Source: Gemmatimonadota bacterium (GTDB lineage: Bacteria; Gemmatimonadota; Gemmatimonadetes; Gemmatimonadales; Gemmatimonadaceae). From it: DNA of 49,825 nucleotides. The translations under genes and the position numbers were made by a program. This document shows, in pieces, positions 1 through 49,825 of this stretch. The stretch's first letter is position 1. Each line of letters starts with the position of its first letter. The notes under the pieces are model-generated. The model saw only the letters and a program-made list of their open reading frames with translations, did not search any database and was not told the DNA's origin. The stretch is from the NCBI GenBank assembly GCA_026387915.1, contig JAPLKS010000006.1, positions 1 to 49,825 of the forward strand. The letters run 5' to 3'.

Positions 1-1
1 G

Positions 2-109
2 CGGGCCGACATCTTCGACTACATCGAGCGCTTCTACAATCCCACCCGGAGGCACTCGACCCTCGGCAACAAGAGCCCGATCAACTTCGAGCGGGCGGCA
101 GTAGCTTAA
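2..109 (+). CDS. C-terminal end of an IS3-family transposase (integrase core), partial
   Basis: Frame 2 is open from the window edge to a TAA at 107-109 and gives 35 residues. They include the run [14 protein letters not shown] followed by SPINFE, which is the characteristic end of the DDE integrase core (rve) in OrfB transposases of the IS3 family. The catalytic residues and the rest of the element lie outside the window. The DNA just after the stop (about 111-134, ending in CCCAGTGCA) sits where the right inverted repeat of such an element normally lies, but the left end is not available for comparison. It may be an intact insertion sequence or a remnant. Confidence 0.8.
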
Positions 110-458
110 CTCCCTGTCTACCGAACCCAGTGCATCTCAGCGGAGGCAGCCGGCACCGCACGTCGTCGAGGCTAGGCCGAGGGCGATGAGGTGCACTTTG
201 CGAAGATACGGGACTTGGGCCAAGGCGCCAGTGATCGATCCGAATCCGGACAGGCGGGAGGACGCGGCACCACCGCCGTCCATTCGTCACGTGCCTGGGA
301 ACGCTGTAGCTACGTCGAGCGCGCCGGTCGCAGCGCATCACGAGCTTGCGGATTCGGCAAGAACACTCCACTCTAGCTGTCCCAGAGCGATGGCGGTGCC
401 TGAATAGTCCTCGCCAAAACTCTCATGCCCCCCGGCTGAAGTGGGGAAGGATGGCAGG
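110..458. other. Intergenic stretch without a convincing gene
   Basis: About 350 bp between the transposase end and the small secreted protein. Short open frames exist on both strands but have no ribosome-binding site, no recognisable motif and the composition of high-GC shadow frames. The first ~25 bp probably contain the right end of the IS element. A promoter for the gene at 459 should lie here, but I see no clear -35/-10 pair. Confidence 0.5.
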
Positions 459-941
459 ATGCGGATGCAGACGCGAGTGCTATTGCTCGGCACGATGATC
501 GCGACGCTCGGTGCGGCGAGCGTCGCGCGGGCGCAGGCGAGCGACCCCGTGATTGGAACGTGGGTGCTGAACGTCGCGAAGTCGACCTACAGTCTCGGCA
601 CGGCACCGAAGAGTTCTACGCGGAGCTACACTGCCGTCGAGAACGGCTACACGTTTACCTCGAAGGGCGTGGACGCTACGGGGAAGGCCGTGTCCACCAC
701 CTTCACCGTCCACTTCGACGGTAAGTATGCGCCGATGACCGGTGGTGCCGATTCGGATGCCATCATGGTGAAACGCATCGATGCGAACACCACCGAGTCC
801 ACACAGAAGCGGGGCGACAAGGTGGTCATTCACACGCGCCGAGTGGTCTCGAAAGACGGCAAGACGCTGACTGGGACCAGCTCGGGGACGAACGCGGCCG
901 GCAAGGAGTACAAGAATGTGGAGGTGTTCGACAAGAAGTAG
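459..941 (+). CDS. Small secreted protein of unknown function
   Basis: A 160-residue protein with an N-terminal signal peptide (basic MRMQTR, hydrophobic core, cleavage likely after ARA-QA near residue 25). The mature part begins with DPVIGTWVLNVAKSTYS, a 'W x L N x x K S' opening seen in small secreted beta-barrel proteins of soil bacteria, and is rich in Thr, Val and charged residues, consistent with an all-beta fold. I do not recognise a catalytic motif. The ATG at 459 is preferred because GGAAGG at 445-450 precedes it by 8 bp; an in-frame GTG at 441 would overlap that site. It is monocistronic and followed by a strong terminator. The fold is inferred from composition only. Confidence 0.75.
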   Translation: MRMQTRVLLLGTMIATLGAASVARAQASDPVIGTWVLNVAKSTYSLGTAPKSSTRSYTAVENGYTFTSKGVDATGKAVSTTFTVHFDGKYAPMTGGADSDAIMVKRIDANTTESTQKRGDKVVIHTRRVVSKDGKTLTGTSSGTNAAGKEYKNVEVFDKK

Positions 942-1030
942 CGGTTTCGATGGCGTCGATGATCGGGCGACGTGCGGCCGAAGTGCGCGCGGTCCGAGGT
1001 TCACGCTTCGATCATCCGCTGATACGAACA

Positions 1031-1074
1031 CAACGCCCCACCGGCAGATGCCGGTGGGGCGTTGTTGTTTTTCC
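1031..1074 (+). terminator. Rho-independent terminator after the small secreted protein
   Basis: A perfect 15-bp stem (1031-1045 with 1050-1064) closed by the loop AGAT is followed by TTGTTTTTCC. On the minus strand no T-run follows, so it acts mainly on plus-strand transcripts, although the stem may also help to stop the minus-strand operon ending at 1089. The outer 10 bp of the stem (CAACGCCCCA/TGGGGCGTTG) are the same as in the terminator at 37041. Confidence 0.9.
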
Positions 1075-1088
1075 TGTTCTCCGATGCG

Positions 1089-2858
1089 CTATTTACACCC
1101 GCGTATTCGAAACGCCCCAATCCGACTCGAATAGCTCGTTGCATCCTTCTTGAAATAGTCCCCCACATACCAAATCGTGCAGTCATCGCTCGGATCCACG
1201 CCGGTCTGCGTGTAGTCCTCCCAGCGGAGCGTAGTGGTCTGCGGCGCCGCACCTTCCGCGAGACGCACTTCGCGCAGCGAGAGCGTTCCCGTTTTATCGC
1301 CCGCGAGTCGCCCCGCCGCGCGCTGGCCGGCGTAGATGCCGAGCCCGCCGTGCGAGTAGCCGATGAGCATATTGCCAAGTTTGTCCATCGCGGCGCTGCC
1401 CATCCAGCGATACGAGCTGTCCGGAGCGAAGGTGCCCTGCTGATGCAGCGTGACCGCGCGACTTTTGCCGGCGACCCGGAACTCGTACCATCGCACGCCG
1501 CCGGCACCGGCGGTGGTGTTCACCGAGTGTGTGGCGACAATCGACTCGTGCCCATTCACGTTGCGGTATGCGAGGCGCGCCATGAGTTTGTCGCCCTGCG
1601 AATCGAGTCGACGATCGGTGCCTTGCTGCGGCACGCAGTTGCTGAGCTGGCCATCGCAGAGGTAGTGATACGGCGCCACCGGGATCGCGGATGGGCCAGT
1701 CGCTTTCGTTTTGGATGGATCAGTCCAGTCCACGTGGAACTGCCACACGTTAATGATCTGGTCCTCGAAGTTCTTGTCGAGTTGCCGGCCACCGGCGGCC
1801 ATCATGATGTTCGGTGCTCCAGCGGGGGGGAGTCTCGTACCGTCTACATCCGCGTTATTGAGAAAATTCACATTTTCAATGATGAGGCACTGCTCCGTGG
1901 CCGGCTCGCCTTTGAGCATCCGCGCGCGATCGGCGACGCAGGCATGCTTCTGCGTTGCCACTGACTCTGAGATGCGATCATCGCTCGTGCTGGTGGGCAC
2001 GTAGTAGCCGTCGGGCCACACGGCGGGGCGCGGGTAGTCGGGGAAGAGCGGGCGCAGAAATTCGTAGCGGAAGTATGCACCCATCGGATCGGCCGTTTCG
2101 CTGACCGCGTAGCACATCGAGTATTGGCCCTGCGGCTGACCCGGCGCCGGAGCGGCGGGCGCAGCAGCCCCGGCGCGTCCACGCCCGGGCTGCGCGGCCG
2201 GCGCGTTGGGATCCACCGGTGGCGGGGGAGGCGGCACAAAGAGTGCGGCCGCGCCGCCCGGTTGCCCCGCAACGCCTGGCACACTTAGCTGCGCGGGGTC
2301 ACCGACTTTTGATGCCTCGATCTGATCAGGGCGCACGGCGCCGCGCTGAAAGATTGGCAGCACGAACAACCAACGCTTGGCCAGTTGATCGTAGCGCACC
2401 ACGGCGTCGCCGCTGAGTCGCGACTCGCAGGGGCCGGTGAAGTTTTTGAAGATGGTGTTCGTCGCTACGGGGCCGTATAGCACCACGCCGGTGGAATCGT
2501 AGCGTTTACCTTTCTTGGTGAAGATCGCCATGCGCGAATTCACAATCTGAACAATGTGATCGGGACCCACGGCCACGCTGTTGTCCGACGGATTGCGGAG
2601 CGTGGTGGTGCCTTGCGGTCCGGTGAAGCCAACGCCGAGTCCGTCGAAACTGACGACGATGCGGATGCCGTCTTTGCTCCCGTGCTTCTTCTGCTCAGCG
2701 GCGCCTGATCCTTTGGGCGTCGTGATGACGGGGATCACGATTGGCGCCTGCTGCTGTGGAGTGGGCACGGGCATGGCGATCGCGCTATTCCATGTGGTCG
2801 CGGCGGAGATAACGGTCGCCACAAGCGATCCGGCGAGCGTGCGGGGCAATCGCGGCAT
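1089..2858 (-). CDS. Secreted protein of unknown function, probably beta-propeller-like
   Basis: A 589-residue exported protein with a signal peptide (MPRLPRTLAGSLVATVISAA). Motifs such as NPSDNSVAVGPDHIVQIVN, WMGSAAMDKLGNMLIGYSHG and the C-terminal DCTIWYVGDYF recur in large secreted proteins of Acidobacteria- and Gemmatimonadota-like genomes and suggest a beta-propeller. A Pro/Ala/Gly-rich insert (about residues 210-240) interrupts the fold, and several Cys pairs (GPCESR, CLIIEN, CDGQLSNC) could form disulfides. The start at 2858 is chosen because AGAGGA lies 6 bp upstream and the signal peptide begins there; the frame stays open further upstream without a ribosome site. It is the last gene of the minus-strand arm, 40 bp after the M61-type peptidase. 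No enzymatic function can be assigned. Confidence 0.8.
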   Translation of the reverse strand: MPRLPRTLAGSLVATVISAATTWNSAIAMPVPTPQQQAPIVIPVITTPKGSGAAEQKKHGSKDGIRIVVSFDGLGVGFTGPQGTTTLRNPSDNSVAVGPDHIVQIVNSRMAIFTKKGKRYDSTGVVLYGPVATNTIFKNFTGPCESRLSGDAVVRYDQLAKRWLFVLPIFQRGAVRPDQIEASKVGDPAQLSVPGVAGQPGGAAALFVPPPPPPVDPNAPAAQPGRGRAGAAAPAAPAPGQPQGQYSMCYAVSETADPMGAYFRYEFLRPLFPDYPRPAVWPDGYYVPTSTSDDRISESVATQKHACVADRARMLKGEPATEQCLIIENVNFLNNADVDGTRLPPAGAPNIMMAAGGRQLDKNFEDQIINVWQFHVDWTDPSKTKATGPSAIPVAPYHYLCDGQLSNCVPQQGTDRRLDSQGDKLMARLAYRNVNGHESIVATHSVNTTAGAGGVRWYEFRVAGKSRAVTLHQQGTFAPDSSYRWMGSAAMDKLGNMLIGYSHGGLGIYAGQRAAGRLAGDKTGTLSLREVRLAEGAAPQTTTLRWEDYTQTGVDPSDDCTIWYVGDYFKKDATSYSSRIGAFRIRGCK

Positions 2859-2898
2859 TCGGGTTCCTCTCTGAGGCTGTGACTGCAAAATACCGACG

Positions 2899-4656
2899 CT
2901 AACTACCGCGGCACACTCGCTCATCGACACCGGGCACGCGAGACCAAAGGTATACATCCACCAGCGCCGGTGAGCGCAAGAACTGTATGTTGAGCGGCAT
3001 ACCATTGCGCGTAATGTCCAGCGCGAGCTTCCTCGCCTCTGGACTCGTAAGCACTTCAACGGCAAGCGGAGTGAGTACCACATCCCCGTTACGCAGCCCC
3101 GCGATCGACGCGGCCGAACCGGGCACGAGACTCACGACGGTGCGCGCCTCCGGCACTCGGCGATCAAACGCGAAGTCAGGGCGAACATGCTTTTCGATTC
3201 GCCGTTCGAAACACGGCCCAAAAGCATCCGGTGCAAGCACGACGGTCTTGGTGCCTCGCACAATAATCGAGTCAAAGTCTGCCGCGGCGGAGGTGCCGAG
3301 CTCGCGCCTTAACGTTTCAATCCAGGTCTGTACAGTGACGTTTTCACCGCCGCTCCGGCGCCGGTTGAGGTCGAACATTTCCTGCGCGAGTGTCCGGCGC
3401 CCGCCCGTCGCTTTGCGGAGTTTGTCGTCGAGATCAAAGAAGTACAGCGCGCCGCGATTGTACGGGAGCACTTCGCCATTCTTGTCAGCCCAGAATGCGG
3501 CAGCGGCGGCTTCCCCCGACGCGTTGCGGTACGGGTTGGCGTAGTAGTCGCGGGAAATGCGATTGACGTCGCGCACGAACTCTTCAACAGGTTGCAGCCC
3601 GGTCCGAAGCTGCACGTACGCTGTGTAAAATGTGGTGAGCCCTTCCGTAGACCACTGGCCGCCGCCGGGGCCGCCAGCCCATCCGTGAATCATTTCGTGC
3701 GCAAGAACTCCACGAAGACTTGGCGCCGCTCCTGCGGGCCGCACGGGAGGATGCAACGGCACTTGAATCATGAACGAGCGATAGCCGGCGTTGCCACCTG
3801 ACGTTGTTGTTTCAGGCAACACGCGCAGGAAGAGACGGTACGGGCGAACGGCCGTGTCGCCGAAAAAACGGCTCAGGGCATCATACGCACGAGATGACCA
3901 CTGCATGTCGTCCTGCATCTGCAGACTCGGCGACTCGCCTGCCCAGTACGCGCTAAACGCTCCGGTATTGCCACCCACGGGATAGCGGCCGAGCTGCCCA
4001 GCCATAAAGAAGGTGGCATTGAGCAGGCTGAGTGGGCCTTCCGTATCAGCGTCACCGTCAGCGAGGCTAGACGCACCGATCGCTCCCGCGCCGAGCAGGG
4101 TGAGGTCCCAGTGGAGCACGATGTGGTAGGTGCGGTTGTCGTCGGGCAACGCGAGAAAGCCGGGGCCTCGGCCACTCACGCCGCCTGCGAATGTGCGAAG
4201 ATCCATTGGCGGCCCAGCGCGAAATCTCCGTGGCGCGACCACCGCGCGGTAGCGCACTTCCACCGGGAGGGCGAGCGCGCGACCCACGCGCCAATGGCGC
4301 ATGAATCCCGTGGCCGTGGAGTCGGGCGAGTCGTCGACGACGGTGAGCGGAACGTTCCCCGCGCGGTCCGTGACACGGAACTGTTCCATGCGGTCGGCGA
4401 TGCCCGGCAGGTTATTAAGCACCACCGCCGCGCGAAATTCGCGGATGGATGTGCCCGTATCCGTAATGACGTAGCGTACGTTGATGGCCGCCACATTTCC
4501 TACGGGGTCTCGTTCCGGCTGCAGCGTAATCTGGATTTGCGACGAGGCCGGCTTCGGTGGCTTCTGCGAATCGCTTTGTCGTGGCGCGGCCAACGCGCGT
4601 CTGCTGGCGAGTGCCAGTGAAATGGCAACGATCGCACGGCGAGTGAGGGAGCGCAT
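2899..4656 (-). CDS. M61-type (glycyl aminopeptidase-like) metallopeptidase with PDZ domain
   Basis: A 585-residue exported protein whose N-terminus (RR then a hydrophobic stretch, to about residue 24) looks like a Sec or Tat signal peptide. Zinc site: H320-E-M-I-H324 with the third ligand probably E338 in WSTEGLTTFY, the gluzincin arrangement of families M1 and M61. Residues 500-560 (PGSAASIAGLRNGDVV) are a PDZ domain, as in M61 enzymes. It shares domain order and the motif DAFGPCFERR with the paralogue at 22089, which lacks the PDZ domain. Spacing between the second His and the Glu is 13 residues, four fewer than in the paralogue. It likely trims peptides in the periplasm. The start could instead be the ATG at 4701; neither has a clear ribosome site. 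Confidence 0.85.
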   Translation of the reverse strand: MRSLTRRAIVAISLALASRRALAAPRQSDSQKPPKPASSQIQITLQPERDPVGNVAAINVRYVITDTGTSIREFRAAVVLNNLPGIADRMEQFRVTDRAGNVPLTVVDDSPDSTATGFMRHWRVGRALALPVEVRYRAVVAPRRFRAGPPMDLRTFAGGVSGRGPGFLALPDDNRTYHIVLHWDLTLLGAGAIGASSLADGDADTEGPLSLLNATFFMAGQLGRYPVGGNTGAFSAYWAGESPSLQMQDDMQWSSRAYDALSRFFGDTAVRPYRLFLRVLPETTTSGGNAGYRSFMIQVPLHPPVRPAGAAPSLRGVLAHEMIHGWAGGPGGGQWSTEGLTTFYTAYVQLRTGLQPVEEFVRDVNRISRDYYANPYRNASGEAAAAAFWADKNGEVLPYNRGALYFFDLDDKLRKATGGRRTLAQEMFDLNRRRSGGENVTVQTWIETLRRELGTSAAADFDSIIVRGTKTVVLAPDAFGPCFERRIEKHVRPDFAFDRRVPEARTVVSLVPGSAASIAGLRNGDVVLTPLAVEVLTSPEARKLALDITRNGMPLNIQFLRSPALVDVYLWSRVPGVDERVCRGS

Positions 4657-4751
4657 GGGAGTGGCCGAAAGAATGGGACGGCGTACGGCGGCGCGATGCA
4701 TCGGTGCACCACCCCGAGCAGACGGATCGCGGCAGATTGGCCGCGGCGAAC

Positions 4752-6098
4752 TTATCGCAGCGTGTCTCGCATACGGAGCGCGCGCATGCTCCGGCTCGCG
4801 CGATCGCCGAGCATCACCCAGTAGACGCATCCGGCGGCAATCCAGACCGCGAGCACCGCGTAGAGCCGACGGTCGGCACCCGCACCGGCGGCAATAATCA
4901 GCACGCCGAACACAATGCCGGCGGCAGACCAGAGTTTTACGGCTCTCCGGCTCAACCGGAAGTGTGCCGCCGCGTGCAGCGCAGGATGCTGGTCCACCAG
5001 ACGCCACGCCGACCAGCAGGTGCTGATGTACTTCAGCAATGTGGGAATCGTGACGGCGAGAAAAAGGAACACGAGACTCGTCGGCAGTAACAGGCCAATC
5101 ACGGCAAGCACGAATACCGCGGTGATCGCCACATGCGGCGTCGACCAACGCGGATGAATCTTCGCGAGCGCGGCGGGGAATACGCCATCGCGTCCCATTG
5201 CAAACAAAAAGCGTGCGAAGGTGATGTAGATGGCGTTGATGGATGTGCCGATGGACGCGACGGCTGCGACGAGAATTAGCGGCGTGTTCCAGCGACCGAG
5301 AAACACCGCGCCCGCGTCGAAGAGCGGGGCGTCGCTGGTTCCAAGTGCGGTGGCGCCGAGCGCTCCGAGCGCTACGCCTGATACGCTGAGGTACACTACG
5401 ATGGTCACGATGAGCGCGACGCCGAGTCCGCGTGCGATCACGGCCGTGCTGTCGATGATTTCCTCGCCGACCTCCGTCGCACTCTCGAGGCCCATGTACA
5501 GGGCCATCAGAATGGGCAATACGGCGAACAGCCCGCCGGTACCGGTGCCGAGCACCGGCTGGAGATTCGCGGTATGCACGGAGGTCGCGCCGACGACTAC
5601 AAACGTCGCGAACGCAATCAACTTGAACGCCACGAGAATCCGCTCCACGCTAGCGGCGAAGCGAACGCCGAGGAGATTCGCCAGATAAAACAGGAACAGT
5701 AGCGCGATCATAGTCGGCACACGTGGCAGTGCGACAACGCGTGACGCGTAGTTCACGAGCACGAGTGTCAGTAGTGTCATGGCGCCGACGTTCGCCAGAA
5801 TTCGCAGCCACGCGATCATGAAACCGACAAACGGATGCACGAACCGCGTTGGCCAGTCGAATGAGGCGCCGGATCGTGGTACCGCGGAGCCCATGAATCC
5901 GTAGACTACGGCGAACACAATCATGGGGACGGCGGCGATAGCAAAGGCGAGCAGCATTCCCGAACCGGCGACCGTTGCGGCTGGTGCCATCACAGAGAAA
6001 ATGGACACGCCCACCGCTGAGCCAACGCCTATCGATACGACATCGACGAGGGTGAGCGCACGCTTTAATTGGGGTGTTCCGGTGCTGCTATCCGTCAC
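4752..6098 (-). CDS. APC-family amino acid permease (left arm)
   Basis: A 448-residue inner-membrane protein with about twelve hydrophobic segments. The first helix carries GVGSAVGVSIFS, the glycine-rich unwound helix that binds substrate in the APC superfamily, and SATEVGEEI in the sixth helix region is also typical. The start codon is the GTG at 6098, overlapping the stop of the fecR-like gene by the tetranucleotide GTGA, so translation is probably coupled. It is a close paralogue of the permease at 13068: blocks such as VPRSGASFDWP, FLFAMGRDGV and CWSAWRLV are shared. The substrate cannot be read from the sequence; the peptidases nearby suggest an amino acid or short derivative. Confidence 0.9.
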   Translation of the reverse strand: MTDSSTGTPQLKRALTLVDVVSIGVGSAVGVSIFSVMAPAATVAGSGMLLAFAIAAVPMIVFAVVYGFMGSAVPRSGASFDWPTRFVHPFVGFMIAWLRILANVGAMTLLTLVLVNYASRVVALPRVPTMIALLFLFYLANLLGVRFAASVERILVAFKLIAFATFVVVGATSVHTANLQPVLGTGTGGLFAVLPILMALYMGLESATEVGEEIIDSTAVIARGLGVALIVTIVVYLSVSGVALGALGATALGTSDAPLFDAGAVFLGRWNTPLILVAAVASIGTSINAIYITFARFLFAMGRDGVFPAALAKIHPRWSTPHVAITAVFVLAVIGLLLPTSLVFLFLAVTIPTLLKYISTCWSAWRLVDQHPALHAAAHFRLSRRAVKLWSAAGIVFGVLIIAAGAGADRRLYAVLAVWIAAGCVYWVMLGDRASRSMRALRMRDTLR

Positions 6099-7036
6099 CG
6101 GCTGGGTCGGAAGAAGGCGTTGCCCGAGCGTACGGTGTCACCGTGCCGCGGGGTAGTGGCTTCGAGGAAGTCCATGCGCCAGTCCAACGCCTGCGCGGTA
6201 TCGACCCCAACGCGCACGCTCGTGGCACCAGTCGCGTTGAGGGTGGCTTCCATTCCTTTCTCGAGCATGTCGCCGGGCATCGCAACTTCGAGTTCGGAAC
6301 GCACGGTCGCCTTTCCCTCGGTCACGAGCACATGCACCGCGGTATCAGCCGAGTAACCCCGCACGACGAACTTGGTGCCGAAGTCGCGGACCATCACGTT
6401 CTTGACGTGCACAATGAATGGGAGCGTGTTCCGGTGTTCCACTTCAAAATATCCACGGCCGTCCAGCGTGACCTCACGCGTGGTGCGGTCGAATCCGACC
6501 GGCACGACGAGCCGGCTCTCCGGTGCGAGCGTGACTCGGGTTCCGTCGGTCAGACGGATGTCCGTGCGCGCCTCTGCGGTCGACACAAAGATTTGCGGTT
6601 GCGGGCCTGATCCTGTGCCCGGCATCCCAAGCTCAAGTCGCGCCCACCACGCCGAACCAGCGAGGAGAACAACGGTAGCCGCGCGTACGCTCACGTCACG
6701 CCAACGACGCGCCGGTGCTTGGCGGTGCGCACCGAGAAGACCGTTGCGCTCCGCATGAATGGTCAACGCGGACGGGAGTAGATCAGGCGCGGTCGACGCG
6801 TTCACCTCAGCGCGGAACCGGTCCCACGCGGCATCGACGTGCTGCGGTGTGACTCGTACGGCCGCCGCTTCGCGGATGGTGCGCAGGTCGTTCAGGACGT
6901 CGAGCCGAGCTGGGTCGCCCGCGAGCCACTCGTGCACGGCATCAACCGCCGTCGAATCGCCGTCAAGATAGCGATCCAGCAGCAGCCAGATGTGTTCGTC
7001 GTGAGGAAAGCCTTCCTCAGGTGTATCGATCAGCAC
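6095..7036 (-). CDS. FecR-like anti-sigma factor / transmembrane sensor
   Basis: A 313-residue single-pass membrane protein. The N-terminal cytoplasmic part (LLDRYLDGD..., about residues 1-100) resembles the sigma-binding domain. One transmembrane helix follows near residues 120-140 (VRAATVVLLAGSAWWA), then a periplasmic FecR domain (LTDGTRVTLAPESRL, REVTLDGRGYFEVEH). Such proteins hold an ECF sigma factor inactive until a TonB-dependent receptor signals uptake. I prefer the GTG at 7036, which has GGAG about 8 bp upstream; an in-frame TTG at 7099 would add 21 residues. It lies 126 bp behind the ECF sigma gene and overlaps the permease by 4 bp. The receptor at 8545 lacks an obvious N-terminal secretin/TonB-type signalling domain, so the input may differ from the classical Fec route. 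Confidence 0.88.
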   Translation of the reverse strand: MLIDTPEEGFPHDEHIWLLLDRYLDGDSTAVDAVHEWLAGDPARLDVLNDLRTIREAAAVRVTPQHVDAAWDRFRAEVNASTAPDLLPSALTIHAERNGLLGAHRQAPARRWRDVSVRAATVVLLAGSAWWARLELGMPGTGSGPQPQIFVSTAEARTDIRLTDGTRVTLAPESRLVVPVGFDRTTREVTLDGRGYFEVEHRNTLPFIVHVKNVMVRDFGTKFVVRGYSADTAVHVLVTEGKATVRSELEVAMPGDMLEKGMEATLNATGATSVRVGVDTAQALDWRMDFLEATTPRHGDTVRSGNAFFRPSR

Positions 7037-7162
7037 TGCGAGGTCTCCGAGGTCCTGTGACTCAAAGTGAGGACAGGGCGGGGTACGATTCTCCCCCAAG
7101 GGGAGCCGCCGCGGAGGGAGACCGGAGCGAGCCGGCGTGCGTGTTCGAGCGAGGTCACGGGA

Positions 7163-7750
7163 CTACCCCAACAGCAGGCGCATACGCTGCCGAAGGAACT
7201 TCAAGCCGCGCGCGAGTTGTGTCTCAACAGTCTTGGGCGCGATCTGCAGGCGCTGTGCGATTTCGGCGTAGCTGAACCCGTCGACGAGTCGCATTTCGCA
7301 GATGACCCGGCGTTTTTTCGGCATCTCCGCGAGCGACGTGGCCAGGGCACGATCGATATCCGAGACCTCGAGATCGTCGTAGTTCGGTTCTTCTAATGGT
7401 ACGGACGCGAACTCGATCGCCGCTCGTTCCATGAACCGTGTGGTCGTCCGGTCGTGCTCAATCCTATTGAGGCTCACGTTGCGCACCGCGTAGAGCAGGT
7501 ACGCACGTACGGAACTCTGAGGGCTCCAGGTGGCGTGGTTTCGCCACACGCGCATGAAGACTTCCTGCGCGGCTTCTTCGGCGGCCTCTCGGGTACGCAG
7601 GAGCCGAAAAGCGTACTGGTAGAGCGCTTCCCAATGCGTGCGAAAGACCAACTCAAAGGCCGCCGCATCGCCCGCGCGCACACGCTCCGCTACCGCAACA
7701 TCCGTCTCAGGTTGAGTCGGGATGGCCAATGGACGCGTGAGAGGGATCAC
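7163..7750 (-). CDS. ECF-type RNA polymerase sigma factor
   Basis: A 195-residue sigma-70 family protein. Region 2 spans about residues 35-100 (AFELVFRTHWEALYQYAF, AQEVFMRVWRN) and region 4 about 135-190 (MPKKRRVICEM, GFSYAEIAQRLQIAPKTVE, the helix-turn-helix). Size and domain order fit the sigma/FecR-paired class common in SusC/SusD-bearing bacteria. The GTG at 7750 is chosen because a TTGACA-17 bp-CATTAT promoter ends 6 bp before it, which predicts a transcript starting at or one base before the GTG, i.e. a leaderless mRNA. The frame stays open to 7873 but that extension would cross the promoter. It heads the left arm and probably controls both arms of the locus. Confidence 0.9.
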   Translation of the reverse strand: MIPLTRPLAIPTQPETDVAVAERVRAGDAAAFELVFRTHWEALYQYAFRLLRTREAAEEAAQEVFMRVWRNHATWSPQSSVRAYLLYAVRNVSLNRIEHDRTTTRFMERAAIEFASVPLEEPNYDDLEVSDIDRALATSLAEMPKKRRVICEMRLVDGFSYAEIAQRLQIAPKTVETQLARGLKFLRQRMRLLLG

Positions 7751-7756
7751 GCGCGG

Positions 7757-7785
7757 ATAATGCCGTTTTGGTAAGGCGCTGTCAA
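7757..7785 (-). promoter_or_regulatory. Sigma-70-type promoter for the ECF sigma operon
   Basis: On the minus strand a perfect -35 box TTGACA (7785-7780) is followed by a 17-bp spacer and CATTAT (7762-7757, four of six consensus bases). The predicted transcription start is at 7750-7751, exactly at the GTG start codon. It lies in the divergent region 7751-7893 shared with the RidA-SusC arm. Confidence 0.65.
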
Positions 7786-7893
7786 TCGGTGCGTCGCTCT
7801 GATTTGGGGGCGAAACGCCAGCTGTGCGGTTTCCCGTTGGTGATGGCGCGTGCGGCGCCGCCAACAATAACACCTCGAAACAGGGTGATCCCC

Positions 7894-8397
7894 ATGCCTC
7901 GCGACCTCGTTCCTGCTACGCCCGCGCATTCGCCTGAGGCGTTTCTCCTTGCGGCTGGCATCACGCTGCCGAACGCCTCTCCGCCAGCCGCCAACTATGT
8001 ACCGGCGGTGCGAACGGGGAACCTGATCTACCTCGCGGGACAGGGACCGATAGCGAATGGAAAGCCTGTGATGACGGGCAAGGTGGGCGGGAGCCTCTCC
8101 GAGGACGAGGGCTATCAGGCCGCTCGGCTCGCCGGATTGAACGCGCTTGCGGTGCTACGCGCGGAACTCGGATCGCTCGACCGCGTGCGCCGGATCGTGA
8201 AGCTGATGGCGTGGGTGAATAGCGCTCCCGGCTTCACGAGGCAACCGGCGGTGGTGAATGGCGTTTCCGACCTCATGGTTGAGGTGTTTGGAGACGCGGG
8301 GCGTCACGCCCGGAGTGCCGTTGGGGCGAATGAGTTGCCGTTCGACATCCCCGTTGAAGTCGAAATGATTGTCGAAGTGGACTCAGTTCCGGCATAG
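7894..8397 (+). CDS. RidA family (YjgF/YER057c/UK114) protein
   Basis: A 167-residue soluble protein without signal peptide. It has the RidA fold landmarks: NLIYLAGQGPI (second strand), a helix with NALAVLRAELGSLDRVRRIV, and the C-terminal RSAVGANELPFDIPVEVE, where the Arg corresponds to the residue that holds the substrate carboxylate. RidA proteins hydrolyse reactive enamine/imine intermediates released by PLP enzymes to ketoacid and ammonia. A class V aminotransferase is encoded in the same arm. It is the first gene of the plus-strand arm, divergent from the sigma factor. The start ATG at 7894 has a moderate ribosome site (AGGGTG); an ATG at 7843 is an alternative. About 25 N-terminal residues extend beyond the usual short RidA, as in the longer 'YjgF-like' subgroup. 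Confidence 0.88.
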   Translation: MPRDLVPATPAHSPEAFLLAAGITLPNASPPAANYVPAVRTGNLIYLAGQGPIANGKPVMTGKVGGSLSEDEGYQAARLAGLNALAVLRAELGSLDRVRRIVKLMAWVNSAPGFTRQPAVVNGVSDLMVEVFGDAGRHARSAVGANELPFDIPVEVEMIVEVDSVPA

Positions 8398-8544
8398 ATG
8401 AGCGGCGCTGCGCTCTCCGATTTGGGGGTATCCAGCCGGTCGCCTTGTCTGTGCCTGTATTACGAGCGTCGCAGGTGGGAATCGCTGCACAGTGAACTCG
8501 AGATTGGTCTCAATCACGGATGCACCATCGTCAGGAGACGTTAA

Positions 8545-11500
8545 ATGGGATACGGCATTAATCGACGCGCACGCGGATTCGCAGTCGCTCTCGCAGTGCT
8601 GGCGGGAGTCTCTGCCGCAGGCGCGCAAACGAACCGGCCCGCCGGAGGAGTGAGCGGGAAGGTCACGGACAAGGGATCGGGTGCGCCGATTGTCGGCGTG
8701 GCGGTTCAGGTTGAGGGCTCCAGCGCCGGAGTCGTGACGGGTTCGGACGGTTCCTACCGTATTGCGTCGGTGGCGTCGGGAGCACAGACCATCACGACAC
8801 GACGCATCGGCTACGTGTCCGCGAAGAAGACAGTGACGGTGGCCGATAACCAAACCGTCACCGCCGACTTTGCCCTTGAGGCAGCGGCAACGTCGCTCCA
8901 AGCTGTCGTCATGACAGCGACGGGCGCGCAACGCCGCATCGAACTCGGCAACGCGGTCTCGACCATTGAAGCGTCCGCGCGCATCGCCGAAACGCCGGTC
9001 AAGAACATCGGCGACCTGCTGTCGGCGCAGATGCCTGGCGTGCAGGTCTCGACCGCGGGGCTCACGGGCGGCACGAGCCGCATCCGTATTCGCGGCCAGA
9101 GTTCTTTGGCGCTGGCGAACGATCCGATCTACATCATTGATGGGGTGCGTATGACGAGCACCTCGAGCGGCAACGGCACGGGCGGCGGTACGGTGCCGAG
9201 TCGCGCCAACGACATCAATCCCGAAGAAATCGAGAGTATTGAAGTCGTGAAGGGTCCCTCCGCCGCCACCCTCTATGGCACGGATGCCGCGAACGGCGTG
9301 ATCGTGATCACCACCAAGCGTGGCCGCGCCGGGAAGCCGGTCTTTGCATTCCACACGGAGCAAGGGCGTCTCGACGACCGCAACAACTATCCGGCGACGT
9401 ATTCGCTCCTCGGGCATTCGCCCGGCGCCACGGCGCAGAAGCGTTGCTTCACGTACGACATCGCCGAAGGGTCGTGCTTGCTGGACAGCGCGACCGTGCT
9501 CAACCTGTGGAAGAACCCCGCGACGACCACCATCAAGTACGGCTCACGTCGTCTGGTTGGCGGGCAGGTTTCCGGCGGCAGCGAACAGGTGCGCTACTTC
9601 ATCAGTGCCGATATGAACGAAGAGACCGGTCCGGTGGGTCTCCCCGCAGTGGACAAGCAGCGGTTTGACTCGCTCGGCGTACAGATCCGGCCGAATATGC
9701 TCCGGCCGAATAATCTGCAGCAGCTGTCGTTGCGCTCAAATGTCGATGTTGCGATCACGCCGCACCTCGATGTGTCGGTGTCGGCTGGGCTCACCTCGCT
9801 CGACCAGCGTTTTCCGCAGAGTGAAAACGGCAATGTGGCGAGTTATGTGCAGCAGATGACGTTCGGCCCTGGCTACCGCACCGGCCCTGGGTACAGCGGC
9901 GTTGGCGCGGCCGGCGAGCCGCTCTTTGGCTACGCGGCCATGACGCCGGGCGAAGTCTTTCAGTTTGTGTCGTCGCAGAACGTGGTGCGTTTCGTCGGAA
10001 GCTCCACCGTCAACTGGCGGCCAATGAACTGGCTGCAGGTGCGCGGCGACGTGGGCTACGATATGGCGAATCAGGACGACTATACGCTCCAACGCTTCGG
10101 CGAAGGCCCGACGGGCGGCACGAACCTGCTCGGCTCCTCCGGCGACACCCGCACGACGCACGTGAACTTCACGTCGAACCTCGGCGCCACCGGGACATGG
10201 CAACTGCGCCCGTGGGCGCAGCTCCGGTCGACGGTCGGAACGCAGTACGTCGTCAACTCGCGCAACATCACGTCGGCGCGCGGCACGCAGTTGGTGCCCG
10301 GCGGCGAACTGCCGAGTCAGGGCACGATCTTCTCGGTCACAGCGAGCAGCGTGCCGTCGAAGACGCTCGGTATGTTCATCGAAGAGCAGTTGGCGTTGCG
10401 CGACCGTCTGTATTTCACGGTTGCGGTGCGATCGGACAAAAACAGCGCGTTCGGTGTCAACTACGCTGGCGTCTATTATCCCAAGGCGTCGGTGTCGTGG
10501 ATATTGTCGGACGAATCGTTCTTCCCGCACATGAAGTACCTAGAGCAGCTCCGGGTGCGTACGTCGTTCGGTGCGTCGGGCGTGCAGCCTGGCGCGACGG
10601 CGGCGTTGCGGACGTACACGAGCGCCACGGTGAACTTCGGTAATGCGGCGGTGGCAGGTTTGGCGGTTTCCAATCCAGGCAATCCGAACCTCCGGCCGGA
10701 GCGCACGAGCGAAGTTGAGGCTGGTATCGATGCCAAGCTGTTCGGTGGCCGTGCCAACATCGAACTCACGTACTACAAGAAGAACACGAACGACGCCCTC
10801 ATCAATCAGCCAGTGGCGCCGTCTGCAGGCGTGAGCGGTTATCTGGCCAATCTCGGCGGCGTGCAAAACTCCGGTGTGGAGTACAGCCTGCACGCGCAGC
10901 TGATTGATCGGCGCGACCTCGGCTGGGATGTGACGTATGCCGGTTCGTACAACGCCAACAAGGTTGTTTCGCTCGGTGGCATTATTGCCGCTCCGTTTGC
11001 GAGTGCGAGCGTCGGCTATCCGGTGGGCTCGGCGTACGGGCGCATCCTGACGTACGCAGATGCTAACAATGACGGGCTGCTCTCGCGCGGTGAGGTGACC
11101 ATCTCGACCGCAGCGAATCAGGTATTCCTTGGCCCCTTCAATCCGCCCACGCAGGTGTCCGTGTCGACGGGGGTGGAACTGTTCAGTCACCGTCTGCGTC
11201 TCTCGGCGCTCGCCGATCGTCGCGCGGGTGGCCGTATTGCGAACCTTGAGTTGATGCTTCCCTGTCTTGTGGCCATTGGGTGCGGCGACTTGCAGCGGAT
11301 GAACGCGCCGTTGGCCGTTCAGGCTCGTGGCATTGCGGTGAAGCAAGGGGTCACGTCGGTCTACAATCAGGATATGAGCTTCACGCGTCTGCGCGAGATC
11401 ACGGCCAGCTATACGCTGGACGAGACGCTCGTGCGTCAGCTCATGCGTGGTTCGTCGGCGCGGATCAGTCTGTCGGTCCGCAATGTCGCGCTCTGGAAGA

Positions 11501-11631
11501 CGTCGTATGACGGGACGGATCCGGAAAGTTCGTACGGCAGCTCGGCCGACCTTGGCTCAGCCGCCGCACAGAACGTGGCCGCGACCTCTCCGCCGATGTA
11601 CCTCATGCTGCGCCTCAACATCACTTACTGA
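8545..11631 (+). CDS. SusC/RagA-like TonB-dependent outer membrane receptor
   Basis: A 1028-residue outer-membrane protein. Order: signal peptide (1-27), carboxypeptidase-regulatory-like domain (about 35-115, VSGKVTDKGSGAPIVGVAV), plug domain (about 125-265) with SRIRIRGQSSLALANDPIYIIDGVR split around IYIIDG, IESIEVVKGPSAATLYGTDAANGVI (SusC signature region), then a 22-strand beta-barrel to the C-terminal LMLRLNITY ending in an aromatic residue. A ribosome site GGAG precedes the ATG at 8545. Such receptors import oligomers captured by a SusD-like partner, here the next gene. With peptidases rather than glycosidases around it, a peptide-like substrate is inferred. Confidence 0.95.
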   Translation: MGYGINRRARGFAVALAVLAGVSAAGAQTNRPAGGVSGKVTDKGSGAPIVGVAVQVEGSSAGVVTGSDGSYRIASVASGAQTITTRRIGYVSAKKTVTVADNQTVTADFALEAAATSLQAVVMTATGAQRRIELGNAVSTIEASARIAETPVKNIGDLLSAQMPGVQVSTAGLTGGTSRIRIRGQSSLALANDPIYIIDGVRMTSTSSGNGTGGGTVPSRANDINPEEIESIEVVKGPSAATLYGTDAANGVIVITTKRGRAGKPVFAFHTEQGRLDDRNNYPATYSLLGHSPGATAQKRCFTYDIAEGSCLLDSATVLNLWKNPATTTIKYGSRRLVGGQVSGGSEQVRYFISADMNEETGPVGLPAVDKQRFDSLGVQIRPNMLRPNNLQQLSLRSNVDVAITPHLDVSVSAGLTSLDQRFPQSENGNVASYVQQMTFGPGYRTGPGYSGVGAAGEPLFGYAAMTPGEVFQFVSSQNVVRFVGSSTVNWRPMNWLQVRGDVGYDMANQDDYTLQRFGEGPTGGTNLLGSSGDTRTTHVNFTSNLGATGTWQLRPWAQLRSTVGTQYVVNSRNITSARGTQLVPGGELPSQGTIFSVTASSVPSKTLGMFIEEQLALRDRLYFTVAVRSDKNSAFGVNYAGVYYPKASVSWILSDESFFPHMKYLEQLRVRTSFGASGVQPGATAALRTYTSATVNFGNAAVAGLAVSNPGNPNLRPERTSEVEAGIDAKLFGGRANIELTYYKKNTNDALINQPVAPSAGVSGYLANLGGVQNSGVEYSLHAQLIDRRDLGWDVTYAGSYNANKVVSLGGIIAAPFASASVGYPVGSAYGRILTYADANNDGLLSRGEVTISTAANQVFLGPFNPPTQVSVSTGVELFSHRLRLSALADRRAGGRIANLELMLPCLVAIGCGDLQRMNAPLAVQARGIAVKQGVTSVYNQDMSFTRLREITASYTLDETLVRQLMRGSSARISLSVRNVALWKTSYDGTDPESSYGSSADLGSAAAQNVAATSPPMYLMLRLNITY

Positions 11632-11650
11632 CGACTGGGGATTCCTAACG

Positions 11651-13045
11651 ATGACGCCCATTTACGTGCGTATCCGCTCTGTCGTCACCGCGGCGGCCGT
11701 CTTGCTCGGCTCGACCGCGTGCGACAAGTTGCAACACGACCTGCTGACGGCGAACATCGTCGGCACGGTCACGCCGGCGAGTATCAATAACGCCGCCGCC
11801 GCCGACGCGCTGCGCGTTGGTGCGCTCGGTGCCTTCAATAACATCACGGGCGCTGGACAAGTCTGGACATTCAGCGATCTCGCCACCGATGTGTGGAAGA
11901 CCGCTGATGCCCGCCAGCAGAGCGGGGAGTTCGATATTGGATTGGTGTTCAATACTGACGTCGACCTCCAGGCCAACTACGCCAGTCTGTATGTGGCGAT
12001 TGCACGGTCCAACGAAGCCATCACCGCGCTTCGGACCTATATGCCGAACCCCGCGTGGGGCATCGGCCAGATGTATCTCGTCAAGGGTTTTGCTGAGATG
12101 CAGCTCGCCGAGTACTTCTGCAACGGCACGCCGCTCACCACTATTCAGAACGGGGCCATCGTCTACGGCACGCCGCTCTCGAACCAGCAGGTGTTCACGA
12201 TTGCGGCGGCGCATGTCGATTCGGCGATGGCGTTGTTCACGGCCACGGACGCCACGACCGCAGCGCTCCTGAGTGCTGCCAAAATCACGAAGGGGCGCAT
12301 TCTGGTGGATATGGGTCGCTTTAGTAATGCCGCAACGGCGGTGGCAGGCGTTGCCACTTCGTTTGCATATCAAAACACGTTCGCGCTCGCGACCGGCGAC
12401 AACGGTGTGTGGAACATCAATAACAATCTCAAGCGGTTTACGGTCGGCGACAGCATGGACGCGTCTGGCGTTATTGGTAACGCGCTTCCGTTTGCGTCGT
12501 CGGGCGATCCGCGGGTGAAGGTCACCGGCACGACGCTGGGCACCTCGCCGCTTGGACGCGGGAATGACGGATCCACCAACCTGGTCGGGCAATCGATCTG
12601 GGGTCGGTCGGACGCGATCAACATTGTCTCTGGCTTGGATGCGCGTTTGATCGAAGCCGAGGCGGCGCTGAACGCGAGCGATCTCGCCGGAATGACGGCC
12701 ATTCTCAATACGTTGCGATTGACGCCACCGGCGTTGTCGCCCACGTACACGCCTGCGGCGATGGCGCCGCTCGCCGTGCCGGCCTCGGCGGCGCTCGCCG
12801 CCACGCTATTCTTCCGCGAAAAAGCGTTCTGGACGTTTGGTCGCGGCACGCGGCTCGGCGACCTGCGCCGTTTGATGCGCCAGTATGGGCGTACCCACGA
12901 TGCGGTGTTTCCGACCGGTGTCTACTTCAAGACGTCGGCGCAGTACGTGAGCGAGGCCAATCTGCAGATCAGCAGCCTCGAGGCGACGAACCCCAATGTG
13001 GTGCTCGGTGCCAACTCGTCGTACTGCACGGACCGACTCCCATGA
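11651..13045 (+). CDS. SusD/RagB-like outer membrane lipoprotein
   Basis: A 464-residue lipoprotein beginning with a short signal peptide whose lipobox is LGSTAC (Cys near residue 24). Helical TPR-like repeats follow, as in SusD: YASLYVAIARSNEAI, MYLVKGFAEMQLAEYFC, IVSGLDARLIEAEAALN, and the C-terminal FFREKAFWTFGRGTRLGDLRRL, which matches the conserved SusD ending (R-x-x-F-W-x-x-G-x-R-x-x-D-L-R). It should cap the SusC barrel at 8545 and bind the substrate on the cell surface. The gap to the receptor gene is 19 bp. The start at 11651 places the signal peptide correctly; the frame is open further upstream only inside the receptor gene. Confidence 0.92.
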   Translation: MTPIYVRIRSVVTAAAVLLGSTACDKLQHDLLTANIVGTVTPASINNAAAADALRVGALGAFNNITGAGQVWTFSDLATDVWKTADARQQSGEFDIGLVFNTDVDLQANYASLYVAIARSNEAITALRTYMPNPAWGIGQMYLVKGFAEMQLAEYFCNGTPLTTIQNGAIVYGTPLSNQQVFTIAAAHVDSAMALFTATDATTAALLSAAKITKGRILVDMGRFSNAATAVAGVATSFAYQNTFALATGDNGVWNINNNLKRFTVGDSMDASGVIGNALPFASSGDPRVKVTGTTLGTSPLGRGNDGSTNLVGQSIWGRSDAINIVSGLDARLIEAEAALNASDLAGMTAILNTLRLTPPALSPTYTPAAMAPLAVPASAALAATLFFREKAFWTFGRGTRLGDLRRLMRQYGRTHDAVFPTGVYFKTSAQYVSEANLQISSLEATNPNVVLGANSSYCTDRLP

Positions 13046-13067
13046 CCCTCGACACGCGGACCGCCGC

Positions 13068-14417
13068 ATGAGCTCCAAAGCTACCGCAGTTCCTGCGTCG
13101 ACATTGACGCAGGGGCTGACGATGGTCGATGTCATCTCCTTTGGCGTCGGGTCCGCCGTTGGTGTTTCGATATTCTCGATTATGGCACCGGCCGCGCAGT
13201 TGGCCGGGAGCGGTATGTTGTTGGCCTTGGCCGTGGCCGCGGTGCCGATGGTGATTTTTGCTGTTGTCTACGCCTTTATGGGATCGACGGTTCCTCGCTC
13301 GGGCGCATCGTTTGATTGGCCCGCGCAGTTTATCCATCCGTTTGTAGGATTTATGGTGGCGTGGTTGCGCGTCATCGGGAACACGGGCGCGCTGACGGTG
13401 CTCACACTCGTGCTCGTGAGTTACGTCGGACGCGTGTATCCGCTTCCGCAGAAGCCGGCGATGTTCGCGTTGCTCGTGGTCTTCACGCTCGCGAATCTCG
13501 TTGGCGTGAAGGTCGCCGCCGGTGTGGAGCGGGTGCTCGTGGTGGTCAAACTCACGGCGTTCGCGATCTTTGCTTTTGTGGGAATGTCCTCTGTGAGTTC
13601 TGTGAACTTTCACCCGGTCGTTGGTCATGGGCTGGGTGGCGTGTTCATGTCACTCCCGCTGCTTGTGTCGCTCTACATGGGCATCGAGGGCGCGACAGAG
13701 GTTGGTGAAGAAATCAAGAACGGTCCCGCCGTCATCGCACGGGGACTCGCAGTGGCCGTCGGCATCACGATTGTCGTCTACCTGTTGGTCTCGAGTGTGG
13801 CCCTCGGTGTGCTCGGCGCTCCGGCGCTCGGCGCGAGCGATGCTCCGCTGTTCGACGCGGGCAAGCATTTCCTCGGTGCGTGGAATACACCGCTGATGCT
13901 CATCGCGGCCGTCGCGTCCATCAGCACTTCCATCAACGCCGTGTTCTTGACTTTTACCCGGTTTCTCTTTGCGATGGGGCGTGACGGGGTGCTCCCAGGC
14001 GCCTTTGCTCGCGTGCATCCGAAGTGGGGCACGCCGCACGTTGCCGTGTTCGCCGTTTTCGCACTCGGCGTGGCTGGGCTGGCGCTGCCGTCGGGACTCG
14101 TGTTCCTTTTCTTAGCCATCAGTATTCCTACCACGCTGAAGTACGTCAGCAACTGCTGGTCTGCGTGGCGGTTAGTGAATCATCATCCTGCGCTGCACGC
14201 CCGTGCGAAATTCGCACTGAGTGCGCGCGCCGTAAAATTGTGGTCTGGTGCAGGGATCGTCTGCGGCCTTGGAATTATCGTGGCGGGAATCGAAGCCGAC
14301 TGGCGCCCGTACGGGATTCTGGGCGCTTGGTTCGCAATCGGCTGTGTGTATTGGCTTGTCAGGGGGCAGCGTATGAGTCGTAGCATGCAGGCACTTTCGG
14401 CCACGCCCGCGCCGTGA
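13068..14417 (+). CDS. APC-family amino acid permease (right arm)
   Basis: A 449-residue inner-membrane transporter with about twelve transmembrane segments and the APC glycine-rich first helix (GVGSAVGVSIFSIM). It is a close paralogue of the permease at 4752, and both belong to the same divergent locus. Its ATG lies 22 bp behind the SusD gene, and its TGA overlaps the GTG of the propeller gene (GTGA), which points to one polycistronic unit. It probably carries the amino acid or small product released by the exported peptidases into the cytoplasm. Substrate unknown. Confidence 0.9.
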   Translation: MSSKATAVPASTLTQGLTMVDVISFGVGSAVGVSIFSIMAPAAQLAGSGMLLALAVAAVPMVIFAVVYAFMGSTVPRSGASFDWPAQFIHPFVGFMVAWLRVIGNTGALTVLTLVLVSYVGRVYPLPQKPAMFALLVVFTLANLVGVKVAAGVERVLVVVKLTAFAIFAFVGMSSVSSVNFHPVVGHGLGGVFMSLPLLVSLYMGIEGATEVGEEIKNGPAVIARGLAVAVGITIVVYLLVSSVALGVLGAPALGASDAPLFDAGKHFLGAWNTPLMLIAAVASISTSINAVFLTFTRFLFAMGRDGVLPGAFARVHPKWGTPHVAVFAVFALGVAGLALPSGLVFLFLAISIPTTLKYVSNCWSAWRLVNHHPALHARAKFALSARAVKLWSGAGIVCGLGIIVAGIEADWRPYGILGAWFAIGCVYWLVRGQRMSRSMQALSATPAP

Positions 14418-17400
14418 ACTATCGGCGGGGGCAGTGCCTAGCGGTGGTCATCGCGGTGGCCTGCGCTAGCGCCACGGCGCCCGCGCAAGTCGCCGACTCG
14501 CTCGTGATCGCCGCCGCTCGCTGGCGCACGATCGGTCCGGCCCTGAGTAGCGGGCGGCTGGCCGACGTGGTGGGCATTCCAGGGCCTTCCAAAACGTTTT
14601 TCATTGCCGCGGCAGCAGGCGGCGTGTGGAAATCGGGCAACAATGGGATCACTTGGCGCCCTGTCTTCGACGACAAACGCATCGCATCCATGGGCGCGCT
14701 CGCCATCGCACCATCCGACACGCAGACCGTGTGGGCTGGGTCGGGTGAACCGAACGTGCGCTATCCATCAGAGCCGGGCGGTGGCGTCTTCAAGTCATCA
14801 GACGGTGGCGCGACCTGGCGCCTGATGGGCCTGAATAAATCGGAACGAATTGGGCGCATCGTGGTGCATCCGCGAGATCCCAACATTGTGTATGTGGCGG
14901 CACTCGGCGCCCTGTATGGCCGCAATGCGGAACGCGGACTCTACAAGACCACCGACGGCGGAAAAACGTGGGTCCTCAGCAAGTTCATTGACGACCGCAC
15001 GGGCTTTGTCGATGTCGTCATGGATCCCCGCAATCCAGAGGTGCTGTACGCGGCGAGCTGGCAGGTACGCCGTACGGCCTACTCCCTGGAGAGTGGTGGC
15101 CCAGGGTCGGGTCTCTGGAAAACCGTCGATGGTGGCCGCACGTGGACGGAGATCGTCGGCTCCGGATTCCCCACTGGGGTAAAGGGGCGCATCGGACTCG
15201 CACTGGCGCCGAGCAACCCCGACGTCGTGTACGCGCTCACAGAGGCGGGCCGGCCGACCACAGACAAGTCGTACGTGCCTGAGTATCACGCGCCGAACAG
15301 CGGCTTGTATCGTTCGGCCGACGCGGGGCGGACCTGGACCAAGACGAGCGACTACAACGATCGGCCATTTTACTACTCGCAGGTCCGCGTCGATCCGCGC
15401 GACAGTGACCGCATCTATTTTTCGTCGAGTCCGCTGCAGCTCTCAACCGATGGCGGTAGAACCTCCCGGTTGGCCTCGGAAGGCGTGCATTCCGATACGC
15501 ACGGCATCTGGATTGACCCCAGTGACCCCGAGCGATGGGCGATCGCTGGGGACGGTGGCTTCTCCATCACGTTCGATAAAGGGGGGACGTTCCTCTCCCC
15601 AATGAATCTGCCGCTGAGCCAGTTCTATCATGTTGGGCTCGACAATGCGATTCCGTACAACGTGTGTGCGGGCGGTCAGGACAATGGCGTGCACTGTGGG
15701 CCGAGTCGCCGAAAGGGCGGCACAACCACGAACGCGGACTGGTCGTTGGTGCAAGGCGGGGACATGGCCTACGCCATTCCAGATCCGTTCAATCCATCGC
15801 TCTGGTTCACGGAGTCGAGCAGCGCGTTGATCACGCGCCTGAATCTGAACACGAGCGAAGGGATGACGGTGCGTCGCCCGCACTGGGAAGCCCGCTATCA
15901 AACGTGGGAGGATTCCATTGCTACGGTGCGTGGTAATCCGTTGACTCCTGCCGCGCCAACGGTGGTTGCCGCGATCGCCGCGCTACGCGCCAAGCAGCAT
16001 CAGGATTCGCTTGACCTCGACATCCGCTTTGGCTGGGATGCGGGACTCGTGGTATCGGCGCACAAGCAGGGAGTCGTCTACTGGGGCGGAAGTCGGGTGC
16101 TCAAGTCGACGCAGGGCGGAGAGCATATGACGCCCATCTCGCCAGACCTCACCAAGAAACTCTACGCCAAAATTGACACGTCGCAGCATCTCACCGGCGG
16201 CGTGAACCTCGAGACGACGTACACGGAGTCGTTTGGATACACGGTCGCGCTCGCGGAGTCACCAATTAAAGCCGGCCTGCTGTACGCGGGGACAGATGAC
16301 GGCAACGTCTGGGTGACGCACGATGACGGCGCGAAGTGGGAAGATCTCTCCGATCGTTTTCCGGGCCTGCCGGCTACGGAGCCGTATGTGGCAAGCATCG
16401 AGCCTTCGCATGCCGACACGCTGACGTTCTATGTCGTGTTCGACAACCATCGCGTCAACGATGGAAAACCATACCTGTATGCCACGCACGATGGTGGCCG
16501 CACCTTCCGTCGCATCTCCAGCGGACTGCCCGCTGACGGGCCCGCCGACTATTTGCATGTGGTGCGTGAGGATCCGCACAACGCGAGTCTGCTCTTCGTC
16601 GGTTCGTCGATCGGCGTCTTTGTGTCGGTCGACGGCGGAGCAACGTGGGGACGTTTCATGACTGGGCTCCCGTCCGTCCCAGTGTTTGATTTGCAGATCC
16701 ACGCACGCGACCACGAACTGGTGGCGGCGACCCACGGGCGTAGCATCTGGGTGGTAGATATTGCGCCGCTCGAAGATCGCGATGCCCGTGCGCGCACCGC
16801 GCAGTCGTATCTCTTTTCCCCACGCTCGGCGCTGCAGTGGTCGGAGCCCGCCACGCGCGGCAACGCAGAGGGGAACGCGACGTTCGAGACCATCAGTCCG
16901 CCATACGGCGCGCGCATCACCTATCGTCTCGCGGCAGCCGTCCCAAGCGGAGTCGTCTCCATTAGTGTGGCAAACGCCGCCGGCGACGTGCTGACGACGC
17001 TTCGCGGCCCAGGCGACGGAGCAGGCGTCCGTTCTGTAGTGTGGGACTATCTGATTCCCGCACCCGCGTCGGCTCCCGCTCCGCTGTCAGCCTCGATGCG
17101 CCGCGATAGTGTCTTGCGTGCCGTTCGAGTGCCGGTCGTTCTCGACTCCCTCCGGAAGGCAGGGTATGATCCGGTCTCACTCACGCGAGCCAGTGAACTG
17201 ATCGCGAGCGCGCGGTTCAGCGGCACCTCTGCCGGTGGTCGAGGAGCGCGCGGCGGACGTGGGGCGAGTGTCGGCGGCGCCTCAACCGGATGCGAGCGGC
17301 CGTCGACGCCGCAAGAACTGTTCTGCCCACGCCCGGCGGAAGGTGGTCCACAAGGACCGAGAGGCATCCAGGGCCCCTTCACAAGCCCGTTGGTCGTCAA

Positions 17401-17635
17401 CGGAGCAGATCCCAAGCGGGTGCTCCGTGTGTTTGATATCGTGGGATTCTCCTACTTCAATACTCCCAGCGGACGATCGTGGCTCGGCTCCGGAAATGAG
17501 GGCGCGCCGAGTCCTTCGTTAGCCCCTCCGGGGGAGTACACGCTCACGCTTATCGCGGGTAGTGACACCACGAGGCAGCGTTTGCGGGTGGAGCGTGCAT
17601 CGAGTGCGTCCGGCGGGATCCCACGAAGACACTAA
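14414..17635 (+). CDS. Exported BNR/VPS10-like beta-propeller protein
   Basis: A 1073-residue exported protein (signal peptide to about residue 25, SATAPAQ). At least five Asp-box/BNR motifs are visible (SSDGGATW, TTDGGKTW, TVDGGRTW, SADAGRTW, SVDGGATW), the hallmark of sialidase/sortilin (VPS10) type propellers. The second half (about 780-1073) is a beta-rich tail with a Gly/Arg-rich linker near residues 935-960. Proteins of this type are often called 'glycosyl hydrolase' but no catalytic triad of a sialidase is evident, so binding or scaffolding is as likely. Its GTG start overlaps the permease stop. In this setting it may hold or present substrates to the peptidases. The enzymatic label should be treated as unproven. 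Confidence 0.88.
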   Translation: MNYRRGQCLAVVIAVACASATAPAQVADSLVIAAARWRTIGPALSSGRLADVVGIPGPSKTFFIAAAAGGVWKSGNNGITWRPVFDDKRIASMGALAIAPSDTQTVWAGSGEPNVRYPSEPGGGVFKSSDGGATWRLMGLNKSERIGRIVVHPRDPNIVYVAALGALYGRNAERGLYKTTDGGKTWVLSKFIDDRTGFVDVVMDPRNPEVLYAASWQVRRTAYSLESGGPGSGLWKTVDGGRTWTEIVGSGFPTGVKGRIGLALAPSNPDVVYALTEAGRPTTDKSYVPEYHAPNSGLYRSADAGRTWTKTSDYNDRPFYYSQVRVDPRDSDRIYFSSSPLQLSTDGGRTSRLASEGVHSDTHGIWIDPSDPERWAIAGDGGFSITFDKGGTFLSPMNLPLSQFYHVGLDNAIPYNVCAGGQDNGVHCGPSRRKGGTTTNADWSLVQGGDMAYAIPDPFNPSLWFTESSSALITRLNLNTSEGMTVRRPHWEARYQTWEDSIATVRGNPLTPAAPTVVAAIAALRAKQHQDSLDLDIRFGWDAGLVVSAHKQGVVYWGGSRVLKSTQGGEHMTPISPDLTKKLYAKIDTSQHLTGGVNLETTYTESFGYTVALAESPIKAGLLYAGTDDGNVWVTHDDGAKWEDLSDRFPGLPATEPYVASIEPSHADTLTFYVVFDNHRVNDGKPYLYATHDGGRTFRRISSGLPADGPADYLHVVREDPHNASLLFVGSSIGVFVSVDGGATWGRFMTGLPSVPVFDLQIHARDHELVAATHGRSIWVVDIAPLEDRDARARTAQSYLFSPRSALQWSEPATRGNAEGNATFETISPPYGARITYRLAAAVPSGVVSISVANAAGDVLTTLRGPGDGAGVRSVVWDYLIPAPASAPAPLSASMRRDSVLRAVRVPVVLDSLRKAGYDPVSLTRASELIASARFSGTSAGGRGARGGRGASVGGASTGCERPSTPQELFCPRPAEGGPQGPRGIQGPFTSPLVVNGADPKRVLRVFDIVGFSYFNTPSGRSWLGSGNEGAPSPSLAPPGEYTLTLIAGSDTTRQRLRVERASSASGGIPRRH

Positions 17636-17682
17636 TATTGTGTTGCAGGTTGAGCACGGCGAACGCCCTTCCGAGAATTACT

Positions 17683-19203
17683 ATGTCCGTCCGTTCATCT
17701 AACGGTTCGCTGTGCGGTCGCCGCACCATGTGCTCCGCCATCGTCTCGGTGCTCTTGGTCACCGCAGCGGCCAACCGAAGCCTGTACGCGCAGGGCACTC
17801 CAGTCGTCGCGGCGCCCGTGCACGCCCCAGTCGTTACGCATCGGGAGGGCGTGTTCAACGGAAAGAAGGTGGCGTACACTGCGACAGTGCAGGAGACGGT
17901 CGTTCCCAACGCCGCTGGCGCTCCAGGCGCGCGCATCGTGAGCACCGCCTACACGGCAGACGGCAGCAGCGCGCCCGCGCGCCCGGTGCTCTTTGTGTGC
18001 AACGGCGGTCCGATTGGTCCGTCGAATCCATTGCATATGCTCGCGATGGGGCCACGCCGACTTGCGATCCCATCTGATCTGACGGCAGCTGCGGCGTCAT
18101 TTACGCTGGTCGATAACGGATATGCGGTGCTCGATGTCGCCGATATTGTGTTCTTCGATCCGGCCAGCACAGGGTGGAGCCGCGTGATGGACGGCGTGAA
18201 GCCAGAGTCGTACTACACAACGGATGACGACGCCCAGCAGTTTGCGGCGTTCATCGATCGTTGGCTCCGCGAACATCACCGCATGGCGTCGCCGAAGTAT
18301 GTCCTCGGCGAGAGCTACGCTACCATTCGCGTTCCGGAAACGGCGCGGCAGTTGCTGCACCTTCCAGCGCCGATCATCCTCGACGGCGTGTTTCTCATGG
18401 GACAAGCCGCGAATCAGCTCGAGATCAACACGCGTCCCTACAACATCCTCGCCCCAGTTGTCGGCCTGCCCTCCGTGGCTGCCACCGCGTGGTACCACAA
18501 TAAAGTGGATCGCAAAGGGCGCACGGTGTATCAGGTGATGGCCGAGGCCGCGCAGTTTGCGAACGGCGAGTATCTGACCGCGCTCTTTAAGGGCAATGCG
18601 GCCCTATCCGAGCGGGAGCGGTCGCGGATCGCGGAACGGCTCGAATCATTCACCGCGATTCCTGCCTCGTACTTCCTGGCGAACAATCTGCGCATCACGC
18701 GGCCAACGTTTCAAAATGAGTTGCTCAAGCAACAAGGGCTCAAACTCGGCTCCGATGACGCGCGATACGTGGGACCGGTGAAGGGGCCGGAGCCGGATGC
18801 GGTGCTCGCATCGGCAGCCTACGCAGCAATGTTGCGCTATTTTCGGGACGAGCTGAAAGTTGACCGCCCCGATGAGTATCGGCGTCGTCAGTTTCCGGCC
18901 GAAGTGTCCGATCGCAATGGGTGGGCGTATGCACCCGCGGGATCGCCCTTCTCGGATTTTCCGTACACCGCCTCGATTACCGAAGTCATGAACGCGAATC
19001 CAAACTTCCGCGTGGTGGTGGGTTCCGGGATCTACGATATGAAGACGACCACCGGCGCCGCCGAATACCTGATCGCGCAATCCGGGTGGCCCGCGACTCG
19101 CGTTCGCATCTCGTACTATGAGGGCGGTCATATGGCCTACACCAACGAAAGCGCCCTCAAAGTTTTCGCGGCCGACGTGCGAGCATTGGTGACGGGAAAA
19201 TAA
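17683..19203 (+). CDS. S10-like serine carboxypeptidase with altered oxyanion loop
   Basis: A 506-residue exported alpha/beta hydrolase. Triad: Ser211 in LGESYAT, Asp452 in SGIYDMKT, His483 in YEGGHMAY, all in the order and spacing of serine carboxypeptidase family S10. The loop that normally reads NGGPGSSS is NGGPIGPS here (residues 107-114), so the oxyanion hole is changed relative to the second S10-like enzyme at 20411 (NGGPGSNA). A signal peptide ends near residue 37 (SLYAQG). S10 enzymes remove C-terminal residues from peptides. The ATG at 17683 is preferred to a TTG at 17638. The gene follows the propeller by 47 bp. Confidence 0.88.
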   Translation: MSVRSSNGSLCGRRTMCSAIVSVLLVTAAANRSLYAQGTPVVAAPVHAPVVTHREGVFNGKKVAYTATVQETVVPNAAGAPGARIVSTAYTADGSSAPARPVLFVCNGGPIGPSNPLHMLAMGPRRLAIPSDLTAAAASFTLVDNGYAVLDVADIVFFDPASTGWSRVMDGVKPESYYTTDDDAQQFAAFIDRWLREHHRMASPKYVLGESYATIRVPETARQLLHLPAPIILDGVFLMGQAANQLEINTRPYNILAPVVGLPSVAATAWYHNKVDRKGRTVYQVMAEAAQFANGEYLTALFKGNAALSERERSRIAERLESFTAIPASYFLANNLRITRPTFQNELLKQQGLKLGSDDARYVGPVKGPEPDAVLASAAYAAMLRYFRDELKVDRPDEYRRRQFPAEVSDRNGWAYAPAGSPFSDFPYTASITEVMNANPNFRVVVGSGIYDMKTTTGAAEYLIAQSGWPATRVRISYYEGGHMAYTNESALKVFAADVRALVTGK

Positions 19204-19260
19204 GGTGCCAGCGAGAATCTCCACGGCGTTGGCGTACACACTCGCGCGGAAAGCGCTCTC

Positions 19261-20367
19261 ATGACACCACCCGAAACATCCGTTCTGTCCGACGAGGCCC
19301 GTCGTTTGCGCCGCGACTTTCCGTACGTCGACGAATGCGTCTATCTCAACACGGCGTCCGCGGGGCTCTCGTGGCAGGGGCAAGGAACCGCCGCCGCGGC
19401 GTTTTATGATATGGCGAAGTCACGCGGCATGAACGGCATGCCCGTCTGGCAGACCTCCGCAGCGGCCGTGCGCGAGCGTCTCGCTCGGCATCTTTCGGTG
19501 CAACCCGATGAGATCCGTTTTGCCGGCAGCACCACTGAGGCGCTGAATCTGGTTGTCGGTGCGGTGCGCTGGCTGCCGGGCGACGAAGTGGTCTGGACGG
19601 CGGATGAATTTCCTTCCGTGGCGCTCGCATGCGAAAGCGCAGGCCGCGCGGGCGCGACGCTCTGTCCCGTTGTCGTCCACTCCGAGGAAGAACGCCTAGC
19701 GGCCATCTTGGATGCGCTCACGCCAGCGACGCGTGTCGTCGCGGTATCGCACGTGCATTGGGTGACAGGCACGCGCCTCGATCTCGTGCGTCTTTCAGCG
19801 GCGTGCCATGCCGTAGGCGCCATGCTGGTGGTGGACGGCATTCAGGCGCTTGGGGCTGTTCCCGTCGATCTTGGCGAAACGGACGTGTACTGCGCGTCGG
19901 TATTTAAATGGCTGCTGTCAGGTTTCGGTCTCGCCGTGCTCGTCGTGCGCGATCGCGTGCGCGCGGAGCTGACGCCCGGTATTCGCGGGTACAATAACGA
20001 ATCACCGTCGAGCGATCTCCACTACAGTCACGTGAACTATCCGGGTCTCTACGCGCTCGCTGCGTGTTTGTCGTATCTCGAAACCGTCGTCGGCTGGGAA
20101 ACCGTGCATCGGCGCGTACGGACATTGACTGGGGAACTTGCCGTCGATTTATCGAATCGCGGATTTCGCGTGATCACACCGCTGGACGCACGGGCCGGCA
20201 TCGTCAGCTTCGCGCTCCCAGGGGCGGATCCAGTTGTAGGGCGCGACCGCCTTGCCAAAGAAGGCATCTATGTAGAGGCGCGCGGTGGACTGATGCGTGT
20301 GTCGCCTCACTTCTACAACACGAGTAACGAACTCACCCGGTTCATCGACGCCGTCACGCGGCTCTGA
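19261..20367 (+). CDS. Class V aminotransferase-fold PLP enzyme
   Basis: A 368-residue cytoplasmic enzyme of the aminotransferase class V / cysteine desulfurase fold. Asp192 (VVDGIQALG) should pair with the pyridine nitrogen and Lys216 (ASVFKWLLSG) should form the Schiff base with PLP; TTEALNLV near residue 91 binds the phosphate. It has no conserved desulfurase cysteine loop that I can see, and resembles the isopenicillin N epimerase-like subgroup, which acts on amino acids or peptides. Position between two exported peptidases with RidA in the same arm suggests degradation or racemisation of an imported amino acid. The start ATG at 19261 lies 57 bp after the previous stop. Confidence 0.87.
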   Translation: MTPPETSVLSDEARRLRRDFPYVDECVYLNTASAGLSWQGQGTAAAAFYDMAKSRGMNGMPVWQTSAAAVRERLARHLSVQPDEIRFAGSTTEALNLVVGAVRWLPGDEVVWTADEFPSVALACESAGRAGATLCPVVVHSEEERLAAILDALTPATRVVAVSHVHWVTGTRLDLVRLSAACHAVGAMLVVDGIQALGAVPVDLGETDVYCASVFKWLLSGFGLAVLVVRDRVRAELTPGIRGYNNESPSSDLHYSHVNYPGLYALAACLSYLETVVGWETVHRRVRTLTGELAVDLSNRGFRVITPLDARAGIVSFALPGADPVVGRDRLAKEGIYVEARGGLMRVSPHFYNTSNELTRFIDAVTRL

Positions 20368-20410
20368 CCGCGCTCGTCGTGTTGAACGTGATCAAAAGGA
20401 GCATCGTCGC

Positions 20411-22000
20411 ATGATTCAGACGTTCCAGAGACTCGCGCGTCGCTCGGTACGCGTAGGGCTTGCGGCTCTTGCCGCGACATCAGTGAGCGGTGCGCAGGAC
20501 AACGCCGTTGTGACAACGCATCATCAGGTGAAAGTGGGAGGGCGCACCATCGCCTATACCACGCGCGCGGGGCGGCTCCCGATTATCGACAACGACGCGG
20601 GCGATGTGCACGCCAACATCTTCTTTGTCGCGTACACGGTTGATCGTGTCGCTGGGCAGCCCGCGAGGCCGCTCACCTTTGCGTGGAACGGCGGCCCTGG
20701 TTCAAATGCCGGGCTCGTCCACTTGCTCGGCTTCGGGCCGCGTCGCATTCGCCGAGTGGGCGATGCGTCTCGCCCTGAGCAGCAAACGTCGGTCGTCGAG
20801 GATAATCCGGGCACCTGGATCGATCAAACTGACCTCGTGTTTGTGGATCCCGTTGGCACGGGGTATAGCCGTCCAACCAAGCCAGAGTACGCTGCCGAGT
20901 TTTATCAAACACGCGGCGACAATGAGTCGATCGCCGAGTTCATTCGCACGTATCGCAATCGCTTCGATGCGTGGGATTCGCCGCTCTTCCTCGCCGGAGA
21001 ATCCTACGGGGTGACGCGCGCGGCGGGCGTGTCGGAAGCACTCACGCGGCGTGGCGTCAAGCTGAAGGGCATTACCCTGATCTCGCTCGCGCTGCCGCTC
21101 GGACCGCTGCCTGCGACGATGGCGACCGCGCTCTCTCTGCCGACGCTGACAGCGGCAGCGTTTTATCACAAGAAGCTCGCGCCGGATTTGATGGGCAATC
21201 TCGAAAATACGCTGCGGCTGGCAGGCACCTTCGCCGAGCAGGAGTACGCGCCAGCGCTCGCGCGTCGCGACAGCCTGACCGCATCGCAGCGCTCCGCACT
21301 CCTCGCGCAGCTGTCGCGCTTTACCGGTCTTGACGCCCGAACGTTTGACGTGCCAGCGCTCGGCATTGGTATGTCGCAGATCGACGACCAACTGTTGCGG
21401 CGAGAAGGCCGCTACGTAGGACGATACGACACGCGACTGACCTCCGTGCTCGATACCACACCTCGACCGTACGATCCCAAAGAGGATCCGAGTCTCAGTA
21501 ACTTGCTGAGCGACGTGGCAGTCATTCGGTACCTGCGGAACGAGCTGGGATATAAGAGCGATTTGTTGTATCAGGGGCCGTGGGGCGGGGGATACCCTGC
21601 GCCGACCACGTTTCGTGGTGACTGGATGTCGATGCGATGGGGCGCCCGTCGAGAGTCCGCAGCCGGAGGGCGAGGGGGCGCCGATTCAACCGCCAGCCGC
21701 CCAGGCTCCGGCAGAGGCGCCACGCCGTCCACCACAACGGTTGAGCCACTGCGAGCCGCGCTCCTCGCCGATCATGATCTCCGCGTGCTCTCCGTATGCG
21801 GCTACTACGACTTGATGTGCGCCTACGCAGCCAATGATTGGGTGGTGAACCACCTGGATGCATCGATTCGTGATCGTGTGGTGACCCGCGTGTATGCGGG
21901 TGGACATGCTATCTATACAGACCCCGCAGCACAGGCCGCACTCAAGCGCGATGTCGGGAAGTTGCTGCAGGGGACGTTGTCGCGCGGAGTGCAGCCGTAG
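20411..22000 (+). CDS. S10-like serine carboxypeptidase
   Basis: A 529-residue exported peptidase with signal peptide (cleavage near SVSGAQ, residue 28). Oxyanion loop WNGGPGSNA (92-100), nucleophile Ser198 in LAGESYG, Asp467 in GYYDLM, His499 in AGGHAIY, all as expected for family S10. A low-complexity Gly/Ser/Thr/Arg segment near residues 412-440 is probably a surface loop. The ribosome site AAGGAG at 20396-20401 sets the ATG at 20411. It is a distant paralogue of the enzyme at 17683; the two flank the PLP enzyme gene. It probably releases C-terminal amino acids from imported or periplasmic peptides. Confidence 0.9.
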   Translation: MIQTFQRLARRSVRVGLAALAATSVSGAQDNAVVTTHHQVKVGGRTIAYTTRAGRLPIIDNDAGDVHANIFFVAYTVDRVAGQPARPLTFAWNGGPGSNAGLVHLLGFGPRRIRRVGDASRPEQQTSVVEDNPGTWIDQTDLVFVDPVGTGYSRPTKPEYAAEFYQTRGDNESIAEFIRTYRNRFDAWDSPLFLAGESYGVTRAAGVSEALTRRGVKLKGITLISLALPLGPLPATMATALSLPTLTAAAFYHKKLAPDLMGNLENTLRLAGTFAEQEYAPALARRDSLTASQRSALLAQLSRFTGLDARTFDVPALGIGMSQIDDQLLRREGRYVGRYDTRLTSVLDTTPRPYDPKEDPSLSNLLSDVAVIRYLRNELGYKSDLLYQGPWGGGYPAPTTFRGDWMSMRWGARRESAAGGRGGADSTASRPGSGRGATPSTTTVEPLRAALLADHDLRVLSVCGYYDLMCAYAANDWVVNHLDASIRDRVVTRVYAGGHAIYTDPAAQAALKRDVGKLLQGTLSRGVQP

Positions 22001-22088
22001 GCAGCCTCCGACGGCGCGGGCGCCGAGCCCGTGCGGTGGACAACAGAACGCACCGAGTCTCCGTTTCTCGTTGAGGAGTATCGCTCGC

Positions 22089-23657
22089 ATGAGCCAGCAC
22101 CCGCAGTACCGCCGCATCGCCCCGTTGGCGCTCCTCGCGCTACTCGCGCTACTCTCCGCCTCCGCGCCAGCCCAGCGGCGCCCGCGCACGACCGGCGCCG
22201 TCGTCGGTACCGTGGAGCACGTCTGGAAACCGGTGCGCGACGGTGGCGCCGAGGTCACGGCCATCGAAGTGCGTACCGTTGTGCAGATACAATCGGACTC
22301 CGTCGCTCAGGCGTTCAGCTTAAACGCGCCTATCACGTATGCCGGCGTTGCGGGCATTGCTGAGCGCGTGCGAAACTTCGAGGTCAAAGACGCCCTTGGC
22401 ACCGTGCCCTTTCGCATTGAGAACGACGCGCCGAATGCCGGAGGCTTTCCGTTCTATCGTCACTGGCGTGCGGAACGAGCGGTGCGTTTCCCTCTCACGA
22501 TGACGTACCGGTCGCTCGCGCCCGACAAAGCGCTCCGCGAACCGCCCTTTGGTTTGTTTGCCACCGCCGGCGGCGTGAGTGGTGCCGGCTCCGGCTTCTT
22601 AGTGCTTCCCGAAACACCGGCGCGCGTCACCACGCGCGTGCATTGGGATCTCAGTGACCTCGCGGCGGGCTCCAGCGGCGTCACCTCTTTCGGTGACGGC
22701 GACGTGCAACTCGATGGCCCCGCCGACGGCGTACGGCAGGGATGGATCATGGCGGGCCCCTTGGGCAAATACCCAGCAAAGAGCGGCGCCGAGGGCTTTA
22801 GTGCGGTATGGCTCGGCACACCGGCGTGGGACCCGGAACCGGAAATGCGTTGGACGGCTACCATGTACGAATACCTCGGCAAGAGCTACCACTATTTGAA
22901 TCCGCTGCCGAGTTACCGCGTCTTCGTGCGCGTCGGCGCACAGGGCGGTACGGCACTCGGCGCATCCTTTATGGGTGGCGCGGCAGCGCGGCAGCCGGGT
23001 GCGGCGCCGCAGGGGCTGTCACCCCGTGAGACCTTTACTCACGAGATGGGCCATCTCTTTGTGGGCGCGGTCAGAGCACCGGACGGCATTTCCAGCTGGT
23101 TCAGCGAGGGTTTGAACACGTACTACACGAGACTATTGCCGATGCGCGGCGGCTTCACCTCGGTGGACGATTACGGCAAGGACATCAATCGCGCCTTCCG
23201 CGAGTACTACGACGGCTCCGCTCGTAACTTCTCGGCGGATTCCATCACGCGCGTCGGTTTTACCGACAACACTGTCCGGCACATGCCGTATGTGCGCAGC
23301 AGCCTCTATTTCGCCGACCTCGACTCACGGATCCGAGCACATTCCCGCGGCGTGCGCAACCTCGACGCGGTGATGCAGGAGCTGTTCGTGCGTCGAGCGA
23401 GTGGCACCGCGTTTGATCATGCGGCGTGGATCGAGATCGTCGTGCGCGAAGCCGGCGCAGAGGCGGCGGCCATGTTTCAAAACATTATCATCGCCGGCAC
23501 ACAAACACTGGTGCCCGCCTCCGATGCATTCGGGCCATGCTTTGAGCGCCGCGATGTGTCGGCGCAAGTCGCGGACGGTAAAGAAACCCGACGCGCCGGA
23601 TACGAGTGGGTGCGCGTGCCGGGGCGCTCGGACGAGCAGTGTCGCGCGCCATGGTGA
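22089..23657 (+). CDS. M61-type metallopeptidase without PDZ domain
   Basis: A 522-residue exported protein with a strongly hydrophobic signal peptide (LALLALLALLSASAPAQ). Zinc site H318-E-M-G-H322 and probably E340 in WFSEGLNTYY, a 17-residue gap typical of gluzincins. N-terminal beta domain (about 30-250) matches that of the paralogue at 2899, including FYRHWRAERA and GGVSGAGSGFL. The C-terminus ends shortly after DAFGPCFERR and lacks the PDZ domain. The ribosome site GAGGAG (22073-22078) precedes the ATG at 22089. The stop overlaps the next gene by 7 bp. Confidence 0.87.
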   Translation: MSQHPQYRRIAPLALLALLALLSASAPAQRRPRTTGAVVGTVEHVWKPVRDGGAEVTAIEVRTVVQIQSDSVAQAFSLNAPITYAGVAGIAERVRNFEVKDALGTVPFRIENDAPNAGGFPFYRHWRAERAVRFPLTMTYRSLAPDKALREPPFGLFATAGGVSGAGSGFLVLPETPARVTTRVHWDLSDLAAGSSGVTSFGDGDVQLDGPADGVRQGWIMAGPLGKYPAKSGAEGFSAVWLGTPAWDPEPEMRWTATMYEYLGKSYHYLNPLPSYRVFVRVGAQGGTALGASFMGGAAARQPGAAPQGLSPRETFTHEMGHLFVGAVRAPDGISSWFSEGLNTYYTRLLPMRGGFTSVDDYGKDINRAFREYYDGSARNFSADSITRVGFTDNTVRHMPYVRSSLYFADLDSRIRAHSRGVRNLDAVMQELFVRRASGTAFDHAAWIEIVVREAGAEAAAMFQNIIIAGTQTLVPASDAFGPCFERRDVSAQVADGKETRRAGYEWVRVPGRSDEQCRAPW

Positions 23658-24136
23658 CAGCGCTCACCATCACCCCCGTCGCTCCGCACGAGTGTGACGC
23701 CCTCGCGTCCCTCATGCGCCGCACTATCGAGCCGCTCTCGTACTACAACGCGCGCGCCATCCGCGCCGAGCTCATCAAATACACCGCCGACACATTGCGC
23801 ACACTCGCGGCCGCCGAGCCACAGGCCGTGCTCGTGGCCCGGCGCGGCGCCGAGATCATCGGGTTCTGCGTGAGCCGCTTTGACGACGGCACCATTTGGC
23901 TCTCCTGGTTTGGCACCGACGCCAGTGCGCGCGGCCAAGGCGTGGGCGCAGCACTCCTCGCCGCGCTGGCGAGCACACTCCCGGCTCGACACGCGCACAA
24001 AATCTGGTGCGACTCGCGGGTGGAGAACGTGGAATCGAAGTCCGTCCTCGAACGTGCTGGTTTTAAGCGCATTGCCACGCTCGCCAATCACTGGTACGAG
24101 CAGGACTACTTCCTGTGGGAGTGGTACCCGTCGTAA
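23651..24136 (+). CDS. GNAT family N-acetyltransferase
   Basis: A 161-residue cytoplasmic enzyme with the acetyl-CoA-binding motif A (ARGQGVGAALL, near residues 95-105) preceded by the strand IWLSWFGTD, and a C-terminal FKRIATLANHWYEQDYFLWEW. GNAT enzymes transfer acetyl groups to amines. It starts inside the last codons of the M61-type gene (7-bp overlap) and is the last gene of the right arm before a bidirectional terminator. The substrate is unknown; acetylation of an amino acid or peptide product would fit the locus. Confidence 0.85.
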   Translation: MVTALTITPVAPHECDALASLMRRTIEPLSYYNARAIRAELIKYTADTLRTLAAAEPQAVLVARRGAEIIGFCVSRFDDGTIWLSWFGTDASARGQGVGAALLAALASTLPARHAHKIWCDSRVENVESKSVLERAGFKRIATLANHWYEQDYFLWEWYPS

Positions 24137-24164
24137 GTCGAGAGCGGTGTGCCCGCGCGCGCAA

Positions 24165-24208
24165 AAAGAGAACGGTCCCCGAGCGATTGCTCAGGGACCG
24201 TTCTCTTT
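24165..24208. terminator. Bidirectional rho-independent terminator
   Basis: A 15-bp perfect stem (24165-24179 with 24194-24208) is extended by an inner 4-bp stem (GAGC/GCTC) beyond one C/A mismatch, with loop GATT. T-runs flank both sides (CTCTTTGCC on plus, AAAAAGAG giving TTTTT on minus), so it can stop the GNAT transcript and the convergent polyamine transcript. Confidence 0.92.
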
Positions 24209-24236
24209 GCCATGCAGTCGTCGCCACCCAACAAGG

Positions 24237-25376
24237 CTACTCGTTTACGTGCACCACCTTTGCCGGCGAAAATCCGTTGAATGTCGTCGCCGATGCGTAG
24301 GTGTACGCGCCAATCTTTTCGCTATACACCAAGTCATCTCGATTGAGCGCCGGCAAATACTCTGCCTGAGAAATCACGTCAAAGGCGTCGCACGTGGGCC
24401 CAAAGACCGCCGACAGTTGCGCCTTGCCGCGTTTGAACGCTTTCACGGGATACATGCAGTGGTCAAAGACCTGACCGGAATACGTGTGATACACGCCGTC
24501 ATCCAAATAGTAGGACGGCTTGCCGTCGCGAATGGCGCGGCCAATAATCTTCGACACCGAGTAGCCCGCTGTCGCCACAAAAAAACGACCTGGCTCAGCG
24601 AGAATCTCAATGTTCTTTGGGAACAGGCGCTTGATCTCGGAGTTGATGAGTCGCGCAAGTTCGCGGAAGGGACGCACCGTCTTGTCGTACGGAGCGGGGA
24701 AGCCGCCGCCAATGTCCACCAGGTTCATCTTGGTGTAGCCGCGAGCCTTGGCTTCCGCGTAAATGTCCGCGGTGAGGTTCAGCGCCTCGACGTAGTTCTG
24801 GAAGTTCGTCGTCTGGCTGCCCACGTGAAAGCTGATCCCCTCCACCACGAGCCCGCGTCGGTCGGCTTCGAGAATCAAATCCACCGCCTCGCCGGGCGAC
24901 GCGCCGAACTTTGACGACAGCTCAACCATCGCGCCCGTGTTCGACACCTTGAGCCGCAACACGAGCCCAGCCTTGGGCGCGTGCTCCTTGATCTTCTCGA
25001 TTTCGTCAAGGTTGTCGAACGTCACGAGCGGCTTGTACTTGTTGAGCTCCCGCAGCGTCTCAACCGGCTTGATCGGGTTGGCGTAGATGATCTTGTCCCA
25101 GATCCACTGCTGACGCTCGCGCGCCGGCAAATGTTTGATCTTCTCGTACACAACTTTGAACTCGGGCATCGACGCCACGTCAAAGCTCGCCCCTTCTTCA
25201 AAGAGCGTGCGCACGATCGCCGGATCCGCCCCTGCCTTGACGGCAAAATACGGTTGCACGCGCGGCAGGTACTTCCGAAACATCTGGAAGTTTTTCCGCA
25301 GCTCGTCGTGGTCAATCACGAGCAGCGGCGTGCCGTGCTCCTCAGCCAGTTTCTGCAGCCGAGCCTTCGAAATCAT
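24237..25376 (-). CDS. Ornithine-type PLP decarboxylase (alanine-racemase fold)
   Basis: A 379-residue cytoplasmic enzyme of the fold III PLP decarboxylases. PLP lysine is Lys47 (YFAVKAGAD); the glycine loop is DIGGGFP; EPGRFFVA binds phosphate; Cys329 in FGPTCDAFD is the catalytic cysteine with the Asp-containing signature typical of ornithine decarboxylases rather than diaminopimelate enzymes (GPxCES). It makes putrescine from ornithine, the substrate of the homospermidine synthase encoded just upstream. Start ATG at 25376 overlaps the hss stop (ATGA). Acceptance of lysine as well cannot be excluded. Confidence 0.88.
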   Translation of the reverse strand: MISKARLQKLAEEHGTPLLVIDHDELRKNFQMFRKYLPRVQPYFAVKAGADPAIVRTLFEEGASFDVASMPEFKVVYEKIKHLPARERQQWIWDKIIYANPIKPVETLRELNKYKPLVTFDNLDEIEKIKEHAPKAGLVLRLKVSNTGAMVELSSKFGASPGEAVDLILEADRRGLVVEGISFHVGSQTTNFQNYVEALNLTADIYAEAKARGYTKMNLVDIGGGFPAPYDKTVRPFRELARLINSEIKRLFPKNIEILAEPGRFFVATAGYSVSKIIGRAIRDGKPSYYLDDGVYHTYSGQVFDHCMYPVKAFKRGKAQLSAVFGPTCDAFDVISQAEYLPALNRDDLVYSEKIGAYTYASATTFNGFSPAKVVHVNE

Positions 25377-26830
25377 TCGCCGTCCTTCATGAGGAAGTTC
25401 TTGAACTGCCACGGGTCTTTCTTGTCCATGTCCGGTTTGTTGTACCCCGGGAACGGATTCTGGTAGTTCTTGAGCGGTGTCCAATCCGACGGCGTCGAGA
25501 TGAACTTACCGAGGTACGGCTTGGCAATGCCGAGGATGTACTCGTGCGGCAGGTCGTCCGGCACCACCACGCCCATATCCGGATTCTCGATCATCCACGA
25601 GGTGGCGGCCACTACGGAAATGGCGACCTGCATGGTGGTCGCATTCTGGTGCGGCACCAAGCGGCGCGATTCTTCAATGCTCAAATCACTGCCCGTCCAC
25701 CACGACTGATACGGGTGGCCCATCAGCAGGGCGCCGAGGATGTCGGAGCCGCTGGTGATTTCGTCATTCATGATGCGCTGATTGTCGTTCAGCTTGTAGT
25801 CGTAGCCGCGCATTTCGTTGAGCGAGGCAATGGCCGCGTCGGTGGGGCAGTAGGCGTAGTGCACCGTCGGGCGGTACACGGCTTTCCCCTTCTCCCACAC
25901 CGTGAGATGATCGGAGATGGTGAACGCTTCGCCGTGACGCACGACCATCCCGCGGATGGTGTAGTTCGGCACCCAGGTGCGGACCCACACATCCATGCCC
26001 ATACGCGCGAGGCAGATCTGATTCTTGGGGCCTTCCTTGTGCTTGAAGGCGTGCGCGGGCAGTTCCTTCTCGTGCGTGCCCCAACCCATTTCGGAAGTGG
26101 TCTGTCCTTCCTCGCGGAAGCCTTCGATGCTCCACGTATTCACGAACTCGTCCACGAGCTTGGGCTTGTTCGAAATTTGCGTGTCGCGCTCGGAGCAGTG
26201 GATGACCTTCACGCCGAGTTGGTGCGCGAGGTGGTTCCACGCCTGCGTCTGCGCGAGTTCGCCAATGAGTTCGGCTTTTTTGCCCTTGAACTTCTTATCG
26301 GCCAGCGAGGCGGTGGCAATGTCGAGGAGCCCCTGCTTGGTGAAGTGCGAGATCAGTCCCGGGTTCGCGCCGTGTTCGAGCACGGCCGTCGGGCCCTTGG
26401 TTTTCCACTTGGCCATCATACGGCGGACGTTCATGTGCCGCCAATAGAGCGTCTTCTCGGTGGGATGCTGCTTGGGGCCAGCGGCGTAGGGGTCCCACAG
26501 TTCGGTGGAGGTGTTGATGTAGAGCACGCCGTGCGTGTGGCACCAGTCGAGGATTTCGCAGGCGTCAATGTTCCACGCGAGGTCAATCACCACATCGCCT
26601 GCGCCCACATACGAGGCGAGGAGCGAGCCCATATTCTTTTTGGTCACGCGGTCGCGCACCCAGTGGACGCCCTTGGCGGTCCATTTCTTGAGCTTGTCGG
26701 CGCGATCCTCAAAGTCCATGACCGTGACGTTCTCGGGCGCGACCTTGATGTGCTTGAAGAGAATCGGCAGCGCGCATTCGGCCACGGCGCCGTAGCCGAC
26801 GAAGAGAATCTTATTCTTGAATCGTGTCAT
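25373..26830 (-). CDS. hss: Homospermidine synthase
   Basis: A 485-residue NAD-dependent enzyme with N-terminal Rossmann fold (ILFVGYGAVAECALP). Signature stretches of bacterial homospermidine synthases are present: NTSTELW, TAVLEHGANPGLISHF, and CSERDTQISNKPK. The enzyme joins two putrescine molecules, with transient oxidation by NAD, to sym-homospermidine and ammonia. It precedes the ornithine-type decarboxylase in a two-gene operon with ATGA overlap, so the cell makes both substrate and product in one unit. Length matches the family. Start ATG at 26830, with weak GAGA upstream. Nothing here points to a spermidine synthase in the window. Confidence 0.92.
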   Translation of the reverse strand: MTRFKNKILFVGYGAVAECALPILFKHIKVAPENVTVMDFEDRADKLKKWTAKGVHWVRDRVTKKNMGSLLASYVGAGDVVIDLAWNIDACEILDWCHTHGVLYINTSTELWDPYAAGPKQHPTEKTLYWRHMNVRRMMAKWKTKGPTAVLEHGANPGLISHFTKQGLLDIATASLADKKFKGKKAELIGELAQTQAWNHLAHQLGVKVIHCSERDTQISNKPKLVDEFVNTWSIEGFREEGQTTSEMGWGTHEKELPAHAFKHKEGPKNQICLARMGMDVWVRTWVPNYTIRGMVVRHGEAFTISDHLTVWEKGKAVYRPTVHYAYCPTDAAIASLNEMRGYDYKLNDNQRIMNDEITSGSDILGALLMGHPYQSWWTGSDLSIEESRRLVPHQNATTMQVAISVVAATSWMIENPDMGVVVPDDLPHEYILGIAKPYLGKFISTPSDWTPLKNYQNPFPGYNKPDMDKKDPWQFKNFLMKDGE

Positions 26831-26860
26831 GACATGTCTCGGGATGAACGCGAGCCGTTG

Positions 26861-26946
26861 GGCCGCGCAGGCACAATAAGGATGCGCGGATTGGCCGCGC
26901 AGGCACAAACAGGCACAAGCAGGACGCGCGGATGGGCCGCGCAAAC
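26861..26946. repeat. Imperfect direct repeat, 32/42-bp spacing
   Basis: GGCCGCGCAGGCACAA occurs at 26861 and 26893, and its first ten bases again at 26935. The second unit is 10 bp longer because AGGCACAAAC/AGGCACAAGC (26901-26920) is duplicated. Each unit ends with a GCGCGGAT block. Confidence 0.8.
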
Positions 26947-26949
26947 ATC

Positions 26950-26982
26950 GATACCACCGCGATACCACCGCGATACCACCGC
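26950..26982. repeat. Tandem repeat GATACCACCGC x3
   Basis: Three exact 11-bp copies at 26950, 26961 and 26972. Confidence 0.95.
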
Positions 26983-27046
26983 GCGGTTCCCGCGCGACTG
27001 CAATTGAACAGAAGAGCAGGCGTTTTGCCAGCGAAAATCCGGCGCG

Positions 27047-27116
27047 GGCCACAAGCCGGCCACAAGCCGGCCACAAGCCGGCCACAAGCCGGCCGCAAGC
27101 GGGCCGCAAGTCGGCC
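27047..27116. repeat. Tandem repeat GGCCACAAGCC, six 11-bp units
   Basis: Four exact copies (27047, 27058, 27069, 27080), then GGCCGCAAGCG and GGCCGCAAGTC and a final GGCC. The array ends about 80 bp before the SET-domain gene. Confidence 0.95.
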
Positions 27117-27198
27117 GGCGGTGCCGCCGCCGGTGGTGGTCGGCGACACCAGGCGCGTTATCTTGCCCTCAGCTCCACCACCCTCAGAGGCAGGCCAC

Positions 27199-27612
27199 AT
27201 GAAGACCAGCGCGCCGCACGACGGCGTCTACGCCCGCATCGGGCCCTCGCGTATCCACGGCGTGGGCGTGCGCGCCATTCGCGCGATTCCAGCCGGGACG
27301 CTCGTCTTCCACGGCGAGAGCGAGCGCGTGGTGTGGCGGTCGCGGGCCGCCGTACGGCGGATGCCCAAGGCCATTCGCGCCCTCTACGAGGACTTCGGCA
27401 TGGTCTCCGGCAGCCAGATTGGCGTGCCGCCCACGCTCAACATGCTCTCAGTGGGCTGGTACGTGAATCACGCCGACCGCCCCAACCTCGAGGCGGGCGA
27501 GGACGGCCGCTTTCGCGCGCTCCGGCGCATCAGGGCGGGGGAGGAGCTCACGGCCGACTACCGGACTTTTGTAGACGAACCCCTCCCGTTCCGCCCGCGG
27601 CGCGCGCCCTAG
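27199..27612 (+). CDS. SET-domain protein (putative lysine methyltransferase)
   Basis: A 137-residue protein that is almost only a SET domain: SRIHGVGVRAIRAIPAGTLVF (first strands, split here for length by GVGV), WYVNHADRPNL matching the NH-x-x-x-PN cofactor motif, and RIRAGEELTADY matching the GEEL-x-x-Y catalytic motif. SET enzymes transfer methyl groups from S-adenosylmethionine to lysine. There are no pre-SET or post-SET cysteines, as in small bacterial members. The ATG at 27199 has GAGG upstream; no signal peptide. Its TAG shares a CTAG with the stop of the convergent gene. Confidence 0.87.
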   Translation: MKTSAPHDGVYARIGPSRIHGVGVRAIRAIPAGTLVFHGESERVVWRSRAAVRRMPKAIRALYEDFGMVSGSQIGVPPTLNMLSVGWYVNHADRPNLEAGEDGRFRALRRIRAGEELTADYRTFVDEPLPFRPRRAP

Positions 27613-28241
27613 TGCTTATGCGCGTCCGCATCCCCGCGCGCCAACGCGAGGTGATGCCGCACGTGGTGATCCCCTTCCGTCATCATCCCCATAAACCCAA
27701 GGCCGCGAATCCGCGCCACCTGCGCCGCGTCGTTGGCATCCGTCGCCACCACAACCATCCGCGCGCCACCCTTGATCTCCGTGGCCGTGGCGCGATACGG
27801 CATCCCTTGGCTCAACATCTTGGTATGCGTGCCCAGCATCCGGCGAATCGCCCCCATCGTCTTGGCGTTCCCCGTGACATCGGCTTCAAATCCGCCGGGG
27901 ACGGAGCGCTGCGCCACGCGAGAACGCATCGTCACCTCGTCCATGTCAATCAAATGCTGCCGTAGCGCCTCAATGTTGACCTTCGACCAATCCGTCTTGG
28001 GATCGGCCTTGAGTAATCCAACAATCTCTGAGATCGCGCCGAACGCTGCCTGCCCTGGCCGCGTCGGAAGTTTTTCCGGCACGGCGCACTGTTGCATGAG
28101 CGCCTGATGCGCCGCGTGATCCATGTTGGCGTGGTCGGCTGCTGGAGCGTTCAGCGTGGAGCAGTCCACCGCCTGCGCCTCGAGCGCGGACGGCGCAGCC
28201 AGTACTACCAGCAGAGGCACGGTAATCAGGAACCGGCGCAT
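27609..28241 (-). CDS. His-rich secreted protein of unknown function
   Basis: A 210-residue exported protein: signal peptide to about residue 23 (SALEAQA), then a His/Met-containing stretch (DHANMDHAAH) and a C-terminal tail EGDHHVRHHLALARGDADAHKH in which seven of the last 22 residues are His. The central part (KTDWSKVNIEALRQHLIDMD) is a motif I associate with a conserved but uncharacterised bacterial family. Metal binding is suggested by the His clusters only. Its ATG overlaps the stop of the upstream hydrolase by one base (TGATG), so the two are cotranscribed. Confidence 0.78.
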   Translation of the reverse strand: MRRFLITVPLLVVLAAPSALEAQAVDCSTLNAPAADHANMDHAAHQALMQQCAVPEKLPTRPGQAAFGAISEIVGLLKADPKTDWSKVNIEALRQHLIDMDEVTMRSRVAQRSVPGGFEADVTGNAKTMGAIRRMLGTHTKMLSQGMPYRATATEIKGGARMVVVATDANDAAQVARIRGLGFMGMMTEGDHHVRHHLALARGDADAHKH

Positions 28242-29917
28242 CAACGTACCCTCACCAATTGAATGTTTTTCATCCGCGACGCGTCGAGTACGAGCGCCGT
28301 CACTCTTCCGGATTTATCGCGCAACACCGTCGCCTTGGCCTGCCCAGTCGAGAACTGATCCGGTTGAAACGGCTCCATCGACATCCAATCGCCGTAGCCG
28401 CCGCGCACCATCAGCTGCCCATCGCGCTCTTTCACGACGTACGTCGCCTGCAACTCCTCACTGAAATACGAACCAACCAATCGCGCACGGTCAGCCGCCG
28501 AGAGCACCGGTGCGGGTAACAACGGTGCGGCCGGCGCATCCATCGTCGCGGACGCCATCAGCCCCGTGCGTCCATCGGCGAGCCTGCGAAACGCGAGCGT
28601 GCCCGGTAATCCATCAGCGGAATACGTCGAGTCGTTGAGCGCCGCGAGCGGCCAGTCGCGCCCCATCGCCTTCATGCTGAGGCCGTTACCGGCTCGTTCG
28701 ATGCTCGCGGCCACGCCGGGAAGGAACTCAAAGCGTCCCACAAAGCGGTCGCTCGGGCGTTGCGCGGCCTGAGCGCTTGCCCCCGCACCGCTCTGAGCCG
28801 TCGCACTCGGCGCCGCGCTCCTCGCAAACGCATCCCGCAGCACCACATTCGCCACCGCCAGCGCCATCGCCGAGGGGTCGGCCGTGTAATCGTTGCACAG
28901 AATGCCGACGGACGTGTGCGCCGACGGAAACCGGAGCAGCTCCGCTCGGAATCCAATGAACGATCCACCGTGACTCACCGTTGGTAGCCCGAGGTACGGC
29001 TTTATGAAAAGGCCTGCCGCGTACTCCGTGGTGTCGCCGCTGCTCAGCACCCCACGGGTATATAGGCGCTGCACAAACGACGCGCCGCCGCCCACCGTCG
29101 TATTGAAAAAGTTTTCATCCCACTTGGCCAAGTCTTCGACCGTCGTGTGAAGACCGCCGTCGCCCACCAGTGCGAAACTCGTTCGCACAATGCGATATCC
29201 GCCGGTGCCATTGGGCTCATACCCTTCGGCGCGGCGCGGCACGATCATCGTGCGGTCGTCGTGAAAGTGCGTGTCGCGCATGCCGAGCGGCTCAAACAGG
29301 CTGTGATTGGCATAGTCGCGCAGCGACTCACCAGTCACGCGCCGCACGATCACCGAGAGCAAGAAATAATTGGAGTTGCTATACGCCCAGTGGCTCCCCG
29401 GCGTAAAGTCGAGCCCCTTCTGGCGCACAATTAGATCGAGCGCTTGTTCTTCGGGGATTTCGTCGCCCCCCAAGCGGCCCGATATCGCCCAGAGCCCGAG
29501 GTAGTCGCGGATGCCACTGAGGTGATGCACGAGGTGGCGCAGCGTGACGCCGTCTGCATAGGCGGGAAGTTCGGGAACGTACTTCCGCACGGGATCGTCG
29601 AGCGACAGCTTGCCCTGCGTGGCGAGTAGCATCACACTCGCCGCCGTGAACTGCTTGGACGTCGAGGCGATGTAAAACACCGTCTTGGGAGTTATGGCGA
29701 TCCCTTGGTTGAGCTCTGCCATGCCATAACCGTGGGAGTACACCACGCGGCCATTGCGGTACACCCCCACCGCGCACCCCGGCCGATCCGTGCGATTGTA
29801 TACCGAAAAAACCGAGTCCACCGAAGCGGACGGAAAGCTGCCCTGTGCCACGAGCCGCGGTGCGGGGAGGAGCAGAGCAAGGCCGACGAGCACCGCCGGA
29901 AAACGAATGCTGACCAT
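28241..29917 (-). CDS. Exported serine hydrolase, class C beta-lactamase fold
   Basis: A 558-residue protein with signal peptide (cleavage near LVAQG, residue 25). Catalytic motifs of the serine beta-lactamase/PBP-like family: S85-T-S-K88, Y179-S-N181, and a late SHGG. After the catalytic domain (to about residue 375) come an Ala/Gln-rich linker and a beta domain (DRFVGRFEF... and LVGSYFSEELQATYVV), the lipocalin-like tail found in peptidases and esterases of this group. Activity may be D-aminopeptidase, esterase or carboxypeptidase; the sequence does not decide. AGAGAG precedes the ATG at 29917. Confidence 0.88.
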   Translation of the reverse strand: MVSIRFPAVLVGLALLLPAPRLVAQGSFPSASVDSVFSVYNRTDRPGCAVGVYRNGRVVYSHGYGMAELNQGIAITPKTVFYIASTSKQFTAASVMLLATQGKLSLDDPVRKYVPELPAYADGVTLRHLVHHLSGIRDYLGLWAISGRLGGDEIPEEQALDLIVRQKGLDFTPGSHWAYSNSNYFLLSVIVRRVTGESLRDYANHSLFEPLGMRDTHFHDDRTMIVPRRAEGYEPNGTGGYRIVRTSFALVGDGGLHTTVEDLAKWDENFFNTTVGGGASFVQRLYTRGVLSSGDTTEYAAGLFIKPYLGLPTVSHGGSFIGFRAELLRFPSAHTSVGILCNDYTADPSAMALAVANVVLRDAFARSAAPSATAQSGAGASAQAAQRPSDRFVGRFEFLPGVAASIERAGNGLSMKAMGRDWPLAALNDSTYSADGLPGTLAFRRLADGRTGLMASATMDAPAAPLLPAPVLSAADRARLVGSYFSEELQATYVVKERDGQLMVRGGYGDWMSMEPFQPDQFSTGQAKATVLRDKSGRVTALVLDASRMKNIQLVRVR

Positions 29918-29969
29918 GGGTTCTCTCTATGGAAGAAGCGCAACTGGCAACATATGCCGCAGCGGCCCG

Positions 29970-30023
29970 CCGTCCAGTAGAAAGCCAGGTTCCCCTGCAG
30001 GGATAACCTGACTGCCGGGACGG
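29970..30023. promoter_or_regulatory. Imperfect inverted repeat between divergent genes
   Basis: The core is CAGGTT (29986), the palindrome CCCTGCAGGG (29993-30002) and AACCTG (30005). Outer arms CCGTCC (29970) and GGACGG (30018), with AGT/ACT between, extend it to 54 bp. It lies between the hydrolase and the kinase start, where an operator could act on both; a hairpin in RNA is also possible. Confidence 0.45.
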
Positions 30024-30118
30024 ACATTTTGCCCTATCACGAGAACCACTCCAATGAGTTATGTATTCCACTCACTCGATTGTGACTGCATTTGGCCGTA
30101 TCGAAGGACGAGCCCTTA

Positions 30119-31213
30119 GTGCCTCCGAAAAAACGTTCCGCGCCGCTCGCAAACGAGCTCCCCCCGGTGCCGGCAACGCCTACGCCTGACACGGCGGAAG
30201 CCAGCACGCTTGGTTCTCCCCTCCGCGCGGCCGCCGAAGCGCGGTTTGCCGAACTGGCATCGATTGCAGATCGCCTTCCAACCGAACTCTCCCCTGCGGC
30301 CGATGTGGTGAAGCGCGCCTTGCACGAACTGCGTGTGCACCAGATTGAGCTCGAGATGCAGAATGAGGAACTGCGTGTGGCGCAGGCCGCTCTCCAAGAG
30401 TCGCGTGCGCAGTTTGTGGATCTCTATGATTTTGCGCCGGTCGGCTACGTCACGGTGGCGGAATCGGGACTCGTCGTGCACGCGAATCTGCTCGCCGGAA
30501 CCATGCTGGGCGCCACCCGCTCAGCCATAGTGGGTACGGCATTCTCGCGCTACCTCGATCCACGCGATCGCGACACATTCTTTCTGCTACGCCAGCGCTT
30601 AGTCTCGCTCGGTAGCACCCCACCCGTTGACGTGCGGGCAGATAAGCGCGACGGGACTACGCTGTGGGTGCATATCGCGGCGAGTCTCGCCCCAACCACC
30701 GACGGCGCCAAGGTTTGCCTCCTGTCGATCACCGATATCACCGCGCGCATCAAGGCAGAGTCCGCGCACCATGCGAGCGAAGAAAAGCTGCAGAGTTTGG
30801 TCGAACTCGCTCCGGTCGGCATTGCGATTGTGCACCCCGATAACACCATGTCGTCGTACAACCCAGCATTCGAGCGGATGCTGGGTGCTCCGCCGGTTCA
30901 GCTCAAAACCGGGCATTTTGTCTCGCCGAACTACCTGCGCGCCGACGGCACCCCCATGCCGCCAGAAGAGTTTCCTGCCGCACGGGCCGTGCAAGAACAG
31001 CGCGCGGTGCGGAACGTGGAAGTGGGGCTCGTCGGGGCTCACGGCGCCATTACCTGGGCAGAGGTCAGTGCCGCGCCGCTCCGCTCCGCCTCCCCGCCTA
31101 CAACTGCGTGGTGGTGTACACCGATCTCACCGCGCGGAAGCGAGCCACGGAGCAACTGCGCCAGGGCGAAGCGCGCTATCACGGGCTCGTGGAGTGGTCG
31201 TATGAGCCGCTGA
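30119..31213 (+). CDS. Hybrid histidine kinase, fragment 1 of 3 (N-terminal PAS domains)
   Basis: The first piece of a sensor kinase split by frameshifts. Residues 60-100 form a coiled helix (HQIELEMQNEELRVAQ), followed by a PAS domain (YDFAPVGYVTVAESG, about 100-210) and a second PAS (LVELAPVGIAIVHPD, about 225-330). Meaningful protein ends near base 31085; the last ~40 residues (PPTTAWWCTPI...) are out-of-frame. The GTG at 30119 has AAGGA 10 bp upstream; a TTG at 30092 is the alternative. Joined with the next two pieces it would be a PAS4-HisKA-HATPase-REC hybrid kinase of roughly 975 residues. Confidence 0.75.
   Translation: MPPKKRSAPLANELPPVPATPTPDTAEASTLGSPLRAAAEARFAELASIADRLPTELSPAADVVKRALHELRVHQIELEMQNEELRVAQAALQESRAQFVDLYDFAPVGYVTVAESGLVVHANLLAGTMLGATRSAIVGTAFSRYLDPRDRDTFFLLRQRLVSLGSTPPVDVRADKRDGTTLWVHIAASLAPTTDGAKVCLLSITDITARIKAESAHHASEEKLQSLVELAPVGIAIVHPDNTMSSYNPAFERMLGAPPVQLKTGHFVSPNYLRADGTPMPPEEFPAARAVQEQRAVRNVEVGLVGAHGAITWAEVSAAPLRSASPPTTAWWCTPISPRGSEPRSNCARAKRAITGSWSGRMSR
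31076..31090 (+). repeat. 5-bp tandem duplication at the first frameshift
   Basis: CCGCT at 31076-31080 is repeated at 31081-31085 and followed by CCGCC. Removing one CCGCT restores a single frame reading AAPLRLPAYNCVVVYTDLT, the usual end of a PAS domain. Loss of one base would also repair the frame. Confidence 0.7.
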
Positions 31214-32142
31214 TTGTGCACCGCGACGGCGTGATCGTGTACGTGAATGCCGCCGCCGTGCGCCTCTTCGGAGCAACGTCCGCGAGCCAGCTGGTCGGCA
31301 CCCCCATATTGGATCGGGTGCATCCGGAGTACCGCGAGCTGTCGAGCGGGCGCATGCGCAAAGTCTCCGCCGAGGGCATTGATGCGTTGCTGCTCGAACT
31401 CGTCTTTCAGCAACTCGACGGCAGCAATCTGAACGTGGAGGTGCAGCAAACGTCGGTCGTATTCGACGGTATCCCCGCCATGCTGGCCTCGCTGCACGAC
31501 GTGACGGCCGCGCGCCAAGCCGATGCCGCCATCCGCCTGCACAGCGCCGCCCTCTCGGCGGCAGCGAACGGCATTGTCATCACCGACGCGAAGGGCGTGA
31601 TCGTGTGGACCAACGCATCCTTCGGGGCGATGAGCGGATATTCGCCTGAGGAAACCGTCGGCAAGACGTTCCGCGAACTGATCAACTCCGGTGCACAGGG
31701 ACCCGGATTCTACCAGAATCTCTGGTCCACGATTCTCCGCGGCGAAACCTGGCGCGGCGAGCTCGTCAACCGGCGCAAAGATGGCACCCATTACACCGAA
31801 GCGGAGACAATCACGCCGCTGATCGGCCTGCAAGGCGCCATCACACATTTTATTGCCGTCAAACAGGATCTCACCGAACGCCTCGTACTCGAAGAGCAAG
31901 TGCGGCAGTCGCAAAAAAAATGGAGTCGGTGGGGCAGCTGGCCGGCGGAATCGCGCACGACTTCAATAACATGCTGGCCGTCATCCTCGGTCAGACAGAA
32001 CTTGCCCTCGCGCATGAGACCGCAGATTCACCGCGGCGCGCGGGGCTCCTCGAGATTCACGCCGCTGGCTCTCGCTCGGCCGACCTCACGAGATCGCTCC
32101 TCGCCTTCGCGCGAAAACAACGCTTGGAGTCGCGCGCGTTAA
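31108..32142 (+). CDS. Hybrid histidine kinase, fragment 2 of 3 (two PAS domains)
   Basis: Middle piece in a frame shifted by -1 from fragment 1. It begins with VVVYTDLTARKRATEQ, the end of the previous PAS domain, then PAS (WSYEPLIVHRDGVIVYVN) and PAS/PAC (NGIVITDAKGVIVWTN, then ITHFIAVKQDLTERL). Meaningful protein runs to the A8 tract at 31913; what follows (WSRWGSWPAES) is out-of-frame. The GTG at 31108 has no ribosome site, so the piece is not a convincing separate gene. Confidence 0.7.
   Translation: MVVYTDLTARKRATEQLRQGEARYHGLVEWSYEPLIVHRDGVIVYVNAAAVRLFGATSASQLVGTPILDRVHPEYRELSSGRMRKVSAEGIDALLLELVFQQLDGSNLNVEVQQTSVVFDGIPAMLASLHDVTAARQADAAIRLHSAALSAAANGIVITDAKGVIVWTNASFGAMSGYSPEETVGKTFRELINSGAQGPGFYQNLWSTILRGETWRGELVNRRKDGTHYTEAETITPLIGLQGAITHFIAVKQDLTERLVLEEQVRQSQKKWSRWGSWPAESRTTSITCWPSSSVRQNLPSRMRPQIHRGARGSSRFTPLALARPTSRDRSSPSRENNAWSRAR
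31913..31920 (+). other. A8 tract at the second frameshift
   Basis: Eight A residues follow CAGTCGC. With nine (or six) A residues the frame would continue as QSQK(K)MESVGQLAGGIAHDFNN, the standard junction of coiled linker and H-box. It may be a real mutation, a slippage site for RNA polymerase or ribosome, or a sequencing error in a homopolymer. Confidence 0.7.
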
Positions 32143-33056
32143 ACGTGAACGACGTCGTGAACGGCTCGCTTGAAATGCTGCGGCGCGTCATCGGCGAGAA
32201 CGTGCATCTCGAGTTTGCGCCGGCCGCGGATTTGTGGCCGGTGCTCGCCGACGCAATCCAACTCGACCACATCCTCACAAACCTTTGTTTGAATGCCCGT
32301 GACGCGATCGGTGATTCGGGCTCGGTCGTGGTGACCACCAGCAACGAAATCATTGGCGAGGCAGGGCACGTCGCCAAGCCCGAGGCGGTTCCTGGCGACT
32401 ATGTGCGCCTGACGGTGCGCGACGACGGATCCGGCATTTCCCAAGAGGTACTCCCGCACATCTTCGAGCCGTTCTTCACCACCAAGGGCGTAGGCAAAGG
32501 CACAGGGATCGGCCTCGCCGCCGTGTACGGAGCGGTGCACCAGATGCACGGATTCATCACCGTGCACAGCGAACGAGGAAGGGGCGCCGCCTTCGACATC
32601 TATCTGCCGCGCTACGGAAAAGATCTAGTGGAATTCCCCCAACCCGTTGCGGAAGCCGATGCGGAAACCCCTCGGCACGGGTCGCGTGGTCAGGAGACGA
32701 TTTTGCTCGTCGAGGACGACGCGGGACTCCTGCTCTTTGCGCAGCGTGTGCTGGAAGAGGAGGGATACTGCGTGATCGCCGCTCGGAGCCCGGCCGATGC
32801 TGTCCGCTTCGCGGCCGCCGAGCCGCGACTCGATCTGCTCCTGACCGATGTGGTCATGCCCGGAATGAACGGCCTAGATTTGATGCGCACCTTGCAGGCC
32901 ACGCGCCCCTCGCTCAAGTGCGTGTTTATGTCCGCGTACCGCGCCGACGACATGATCGAACGCTACGGACTGCCTCCGGAAGGCCCGTTCGTGGCCAAAC
33001 CGTTTAGGTTGCAAGAGATTCGAGCAACCGTGCGCGCCGAACTCGACCGCTCATAG
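31920..33056 (+). CDS. Hybrid histidine kinase, fragment 3 of 3 (kinase core and receiver)
   Basis: Third piece, again -1 from the previous frame. H-box GGIAHDFNNML with the phosphorylated His near residue 13, N-box NLCLNARDAI, G boxes DDGSGI and GKGTGIGLAAVYG, then a linker and a REC domain (about 260-375) with LLTDVVMPGMNG carrying the phospho-acceptor Asp and FVAKPF carrying the conserved Lys. If translated alone from the ATG at 31920 it would be a soluble kinase-receiver without sensor. The ATG has no ribosome site because the A8 tract lies in front of it. Confidence 0.78.
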   Translation: MESVGQLAGGIAHDFNNMLAVILGQTELALAHETADSPRRAGLLEIHAAGSRSADLTRSLLAFARKQRLESRALNVNDVVNGSLEMLRRVIGENVHLEFAPAADLWPVLADAIQLDHILTNLCLNARDAIGDSGSVVVTTSNEIIGEAGHVAKPEAVPGDYVRLTVRDDGSGISQEVLPHIFEPFFTTKGVGKGTGIGLAAVYGAVHQMHGFITVHSERGRGAAFDIYLPRYGKDLVEFPQPVAEADAETPRHGSRGQETILLVEDDAGLLLFAQRVLEEEGYCVIAARSPADAVRFAAAEPRLDLLLTDVVMPGMNGLDLMRTLQATRPSLKCVFMSAYRADDMIERYGLPPEGPFVAKPFRLQEIRATVRAELDRS

Positions 33057-33147
33057 CGCGCCATTGCGCGCGCTTGGTGGGCGTTCACCCGCCTGCCCAC
33101 CGCGGCCGGCCGGCGCGTAGCATATTCTCTTCGACCGCCGACGCAAC

Positions 33148-36100
33148 ATGCCCAGCAAGAAAAAGAGCGGGAAGCGGGGCGCGACCCCGGTGCACGAAAC
33201 GCCAGCGACGCCAGCGACGCCGGTCGTGGCCGACACCGCGATGGACAACACCGCCCTCACTGAATCGTCACTCGCGCAACTCGCGGCCAGCGCCGCCGCG
33301 GCGCGCGCCGCACTCGCGCCGACGTCCCCAGGCTTTCCGGTGGTGGGTGTCGGCGCGTCGGCCGGAGGGCTCGCCGCATTTGAGGCATTCTTTGCCAGCA
33401 TGCCGGCCGACGTAGACACCGGCATGGCGTTCGTGCTCGTGCAGCATCTCGCGCCCGATCACAAGAGTTTGCTCACGGAAATCATTCGGCGCTACACCCG
33501 GATGCAGGTGTTTGAAGTCCAAGACGGCATGGCGGTGCGCCCCGACTGCGCGTACATCATTCCGCCCGGACGCGACATGGCGTTCCTCAACGGACGCCTC
33601 CAACTGCTCGACCCCGTCGAACCGCGCCACCAGCGGCTGCCAATCGATTTCTTCTTCCGCTCCCTCGCGGACGACCAACGCCGCTTTGCCATCGGTATCG
33701 TGCTCTCCGGCACAGGCAGCGACGGCGCGCTTGGCGTGCGTGCCATCAAGGGCGCGGGCGGCATGGTGCTTGCCCAAACGCCAGAGACCGCGGCCTTCGA
33801 CGGCATGCCACGGAGCGCCATTGCGACCGGCATGGTGGATCATCAACTCGCGCCGACGGATATGCCCGCCAAGTTGATGGGCTACGTCAATCGTGCGTTC
33901 GGGCGCCTTGAGCCGATGACGGGCGCGCTCGGCGCCCTCTCGGATTCAACGATCAAACGAATTTTCGTGCTGTTGCGCGCACACACAGGCCACGATTTTT
34001 CGCAATACAAGCCGAACACCGTGAACCGTCGCATCGAACGCCGCATGAGCGTGCATCAGATTGAATCGGCGGAAGAGTATGCCAAATACTTGCAGCAAAC
34101 GCCCCACGAAGTTGAGGCGCTCTTTCGCGACCTGCTCATTGGCGTGACGAATTTCTTTCGCGACGCCGACGCATTCCGGGTGCTCGAGAAAGAAGGAATT
34201 CCCGCGATCTTCAAGCAGTCGTCACCGGGCGCCGTCATTCGTGTCTGGTGCGCGGGCTGTTCCACCGGCGAAGAAGCGTACTCCGTGGCGATCTTGCTCG
34301 CCGAGCACATGGAGTCGGAGAAGATCAGCCGACCGGTGCAGCTGTTCGCGACCGATATCGACGGGCGCGCCATCAATATTGCCCGCGCGGGCGTGTATCC
34401 GGCCAATATCGCCGCCGACGTGTCGCCGGAACGGCTCGCGCGATTTTTTACGACGGACGCGGACCAGGGCACCTATCGCATCAATAAGTCCATCCGCGAC
34501 ATGATGGTCTTCTCGGAGCAGGATCTCATCAAGGATCCGCCCTTCTCCAGGCTCGACCTGCTCTGCTGCCGCAACCTGCTCATCTATTTGAACTCGGATT
34601 TGCAGAAGCGGCTTATGCCGATCTTCTACTACGCGCTCAAGCCGGGGAGCCTGCTCTTTCTCGGCTCGAGCGAAGGGGTTGGCGAGTTCGAGAATCTGTT
34701 CGCCCCAGTGGATCGCAAGGCCAAAATGTTTCGGCGGCTCGAGACGGTCGCCGGCGCGCCTGCGCCCACCTTCAGCCAGAGTCTGTCTCCGGTCTCCCCC
34801 TCACTCCCGGCGAGCGGCGTTTCCGTTCTGCATCCGCCTGGAAAACCATCGCTGCGGGAACTCGCCGAGCGCGTGTTGCTACAGCAGGTGGCACCAGCCG
34901 CTGCGCTCGTCAATGAGTGGGGCGACATCCTGTACTTGCATGGCCGCACGGGAATGTATCTGGAGCCAAGTCCTGGCGAGGCCGGCGTCAGCAACATCCT
35001 CAAGATGGCGCGCGACGGATTGCGTCACGTCCTGTCCGCCGCCCTCCACCATGCAGTGACCACGCGCGAAATTACGCGACACTTTGGGTTGCGCGTGAAA
35101 ACAAACGGTCATCACACGCTCGTGAATTTGACCGTGTGCCCTGTCGTGGCCGTCACGGCCCATCCTGGCAGCGGCGACTCATTGTTCTTGGTGGTGCTCG
35201 ACGAGGCGCCCACGCCGCCCGCGGTCGAACCCGCTGGCCCAATCGAGGGGCACGGTGACAGCGACGCACGCATAGCGGCGCTCAAGCAGGAACTGCGATA
35301 CAAGGAAGAGTACCTCCTGGCCGCCAACGAAGAGTTGCAGAGTTCCACCGAAGAACTGCGCAGCGCCAACGAAGAAATGCAGTCGGTCAACGAAGAGTTG
35401 CAGTCCACGAACGAGGAAATGGAAACCTCGCGCGAGGAGTTGCAGTCGGTGAACGAAGAGTTGTCAACGGTGAACGTCGAGTTGCAGACGAAGGTCACGG
35501 ACCTCTCGCGCTCGAACAACGACATGAACAACCTGCTCGGCGGCACCGGCATCGGCACGGTATTCGTGGATCACCAGTTGCGCATCTTACGGTTTACGCC
35601 GGCGGCGAGTGCCATCACGAATCTCATGCCGAGTGATGTGGGGCGGCCGGTGTCGCACATCGCGTCGAATCTCGTTGGGGTTAACCGTCTCGCCGATGAC
35701 GCGCGCGCGGTACTCGAAACGTTAGTGCCGCGCGAGGCCGAAGTCGCCACCGTTGACGGGCGCCGGTACACGATGCGCATTCAACCGTACCGCACGCTCG
35801 ACAATGTCATTGAAGGCGCCGTGATCAGTTTCCTCGACATCACGGAGATGACCAAGGTGCGCGAGGCGCTGGCCAAGGCCAATGAACTCATGCGACTCGC
35901 GGTGGTGGTGCGCGATGCGCACGATGCCATTACGGTGCAGGATCTGACTGGGCGCATGATCGCGTGGAACCCAGGCGCGGTCGCGTTGTATGGATGGAGC
36001 GAAGCCGAAGCGTTGCAGATGGATGTGAACGATCGCATTCCGGAGTCGCAGCGCTCGGGTGCGCTCGAGAAGCTCATGCAGTTGAGCCGCGCGACGGTGT

Positions 36101-36237
36101 TGCAGCCGTATCGCACCGAGCGGTTGACGAAGAGTGGTGCGACAATTCCCGTGATGATCGTCAGCACGGCGTTGACGGATGAGTCGGGGAAGCTGTACGC
36201 GGTTGCGACGACGGAGCGCGCGATTGAGGCTAACTGA
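33148..36237 (+). CDS. CheB-CheR-PAS fusion signalling protein
   Basis: A 1029-residue cytoplasmic protein. CheB methylesterase domain about 63-250 with catalytic Ser71 (GASAGG), His100 (VQHLAPDH) and Asp192 (GTGSDG); CheR methyltransferase about 265-525 with the SAM loop WCAGCSTGEE (368-376) and ATDID; PAS-like domain about 575-690; a coiled coil about 715-800 made of repeated (E/S)-x-x-E-E-L-Q-S-x-N-E-E units; then two PAS domains (about 805-895 and 905-1020). No histidine-kinase domain follows, though many relatives end in one. The gene starts 91 bp after the broken kinase and is probably cotranscribed with it. No ordinary CheA or receptor gene is nearby, so the role may lie outside chemotaxis. 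Confidence 0.92.
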   Translation: MPSKKKSGKRGATPVHETPATPATPVVADTAMDNTALTESSLAQLAASAAAARAALAPTSPGFPVVGVGASAGGLAAFEAFFASMPADVDTGMAFVLVQHLAPDHKSLLTEIIRRYTRMQVFEVQDGMAVRPDCAYIIPPGRDMAFLNGRLQLLDPVEPRHQRLPIDFFFRSLADDQRRFAIGIVLSGTGSDGALGVRAIKGAGGMVLAQTPETAAFDGMPRSAIATGMVDHQLAPTDMPAKLMGYVNRAFGRLEPMTGALGALSDSTIKRIFVLLRAHTGHDFSQYKPNTVNRRIERRMSVHQIESAEEYAKYLQQTPHEVEALFRDLLIGVTNFFRDADAFRVLEKEGIPAIFKQSSPGAVIRVWCAGCSTGEEAYSVAILLAEHMESEKISRPVQLFATDIDGRAINIARAGVYPANIAADVSPERLARFFTTDADQGTYRINKSIRDMMVFSEQDLIKDPPFSRLDLLCCRNLLIYLNSDLQKRLMPIFYYALKPGSLLFLGSSEGVGEFENLFAPVDRKAKMFRRLETVAGAPAPTFSQSLSPVSPSLPASGVSVLHPPGKPSLRELAERVLLQQVAPAAALVNEWGDILYLHGRTGMYLEPSPGEAGVSNILKMARDGLRHVLSAALHHAVTTREITRHFGLRVKTNGHHTLVNLTVCPVVAVTAHPGSGDSLFLVVLDEAPTPPAVEPAGPIEGHGDSDARIAALKQELRYKEEYLLAANEELQSSTEELRSANEEMQSVNEELQSTNEEMETSREELQSVNEELSTVNVELQTKVTDLSRSNNDMNNLLGGTGIGTVFVDHQLRILRFTPAASAITNLMPSDVGRPVSHIASNLVGVNRLADDARAVLETLVPREAEVATVDGRRYTMRIQPYRTLDNVIEGAVISFLDITEMTKVREALAKANELMRLAVVVRDAHDAITVQDLTGRMIAWNPGAVALYGWSEAEALQMDVNDRIPESQRSGALEKLMQLSRATVLQPYRTERLTKSGATIPVMIVSTALTDESGKLYAVATTERAIEAN

Positions 36238-36377
36238 TTGCTATGTATGGAGTTACGGTGCATTGCGGCAAGGCCCTTCATTTAGGGGGTTGCGAACATT
36301 CGCTTTTTCCGCGGCCATACCACATACTTATGGACAGGCTAAGCGCGCATAGGGCGCGCCGGCCCGACTGATCACAG

Positions 36378-36410
36378 GGGCCTCGCTCTTGCGCGAGGCC
36401 CTTTGTCTTT
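36378..36410 (+). terminator. Hairpin terminator between the CheB-CheR gene and the cold-shock gene
   Basis: GGGCCTCGC (36378-36386) pairs with GCGAGGCCC (36393-36401), loop TCTTGC, followed by TTTGTCTTT. It lies 140 bp after the signalling gene and 70 bp before the cold-shock gene, so it could also end a short leader or small RNA. Confidence 0.8.
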
Positions 36411-36480
36411 GATCAGGCGTCAGCGGACGTACGGCTTGGCCGGACTCCGAGGACTTTTTTAACACACCAGGAGTTTTGCA

Positions 36481-36690
36481 ATGCGTACGACAGGCACGGT
36501 CAAGTGGTTCAACGATGCGAAGGGTTTTGGCTTCATCACGCCGGAAGACGGCAGCAAGGATTGCTTTGTGCACCACTCGGCCATTCAGGGCACGGGTTTC
36601 AAGTCGCTCGGCGAAGGCGAGCGCGTGGAATTCGACGTGGTCCAGGGGCAGAAGGGTCCCGCCGCTGAGAACGTCACCAAGATTTCCTAA
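36481..36690 (+). CDS. CspA-family cold-shock protein
   Basis: A 69-residue OB-fold nucleic-acid-binding protein. The RNP1 motif is KGFGFIT and RNP2 is CFVHHSAI (V-F-V-H in most relatives), both in place; TGTVKWFND is the usual first strand. It melts RNA secondary structure and acts as an RNA chaperone. The ribosome site AGGAG lies 8 bp before the ATG. The 240-bp upstream region contains a terminator hairpin and probably a structured leader. Confidence 0.95.
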
Positions 36691-36723
36691 GTGACGTCTC
36701 GAACTTCCCGCGGAGATCAGTTG

Positions 36724-37017
36724 ATGAAGCAGGGATTCACGTTCGACCACGACGGCCGCACGTACGAATGCACGGTGGAGCGCCGCACGGCTGCACCGGC
36801 AGGATGGTGGTGGTGGTTCGCTGTTTCTAGGGACCAGCAACGCTACGCGCCGTTCGAAATGGCTGATGGAGACAAAGAAGCCTCGGTCAAGGCGCGCATC
36901 ATTGCTTACTACGAAAACCTGCTGGAAGTCCGCGCTCGGCCACCCGAACCGCGACATCACTTTTCGCGGCCCGGTCGGCCAAAGTCCGTTCCTGCTGCTG
37001 ACGCGGCAGAACTGTAG
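36724..37017 (+). CDS. Small protein of unknown function with a tryptophan run
   Basis: A 97-residue cytoplasmic protein, 33 bp behind the cold-shock gene and ahead of a terminator, so probably cotranscribed. The N-terminal half (FTFDHDGRTYECTVERR, then GWWWWFAVS) looks like a small beta-sheet; four consecutive tryptophans are unusual. A helix with EASVKARIIAYYENLLE follows, then a Pro/Arg-rich tail. GGAG precedes the ATG at 36724; a GTG at 36691 is less likely. I do not recognise the family. Confidence 0.7.
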   Translation: MKQGFTFDHDGRTYECTVERRTAAPAGWWWWFAVSRDQQRYAPFEMADGDKEASVKARIIAYYENLLEVRARPPEPRHHFSRPGRPKSVPAADAAEL

Positions 37018-37040
37018 CGGAAACGTCGATCGCTGACGGA

Positions 37041-37081
37041 ACAACGCCCCATCGTCTTCGGACGATGGGGCGTTGTCGTTT
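37041..37081 (+). terminator. Rho-independent terminator with UUCG loop
   Basis: A 16-bp perfect stem (37041-37056 with 37061-37076) closed by the very stable TTCG tetraloop and followed by CGTTTTT. The outer stem repeats that of the terminator at 1031. Confidence 0.92.
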
Positions 37082-37156
37082 TTCGGACACACTAGCGACA
37101 TGTCCTCGCCCTCATCATCATCAGGGATGTACAATCACCTACTAGGGGGTTTCTCG

Positions 37157-37879
37157 ATGCATCGTTTCGCTCGTGCCACTGTCGCTGGTGTCGCTCTTTC
37201 CGCCGTGGCCCTCTTGGTGCCGGCGCGCGCGCAGTCGCAGGCGCAGCCCGCGGAAGTTTCGCGCACCGTGGCCGGTGGCGGCATTTCCGTTGCGGGATGG
37301 GCGGGGAAGATCGACGCCAGCGAGGAGAAGGCTGGCCTCACGATTGCCAGCGCCAAGTTCGCCGCTGAGGGCAAGGGTTTTCATGTGACCACGGGGCCGG
37401 CCACGACGTATTGGAATCCCGCCAACAAGGCGTCGGGGAACTACACGGTGAAGGCCACCTTTACGGAGCCGCAGTACCAGAACTTGAACGATCACCCGCA
37501 TCCGTATGGCATCATGATTGGCGGCAATGATCTCGGCACCGATGGGCAGAGCTTGTTGTACTGCGCGGCGTACGGCAGCGGTACGTTCATCGTGCGCGGC
37601 TTTGGGCCCGCGGCGTTTCGTCTGAACGGTGGCCGCGGCGGCGCCAGCGATGCGGTGCACAAGGCCACGGCCAAGGGGCAGCCCGTGACACAGGAGATTG
37701 CCGTGTCGGTGAAGGGTGATCGCGTGGAGTGCGCGATCAATGGCGTGGTGGTGGCGGGTTATGACAAGGCGGAAGCGGTTGGGGCCGGCAAGCTCAAGTC
37801 GTACGATGGTGTGTACGGGCTTCGCTTTGGGCACAACACGGAAGTGGTGGTGAGTGGGTTGGCGGTGACGAAGAATTAA
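37157..37879 (+). CDS. Secreted protein of unknown function, possibly lectin/glucanase fold
   Basis: A 240-residue exported protein with signal peptide (MHRFARATVAGVALSAVALL, cleavage near ARAQS). The mature part (NYTVKATFTEP, GIMIGGNDLG, VKGDRVECAINGVVVAGYD, GVYGLRFGHNTEVVVSGLAV) has the strand pattern of concanavalin A-like domains such as the DUF1080/3-keto-disaccharide hydrolase group, but no catalytic residues can be named. The ATG at 37157 follows AGGGGG by about 8 bp. TACAAT at 37127 may be a -10 box without a good -35. Confidence 0.78.
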   Translation: MHRFARATVAGVALSAVALLVPARAQSQAQPAEVSRTVAGGGISVAGWAGKIDASEEKAGLTIASAKFAAEGKGFHVTTGPATTYWNPANKASGNYTVKATFTEPQYQNLNDHPHPYGIMIGGNDLGTDGQSLLYCAAYGSGTFIVRGFGPAAFRLNGGRGGASDAVHKATAKGQPVTQEIAVSVKGDRVECAINGVVVAGYDKAEAVGAGKLKSYDGVYGLRFGHNTEVVVSGLAVTKN

Positions 37880-37883
37880 TGGC

Positions 37884-37922
37884 AGCCGGGGCGTGACACG
37901 CTGTGCGTGTCACGCCCCGGCT
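37884..37922. terminator. Long perfect hairpin between convergent genes
   Basis: An 18-bp perfect stem (37884-37901 with 37905-37922) with a three-base loop TGT. No clean T-run follows on either strand, but the position between two converging genes suits a two-way transcription stop. Confidence 0.7.
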
Positions 37923-38008
37923 GTTGTTGCTGCTGTTGTTGCTGTTGTTGCTGATGTTGCTGATGTTGTTGCTGTTGTTACTGCTGGTCGTGCTTCGATT
38001 GTTGCGGT
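37923..38008. repeat. Triplet microsatellite (GTT/GCT/GAT)
   Basis: About 28 triplets of GTT, GCT and GAT with a few substitutions, directly after the hairpin and ending about 30 bp before the stop of the Hydin-repeat lipoprotein. On the minus strand it reads as AAC/AGC triplets. Confidence 0.85.
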
Positions 38009-38037
38009 TGCCGTGCTGGGCCGGCGGCCGTGCCGCG

Positions 38038-41000
38038 TTATGGTCTCGAGTATTGCGCGCCGACGCTACTCGGCGACCCCGAGGCGTTGTGCGTGATTTC
38101 GAACCAGTCGTTGTGCGGCCCCGCTTCGTTGCGTGCCGTCGCACCGCTGATGGTGACGGTAAAGGTGCAGCTTTGATTGGCGCTGAGTGACGCGCCTTGG
38201 CAGCCGTTGCTCACGGTGAAGCCTTCGGTGCTCGTGGTGTTCCCCGTGCCCATGGTGGTGGACCACTCAAAGTTTGAGAAGGTGAGCGAGCCGCCGCCGG
38301 TGTTGGTGACGGTGAAGGTTTTGCTGACGGCGGGTGAACCGCCCGTGATGGTGCCAAAGTCGTGGTCGGATGGGCTGACGGAGAAGGTGGGTGTGCCGCC
38401 GCCACCACCACCACCACCACCACCTGAAGTGCCCGTGCCGCTCAAGCGCACCGACTGCTGACCGATGTTGGCGTTGTCGGTAATTTCGATTCCGCCGGTG
38501 AGATCGGCGGCGGTTCTCGGCGCGAAGGTCACGTTGATCGTGCAGACGTTGGGGCGCGGCAAGATGGCGTTCACGCAATCGGAGGTCTGTGTGAAGTCGC
38601 CGCCGATGACCCGAACGTCGTTGATGCGCAGGGGCTGGTCGCCGAGGCTGGTGATTGTGATGGTTTGGACGGCCGACTGCGAGCCGACGGCGGTGGATGG
38701 GAACTGCAGGCTCGACGTGCTGAGTTGGACGGTGACCGCAGAGGTGGCGGTGCCGCTGAGCGCGACCACGGACGTGGTGTCGGCCCCGGTGCTACTGCCG
38801 GTGTGTACGATGGAGATACTCCCCGTGACCGGCCCCACTGCGGCGGGGGTAAACAGGGGGATCACGGTACACGAGGCGCCGGCCGCCAAACTATTTGAGC
38901 AGGCGTTGCTCACGGCGAAGATCGTACTGCCGGTGGTCATCGACTTGATGGTGATGGCGCTTGTGCTGCTGTTCCGGAGCGTGACATTACTGTTGCCGTT
39001 GATTGTCACGCCGACCGGAACGGATGCAAAGGTCACGGACGACGGCGTGACGCTGAGTTTTGTGGTCGCGGCGGTGGCGGTGCCGGTCACGCGGAGGGTG
39101 TCGTTCTTGTATCCCTCAGCGAGGTTGGTGCGACGGCGCACCACGTACGGCCACGAGCGGGAACCCGTGGTACCTGTAGGACTAAAGGTTAGGCTGACGG
39201 AACAGGATTTATTGGGATCGAGCGAGGGAGGGCACGAGTTCGTCCCATTGAGTTCCGGAAGCTGGGTGGGACCGAGGACGCCCACCTCCACGGCCGAACC
39301 TCCCGCATTCGATATCGTCACGGTCTTGGTTGCCGTGGTACCAATCGGAACATTTCCGAAGGCCGGCGCCGAGTCCGAGTAGGCGAGCCATCCTGGATGG
39401 TGCGCATCCAACGACAGCGGAACCTTGGTGGGGCTCGACGCGGCGTCTGACGCCACTGTGAAAGTGCCGGTGGAGGGCACCGTATTCGTGGGAGCCGCAT
39501 ACAGTGTGAAGGTACACTTCGCGAGCGGCTCAAGCGTTTTTCCACAGTTGGTAGCGCGCAGCGAAAACGGCGCGCTCGCGTCAACGGTACTGATGTGGAG
39601 CGTCGCGTCACCGGTATTGGTCAGCGCGAGCACTTTTGACGCGCTCGTATCGCCGACGGTCACTCGGCCAAAGTTGAGCGAGGTGGAGTCGAAGACGGCT
39701 TTTGGCTCCGCTGTTTTTCCGGTGAGCTTCACCACTTTTGGGCTACCGGCCGCATCGAAGGTAAAGGTGAGCGAGCTGGCAAACGAGCCGACTACGGTCG
39801 GCTCGAAGAATACGGGGACGCCACATCCGGTGTTGGGGGCGATTTCATAGAAAATGCCGTCGGCGCCGTAATGATAGTTGCACGTTAGCCCCACGAGGGG
39901 CAGGAAGAATGGCGGCGCGAGGTTTGCGGACGGATGAACCGTGAGCGTCGTGTCACCCCCATTGGAGATGTGGACCAGGGCGCTCTGCGTCGCGTTCACG
40001 GCTGTCGGGGCAAACCCGATGCTGTCCGGGGTGATCACCGCGATCGCCGTCTTGGGCGTATGTCCGGCGAGAGCGACTTTGTACTCCACCTCGCCGTCGG
40101 TGAGATCGAAGATGCTAAATGTGCCGGATTGGCTTCCAATGTGCGTTGGCTGGAACAGCGCGGTGGCAGTACACGACGCGTTGATGGCCAACGTCGTGGG
40201 GCAGTTGCCGTCCTGCCACGTGACGATGAAATTGCCTGGCGTCGCCTGGTCGCTGAGCAACCCTGGGCGCCAGTGAAGGAGCGGCGCGTCTCCGACGTTC
40301 GAGAAGACGATTGATTGTGGTGAGCTTGTCGCACCGAGCTGAACGGCGCCGAAGTCAATGCTCGACGGCTGGAGTCGGACCTCCGGGACTGGCGGGCCAC
40401 CGAGGCCGGTGAGCGCCATGCGGTGCGGACTTCCCTCCGCGTTATCGGTGAAGCTCAGAGTGCCCAAACGGCGCCCTTTGCCAGTGGGTTTGAACCACAC
40501 CAGGATGGTACAGGCGGTATTGGGACGTATCGAGTTCACGCACTCGCCGAGGACGCTGAACTCAGGGGACGCCACGATTCTTGTTACATCAAGATTCGAG
40601 TTGCCGCTGTTGAGAATTTGTACGTACAATCCGGTGCTGTCGCCGATCGCGGTGCGGCTGAAGTTGAGGCTTGCGGGTGTTGTTCCAAATGACGGTGCCA
40701 CGCTCACACCCGTGAGCACCGCCGCGAACTGGTTGCCGCGGTTATTGCGCACGAGGAGCTGGGTGGAGTCCTTGCCAGCCGCCTGTGGGGTGTACGAGAC
40801 GGTAAGCTTGCAACTTTGCTGCGCCGCAAGGACTGCTGGCGTAGAACAACCGCCGGTAGGGGGGTATTGGAGCATCCACGTGTTTGGAAATCGCGTGGTG
40901 GCAACACTGACCGTCGCGATCGTGTCCGTGTATGACGAGGTGTTCGTAATGTTAAAGAAGTAAAAACGCATCTCCCGCACCGCCACGGAGCCGAAATCAT

Positions 41001-41508
41001 ACGGACTTGGTGAGATGGAAAATGCGCTTGGCAGACGGGAGGGCTCTGCTTGGATCGCGGTGCCGAAAACGAGTGCCGTCAGGAGCGTGTCAATCCCTTC
41101 ACTCCTGGTGGCGTGAATCTGAATGACCGCACTGTCGGGGAGGGTGCCGGCAACCGCGCGCGTCGGTGGCCGATATGTGATTTCGAGATTGCATTGGGAG
41201 TGCGCCTTGAGCACGCCGCTGTCGGTGCATGGCCTGGCGGTGAAACTTGGAGACCCCGAAATGGTGGTGGTCAGCGTCCAATCATCTCGGCTTGACGTCG
41301 CATCTACCGTCATGATGGCGAGCGAAGAGACGCCTGTCGCCTGAAGCTCAAATATCAAAAGCTTTGGGGATACTTTCAGCGGTATTTGGACGGGACCGGG
41401 TTCCGTGGGGTTATCGGAACACGCGAGAGCAAGGGCCGTGGTCGCACCGGCAAGCAAGGCAAGCGTTGCGGCACGCCGGCGCAGGCGCGAGCGAAAGCGA
41501 AGGGGCAC
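38038..41508 (-). CDS. Giant exported protein of ten Hydin/ASH-like repeats, probable lipoprotein
   Basis: A 1156-residue exported protein. Signal peptide with a lipobox-like TALALAC (Cys near residue 30), then ten repeats of about 105 residues of the ASPM-SPD-2-Hydin / 'choice-of-anchor D' type. Each opens with a V-x-P-x-x-x-x-F-G-x-V-x-V-G block (e.g. PSSIDFGAVQLGATS, STSLNFGRVTVGDTS) and ends with a C-x-x-x-L/I-x-P-x-x-x-C pair and a LTG strand. A run of ten glycines (near residue 1005) separates the last repeat. The start is a GTG at 41508 without a strong ribosome site. It is likely a cell-surface fibre or adhesion/scaffold protein; no enzyme domain is visible. Confidence 0.85.
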   Translation of the reverse strand: MPLRFRSRLRRRAATLALLAGATTALALACSDNPTEPGPVQIPLKVSPKLLIFELQATGVSSLAIMTVDATSSRDDWTLTTTISGSPSFTARPCTDSGVLKAHSQCNLEITYRPPTRAVAGTLPDSAVIQIHATRSEGIDTLLTALVFGTAIQAEPSRLPSAFSISPSPYDFGSVAVREMRFYFFNITNTSSYTDTIATVSVATTRFPNTWMLQYPPTGGCSTPAVLAAQQSCKLTVSYTPQAAGKDSTQLLVRNNRGNQFAAVLTGVSVAPSFGTTPASLNFSRTAIGDSTGLYVQILNSGNSNLDVTRIVASPEFSVLGECVNSIRPNTACTILVWFKPTGKGRRLGTLSFTDNAEGSPHRMALTGLGGPPVPEVRLQPSSIDFGAVQLGATSSPQSIVFSNVGDAPLLHWRPGLLSDQATPGNFIVTWQDGNCPTTLAINASCTATALFQPTHIGSQSGTFSIFDLTDGEVEYKVALAGHTPKTAIAVITPDSIGFAPTAVNATQSALVHISNGGDTTLTVHPSANLAPPFFLPLVGLTCNYHYGADGIFYEIAPNTGCGVPVFFEPTVVGSFASSLTFTFDAAGSPKVVKLTGKTAEPKAVFDSTSLNFGRVTVGDTSASKVLALTNTGDATLHISTVDASAPFSLRATNCGKTLEPLAKCTFTLYAAPTNTVPSTGTFTVASDAASSPTKVPLSLDAHHPGWLAYSDSAPAFGNVPIGTTATKTVTISNAGGSAVEVGVLGPTQLPELNGTNSCPPSLDPNKSCSVSLTFSPTGTTGSRSWPYVVRRRTNLAEGYKNDTLRVTGTATAATTKLSVTPSSVTFASVPVGVTINGNSNVTLRNSSTSAITIKSMTTGSTIFAVSNACSNSLAAGASCTVIPLFTPAAVGPVTGSISIVHTGSSTGADTTSVVALSGTATSAVTVQLSTSSLQFPSTAVGSQSAVQTITITSLGDQPLRINDVRVIGGDFTQTSDCVNAILPRPNVCTINVTFAPRTAADLTGGIEITDNANIGQQSVRLSGTGTSGGGGGGGGGGTPTFSVSPSDHDFGTITGGSPAVSKTFTVTNTGGGSLTFSNFEWSTTMGTGNTTSTEGFTVSNGCQGASLSANQSCTFTVTISGATARNEAGPHNDWFEITHNASGSPSSVGAQYSRP

Positions 41509-41732
41509 GGAGGTGGCCTCGAGGTGGGAGCGGCGTCCGCGATCCGATACTCAGATCGAAGCAATAAAGCGGTGCCGCTGGGGGAAGCCGCATCCGTTTG
41601 AACGGTGACGGCTTGCAAAATGTCTCCCCGAGTCTACGGTGCGCAAGGAGACAAAATGTCCCCGTCAGCTCTGCTGAAAAACGCGGTGTGCCGGATGAAA
41701 TAACGAAAGCGTGTAACCGCCTTGCCGGTTGT

Positions 41733-42536
41733 CTAGAGCACCCCGCGATGCCAAAGGGAGGCCGCGTCCATCGTGAGCGCTACCGCCCAGTGCAGGAGTA
41801 CGCCGAGGACGATGGAGCGGCTGCGGAAACTCAGCGAACCCAGCACCATTCCGGCAATGATCGCGCCCACCGTTTCGGGGAACGGCTTGTTGAAGTGGAT
41901 CATTGTGTACGGCACCACCATCACCGCTACGCTGAGCGTGCCGAACCGCTCGCGGAGTCCTTGGACCAGGAGGCCGCGGTAAAAAAACTCTGTGCCTGCA
42001 AACTGCACGAGGTAAAACGCCTCCCAGGTCAAAAGCGCGGCGCTCAGGGGTTCCCCCGGTGCCAGTCGGTAAAACGGATAGCGGTTCTGAAAGGCCGGCG
42101 TCGCGGAAAAATGCCAAATGATCGGCAGGACGATGACCAACAGCGCGAGAAAGATTTTCCAGTCGCGCAAGGCCCCGCGGAATCGCACACCGTAGTCGGC
42201 GAGCGACTCGCGAAAGAGGCGCGTCACCAGGAGCGCCGGGAGCACGATGTACGTGAGGACAAAGAACGACACCCACCATTGCAACGCGAGCAACTGCGGG
42301 TTGGCGCTCTCTGACACAAATCGCGCCGCCGCGTCGGCGCCGCGCGCAATGCCGAACAAGCGGAGCGTGGCCACTGCATTCGCGTGGCGCGCGAAGTAGT
42401 AGTTCACGGTCATCGCCACGGCCGTGTAGAGCAGGATCACCAGCGCCTTGCGGTCCTGTGGCGGCCACTGCTCCTCAAACGCGCGGCGCAGCGAAAACGA
42501 CGGCGTCGACTTTGGGGCAACCGGTGAGATGGACAT
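41733..42536 (-). CDS. CPBP-family intramembrane metalloprotease
   Basis: A 267-residue membrane protein with about seven transmembrane segments. The CPBP (Abi) motifs are present: TEFFYRGLL corresponds to EExxxR (the first Glu replaced by Thr), MIHFNKP to FxxxH, and LLHWAVAL to the third motif. Relatives include Rce1 proteases and bacteriocin-immunity proteins. The loss of one of the paired glutamates is common in the family but may affect activity. Start ATG at 42536. Short inverted repeats in the 220 bp beyond its stop are too weak to call a terminator. Confidence 0.85.
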   Translation of the reverse strand: MSISPVAPKSTPSFSLRRAFEEQWPPQDRKALVILLYTAVAMTVNYYFARHANAVATLRLFGIARGADAAARFVSESANPQLLALQWWVSFFVLTYIVLPALLVTRLFRESLADYGVRFRGALRDWKIFLALLVIVLPIIWHFSATPAFQNRYPFYRLAPGEPLSAALLTWEAFYLVQFAGTEFFYRGLLVQGLRERFGTLSVAVMVVPYTMIHFNKPFPETVGAIIAGMVLGSLSFRSRSIVLGVLLHWAVALTMDAASLWHRGVL

Positions 42537-42708
42537 TGGCGGAGCGAGTGGCGTTATCGAGGATGCAAGGACAGGCGGGAACCGTGCACCAATAGTATCT
42601 GCTCGGCACAGGATGTGATACCGGATTCCGCAGCCCCCTCACCATTCGCCGAAAGCGGCCGAAACTACTGAGGGTAGAGCGGCTTCACGCATCGGGGAGA
42701 GTCATACG

Positions 42709-43185
42709 GTGGCTGAATCGATACACATGGTTGACCCGCTGGAAGCCGGCGGCGACCACGATGAACTGCGGACGATCGTCTACGACGTCCCGATTGAGGG
42801 GACGCTGGACTGGAGCTACGAACCCGGCTCCGACGGCGTACGCTGGGCGTTCACCACCGATTACTCCACGGCCACGCGGCCGTACCAAAACCTGCACATC
42901 CTCCACGATGGCGACACGCTCACCATTCTCGCCGAGGACGGCTCGGTGCGTTGGAGCGGCGTGATCAGTTTTGAATACGAAACAGGCTGGCGTCCGTTCT
43001 CACGTCGGAGTGAGCCGGGCTTTGGGCAGCAGGAAGTGGGCGGCTTCTGGGTGAACGGCGTGCAGCGCGGCTGGGCGTTAGCCGACTGGGCGGATTTGTT
43101 TTTTGGGCACGAGGTGGCGCTGCCGGCGGTGCGGGAGACGGTGCGGGCGTTGCCGTTGAAGGCGGTGTTGGTGGCGACGCCGTAG
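42709..43185 (+). CDS. Small protein of unknown function
   Basis: A 158-residue cytoplasmic protein without signal peptide. It has the features DYSTATRPYQNLHILHDGD and GVISFEYETGWRP, with many aromatic residues and an expected beta-rich fold. GGGGAGAG (42694-42701) lies 8 bp before the GTG at 42709, supporting that start. It faces away from the protease gene and converges with the gene at 43245. I do not recognise the family. Confidence 0.75.
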   Translation: MAESIHMVDPLEAGGDHDELRTIVYDVPIEGTLDWSYEPGSDGVRWAFTTDYSTATRPYQNLHILHDGDTLTILAEDGSVRWSGVISFEYETGWRPFSRRSEPGFGQQEVGGFWVNGVQRGWALADWADLFFGHEVALPAVRETVRALPLKAVLVATP

Positions 43186-43244
43186 GCTGGCTTGCGTGAC
43201 TACGGCGTAAGCGAGTGGTCAACGCCGCTGGTGTCGTGCCGTAC

Positions 43245-44864
43245 CTACCAGGCGATAAACTCCCAGTCGGCGCGCACCTGGCCGTTCACCTTGTGCACCA
43301 CGGCCTCGCCCTCGCCCAGTACCTCGGGGCCGAAGCGTTCGTGGAACCATTCGAGCCGTTGGTTCTGGGATATCCCCTTCAGTTGTGCTACGCCCTCAGC
43401 GCCGACCTGCACCGCCACGTGCATGTGATGGCGCCAGAGCGCGCCCATCCAGTTGACGGCGGGTCCGTAAATGATCGCGCCACTCACAGGACGTCTCGCG
43501 AGTTGTTCGTCGAGATAGCGGTGCCGGTCGGCCTCGAACGCGACGTTTTCCGTGAGGAGTTTCGGGAGCGGCGCCACGTACATGGCGAGCTGTACGATGG
43601 TTGCGAGCATACACGCGTTGAGCGCCCATGCAAAGCGCTCGTGTGATTTGTATCGCGCCGTTGCGGGCCACGCACCGAACAGGCAGAGCAACGCCGACGG
43701 AGCGAGCAACCGCGTTTCGGCGTGCGTGGCGCAGAACACCAGTGTGCCAAGAACGCCAACCAGTACCATCGGTCGATCGAGAAGCGCTTCGGTGCGAGTC
43801 TTCCCCGAGGCAGGCGCGCCGAGCCAGAGCACACACCACGCGAGGCCGACGCCCAGTGGTACCATCCACCGCCCGACGATGCTTGCGTTCTCCGTCCAAC
43901 TCTTGAGCGCCTGACGCACGCTCAGCGACGGTCGTGCCGCCTCGGGAATCCCACGCGTCCACGCCTCGGGGTCGGACCACGGCGCATAGGTGCGCGTGCT
44001 GCCGCGAAGATCGTGGTAGGGAAGCGAGGCGCTGATGGGAATGTGCATCGTGGTCTTCGTCGCGTGCGGGCCTCGATCAGTATCGGGTGTGCGACGGTCG
44101 AGATCTCCGAGATACCAGCTGGCGTTGAGCGGCCCAACGCTTCCGATCGTCGGGCGCCCAGCGTGCACGCTCATTACCACCACAAACGCGGCGATAATTG
44201 ACGTGCCTATCGCCATGGAGCGGCGAGGAAGCGTCGAATAATCACCAGCGCGCCACGCGCGAAACAACGGAATCGCGGCAGCCGCGAACAGCCAAGGCCA
44301 GATGCTGGTTTTGACGAGAAAGCCGGCGCCGGCCAACAGACCGAGCCACAGTTCGTCTCGCACTGAGTTCGCGGGAAAGCGCGAGACAAATGCCAGCACA
44401 ATGACGCACAGCAAGAGATCAGGTGTGAGCAGTTCCTGCGTGAGCCAGCGCACGATGATCCATGCGCAGGCCCAGAACACCGCACGCTGCGCCATCGCCG
44501 GCACGTGCTTCCGCACGGCAGCGACCGAGAGCCAAAGGGCCACACCGCCGAGCAGAGCCTGAACGAGGTGAGCGAGCGCGAGGAAGAGCGCGCGGTCGTC
44601 GCCGGCAATCCATACCACCGGCATCAGGAGCCACGAATACCCCGGCGACCAATACCCCTGAATCGCCTCCCACCATTGCCCACGCGCAAATAGTTCAGCG
44701 TTTTCAAAATACGCCACGCCGTCGGGCGTCACCGCGGCGCGTGCGAGATACGCCACCACCGCGAGCACCAATGCGGCGACCGCCGCGTCGATCCACAGAC
44801 GCGGCGGCTCCGCTTGCGCAGGCTTTGCTGCCGCTTCACGCGGCTTGGCCCGGCGACTACTCAT
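43245..44864 (-). CDS. Multi-spanning membrane protein resembling GT-C glycosyltransferases
   Basis: A 539-residue protein with about ten transmembrane segments. After the first helix comes [17 protein letters not shown], with Asp in the loop where GT-C enzymes (PMT/ArnT type) keep a catalytic acid, then [11 protein letters not shown]. The C-terminal third is a soluble domain ([15 protein letters not shown]... VHKVNGQ). GT-C enzymes transfer sugars from polyprenyl-phosphate carriers in the periplasm. Its ATG overlaps the stop of the molybdenum hydroxylase gene (ATGA). Assignment rests on topology and the Asp loop, so it is tentative. Confidence 0.75.
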
Positions 44865-47062
44865 CCGTTCAACTGCGTCCCAATCGGCAACGACCGGATT
44901 CGCTTACCCGTCGCCTCAAAGATCGCATTGCACAACGCCGGAATCACCGGCGGCAATGCTGGCTCACCGAGCCCGGTCGGCGGATTGTCGGTCATTCGGA
45001 AATGCACTTCAACCGGCGGCGCCACCGGCATGCGGAGCAACTGGTACGTGTCGAAGTTGTTCTGCACCACACGCCCAGCATTGATCGTGATCTCCTGCCC
45101 CAGCGCTTCGGAAATGCCGTCGATGGCCGCGCCCTGTCCCTGATTCTCGGCGCCACTCATGTTCGTGATTTGACGGCCGATGTCGCCGGCGACCCACACC
45201 TTGTCGATCTTCAGCACGCCCTTGGCGCTGACGGTAGCCTGCACGACTTCCGCGAAGTATCCCGCATGGCTGAAGTGGAAGGCCACACCCATTCCCGTGC
45301 CCTTGGGAAGTTTCTTCTTTCCCCAGCCAGACTTTTCGCGCACCAGTTCCAGCACGCCCTTCATGCGTTCGGCGTCCAGAATGCGTGCGTCCGCCGGACC
45401 CGTAGACGCGACGAGCGTCTGGCTCAGGAGATCAATTCGGAACTGCAGGGGATCCTTGCCAGCAGCGTGCGCGAGTTCGTCAATGAACGACTGAATCACA
45501 AACGCGAGGCCGTTGCTGCCCGGCGCGCGCAGTGCGCCAATCGGCACGCCGTGCGGCAATGCCGACGTCTCGAGCTGATAGTTGGGAATGAAGCGCGCGG
45601 GGAACTGATTCGCCGCGACGCCATCCATCACGAAATGATTGCGCCATGCGACGAGCGCACCATTGGCGTCCACGCCACCCTTGAGCCAGTAGTAGCCGGC
45701 CTGGCGATAGTGATCGTGATGCATATCGTCTTCACGCGTCCAGAGCAACTTCACCGGCAAACCGGACTGACGCGCAATCCACGCGGCCTCAACCATATAG
45801 TCGTTCTTGAGACGACGACCAAAGCCACCGCCAATACGCGTGAGGTGAATGGTGATGTCGTTCTCCGCGATCCCCATCGTCTTCGACACGAGCTGACGAC
45901 CTGGCTGCGGCATCTGCGTGGGCGCCCAGATTTCGAGCTTGCCATCCTTGAAGTTCGCCGTGCAGTTCTGCGGCTCGAGCGTCGCATGCGAAATAAACGG
46001 ATAGTAGTACGCCCCCTCGGCGGTGTGCGCGGCGCCCTTGAGCGCGGCATCAATGTCGCCGTCCTTGCGCACGACTTTTTCGGCCGGGAGCTTGGAGAGC
46101 TCCATCGCGCGCTTGGTGTAGCCGTCGCTGCTCTCTTGCGCCGTGGCGCCTTCGTTCCACGTGATTTGTAGCTGAGCGCGCGCCGTCTTGGCGTGCCACC
46201 AACTATCGGCCACAATCGCCACACCGCTGAGCAGCCCGTCGAGCGCGTCGCCGCCTTCCACGACGAACGCGGCCTTCACGCCCGGCATCGCCTTGATGCG
46301 GTCGACATTAGCGCTCACGACCTTGCCGCCGAACACGGCGCACTTTTCAAACACGGCGTAGTGCATGTTCGGCACCACGACGTCAATGCCAAAGAGCGGC
46401 TTCCCCGTGACGATCTTCTTGTCGTCGACCTGCGGCACGCGCGTGCCAAGGATCTTGAAGTTCTTGGGGTCTTTGAGCGGGAGTTTGGAAACGCCCGGCG
46501 GTCCGTTCACGGCCGGCACCATCTCCGGCGGAGTGATGGTGGCCGCAGTGGCGAGGAGTTTGCCATAGGGCAACGTGCGCTTGCTCGCGGCGTGCGTCAC
46601 GGCGCCGTGCGCGGTGGTGCACTCGCTCTCCGAAACGCCCCACGTCTTGGCCGCTGCTGCGACGAGCATGAAACGCGCCGCCGCGCCGATCTGGCGCATG
46701 AGGTCGTAGTTCATGGGGGTGGACAAACTGCCGCCCTCAAACTGAATGCCGTATTTGGACTGATCGCTGATCGCCTGTTCAACGGTGACCATCTTCCAAT
46801 CCACATCGAGTTCTTCGGCGATGATCATCGGCAGCGACGTCTTGATCCCTTGTCCCCCTTCAGGATTTTTGCCGATGATCGTGACTTTGCCGTCCGGCAT
46901 GATGCGAATGAAGGCGTTGGGCACGAACGGATCGTCGGCGAGGTGCGCGCCCGCGGGGGCAGCGTCGAGCCGGCGCGCATACGCGCCAAAGAGCACGCCG
47001 CCGCCGGCAATGGCTACGGCGCGCAGAAAATCGCGGCGATCAACAATCGGAGAAATAGTCAT
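44861..47062 (-). CDS. Molybdenum hydroxylase, large molybdopterin-binding subunit (Tat-exported)
   Basis: A 733-residue protein of the xanthine dehydrogenase/aldehyde oxidase family. It opens with a twin-arginine signal ([15 protein letters not shown]). Cofactor-binding stretches include [19 protein letters not shown] and [10 protein letters not shown], and the catalytic Glu lies in GLGEPALPP near the C-terminus. The lack of an FAD subunit and the Tat signal resemble the IorAB-type (isoquinoline 1-oxidoreductase) group, in which electrons leave through the iron-sulfur subunit to a cytochrome. The partner is the next gene upstream, 12 bp away. The substrate is unknown. Confidence 0.92.
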
Positions 47063-47074
47063 GATGGCGTCTCC

Positions 47075-47572
47075 TTACTTGGCTGCGCCGCTGGGCGCCG
47101 CAGTGGAGGCGCCGCCGTTCTTGATGTCGGCTGCGCGGTGAATGGCTTTGCGAATGCGATTGTAGGTGGCGCAACGGCAGATATTGCCACCCATCGCTTG
47201 GTCGATGTCGGCGTCGGTGGGCTTCTTTTTCTGCTCGAGGAGCGCGGCGGCCGACATGATCTGGCCGGCCTGGCAGTAGCCACACTGGGGCACGTCAATC
47301 TCTTGCCACGCAACCTGTAGTGGATGCGTACCGTCCTTGGAGAGCCCCTCGATGGTGGTGATTTCCAGCCCCCCGAGCGATGACACCGGAATCTGGCACG
47401 ACCGCACCGGCACGCCCTTCAGGTGCACGGTACAGGCGCCGCACTGCGCCACACCGCAACCGAACTTGGTTCCTTTGAGATCGAGCACGTCGCGTAGCAC
47501 CCAGAGCAGGGGCATATCCGACGGGGCGTCAACCGTAACGGCTTTGCCGTTGACCTTGAACGAGACCGACAT
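47075..47572 (-). CDS. Molybdenum hydroxylase, small 2x[2Fe-2S] subunit
   Basis: A 165-residue protein. The plant-type ferredoxin cluster uses CGVAQCGAC plus a later Cys (VRSCQIP); the second, four-helix cluster uses CGYCQAGQ and [10 protein letters not shown]. These two clusters pass electrons from molybdenum to the acceptor. A GGAG lies about 9 bp before the ATG at 47572. The protein has no signal peptide and is presumably exported bound to the Tat-tagged large subunit. Confidence 0.93.
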
Positions 47573-47955
47573 CGCAGGGAACTCCGTGCAGCAGGGTGTG
47601 GGCGAGCAACTATAACTACGTACAAACGTATAACAGGAGCCGGACGTTACCTCGGCACCGTTGTCGGTCGTCTCTAAGTGCGGGAGCTCGGCGGCGATTG
47701 AACACAATCTCGGTGTGCTCGCCGAGCGCTAGCTGTTTTGGCGCTGTACCCAGTACTAGGGGACGCTGGCTGTTGATGCGCGAGTCCTAATTTTGCCACT
47801 TATTTGGGTGGCCTGAAAGGGCAAATCTGAGATTATTCGCACGCCTTTTTCCTGCCGATACTGGAAACTAGGGCAACAATGTCGTATCTATATACACTGT
47901 CTATAGTTGTCACCCCCGGGACAGCCCGAGGGGGATTTTACGTGCGAGGAGATTG
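47573..47955. other. AT-rich divergent intergenic region
   Basis: 383 bp that must hold promoters for the molybdenum hydroxylase operon (minus) and the Ig-repeat protein (plus). Base composition is clearly lower in GC than the genes. It contains CTATA (47888-47892) and TATAG (47902-47906) facing each other, and ACGTACAAACGTATAAC near 47613-47630. No clear promoter pair was found. Confidence 0.5.
47913..47934 (+). promoter_or_regulatory. Hairpin in the leader of the Ig-repeat gene
   Basis: CCCCCGGG pairs with CCC-GA-GGGGG around the loop ACAG, with a GA bulge. It is followed by ATTTTACG and the ribosome site GAGGAG at 47947-47952. It could be a leader structure that affects translation, or a terminator-like attenuator. 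Confidence 0.4.
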
Positions 47956-49536
47956 ATGAAGCACTCCCTGTGGTCGCTGTCATTAGTGGTGTTTGCCAGC
48001 GCCTGCCTCAAGGACACCAGTGCGCCGAGTGCGGAGATTCCGCCGATCAGCAAGATCGCGGTGACGCCTGGCGCGACGAGTCTCCTCGTGGGGAAGAGCA
48101 CAACCTTTGCCGCGACGGTCACTGGCGGCACAGGGAAAGAGGCGATGACGTGGTCGCTCGATAACAGCGCCGTTGGCTCCATTAGCACGAGTGGTGTGTT
48201 TTCCGCCAAGGCCGTAGGCTCGGCGATCGTGAAAGTGCAGGTGGACACGTTCAGCGTGACCGCCGCTGTTTCCGTGTTGCCGGCTGGGTTGAATCTCTCG
48301 CCGGGGGCGGTCACGCTTCCGGTTGGCCAAACGGTGCAGCTCAAGGCTGATGTCCTCGACGGGCTCGGCGGCTCCACTCCGGTCACCTGGTCATTTTCAA
48401 ATGCTTCGGCTGGGCTTATTTCGTCGAGCGGTTTCTTTACGGCGCGTGGGAGTGGCACCGGCACTGTTACGGTGACCGCGCCGGGCGATCTGAAAGCCAC
48501 CGGGACAGTCACCGTGACACCATCGGGGATCACGGTGTCGCCGACGACACTCAATCTTCAGGTGGGTAAGACGGCGCAACTGCGCGCCTCTGTCGCGGAC
48601 GGCACGGGTGCGGCGTCGGATGTCAGTTGGTTCATCTCGGATGCCAGCGTGGGGACCGTTTCCTCCACAGGGCTCTTTACGGCGACCGGCTCGGGCGATG
48701 CCAACATCACGGCATCTGCGGCGTCGGGCGCGATCAGTACCTCCGCTGCGGTGCATGTGTCGCCCACGAGCATCACGGTGACGCCTGGGACTGCTGTGCT
48801 CACGATTGGATCCACCAAGCAGTTTGCCGCCGCCGTTTCTGATGGAACGGGTGCGGCATCGGTGGTGCAGTGGACCTTCTCTGATCCGCTCATTGGGTCG
48901 GTGTCGTCGACCGGATTGTTTTCCGCAAAGGGCACTGGCTTTGGTACGCTGTTCGCGACCGGAAGTGGTTTGACGGCGAGCGCTGCCATTTCGGTGACGC
49001 CCACTGGCGTGAACATCACGCGTGGGAGTGATTCGCTGATTGTGGGGCGGACGCAGCAGTACTTCGCGGATGTGAACGATGGGACGGGGCGGACGTCGAC
49101 GGTGCGGTGGAGTTTTTCGAATCTGAATGTTGCGACGATTTCGGAGGCGGGGGTGCTGACGCCGCTCGCTCCGGGTACCGGGAAGGTGACCGCGTCGGCG
49201 GGTGGTGCCGCGAACACTGTGGATCTGACCGTCACCGCAGGATCTGTGGATCGCCTGACCGTTTGTGATCGGGCCGCGACGGGTTGTAGTGCTGTCATTA
49301 CACTCTCGACCAACAACACGGTCGCGTCAGTACGTGCCACCGCTTTCAACTCGCTCGGTGCCGACATCAGCAGCTCCTGCACGTTCAACTGGACTGCTCA
49401 GACGCAGAGCATCGTCGCGATTAATGTGTCGTCCGACGCAGCCCATCGCGATGCGCTGATCACTCGACAGTCGGCAGGCACGGTGCAGATCCTCGTGACG
49501 TGCGGTGGCCAAACCGCCGTCCTCACGATCAACTAA
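47956..49536 (+). CDS. Ig-like (BIG_2) repeat surface protein, probable lipoprotein
   Basis: A 526-residue exported protein with a signal peptide ending in ASAC (Cys18), so probably lipid-anchored. Five Ig-like BIG_2 repeats of about 80 residues follow, each built from V-T-P/S-x-x-x-x-L-x-V-G-x-T-x-Q-x-x-A, then W-x-x-x-x-x-x-x-G-x-I/V-S-x-x-G-x-F-x-A. The C-terminal ~100 residues (LTVCDRAATGCSAVITL...) form a different, Cys-containing domain. Such proteins are adhesins or surface-layer components. GAGGAG precedes the ATG at 47956. Confidence 0.88.
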   Translation: MKHSLWSLSLVVFASACLKDTSAPSAEIPPISKIAVTPGATSLLVGKSTTFAATVTGGTGKEAMTWSLDNSAVGSISTSGVFSAKAVGSAIVKVQVDTFSVTAAVSVLPAGLNLSPGAVTLPVGQTVQLKADVLDGLGGSTPVTWSFSNASAGLISSSGFFTARGSGTGTVTVTAPGDLKATGTVTVTPSGITVSPTTLNLQVGKTAQLRASVADGTGAASDVSWFISDASVGTVSSTGLFTATGSGDANITASAASGAISTSAAVHVSPTSITVTPGTAVLTIGSTKQFAAAVSDGTGAASVVQWTFSDPLIGSVSSTGLFSAKGTGFGTLFATGSGLTASAAISVTPTGVNITRGSDSLIVGRTQQYFADVNDGTGRTSTVRWSFSNLNVATISEAGVLTPLAPGTGKVTASAGGAANTVDLTVTAGSVDRLTVCDRAATGCSAVITLSTNNTVASVRATAFNSLGADISSSCTFNWTAQTQSIVAINVSSDAAHRDALITRQSAGTVQILVTCGGQTAVLTIN

Positions 49537-49555
49537 CCGTACCGCAAAACAAAAC

Positions 49556-49587
49556 GGCCGGCCGCCTCACGGCGACCGGCCCTTTTT
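49556..49587 (+). terminator. Rho-independent terminator after the Ig-repeat gene
   Basis: GGCCGG (49556) pairs with CCGGCC (49576-49581) and CGCC with GGCG inside, with one C/A mismatch and loop TCAC; CTTTTTG follows. Confidence 0.88.
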
Positions 49588-49614
49588 GTTCACCGCATCA
49601 CGCGGCGCCCGAAC

Positions 49615-49825
49615 TCACCCTTCTTCGTCGTCCTTCCCGGCCTTCCCCTTGATCGCATCAGCAATGCGATGGCGGAGATCCGTCAGGTGCGCCTTCGTCA
49701 CCTTGTCGCTCGTCTTCCCCTGCGCCGCCTTCAGCTCCGCGTCGAGGGCGCGCAGCTCCGCGCGAACGGACGGGTTGATGTCGGTGAGCTTCGGATCAAG
49801 CGTCGGCGACACGGGACGGCCAGCA
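49615..49825 (-). CDS. Partial protein, C-terminus only, function unknown
   Basis: The frame is open from the window end and gives 69 residues to the stop at 49615. A GTG at 49812 could be a start, but the preceding in-frame residues (AGRPV) show no stop, so this may be the tail of a larger gene. The visible part is a charged helix pair (SVRAELRALDAELKAAQG, THL/HLTDLRHRIADAIKG) with an acidic end (KDDEEG). I do not recognise it. Confidence 0.6.
   Translation of the reverse strand, partial: AGRPVSPTLDPKLTDINPSVRAELRALDAELKAAQGKTSDKVTKAHLTDLRHRIADAIKGKAGKDDEEG

Follow-up and report, generated by a model that had tools for sequence, protein, structure and literature searches.

A SusC/SusD-linked, probable peptide-utilization island in a Gemmatimonadota genome

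The window, a 49,825-nucleotide stretch of Gemmatimonadota DNA, carries a locus of two divergent gene arms that start from a gap of about 143 bp. The features of the locus are as follows.

1089..2858, minus strand: secreted protein with a signal peptide, family unassigned
2899..4662, minus strand: M61L, secreted M61-like metallopeptidase (HEMIH ... E); PF05299 at 21.1 bits, inferred start
4752..6098, minus strand: APCL, APC superfamily amino-acid permease, 67% identical to APCR
6095..7099, minus strand: FecR-like anti-sigma factor that spans the membrane once (PF04773); coordinates of the ORF, true start probably inside it
7163..7750, minus strand: ECF sigma factor (PF08281, PF04542); inferred GTG start at 7750
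7751..7893, no strand: divergent intergenic region separating both arms, with one minus-strand site at 7785-7757 that is sigma-70-like
7894..8397, plus strand: RidA-type imine deaminase of the PF14588 type; catalytic Arg and Glu positions retained
8545..11631, plus strand: SusC/RagA TonB-linked outer-membrane channel with an N-terminal CarbopepD_reg domain and without an STN domain
11651..13045, plus strand: SusD-like lid lipoprotein, predicted from its lipobox (GSTAC) and own-genome paralogues
13050..14417, plus strand: APCR, amino-acid permease; inferred start
14414..17635, plus strand: secreted VPS10/sortilin-like BNR propeller protein (PF15902)
17728..19203, plus strand: S10a, secreted serine-carboxypeptidase-like protein; Ser/Asp/His triad intact
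19261..20367, plus strand: PLP5, class-V PLP enzyme of the cytoplasm; C-DES as closest solved fold, Schiff-base Lys216
20411..22000, plus strand: S10b, secreted S10 peptidase; triad intact, inferred start
22089..23657, plus strand: M61R, secreted M61-like metallopeptidase (HEMGH ... E) that shares 50% identity with an Amphiplicatus cluster protein
23606..24136, plus strand: GNAT acetyltransferase, outside the unit; core-genome neighbor of polyamine genes

All of the open reading frames named in the first-pass annotation are present, and the families it gave them agree with Pfam and NCBIfam. The two overlaps that it reported, both GTGA (6095-6098 and 14414-14417), follow from the ORF ends, and the hairpins it placed at the two edges are real: the one at 1030-1065 pairs at 17 of 17 positions, and the one at 24165-24208 has 95% complementarity. 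Its proposal of a single unit was not confirmed for the GNAT gene or the right-hand hairpin. In three members of the genus that lack the locus (G118, G238, and G063), a GNAT protein 69-74% identical to this one is encoded beside the same decarboxylase gene or one gene off, and G118 has its own hairpin in the gap between GNAT and decarboxylase. GNAT was ruled out as a member because these genomes keep it by the polyamine genes, and this core-genome synteny therefore limits the island to approximately 1089-23657. Rfam and tRNA scans gave no matches.

Signal peptides are found on all four peptidase-like proteins (S10a, S10b, M61L, and M61R). Both S10 proteins exceed the PF00450 cut-off, and the Ser-Asp-His triad and NGGP oxyanion motif are invariant in 55-56 of 56 aligned rows, S10a and S10b included. 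Both M61 proteins score just below the Pfam cut-off (22 bits for PF05299); the zinc ligands and the distal glutamate (EG motif) are kept in 17 of 18 aligned rows, the remaining row being gapped. In a tree of S10 proteins, S10a and the other cluster S10s are separated from 18 non-cluster S10s (SH-aLRT 99). The protein at 1089..2858 has no relative in Pfam, NCBIfam, or the PDB and is 96% conserved, at the same position, in a sister MAG; its AlphaFold model (pLDDT 27) was discarded. The mechanism that we propose below assigns no role to this protein or to the VPS10 protein.

SusC scores over the cut-off of TIGR04056 (440 bits vs. 368) and also over that of the TIGR04057 signature. SusD has no direct Pfam match; it is 50% identical to the SusD of another locus in its own genome (L003), a paralogue encoded beside a SusC, and one of the six members of the SusD paralogue set matches PF07980. 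These own-genome paralogues and the lipobox are what make it a putative SusD. Five own-genome SusCD paralogues were examined as possible copies of the locus, and none is accompanied by the other genes. SusC/SusD pairs are commonly taken as systems for glycan uptake, and their presence here, together with a sub-threshold match of the VPS10 protein to the F510_1955 glycosylhydrolase family (118 bits, cut-off 175), could be read as a glycan-type PUL with accessory peptidases. We regard that reading as extremely improbable, since no glycosidase or polysaccharide lyase in the locus exceeds its Pfam or NCBIfam cut-off, in line with the absence already remarked on in the first-pass annotation, and the related clusters beyond Gemmatimonadota are peptidase clusters.

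By both sequence and predicted fold, the closest solved relative of PLP5 is the cystine C-S lyase C-DES, whose Schiff-base lysine (K223) aligns with Lys216, at an identity of only about 21% and with SufS-type structures scoring nearly as high; the PLP5 model is of moderate confidence (pLDDT 70). Assignment as a cysteine desulfurase (SufS/CsdA) was rejected on a score of 90 bits against a cut-off of 475 and on the absence of Cys from the C-terminal stretch EARxGLxRVSPHFYN, which is conserved in the four aligned PLP5s. Fold class V includes aminotransferases and epimerases too. The HARSA motif of the locus RidA aligns with what we take to be PARSC in E. coli RidA, the catalytic arginine being kept; under the residue rule for imine-hydrolyzing Rid proteins, that arginine corresponds to Arg105 of E. 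coli TdcF (PMC4433059). For the cytoplasm, our best guess is a step that combines a C-S/beta-lyase with an imine deaminase. More narrowly, PLP5 and RidA might form a C-S/beta-lyase pair whose substrates are amino acids that are S-linked or carry beta-substituents (cystine, lanthionine-like, or S-conjugates), in which case the locus would break down one defined peptide, sulfur-crosslinked or modified. This narrower form of the main explanation is tentative and somewhat on the unlikely side: the kinship to C-DES, the Cys-free C-terminal stretch, and the retained arginine point to it, and the low identity, the near-equal SufS-type scores, the model confidence, and the breadth of the fold class weigh against it.

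The locus had been described as self-regulated. Genes for an ECF sigma factor and a FecR-like anti-sigma factor, as in FecI/FecR systems, are both present, and the divergent region is near-identical in the sister MAG; a shared inverted or sigma-factor motif sought in that region was not found, and SusC gave no match to an STN domain. The classical FecR pathway needs this domain, so the classical transducer is missing. We infer self-regulation as plausible.

The island is accessory, occurring in two of the seven genomes of the genus, with the whole set intact in the sister MAG. A Gemmatimonadota MAG from Kiruna has most of it; the window's SusC was not found there, perhaps because of fragmented assembly, and SusC/SusD accompany the set only in the window genome and its sister. 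SusC/SusD is a host-specific importer and not part of a conserved core. Codon use is host-like in SusCD and not in most of the other genes, a codon/GC signal that is suggestive, not decisive, of transfer; the island was probably acquired horizontally. Class-V PLP and S10 homologs at about 30-37% identity were rejected as members, as no cluster surrounds them (12 S10 neighborhoods in other Gemmatimonadota and five in the gammaproteobacterial order).

The first-pass annotation made its reading depend on homologs of the peptidases, RidA, and PLP enzyme accompanying the SusC/SusD pair in other genomes, a check that the reading passes; related sets also recur in unrelated bacteria, with other importers. 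In one alphaproteobacterial order, all 12 S10-positive genomes also hold an M61 homolog; a search of 120 genomes with M61R as independent bait returned the same 12 and one more, on the S10a contig and 1.5-14.5 kb away (hypergeometric value for co-occurrence 1e-15, inflated by kinship). All 11 of the alphaproteobacterial S10a neighborhoods fetched, and that of Amphiplicatus, are clusters with S10 copies, an amidohydrolase, OCD, and PLP enzymes, and most of them also hold APC, M61, AsnC, and a TonB receptor (19-kb stretch). The proteobacterial amidohydrolase is Xaa-Pro-dipeptidase-like, and the OCD (ketimine-reductase) genes resemble pyrroline-2-carboxylate reductase; the window locus has neither. 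The peptidase-permease-enzyme theme recurs in a gammaproteobacterial MAG (L102), and a Streptomyces plasmid (NZ_CP109486) carries S10, M61, M20, APC, PLP enzyme, and RidA genes with an SBP_bac_5 oligopeptide ABC transporter. In Burkholderiales, APC-PLP-RidA occurs as a free module; among 200 genomes of that order, a search with PLP5 at E < 1e-80 returned the source genome alone, so this module is rare too. The recurrence of a peptidase-permease-PLP-RidA theme across Alpha- and Gammaproteobacteria and an actinomycete, in company with the Xaa-Pro-dipeptidase-like amidohydrolase, the M20 peptidase, and the oligopeptide transporter, therefore gives good support to the peptide and amino-acid utilization first proposed for the locus.

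APC and PLP5 group with the Burkholderiales modules and the peptidases with the alpha/gamma clusters, which, like the uneven codon use, would fit unrelated modules (native SusCD, a Burkholderia-like APC-PLP-RidA set, and peptidases) lying side by side with no single function. This we find decidedly improbable, given that similar combinations of peptidase, APC, and PLP genes stay together in Streptomyces and Proteobacteria and that the island is intact in the sister MAG. PAS_6/HTH_22 (YheO-like) regulators adjoin PLP5-RidA in rhizobia and Streptomyces, and in Burkholderiales by similarity. Together with the proteobacterial OCD genes and the finding that Rid2/Rid3 proteins speed the D-arginine dehydrogenase reaction in vitro (PMC5619798), they suggest that PLP5 and RidA might process imines from the catabolism of D- or N-modified amino acids; this is unlikely for the window locus, which has no D-amino-acid oxidase, racemase, OCD, or PAS regulator.

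We therefore favor, with fair confidence, an accessory, probably horizontally acquired island for peptide utilization, drawing on the observed gene families, preserved catalytic residues, shared gene order, and cross-phylum recurrence of peptidase, APC, and PLP (plus RidA) genes. We infer transport, the chemical class of the substrate, the sequence of the steps, and ECF control of both arms. SusC/SusD would capture peptides and import them through the outer membrane; trimming, either periplasmic or at the surface, would fall to two pairs of enzymes, the S10 carboxypeptidase-like and the M61 aminopeptidase-like ones; and the APC permeases would take up the amino acids so freed, which are perhaps modified. 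PLP5 may then, in the cytoplasm, deaminate or cleave one particular amino acid via an enamine/imine product, which RidA would hydrolyze to a keto acid, with ECF/FecR controlling both arms from the central gap. A broader reading, possible but short of probable, is a cross-phylum system for one peptide class that joins paired S10 and M61 enzymes, an APC permease, and PLP-enzyme/Rid deamination to an exchangeable outer importer: a TonB receptor in Proteobacteria, an oligopeptide ABC transporter in Streptomyces, and SusC/SusD in Gemmatimonadota.

The locus offers a concrete peptide case for SusC/SusD in Gemmatimonadota and ties SusCD of this phylum to clusters of peptidase and permease genes found in Proteobacteria and in an actinomycete. 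Related sets are carried by named isolates (Amphiplicatus metriothermophilus, Novosphingobium sp. PP1Y, and Streptomyces sp. NBC_01445, with the PLP-RidA part in Caballeronia and Rhizobium leguminosarum), which makes the substrate question directly testable. A search of the open-access literature found no description of the combination, which agrees with the earlier statement that it was undescribed; a bile-salt paper that matched the search did so by mere coincidence of words.

Among known systems, the S10-M61-APC-PLP clusters of Proteobacteria and Streptomyces share homologous S10, M61, and APC genes with the locus, and that of Streptomyces also a PLP5-type enzyme and RidA, but they have a TonB receptor or oligopeptide ABC transporter in place of SusCD, an AsnC or YheO-PAS regulator in place of ECF/FecR, and an added amidohydrolase, the proteobacterial ones also having OCD and a different class-V PLP enzyme. 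The transporter-PLP5-RidA(-YheO PAS) modules of Burkholderiales and rhizobia resemble it in PLP5 (45-50% identity), PF14588-type RidA, and, in Burkholderiales, the APC permease (62-65%), but have no peptidases or peptide channel, and carry a porin (Burkholderiales) or an ABC amino-acid transporter (rhizobia). Like FecI/FecR cell-surface signaling systems, the locus places an ECF sigma factor and FecR-like anti-sigma factor beside a TonB-dependent transporter, which here lacks the STN domain. Like Bacteroidota PULs, it gathers SusC/SusD, a regulator, and degradative enzymes in a single locus, with peptidases and amino-acid catabolism instead of glycan-active enzymes. RagAB of Porphyromonas gingivalis, a SusCD-type importer of oligopeptides cut by gingipains, is similar in its SusC/SusD pair, CarbopepD_reg N-terminal extension, and predicted peptide diet (PMC11817032). 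With its added S10 and M61 peptidases, APC permeases, class-V PLP enzyme, RidA, and ECF/FecR, we rate the locus as a novel version of such peptide-type, RagAB-like SusCD systems.

The window is the complete contig C6; the genome totals 3.58 Mb across 23 contigs. The ORFs named in the first-pass annotation are present and a composition-based gene call returns them in identical order; Pfam and NCBIfam searches bear out their families, SusD being assigned via paralogues. The left edge of the island is the 1089 gene, encoding a secreted protein; its left neighbor (465-941) is conserved in the sister MAG RH-18aug17-373, and the hairpin at 1030-1065 lies in the convergent gap between the two genes. 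The right end is the peptidase M61R, at 23657. Beyond it, a PLP decarboxylase and saccharopine-dehydrogenase-like pair (24237-26830), which resembles the carboxynorspermidine polyamine route, is present in each of the six other genus genomes that were searched; three members of the family from other genera gave no hit at E 1e-50. The acetyltransferase gene (GNAT), previously counted in the unit, adjoins this pair, or lies one gene off, in three genus genomes lacking the locus; we therefore assign it to the core genome, together with the hairpin at 24165-24208, which had been taken as the unit's edge. Farther right, the window encodes a CheB-CheR-PAS fusion protein (33148-36237), with a hybrid histidine kinase upstream, and a protein of tandem HYDIN/ASH/Cep192-type Ig-like domains (38038-40971; PF22073, PF22544).

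Among 246 genomes of the class, the APC permease (E < 1e-60) and true PLP5, the class-V PLP enzyme, occurred in just two, the window genome and a single other member of its genus (permease, 99%). That genus mate, RH-18aug17-373, has the entire locus, divided between two contigs at the sigma gene. Since two of seven genus genomes carry it, the island is accessory. In another Gemmatimonadota MAG, Kiruna2_bin-1709, one contig carries ECF-FecR-APC-M61 and a second carries VPS10-S10a-PLP5-S10b, with roughly 75-90% identity; the window-type SusC was not recovered there. Twelve control S10 neighborhoods from other Gemmatimonadota lacked a peptidase-permease cluster. In other Gemmatimonadota (L095, 6117-11000, and L078), VPS10 propeller genes lie near S10 homologues, the rest of the island being absent.

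S10a relatives (E < 1e-70) were found in 12 of 120 sampled genomes of the order of Amphiplicatus, and all 11 neighborhoods besides Amphiplicatus are clusters, drawing on a TonB receptor, two to three S10, one to two M61, APC, a ketimine-reductase-type gene (OCD), amidohydrolase, AsnC, and PLP genes. Because these clusters had been found through S10a similarity, M61R was used as a second, independent bait: it matched 13 of 120 genomes, all 12 S10a-positive ones and one more, and in every case the hit shared a contig with S10a, 1.5-14.5 kb away. Large S10/M61/amidohydrolase/OCD/AsnC/APC/TonB clusters of about 20 kb (L112, L114, L118-L129) thus recur within this one alphaproteobacterial order, where about 10% of the genomes sampled have them. 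The class-V PLP enzyme of the proteobacterial clusters differs from PLP5. Five control S10 neighborhoods from a gamma order lacked such a cluster. Permease and PLP5 baits located S10/M61/APC clusters on plasmids of Novosphingobium PP1Y and Streptomyces, the latter additionally with PLP5 (36%), RidA, an M20 peptidase, and an SBP_bac_5 oligopeptide transporter. On that plasmid, from Streptomyces sp. NBC_01445 (L117), one cluster comprises S10, a PAS regulator, an oligopeptide ABC transporter, APC, PLP5, RidA, amidohydrolase, S10, M20, and M61.

Searched against 84,980 species genomes, the permease had relatives in Burkholderiales, Amphiplicatus, and one proteobacterial MAG. Burkholderia, Caballeronia, and Pandoraea share the order APC-PLP5-RidA-porin, with a YheO-like PAS regulator nearby; two rhizobial plasmids have ABC amino-acid transporter-PLP5-RidA-PAS regulator.

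In trees, S10a and 32 cluster S10s split from non-cluster S10s (SH-aLRT 99); S10b, on the opposite side of that branch, groups with the S10b proteins from three other clusters (100), and M61R falls among Amphiplicatus-type M61 (99). The window permeases are sister to Burkholderiales module permeases (100), and PLP5 clusters with Burkholderiales, rhizobial, and Streptomyces PLP5s (100). Given these differing affinities of S10/M61 versus APC/PLP5, the island appears to be a hybrid, combining a peptidase set with an APC-PLP5-RidA module and host-type SusCD. Each arm has one APC permease and one M61. The permeases (4752-6098 and 13050-14417; 67% identity) are mutual nearest kin among the sequences compared, and so appear duplicated within the island's lineage; M61L and M61R (37% identity) are not sisters.

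Alignment shows the Ser/Asp/His triad intact in S10a and S10b and HExxH...E retained in both M61 peptidases. Putative signal peptides can be read in the 1089 protein, M61L, VPS10, S10a, S10b, and M61R, and none is visible in RidA or PLP5, which suggests trimming outside the cytoplasm and PLP5/RidA activity inside. The nearest solved structure to PLP5, by both sequence and fold search, is the cystine C-S lyase C-DES, and Lys216 occupies the Schiff-base position. Rid proteins having a conserved Arg hydrolyze enamine/imine products of PLP enzymes (PMC4433059), and the window RidA carries this Arg. The data establish which components are present, the residues these keep, and that their linkage recurs. 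Peptides would be imported via SusCD and trimmed by the S10 and M61 peptidases, the amino acids would enter by the APC permeases, and PLP5/RidA chemistry would follow in the cytoplasm. Control of both arms by ECF/FecR is plausible given their common gap of about 143 bp, but a Pfam search found SusC to lack the usual STN transducer domain.

We found no account of S10-M61-APC-PLP clusters or their Gemmatimonadota version in the open-access literature, nor a published one of the large alphaproteobacterial S10/M61/amidohydrolase/OCD clusters; as the search was essentially limited to open-access sources, this silence is weak evidence that they are undescribed. Peptide import by a SusCD system is itself already known, from RagAB (PMC11817032).
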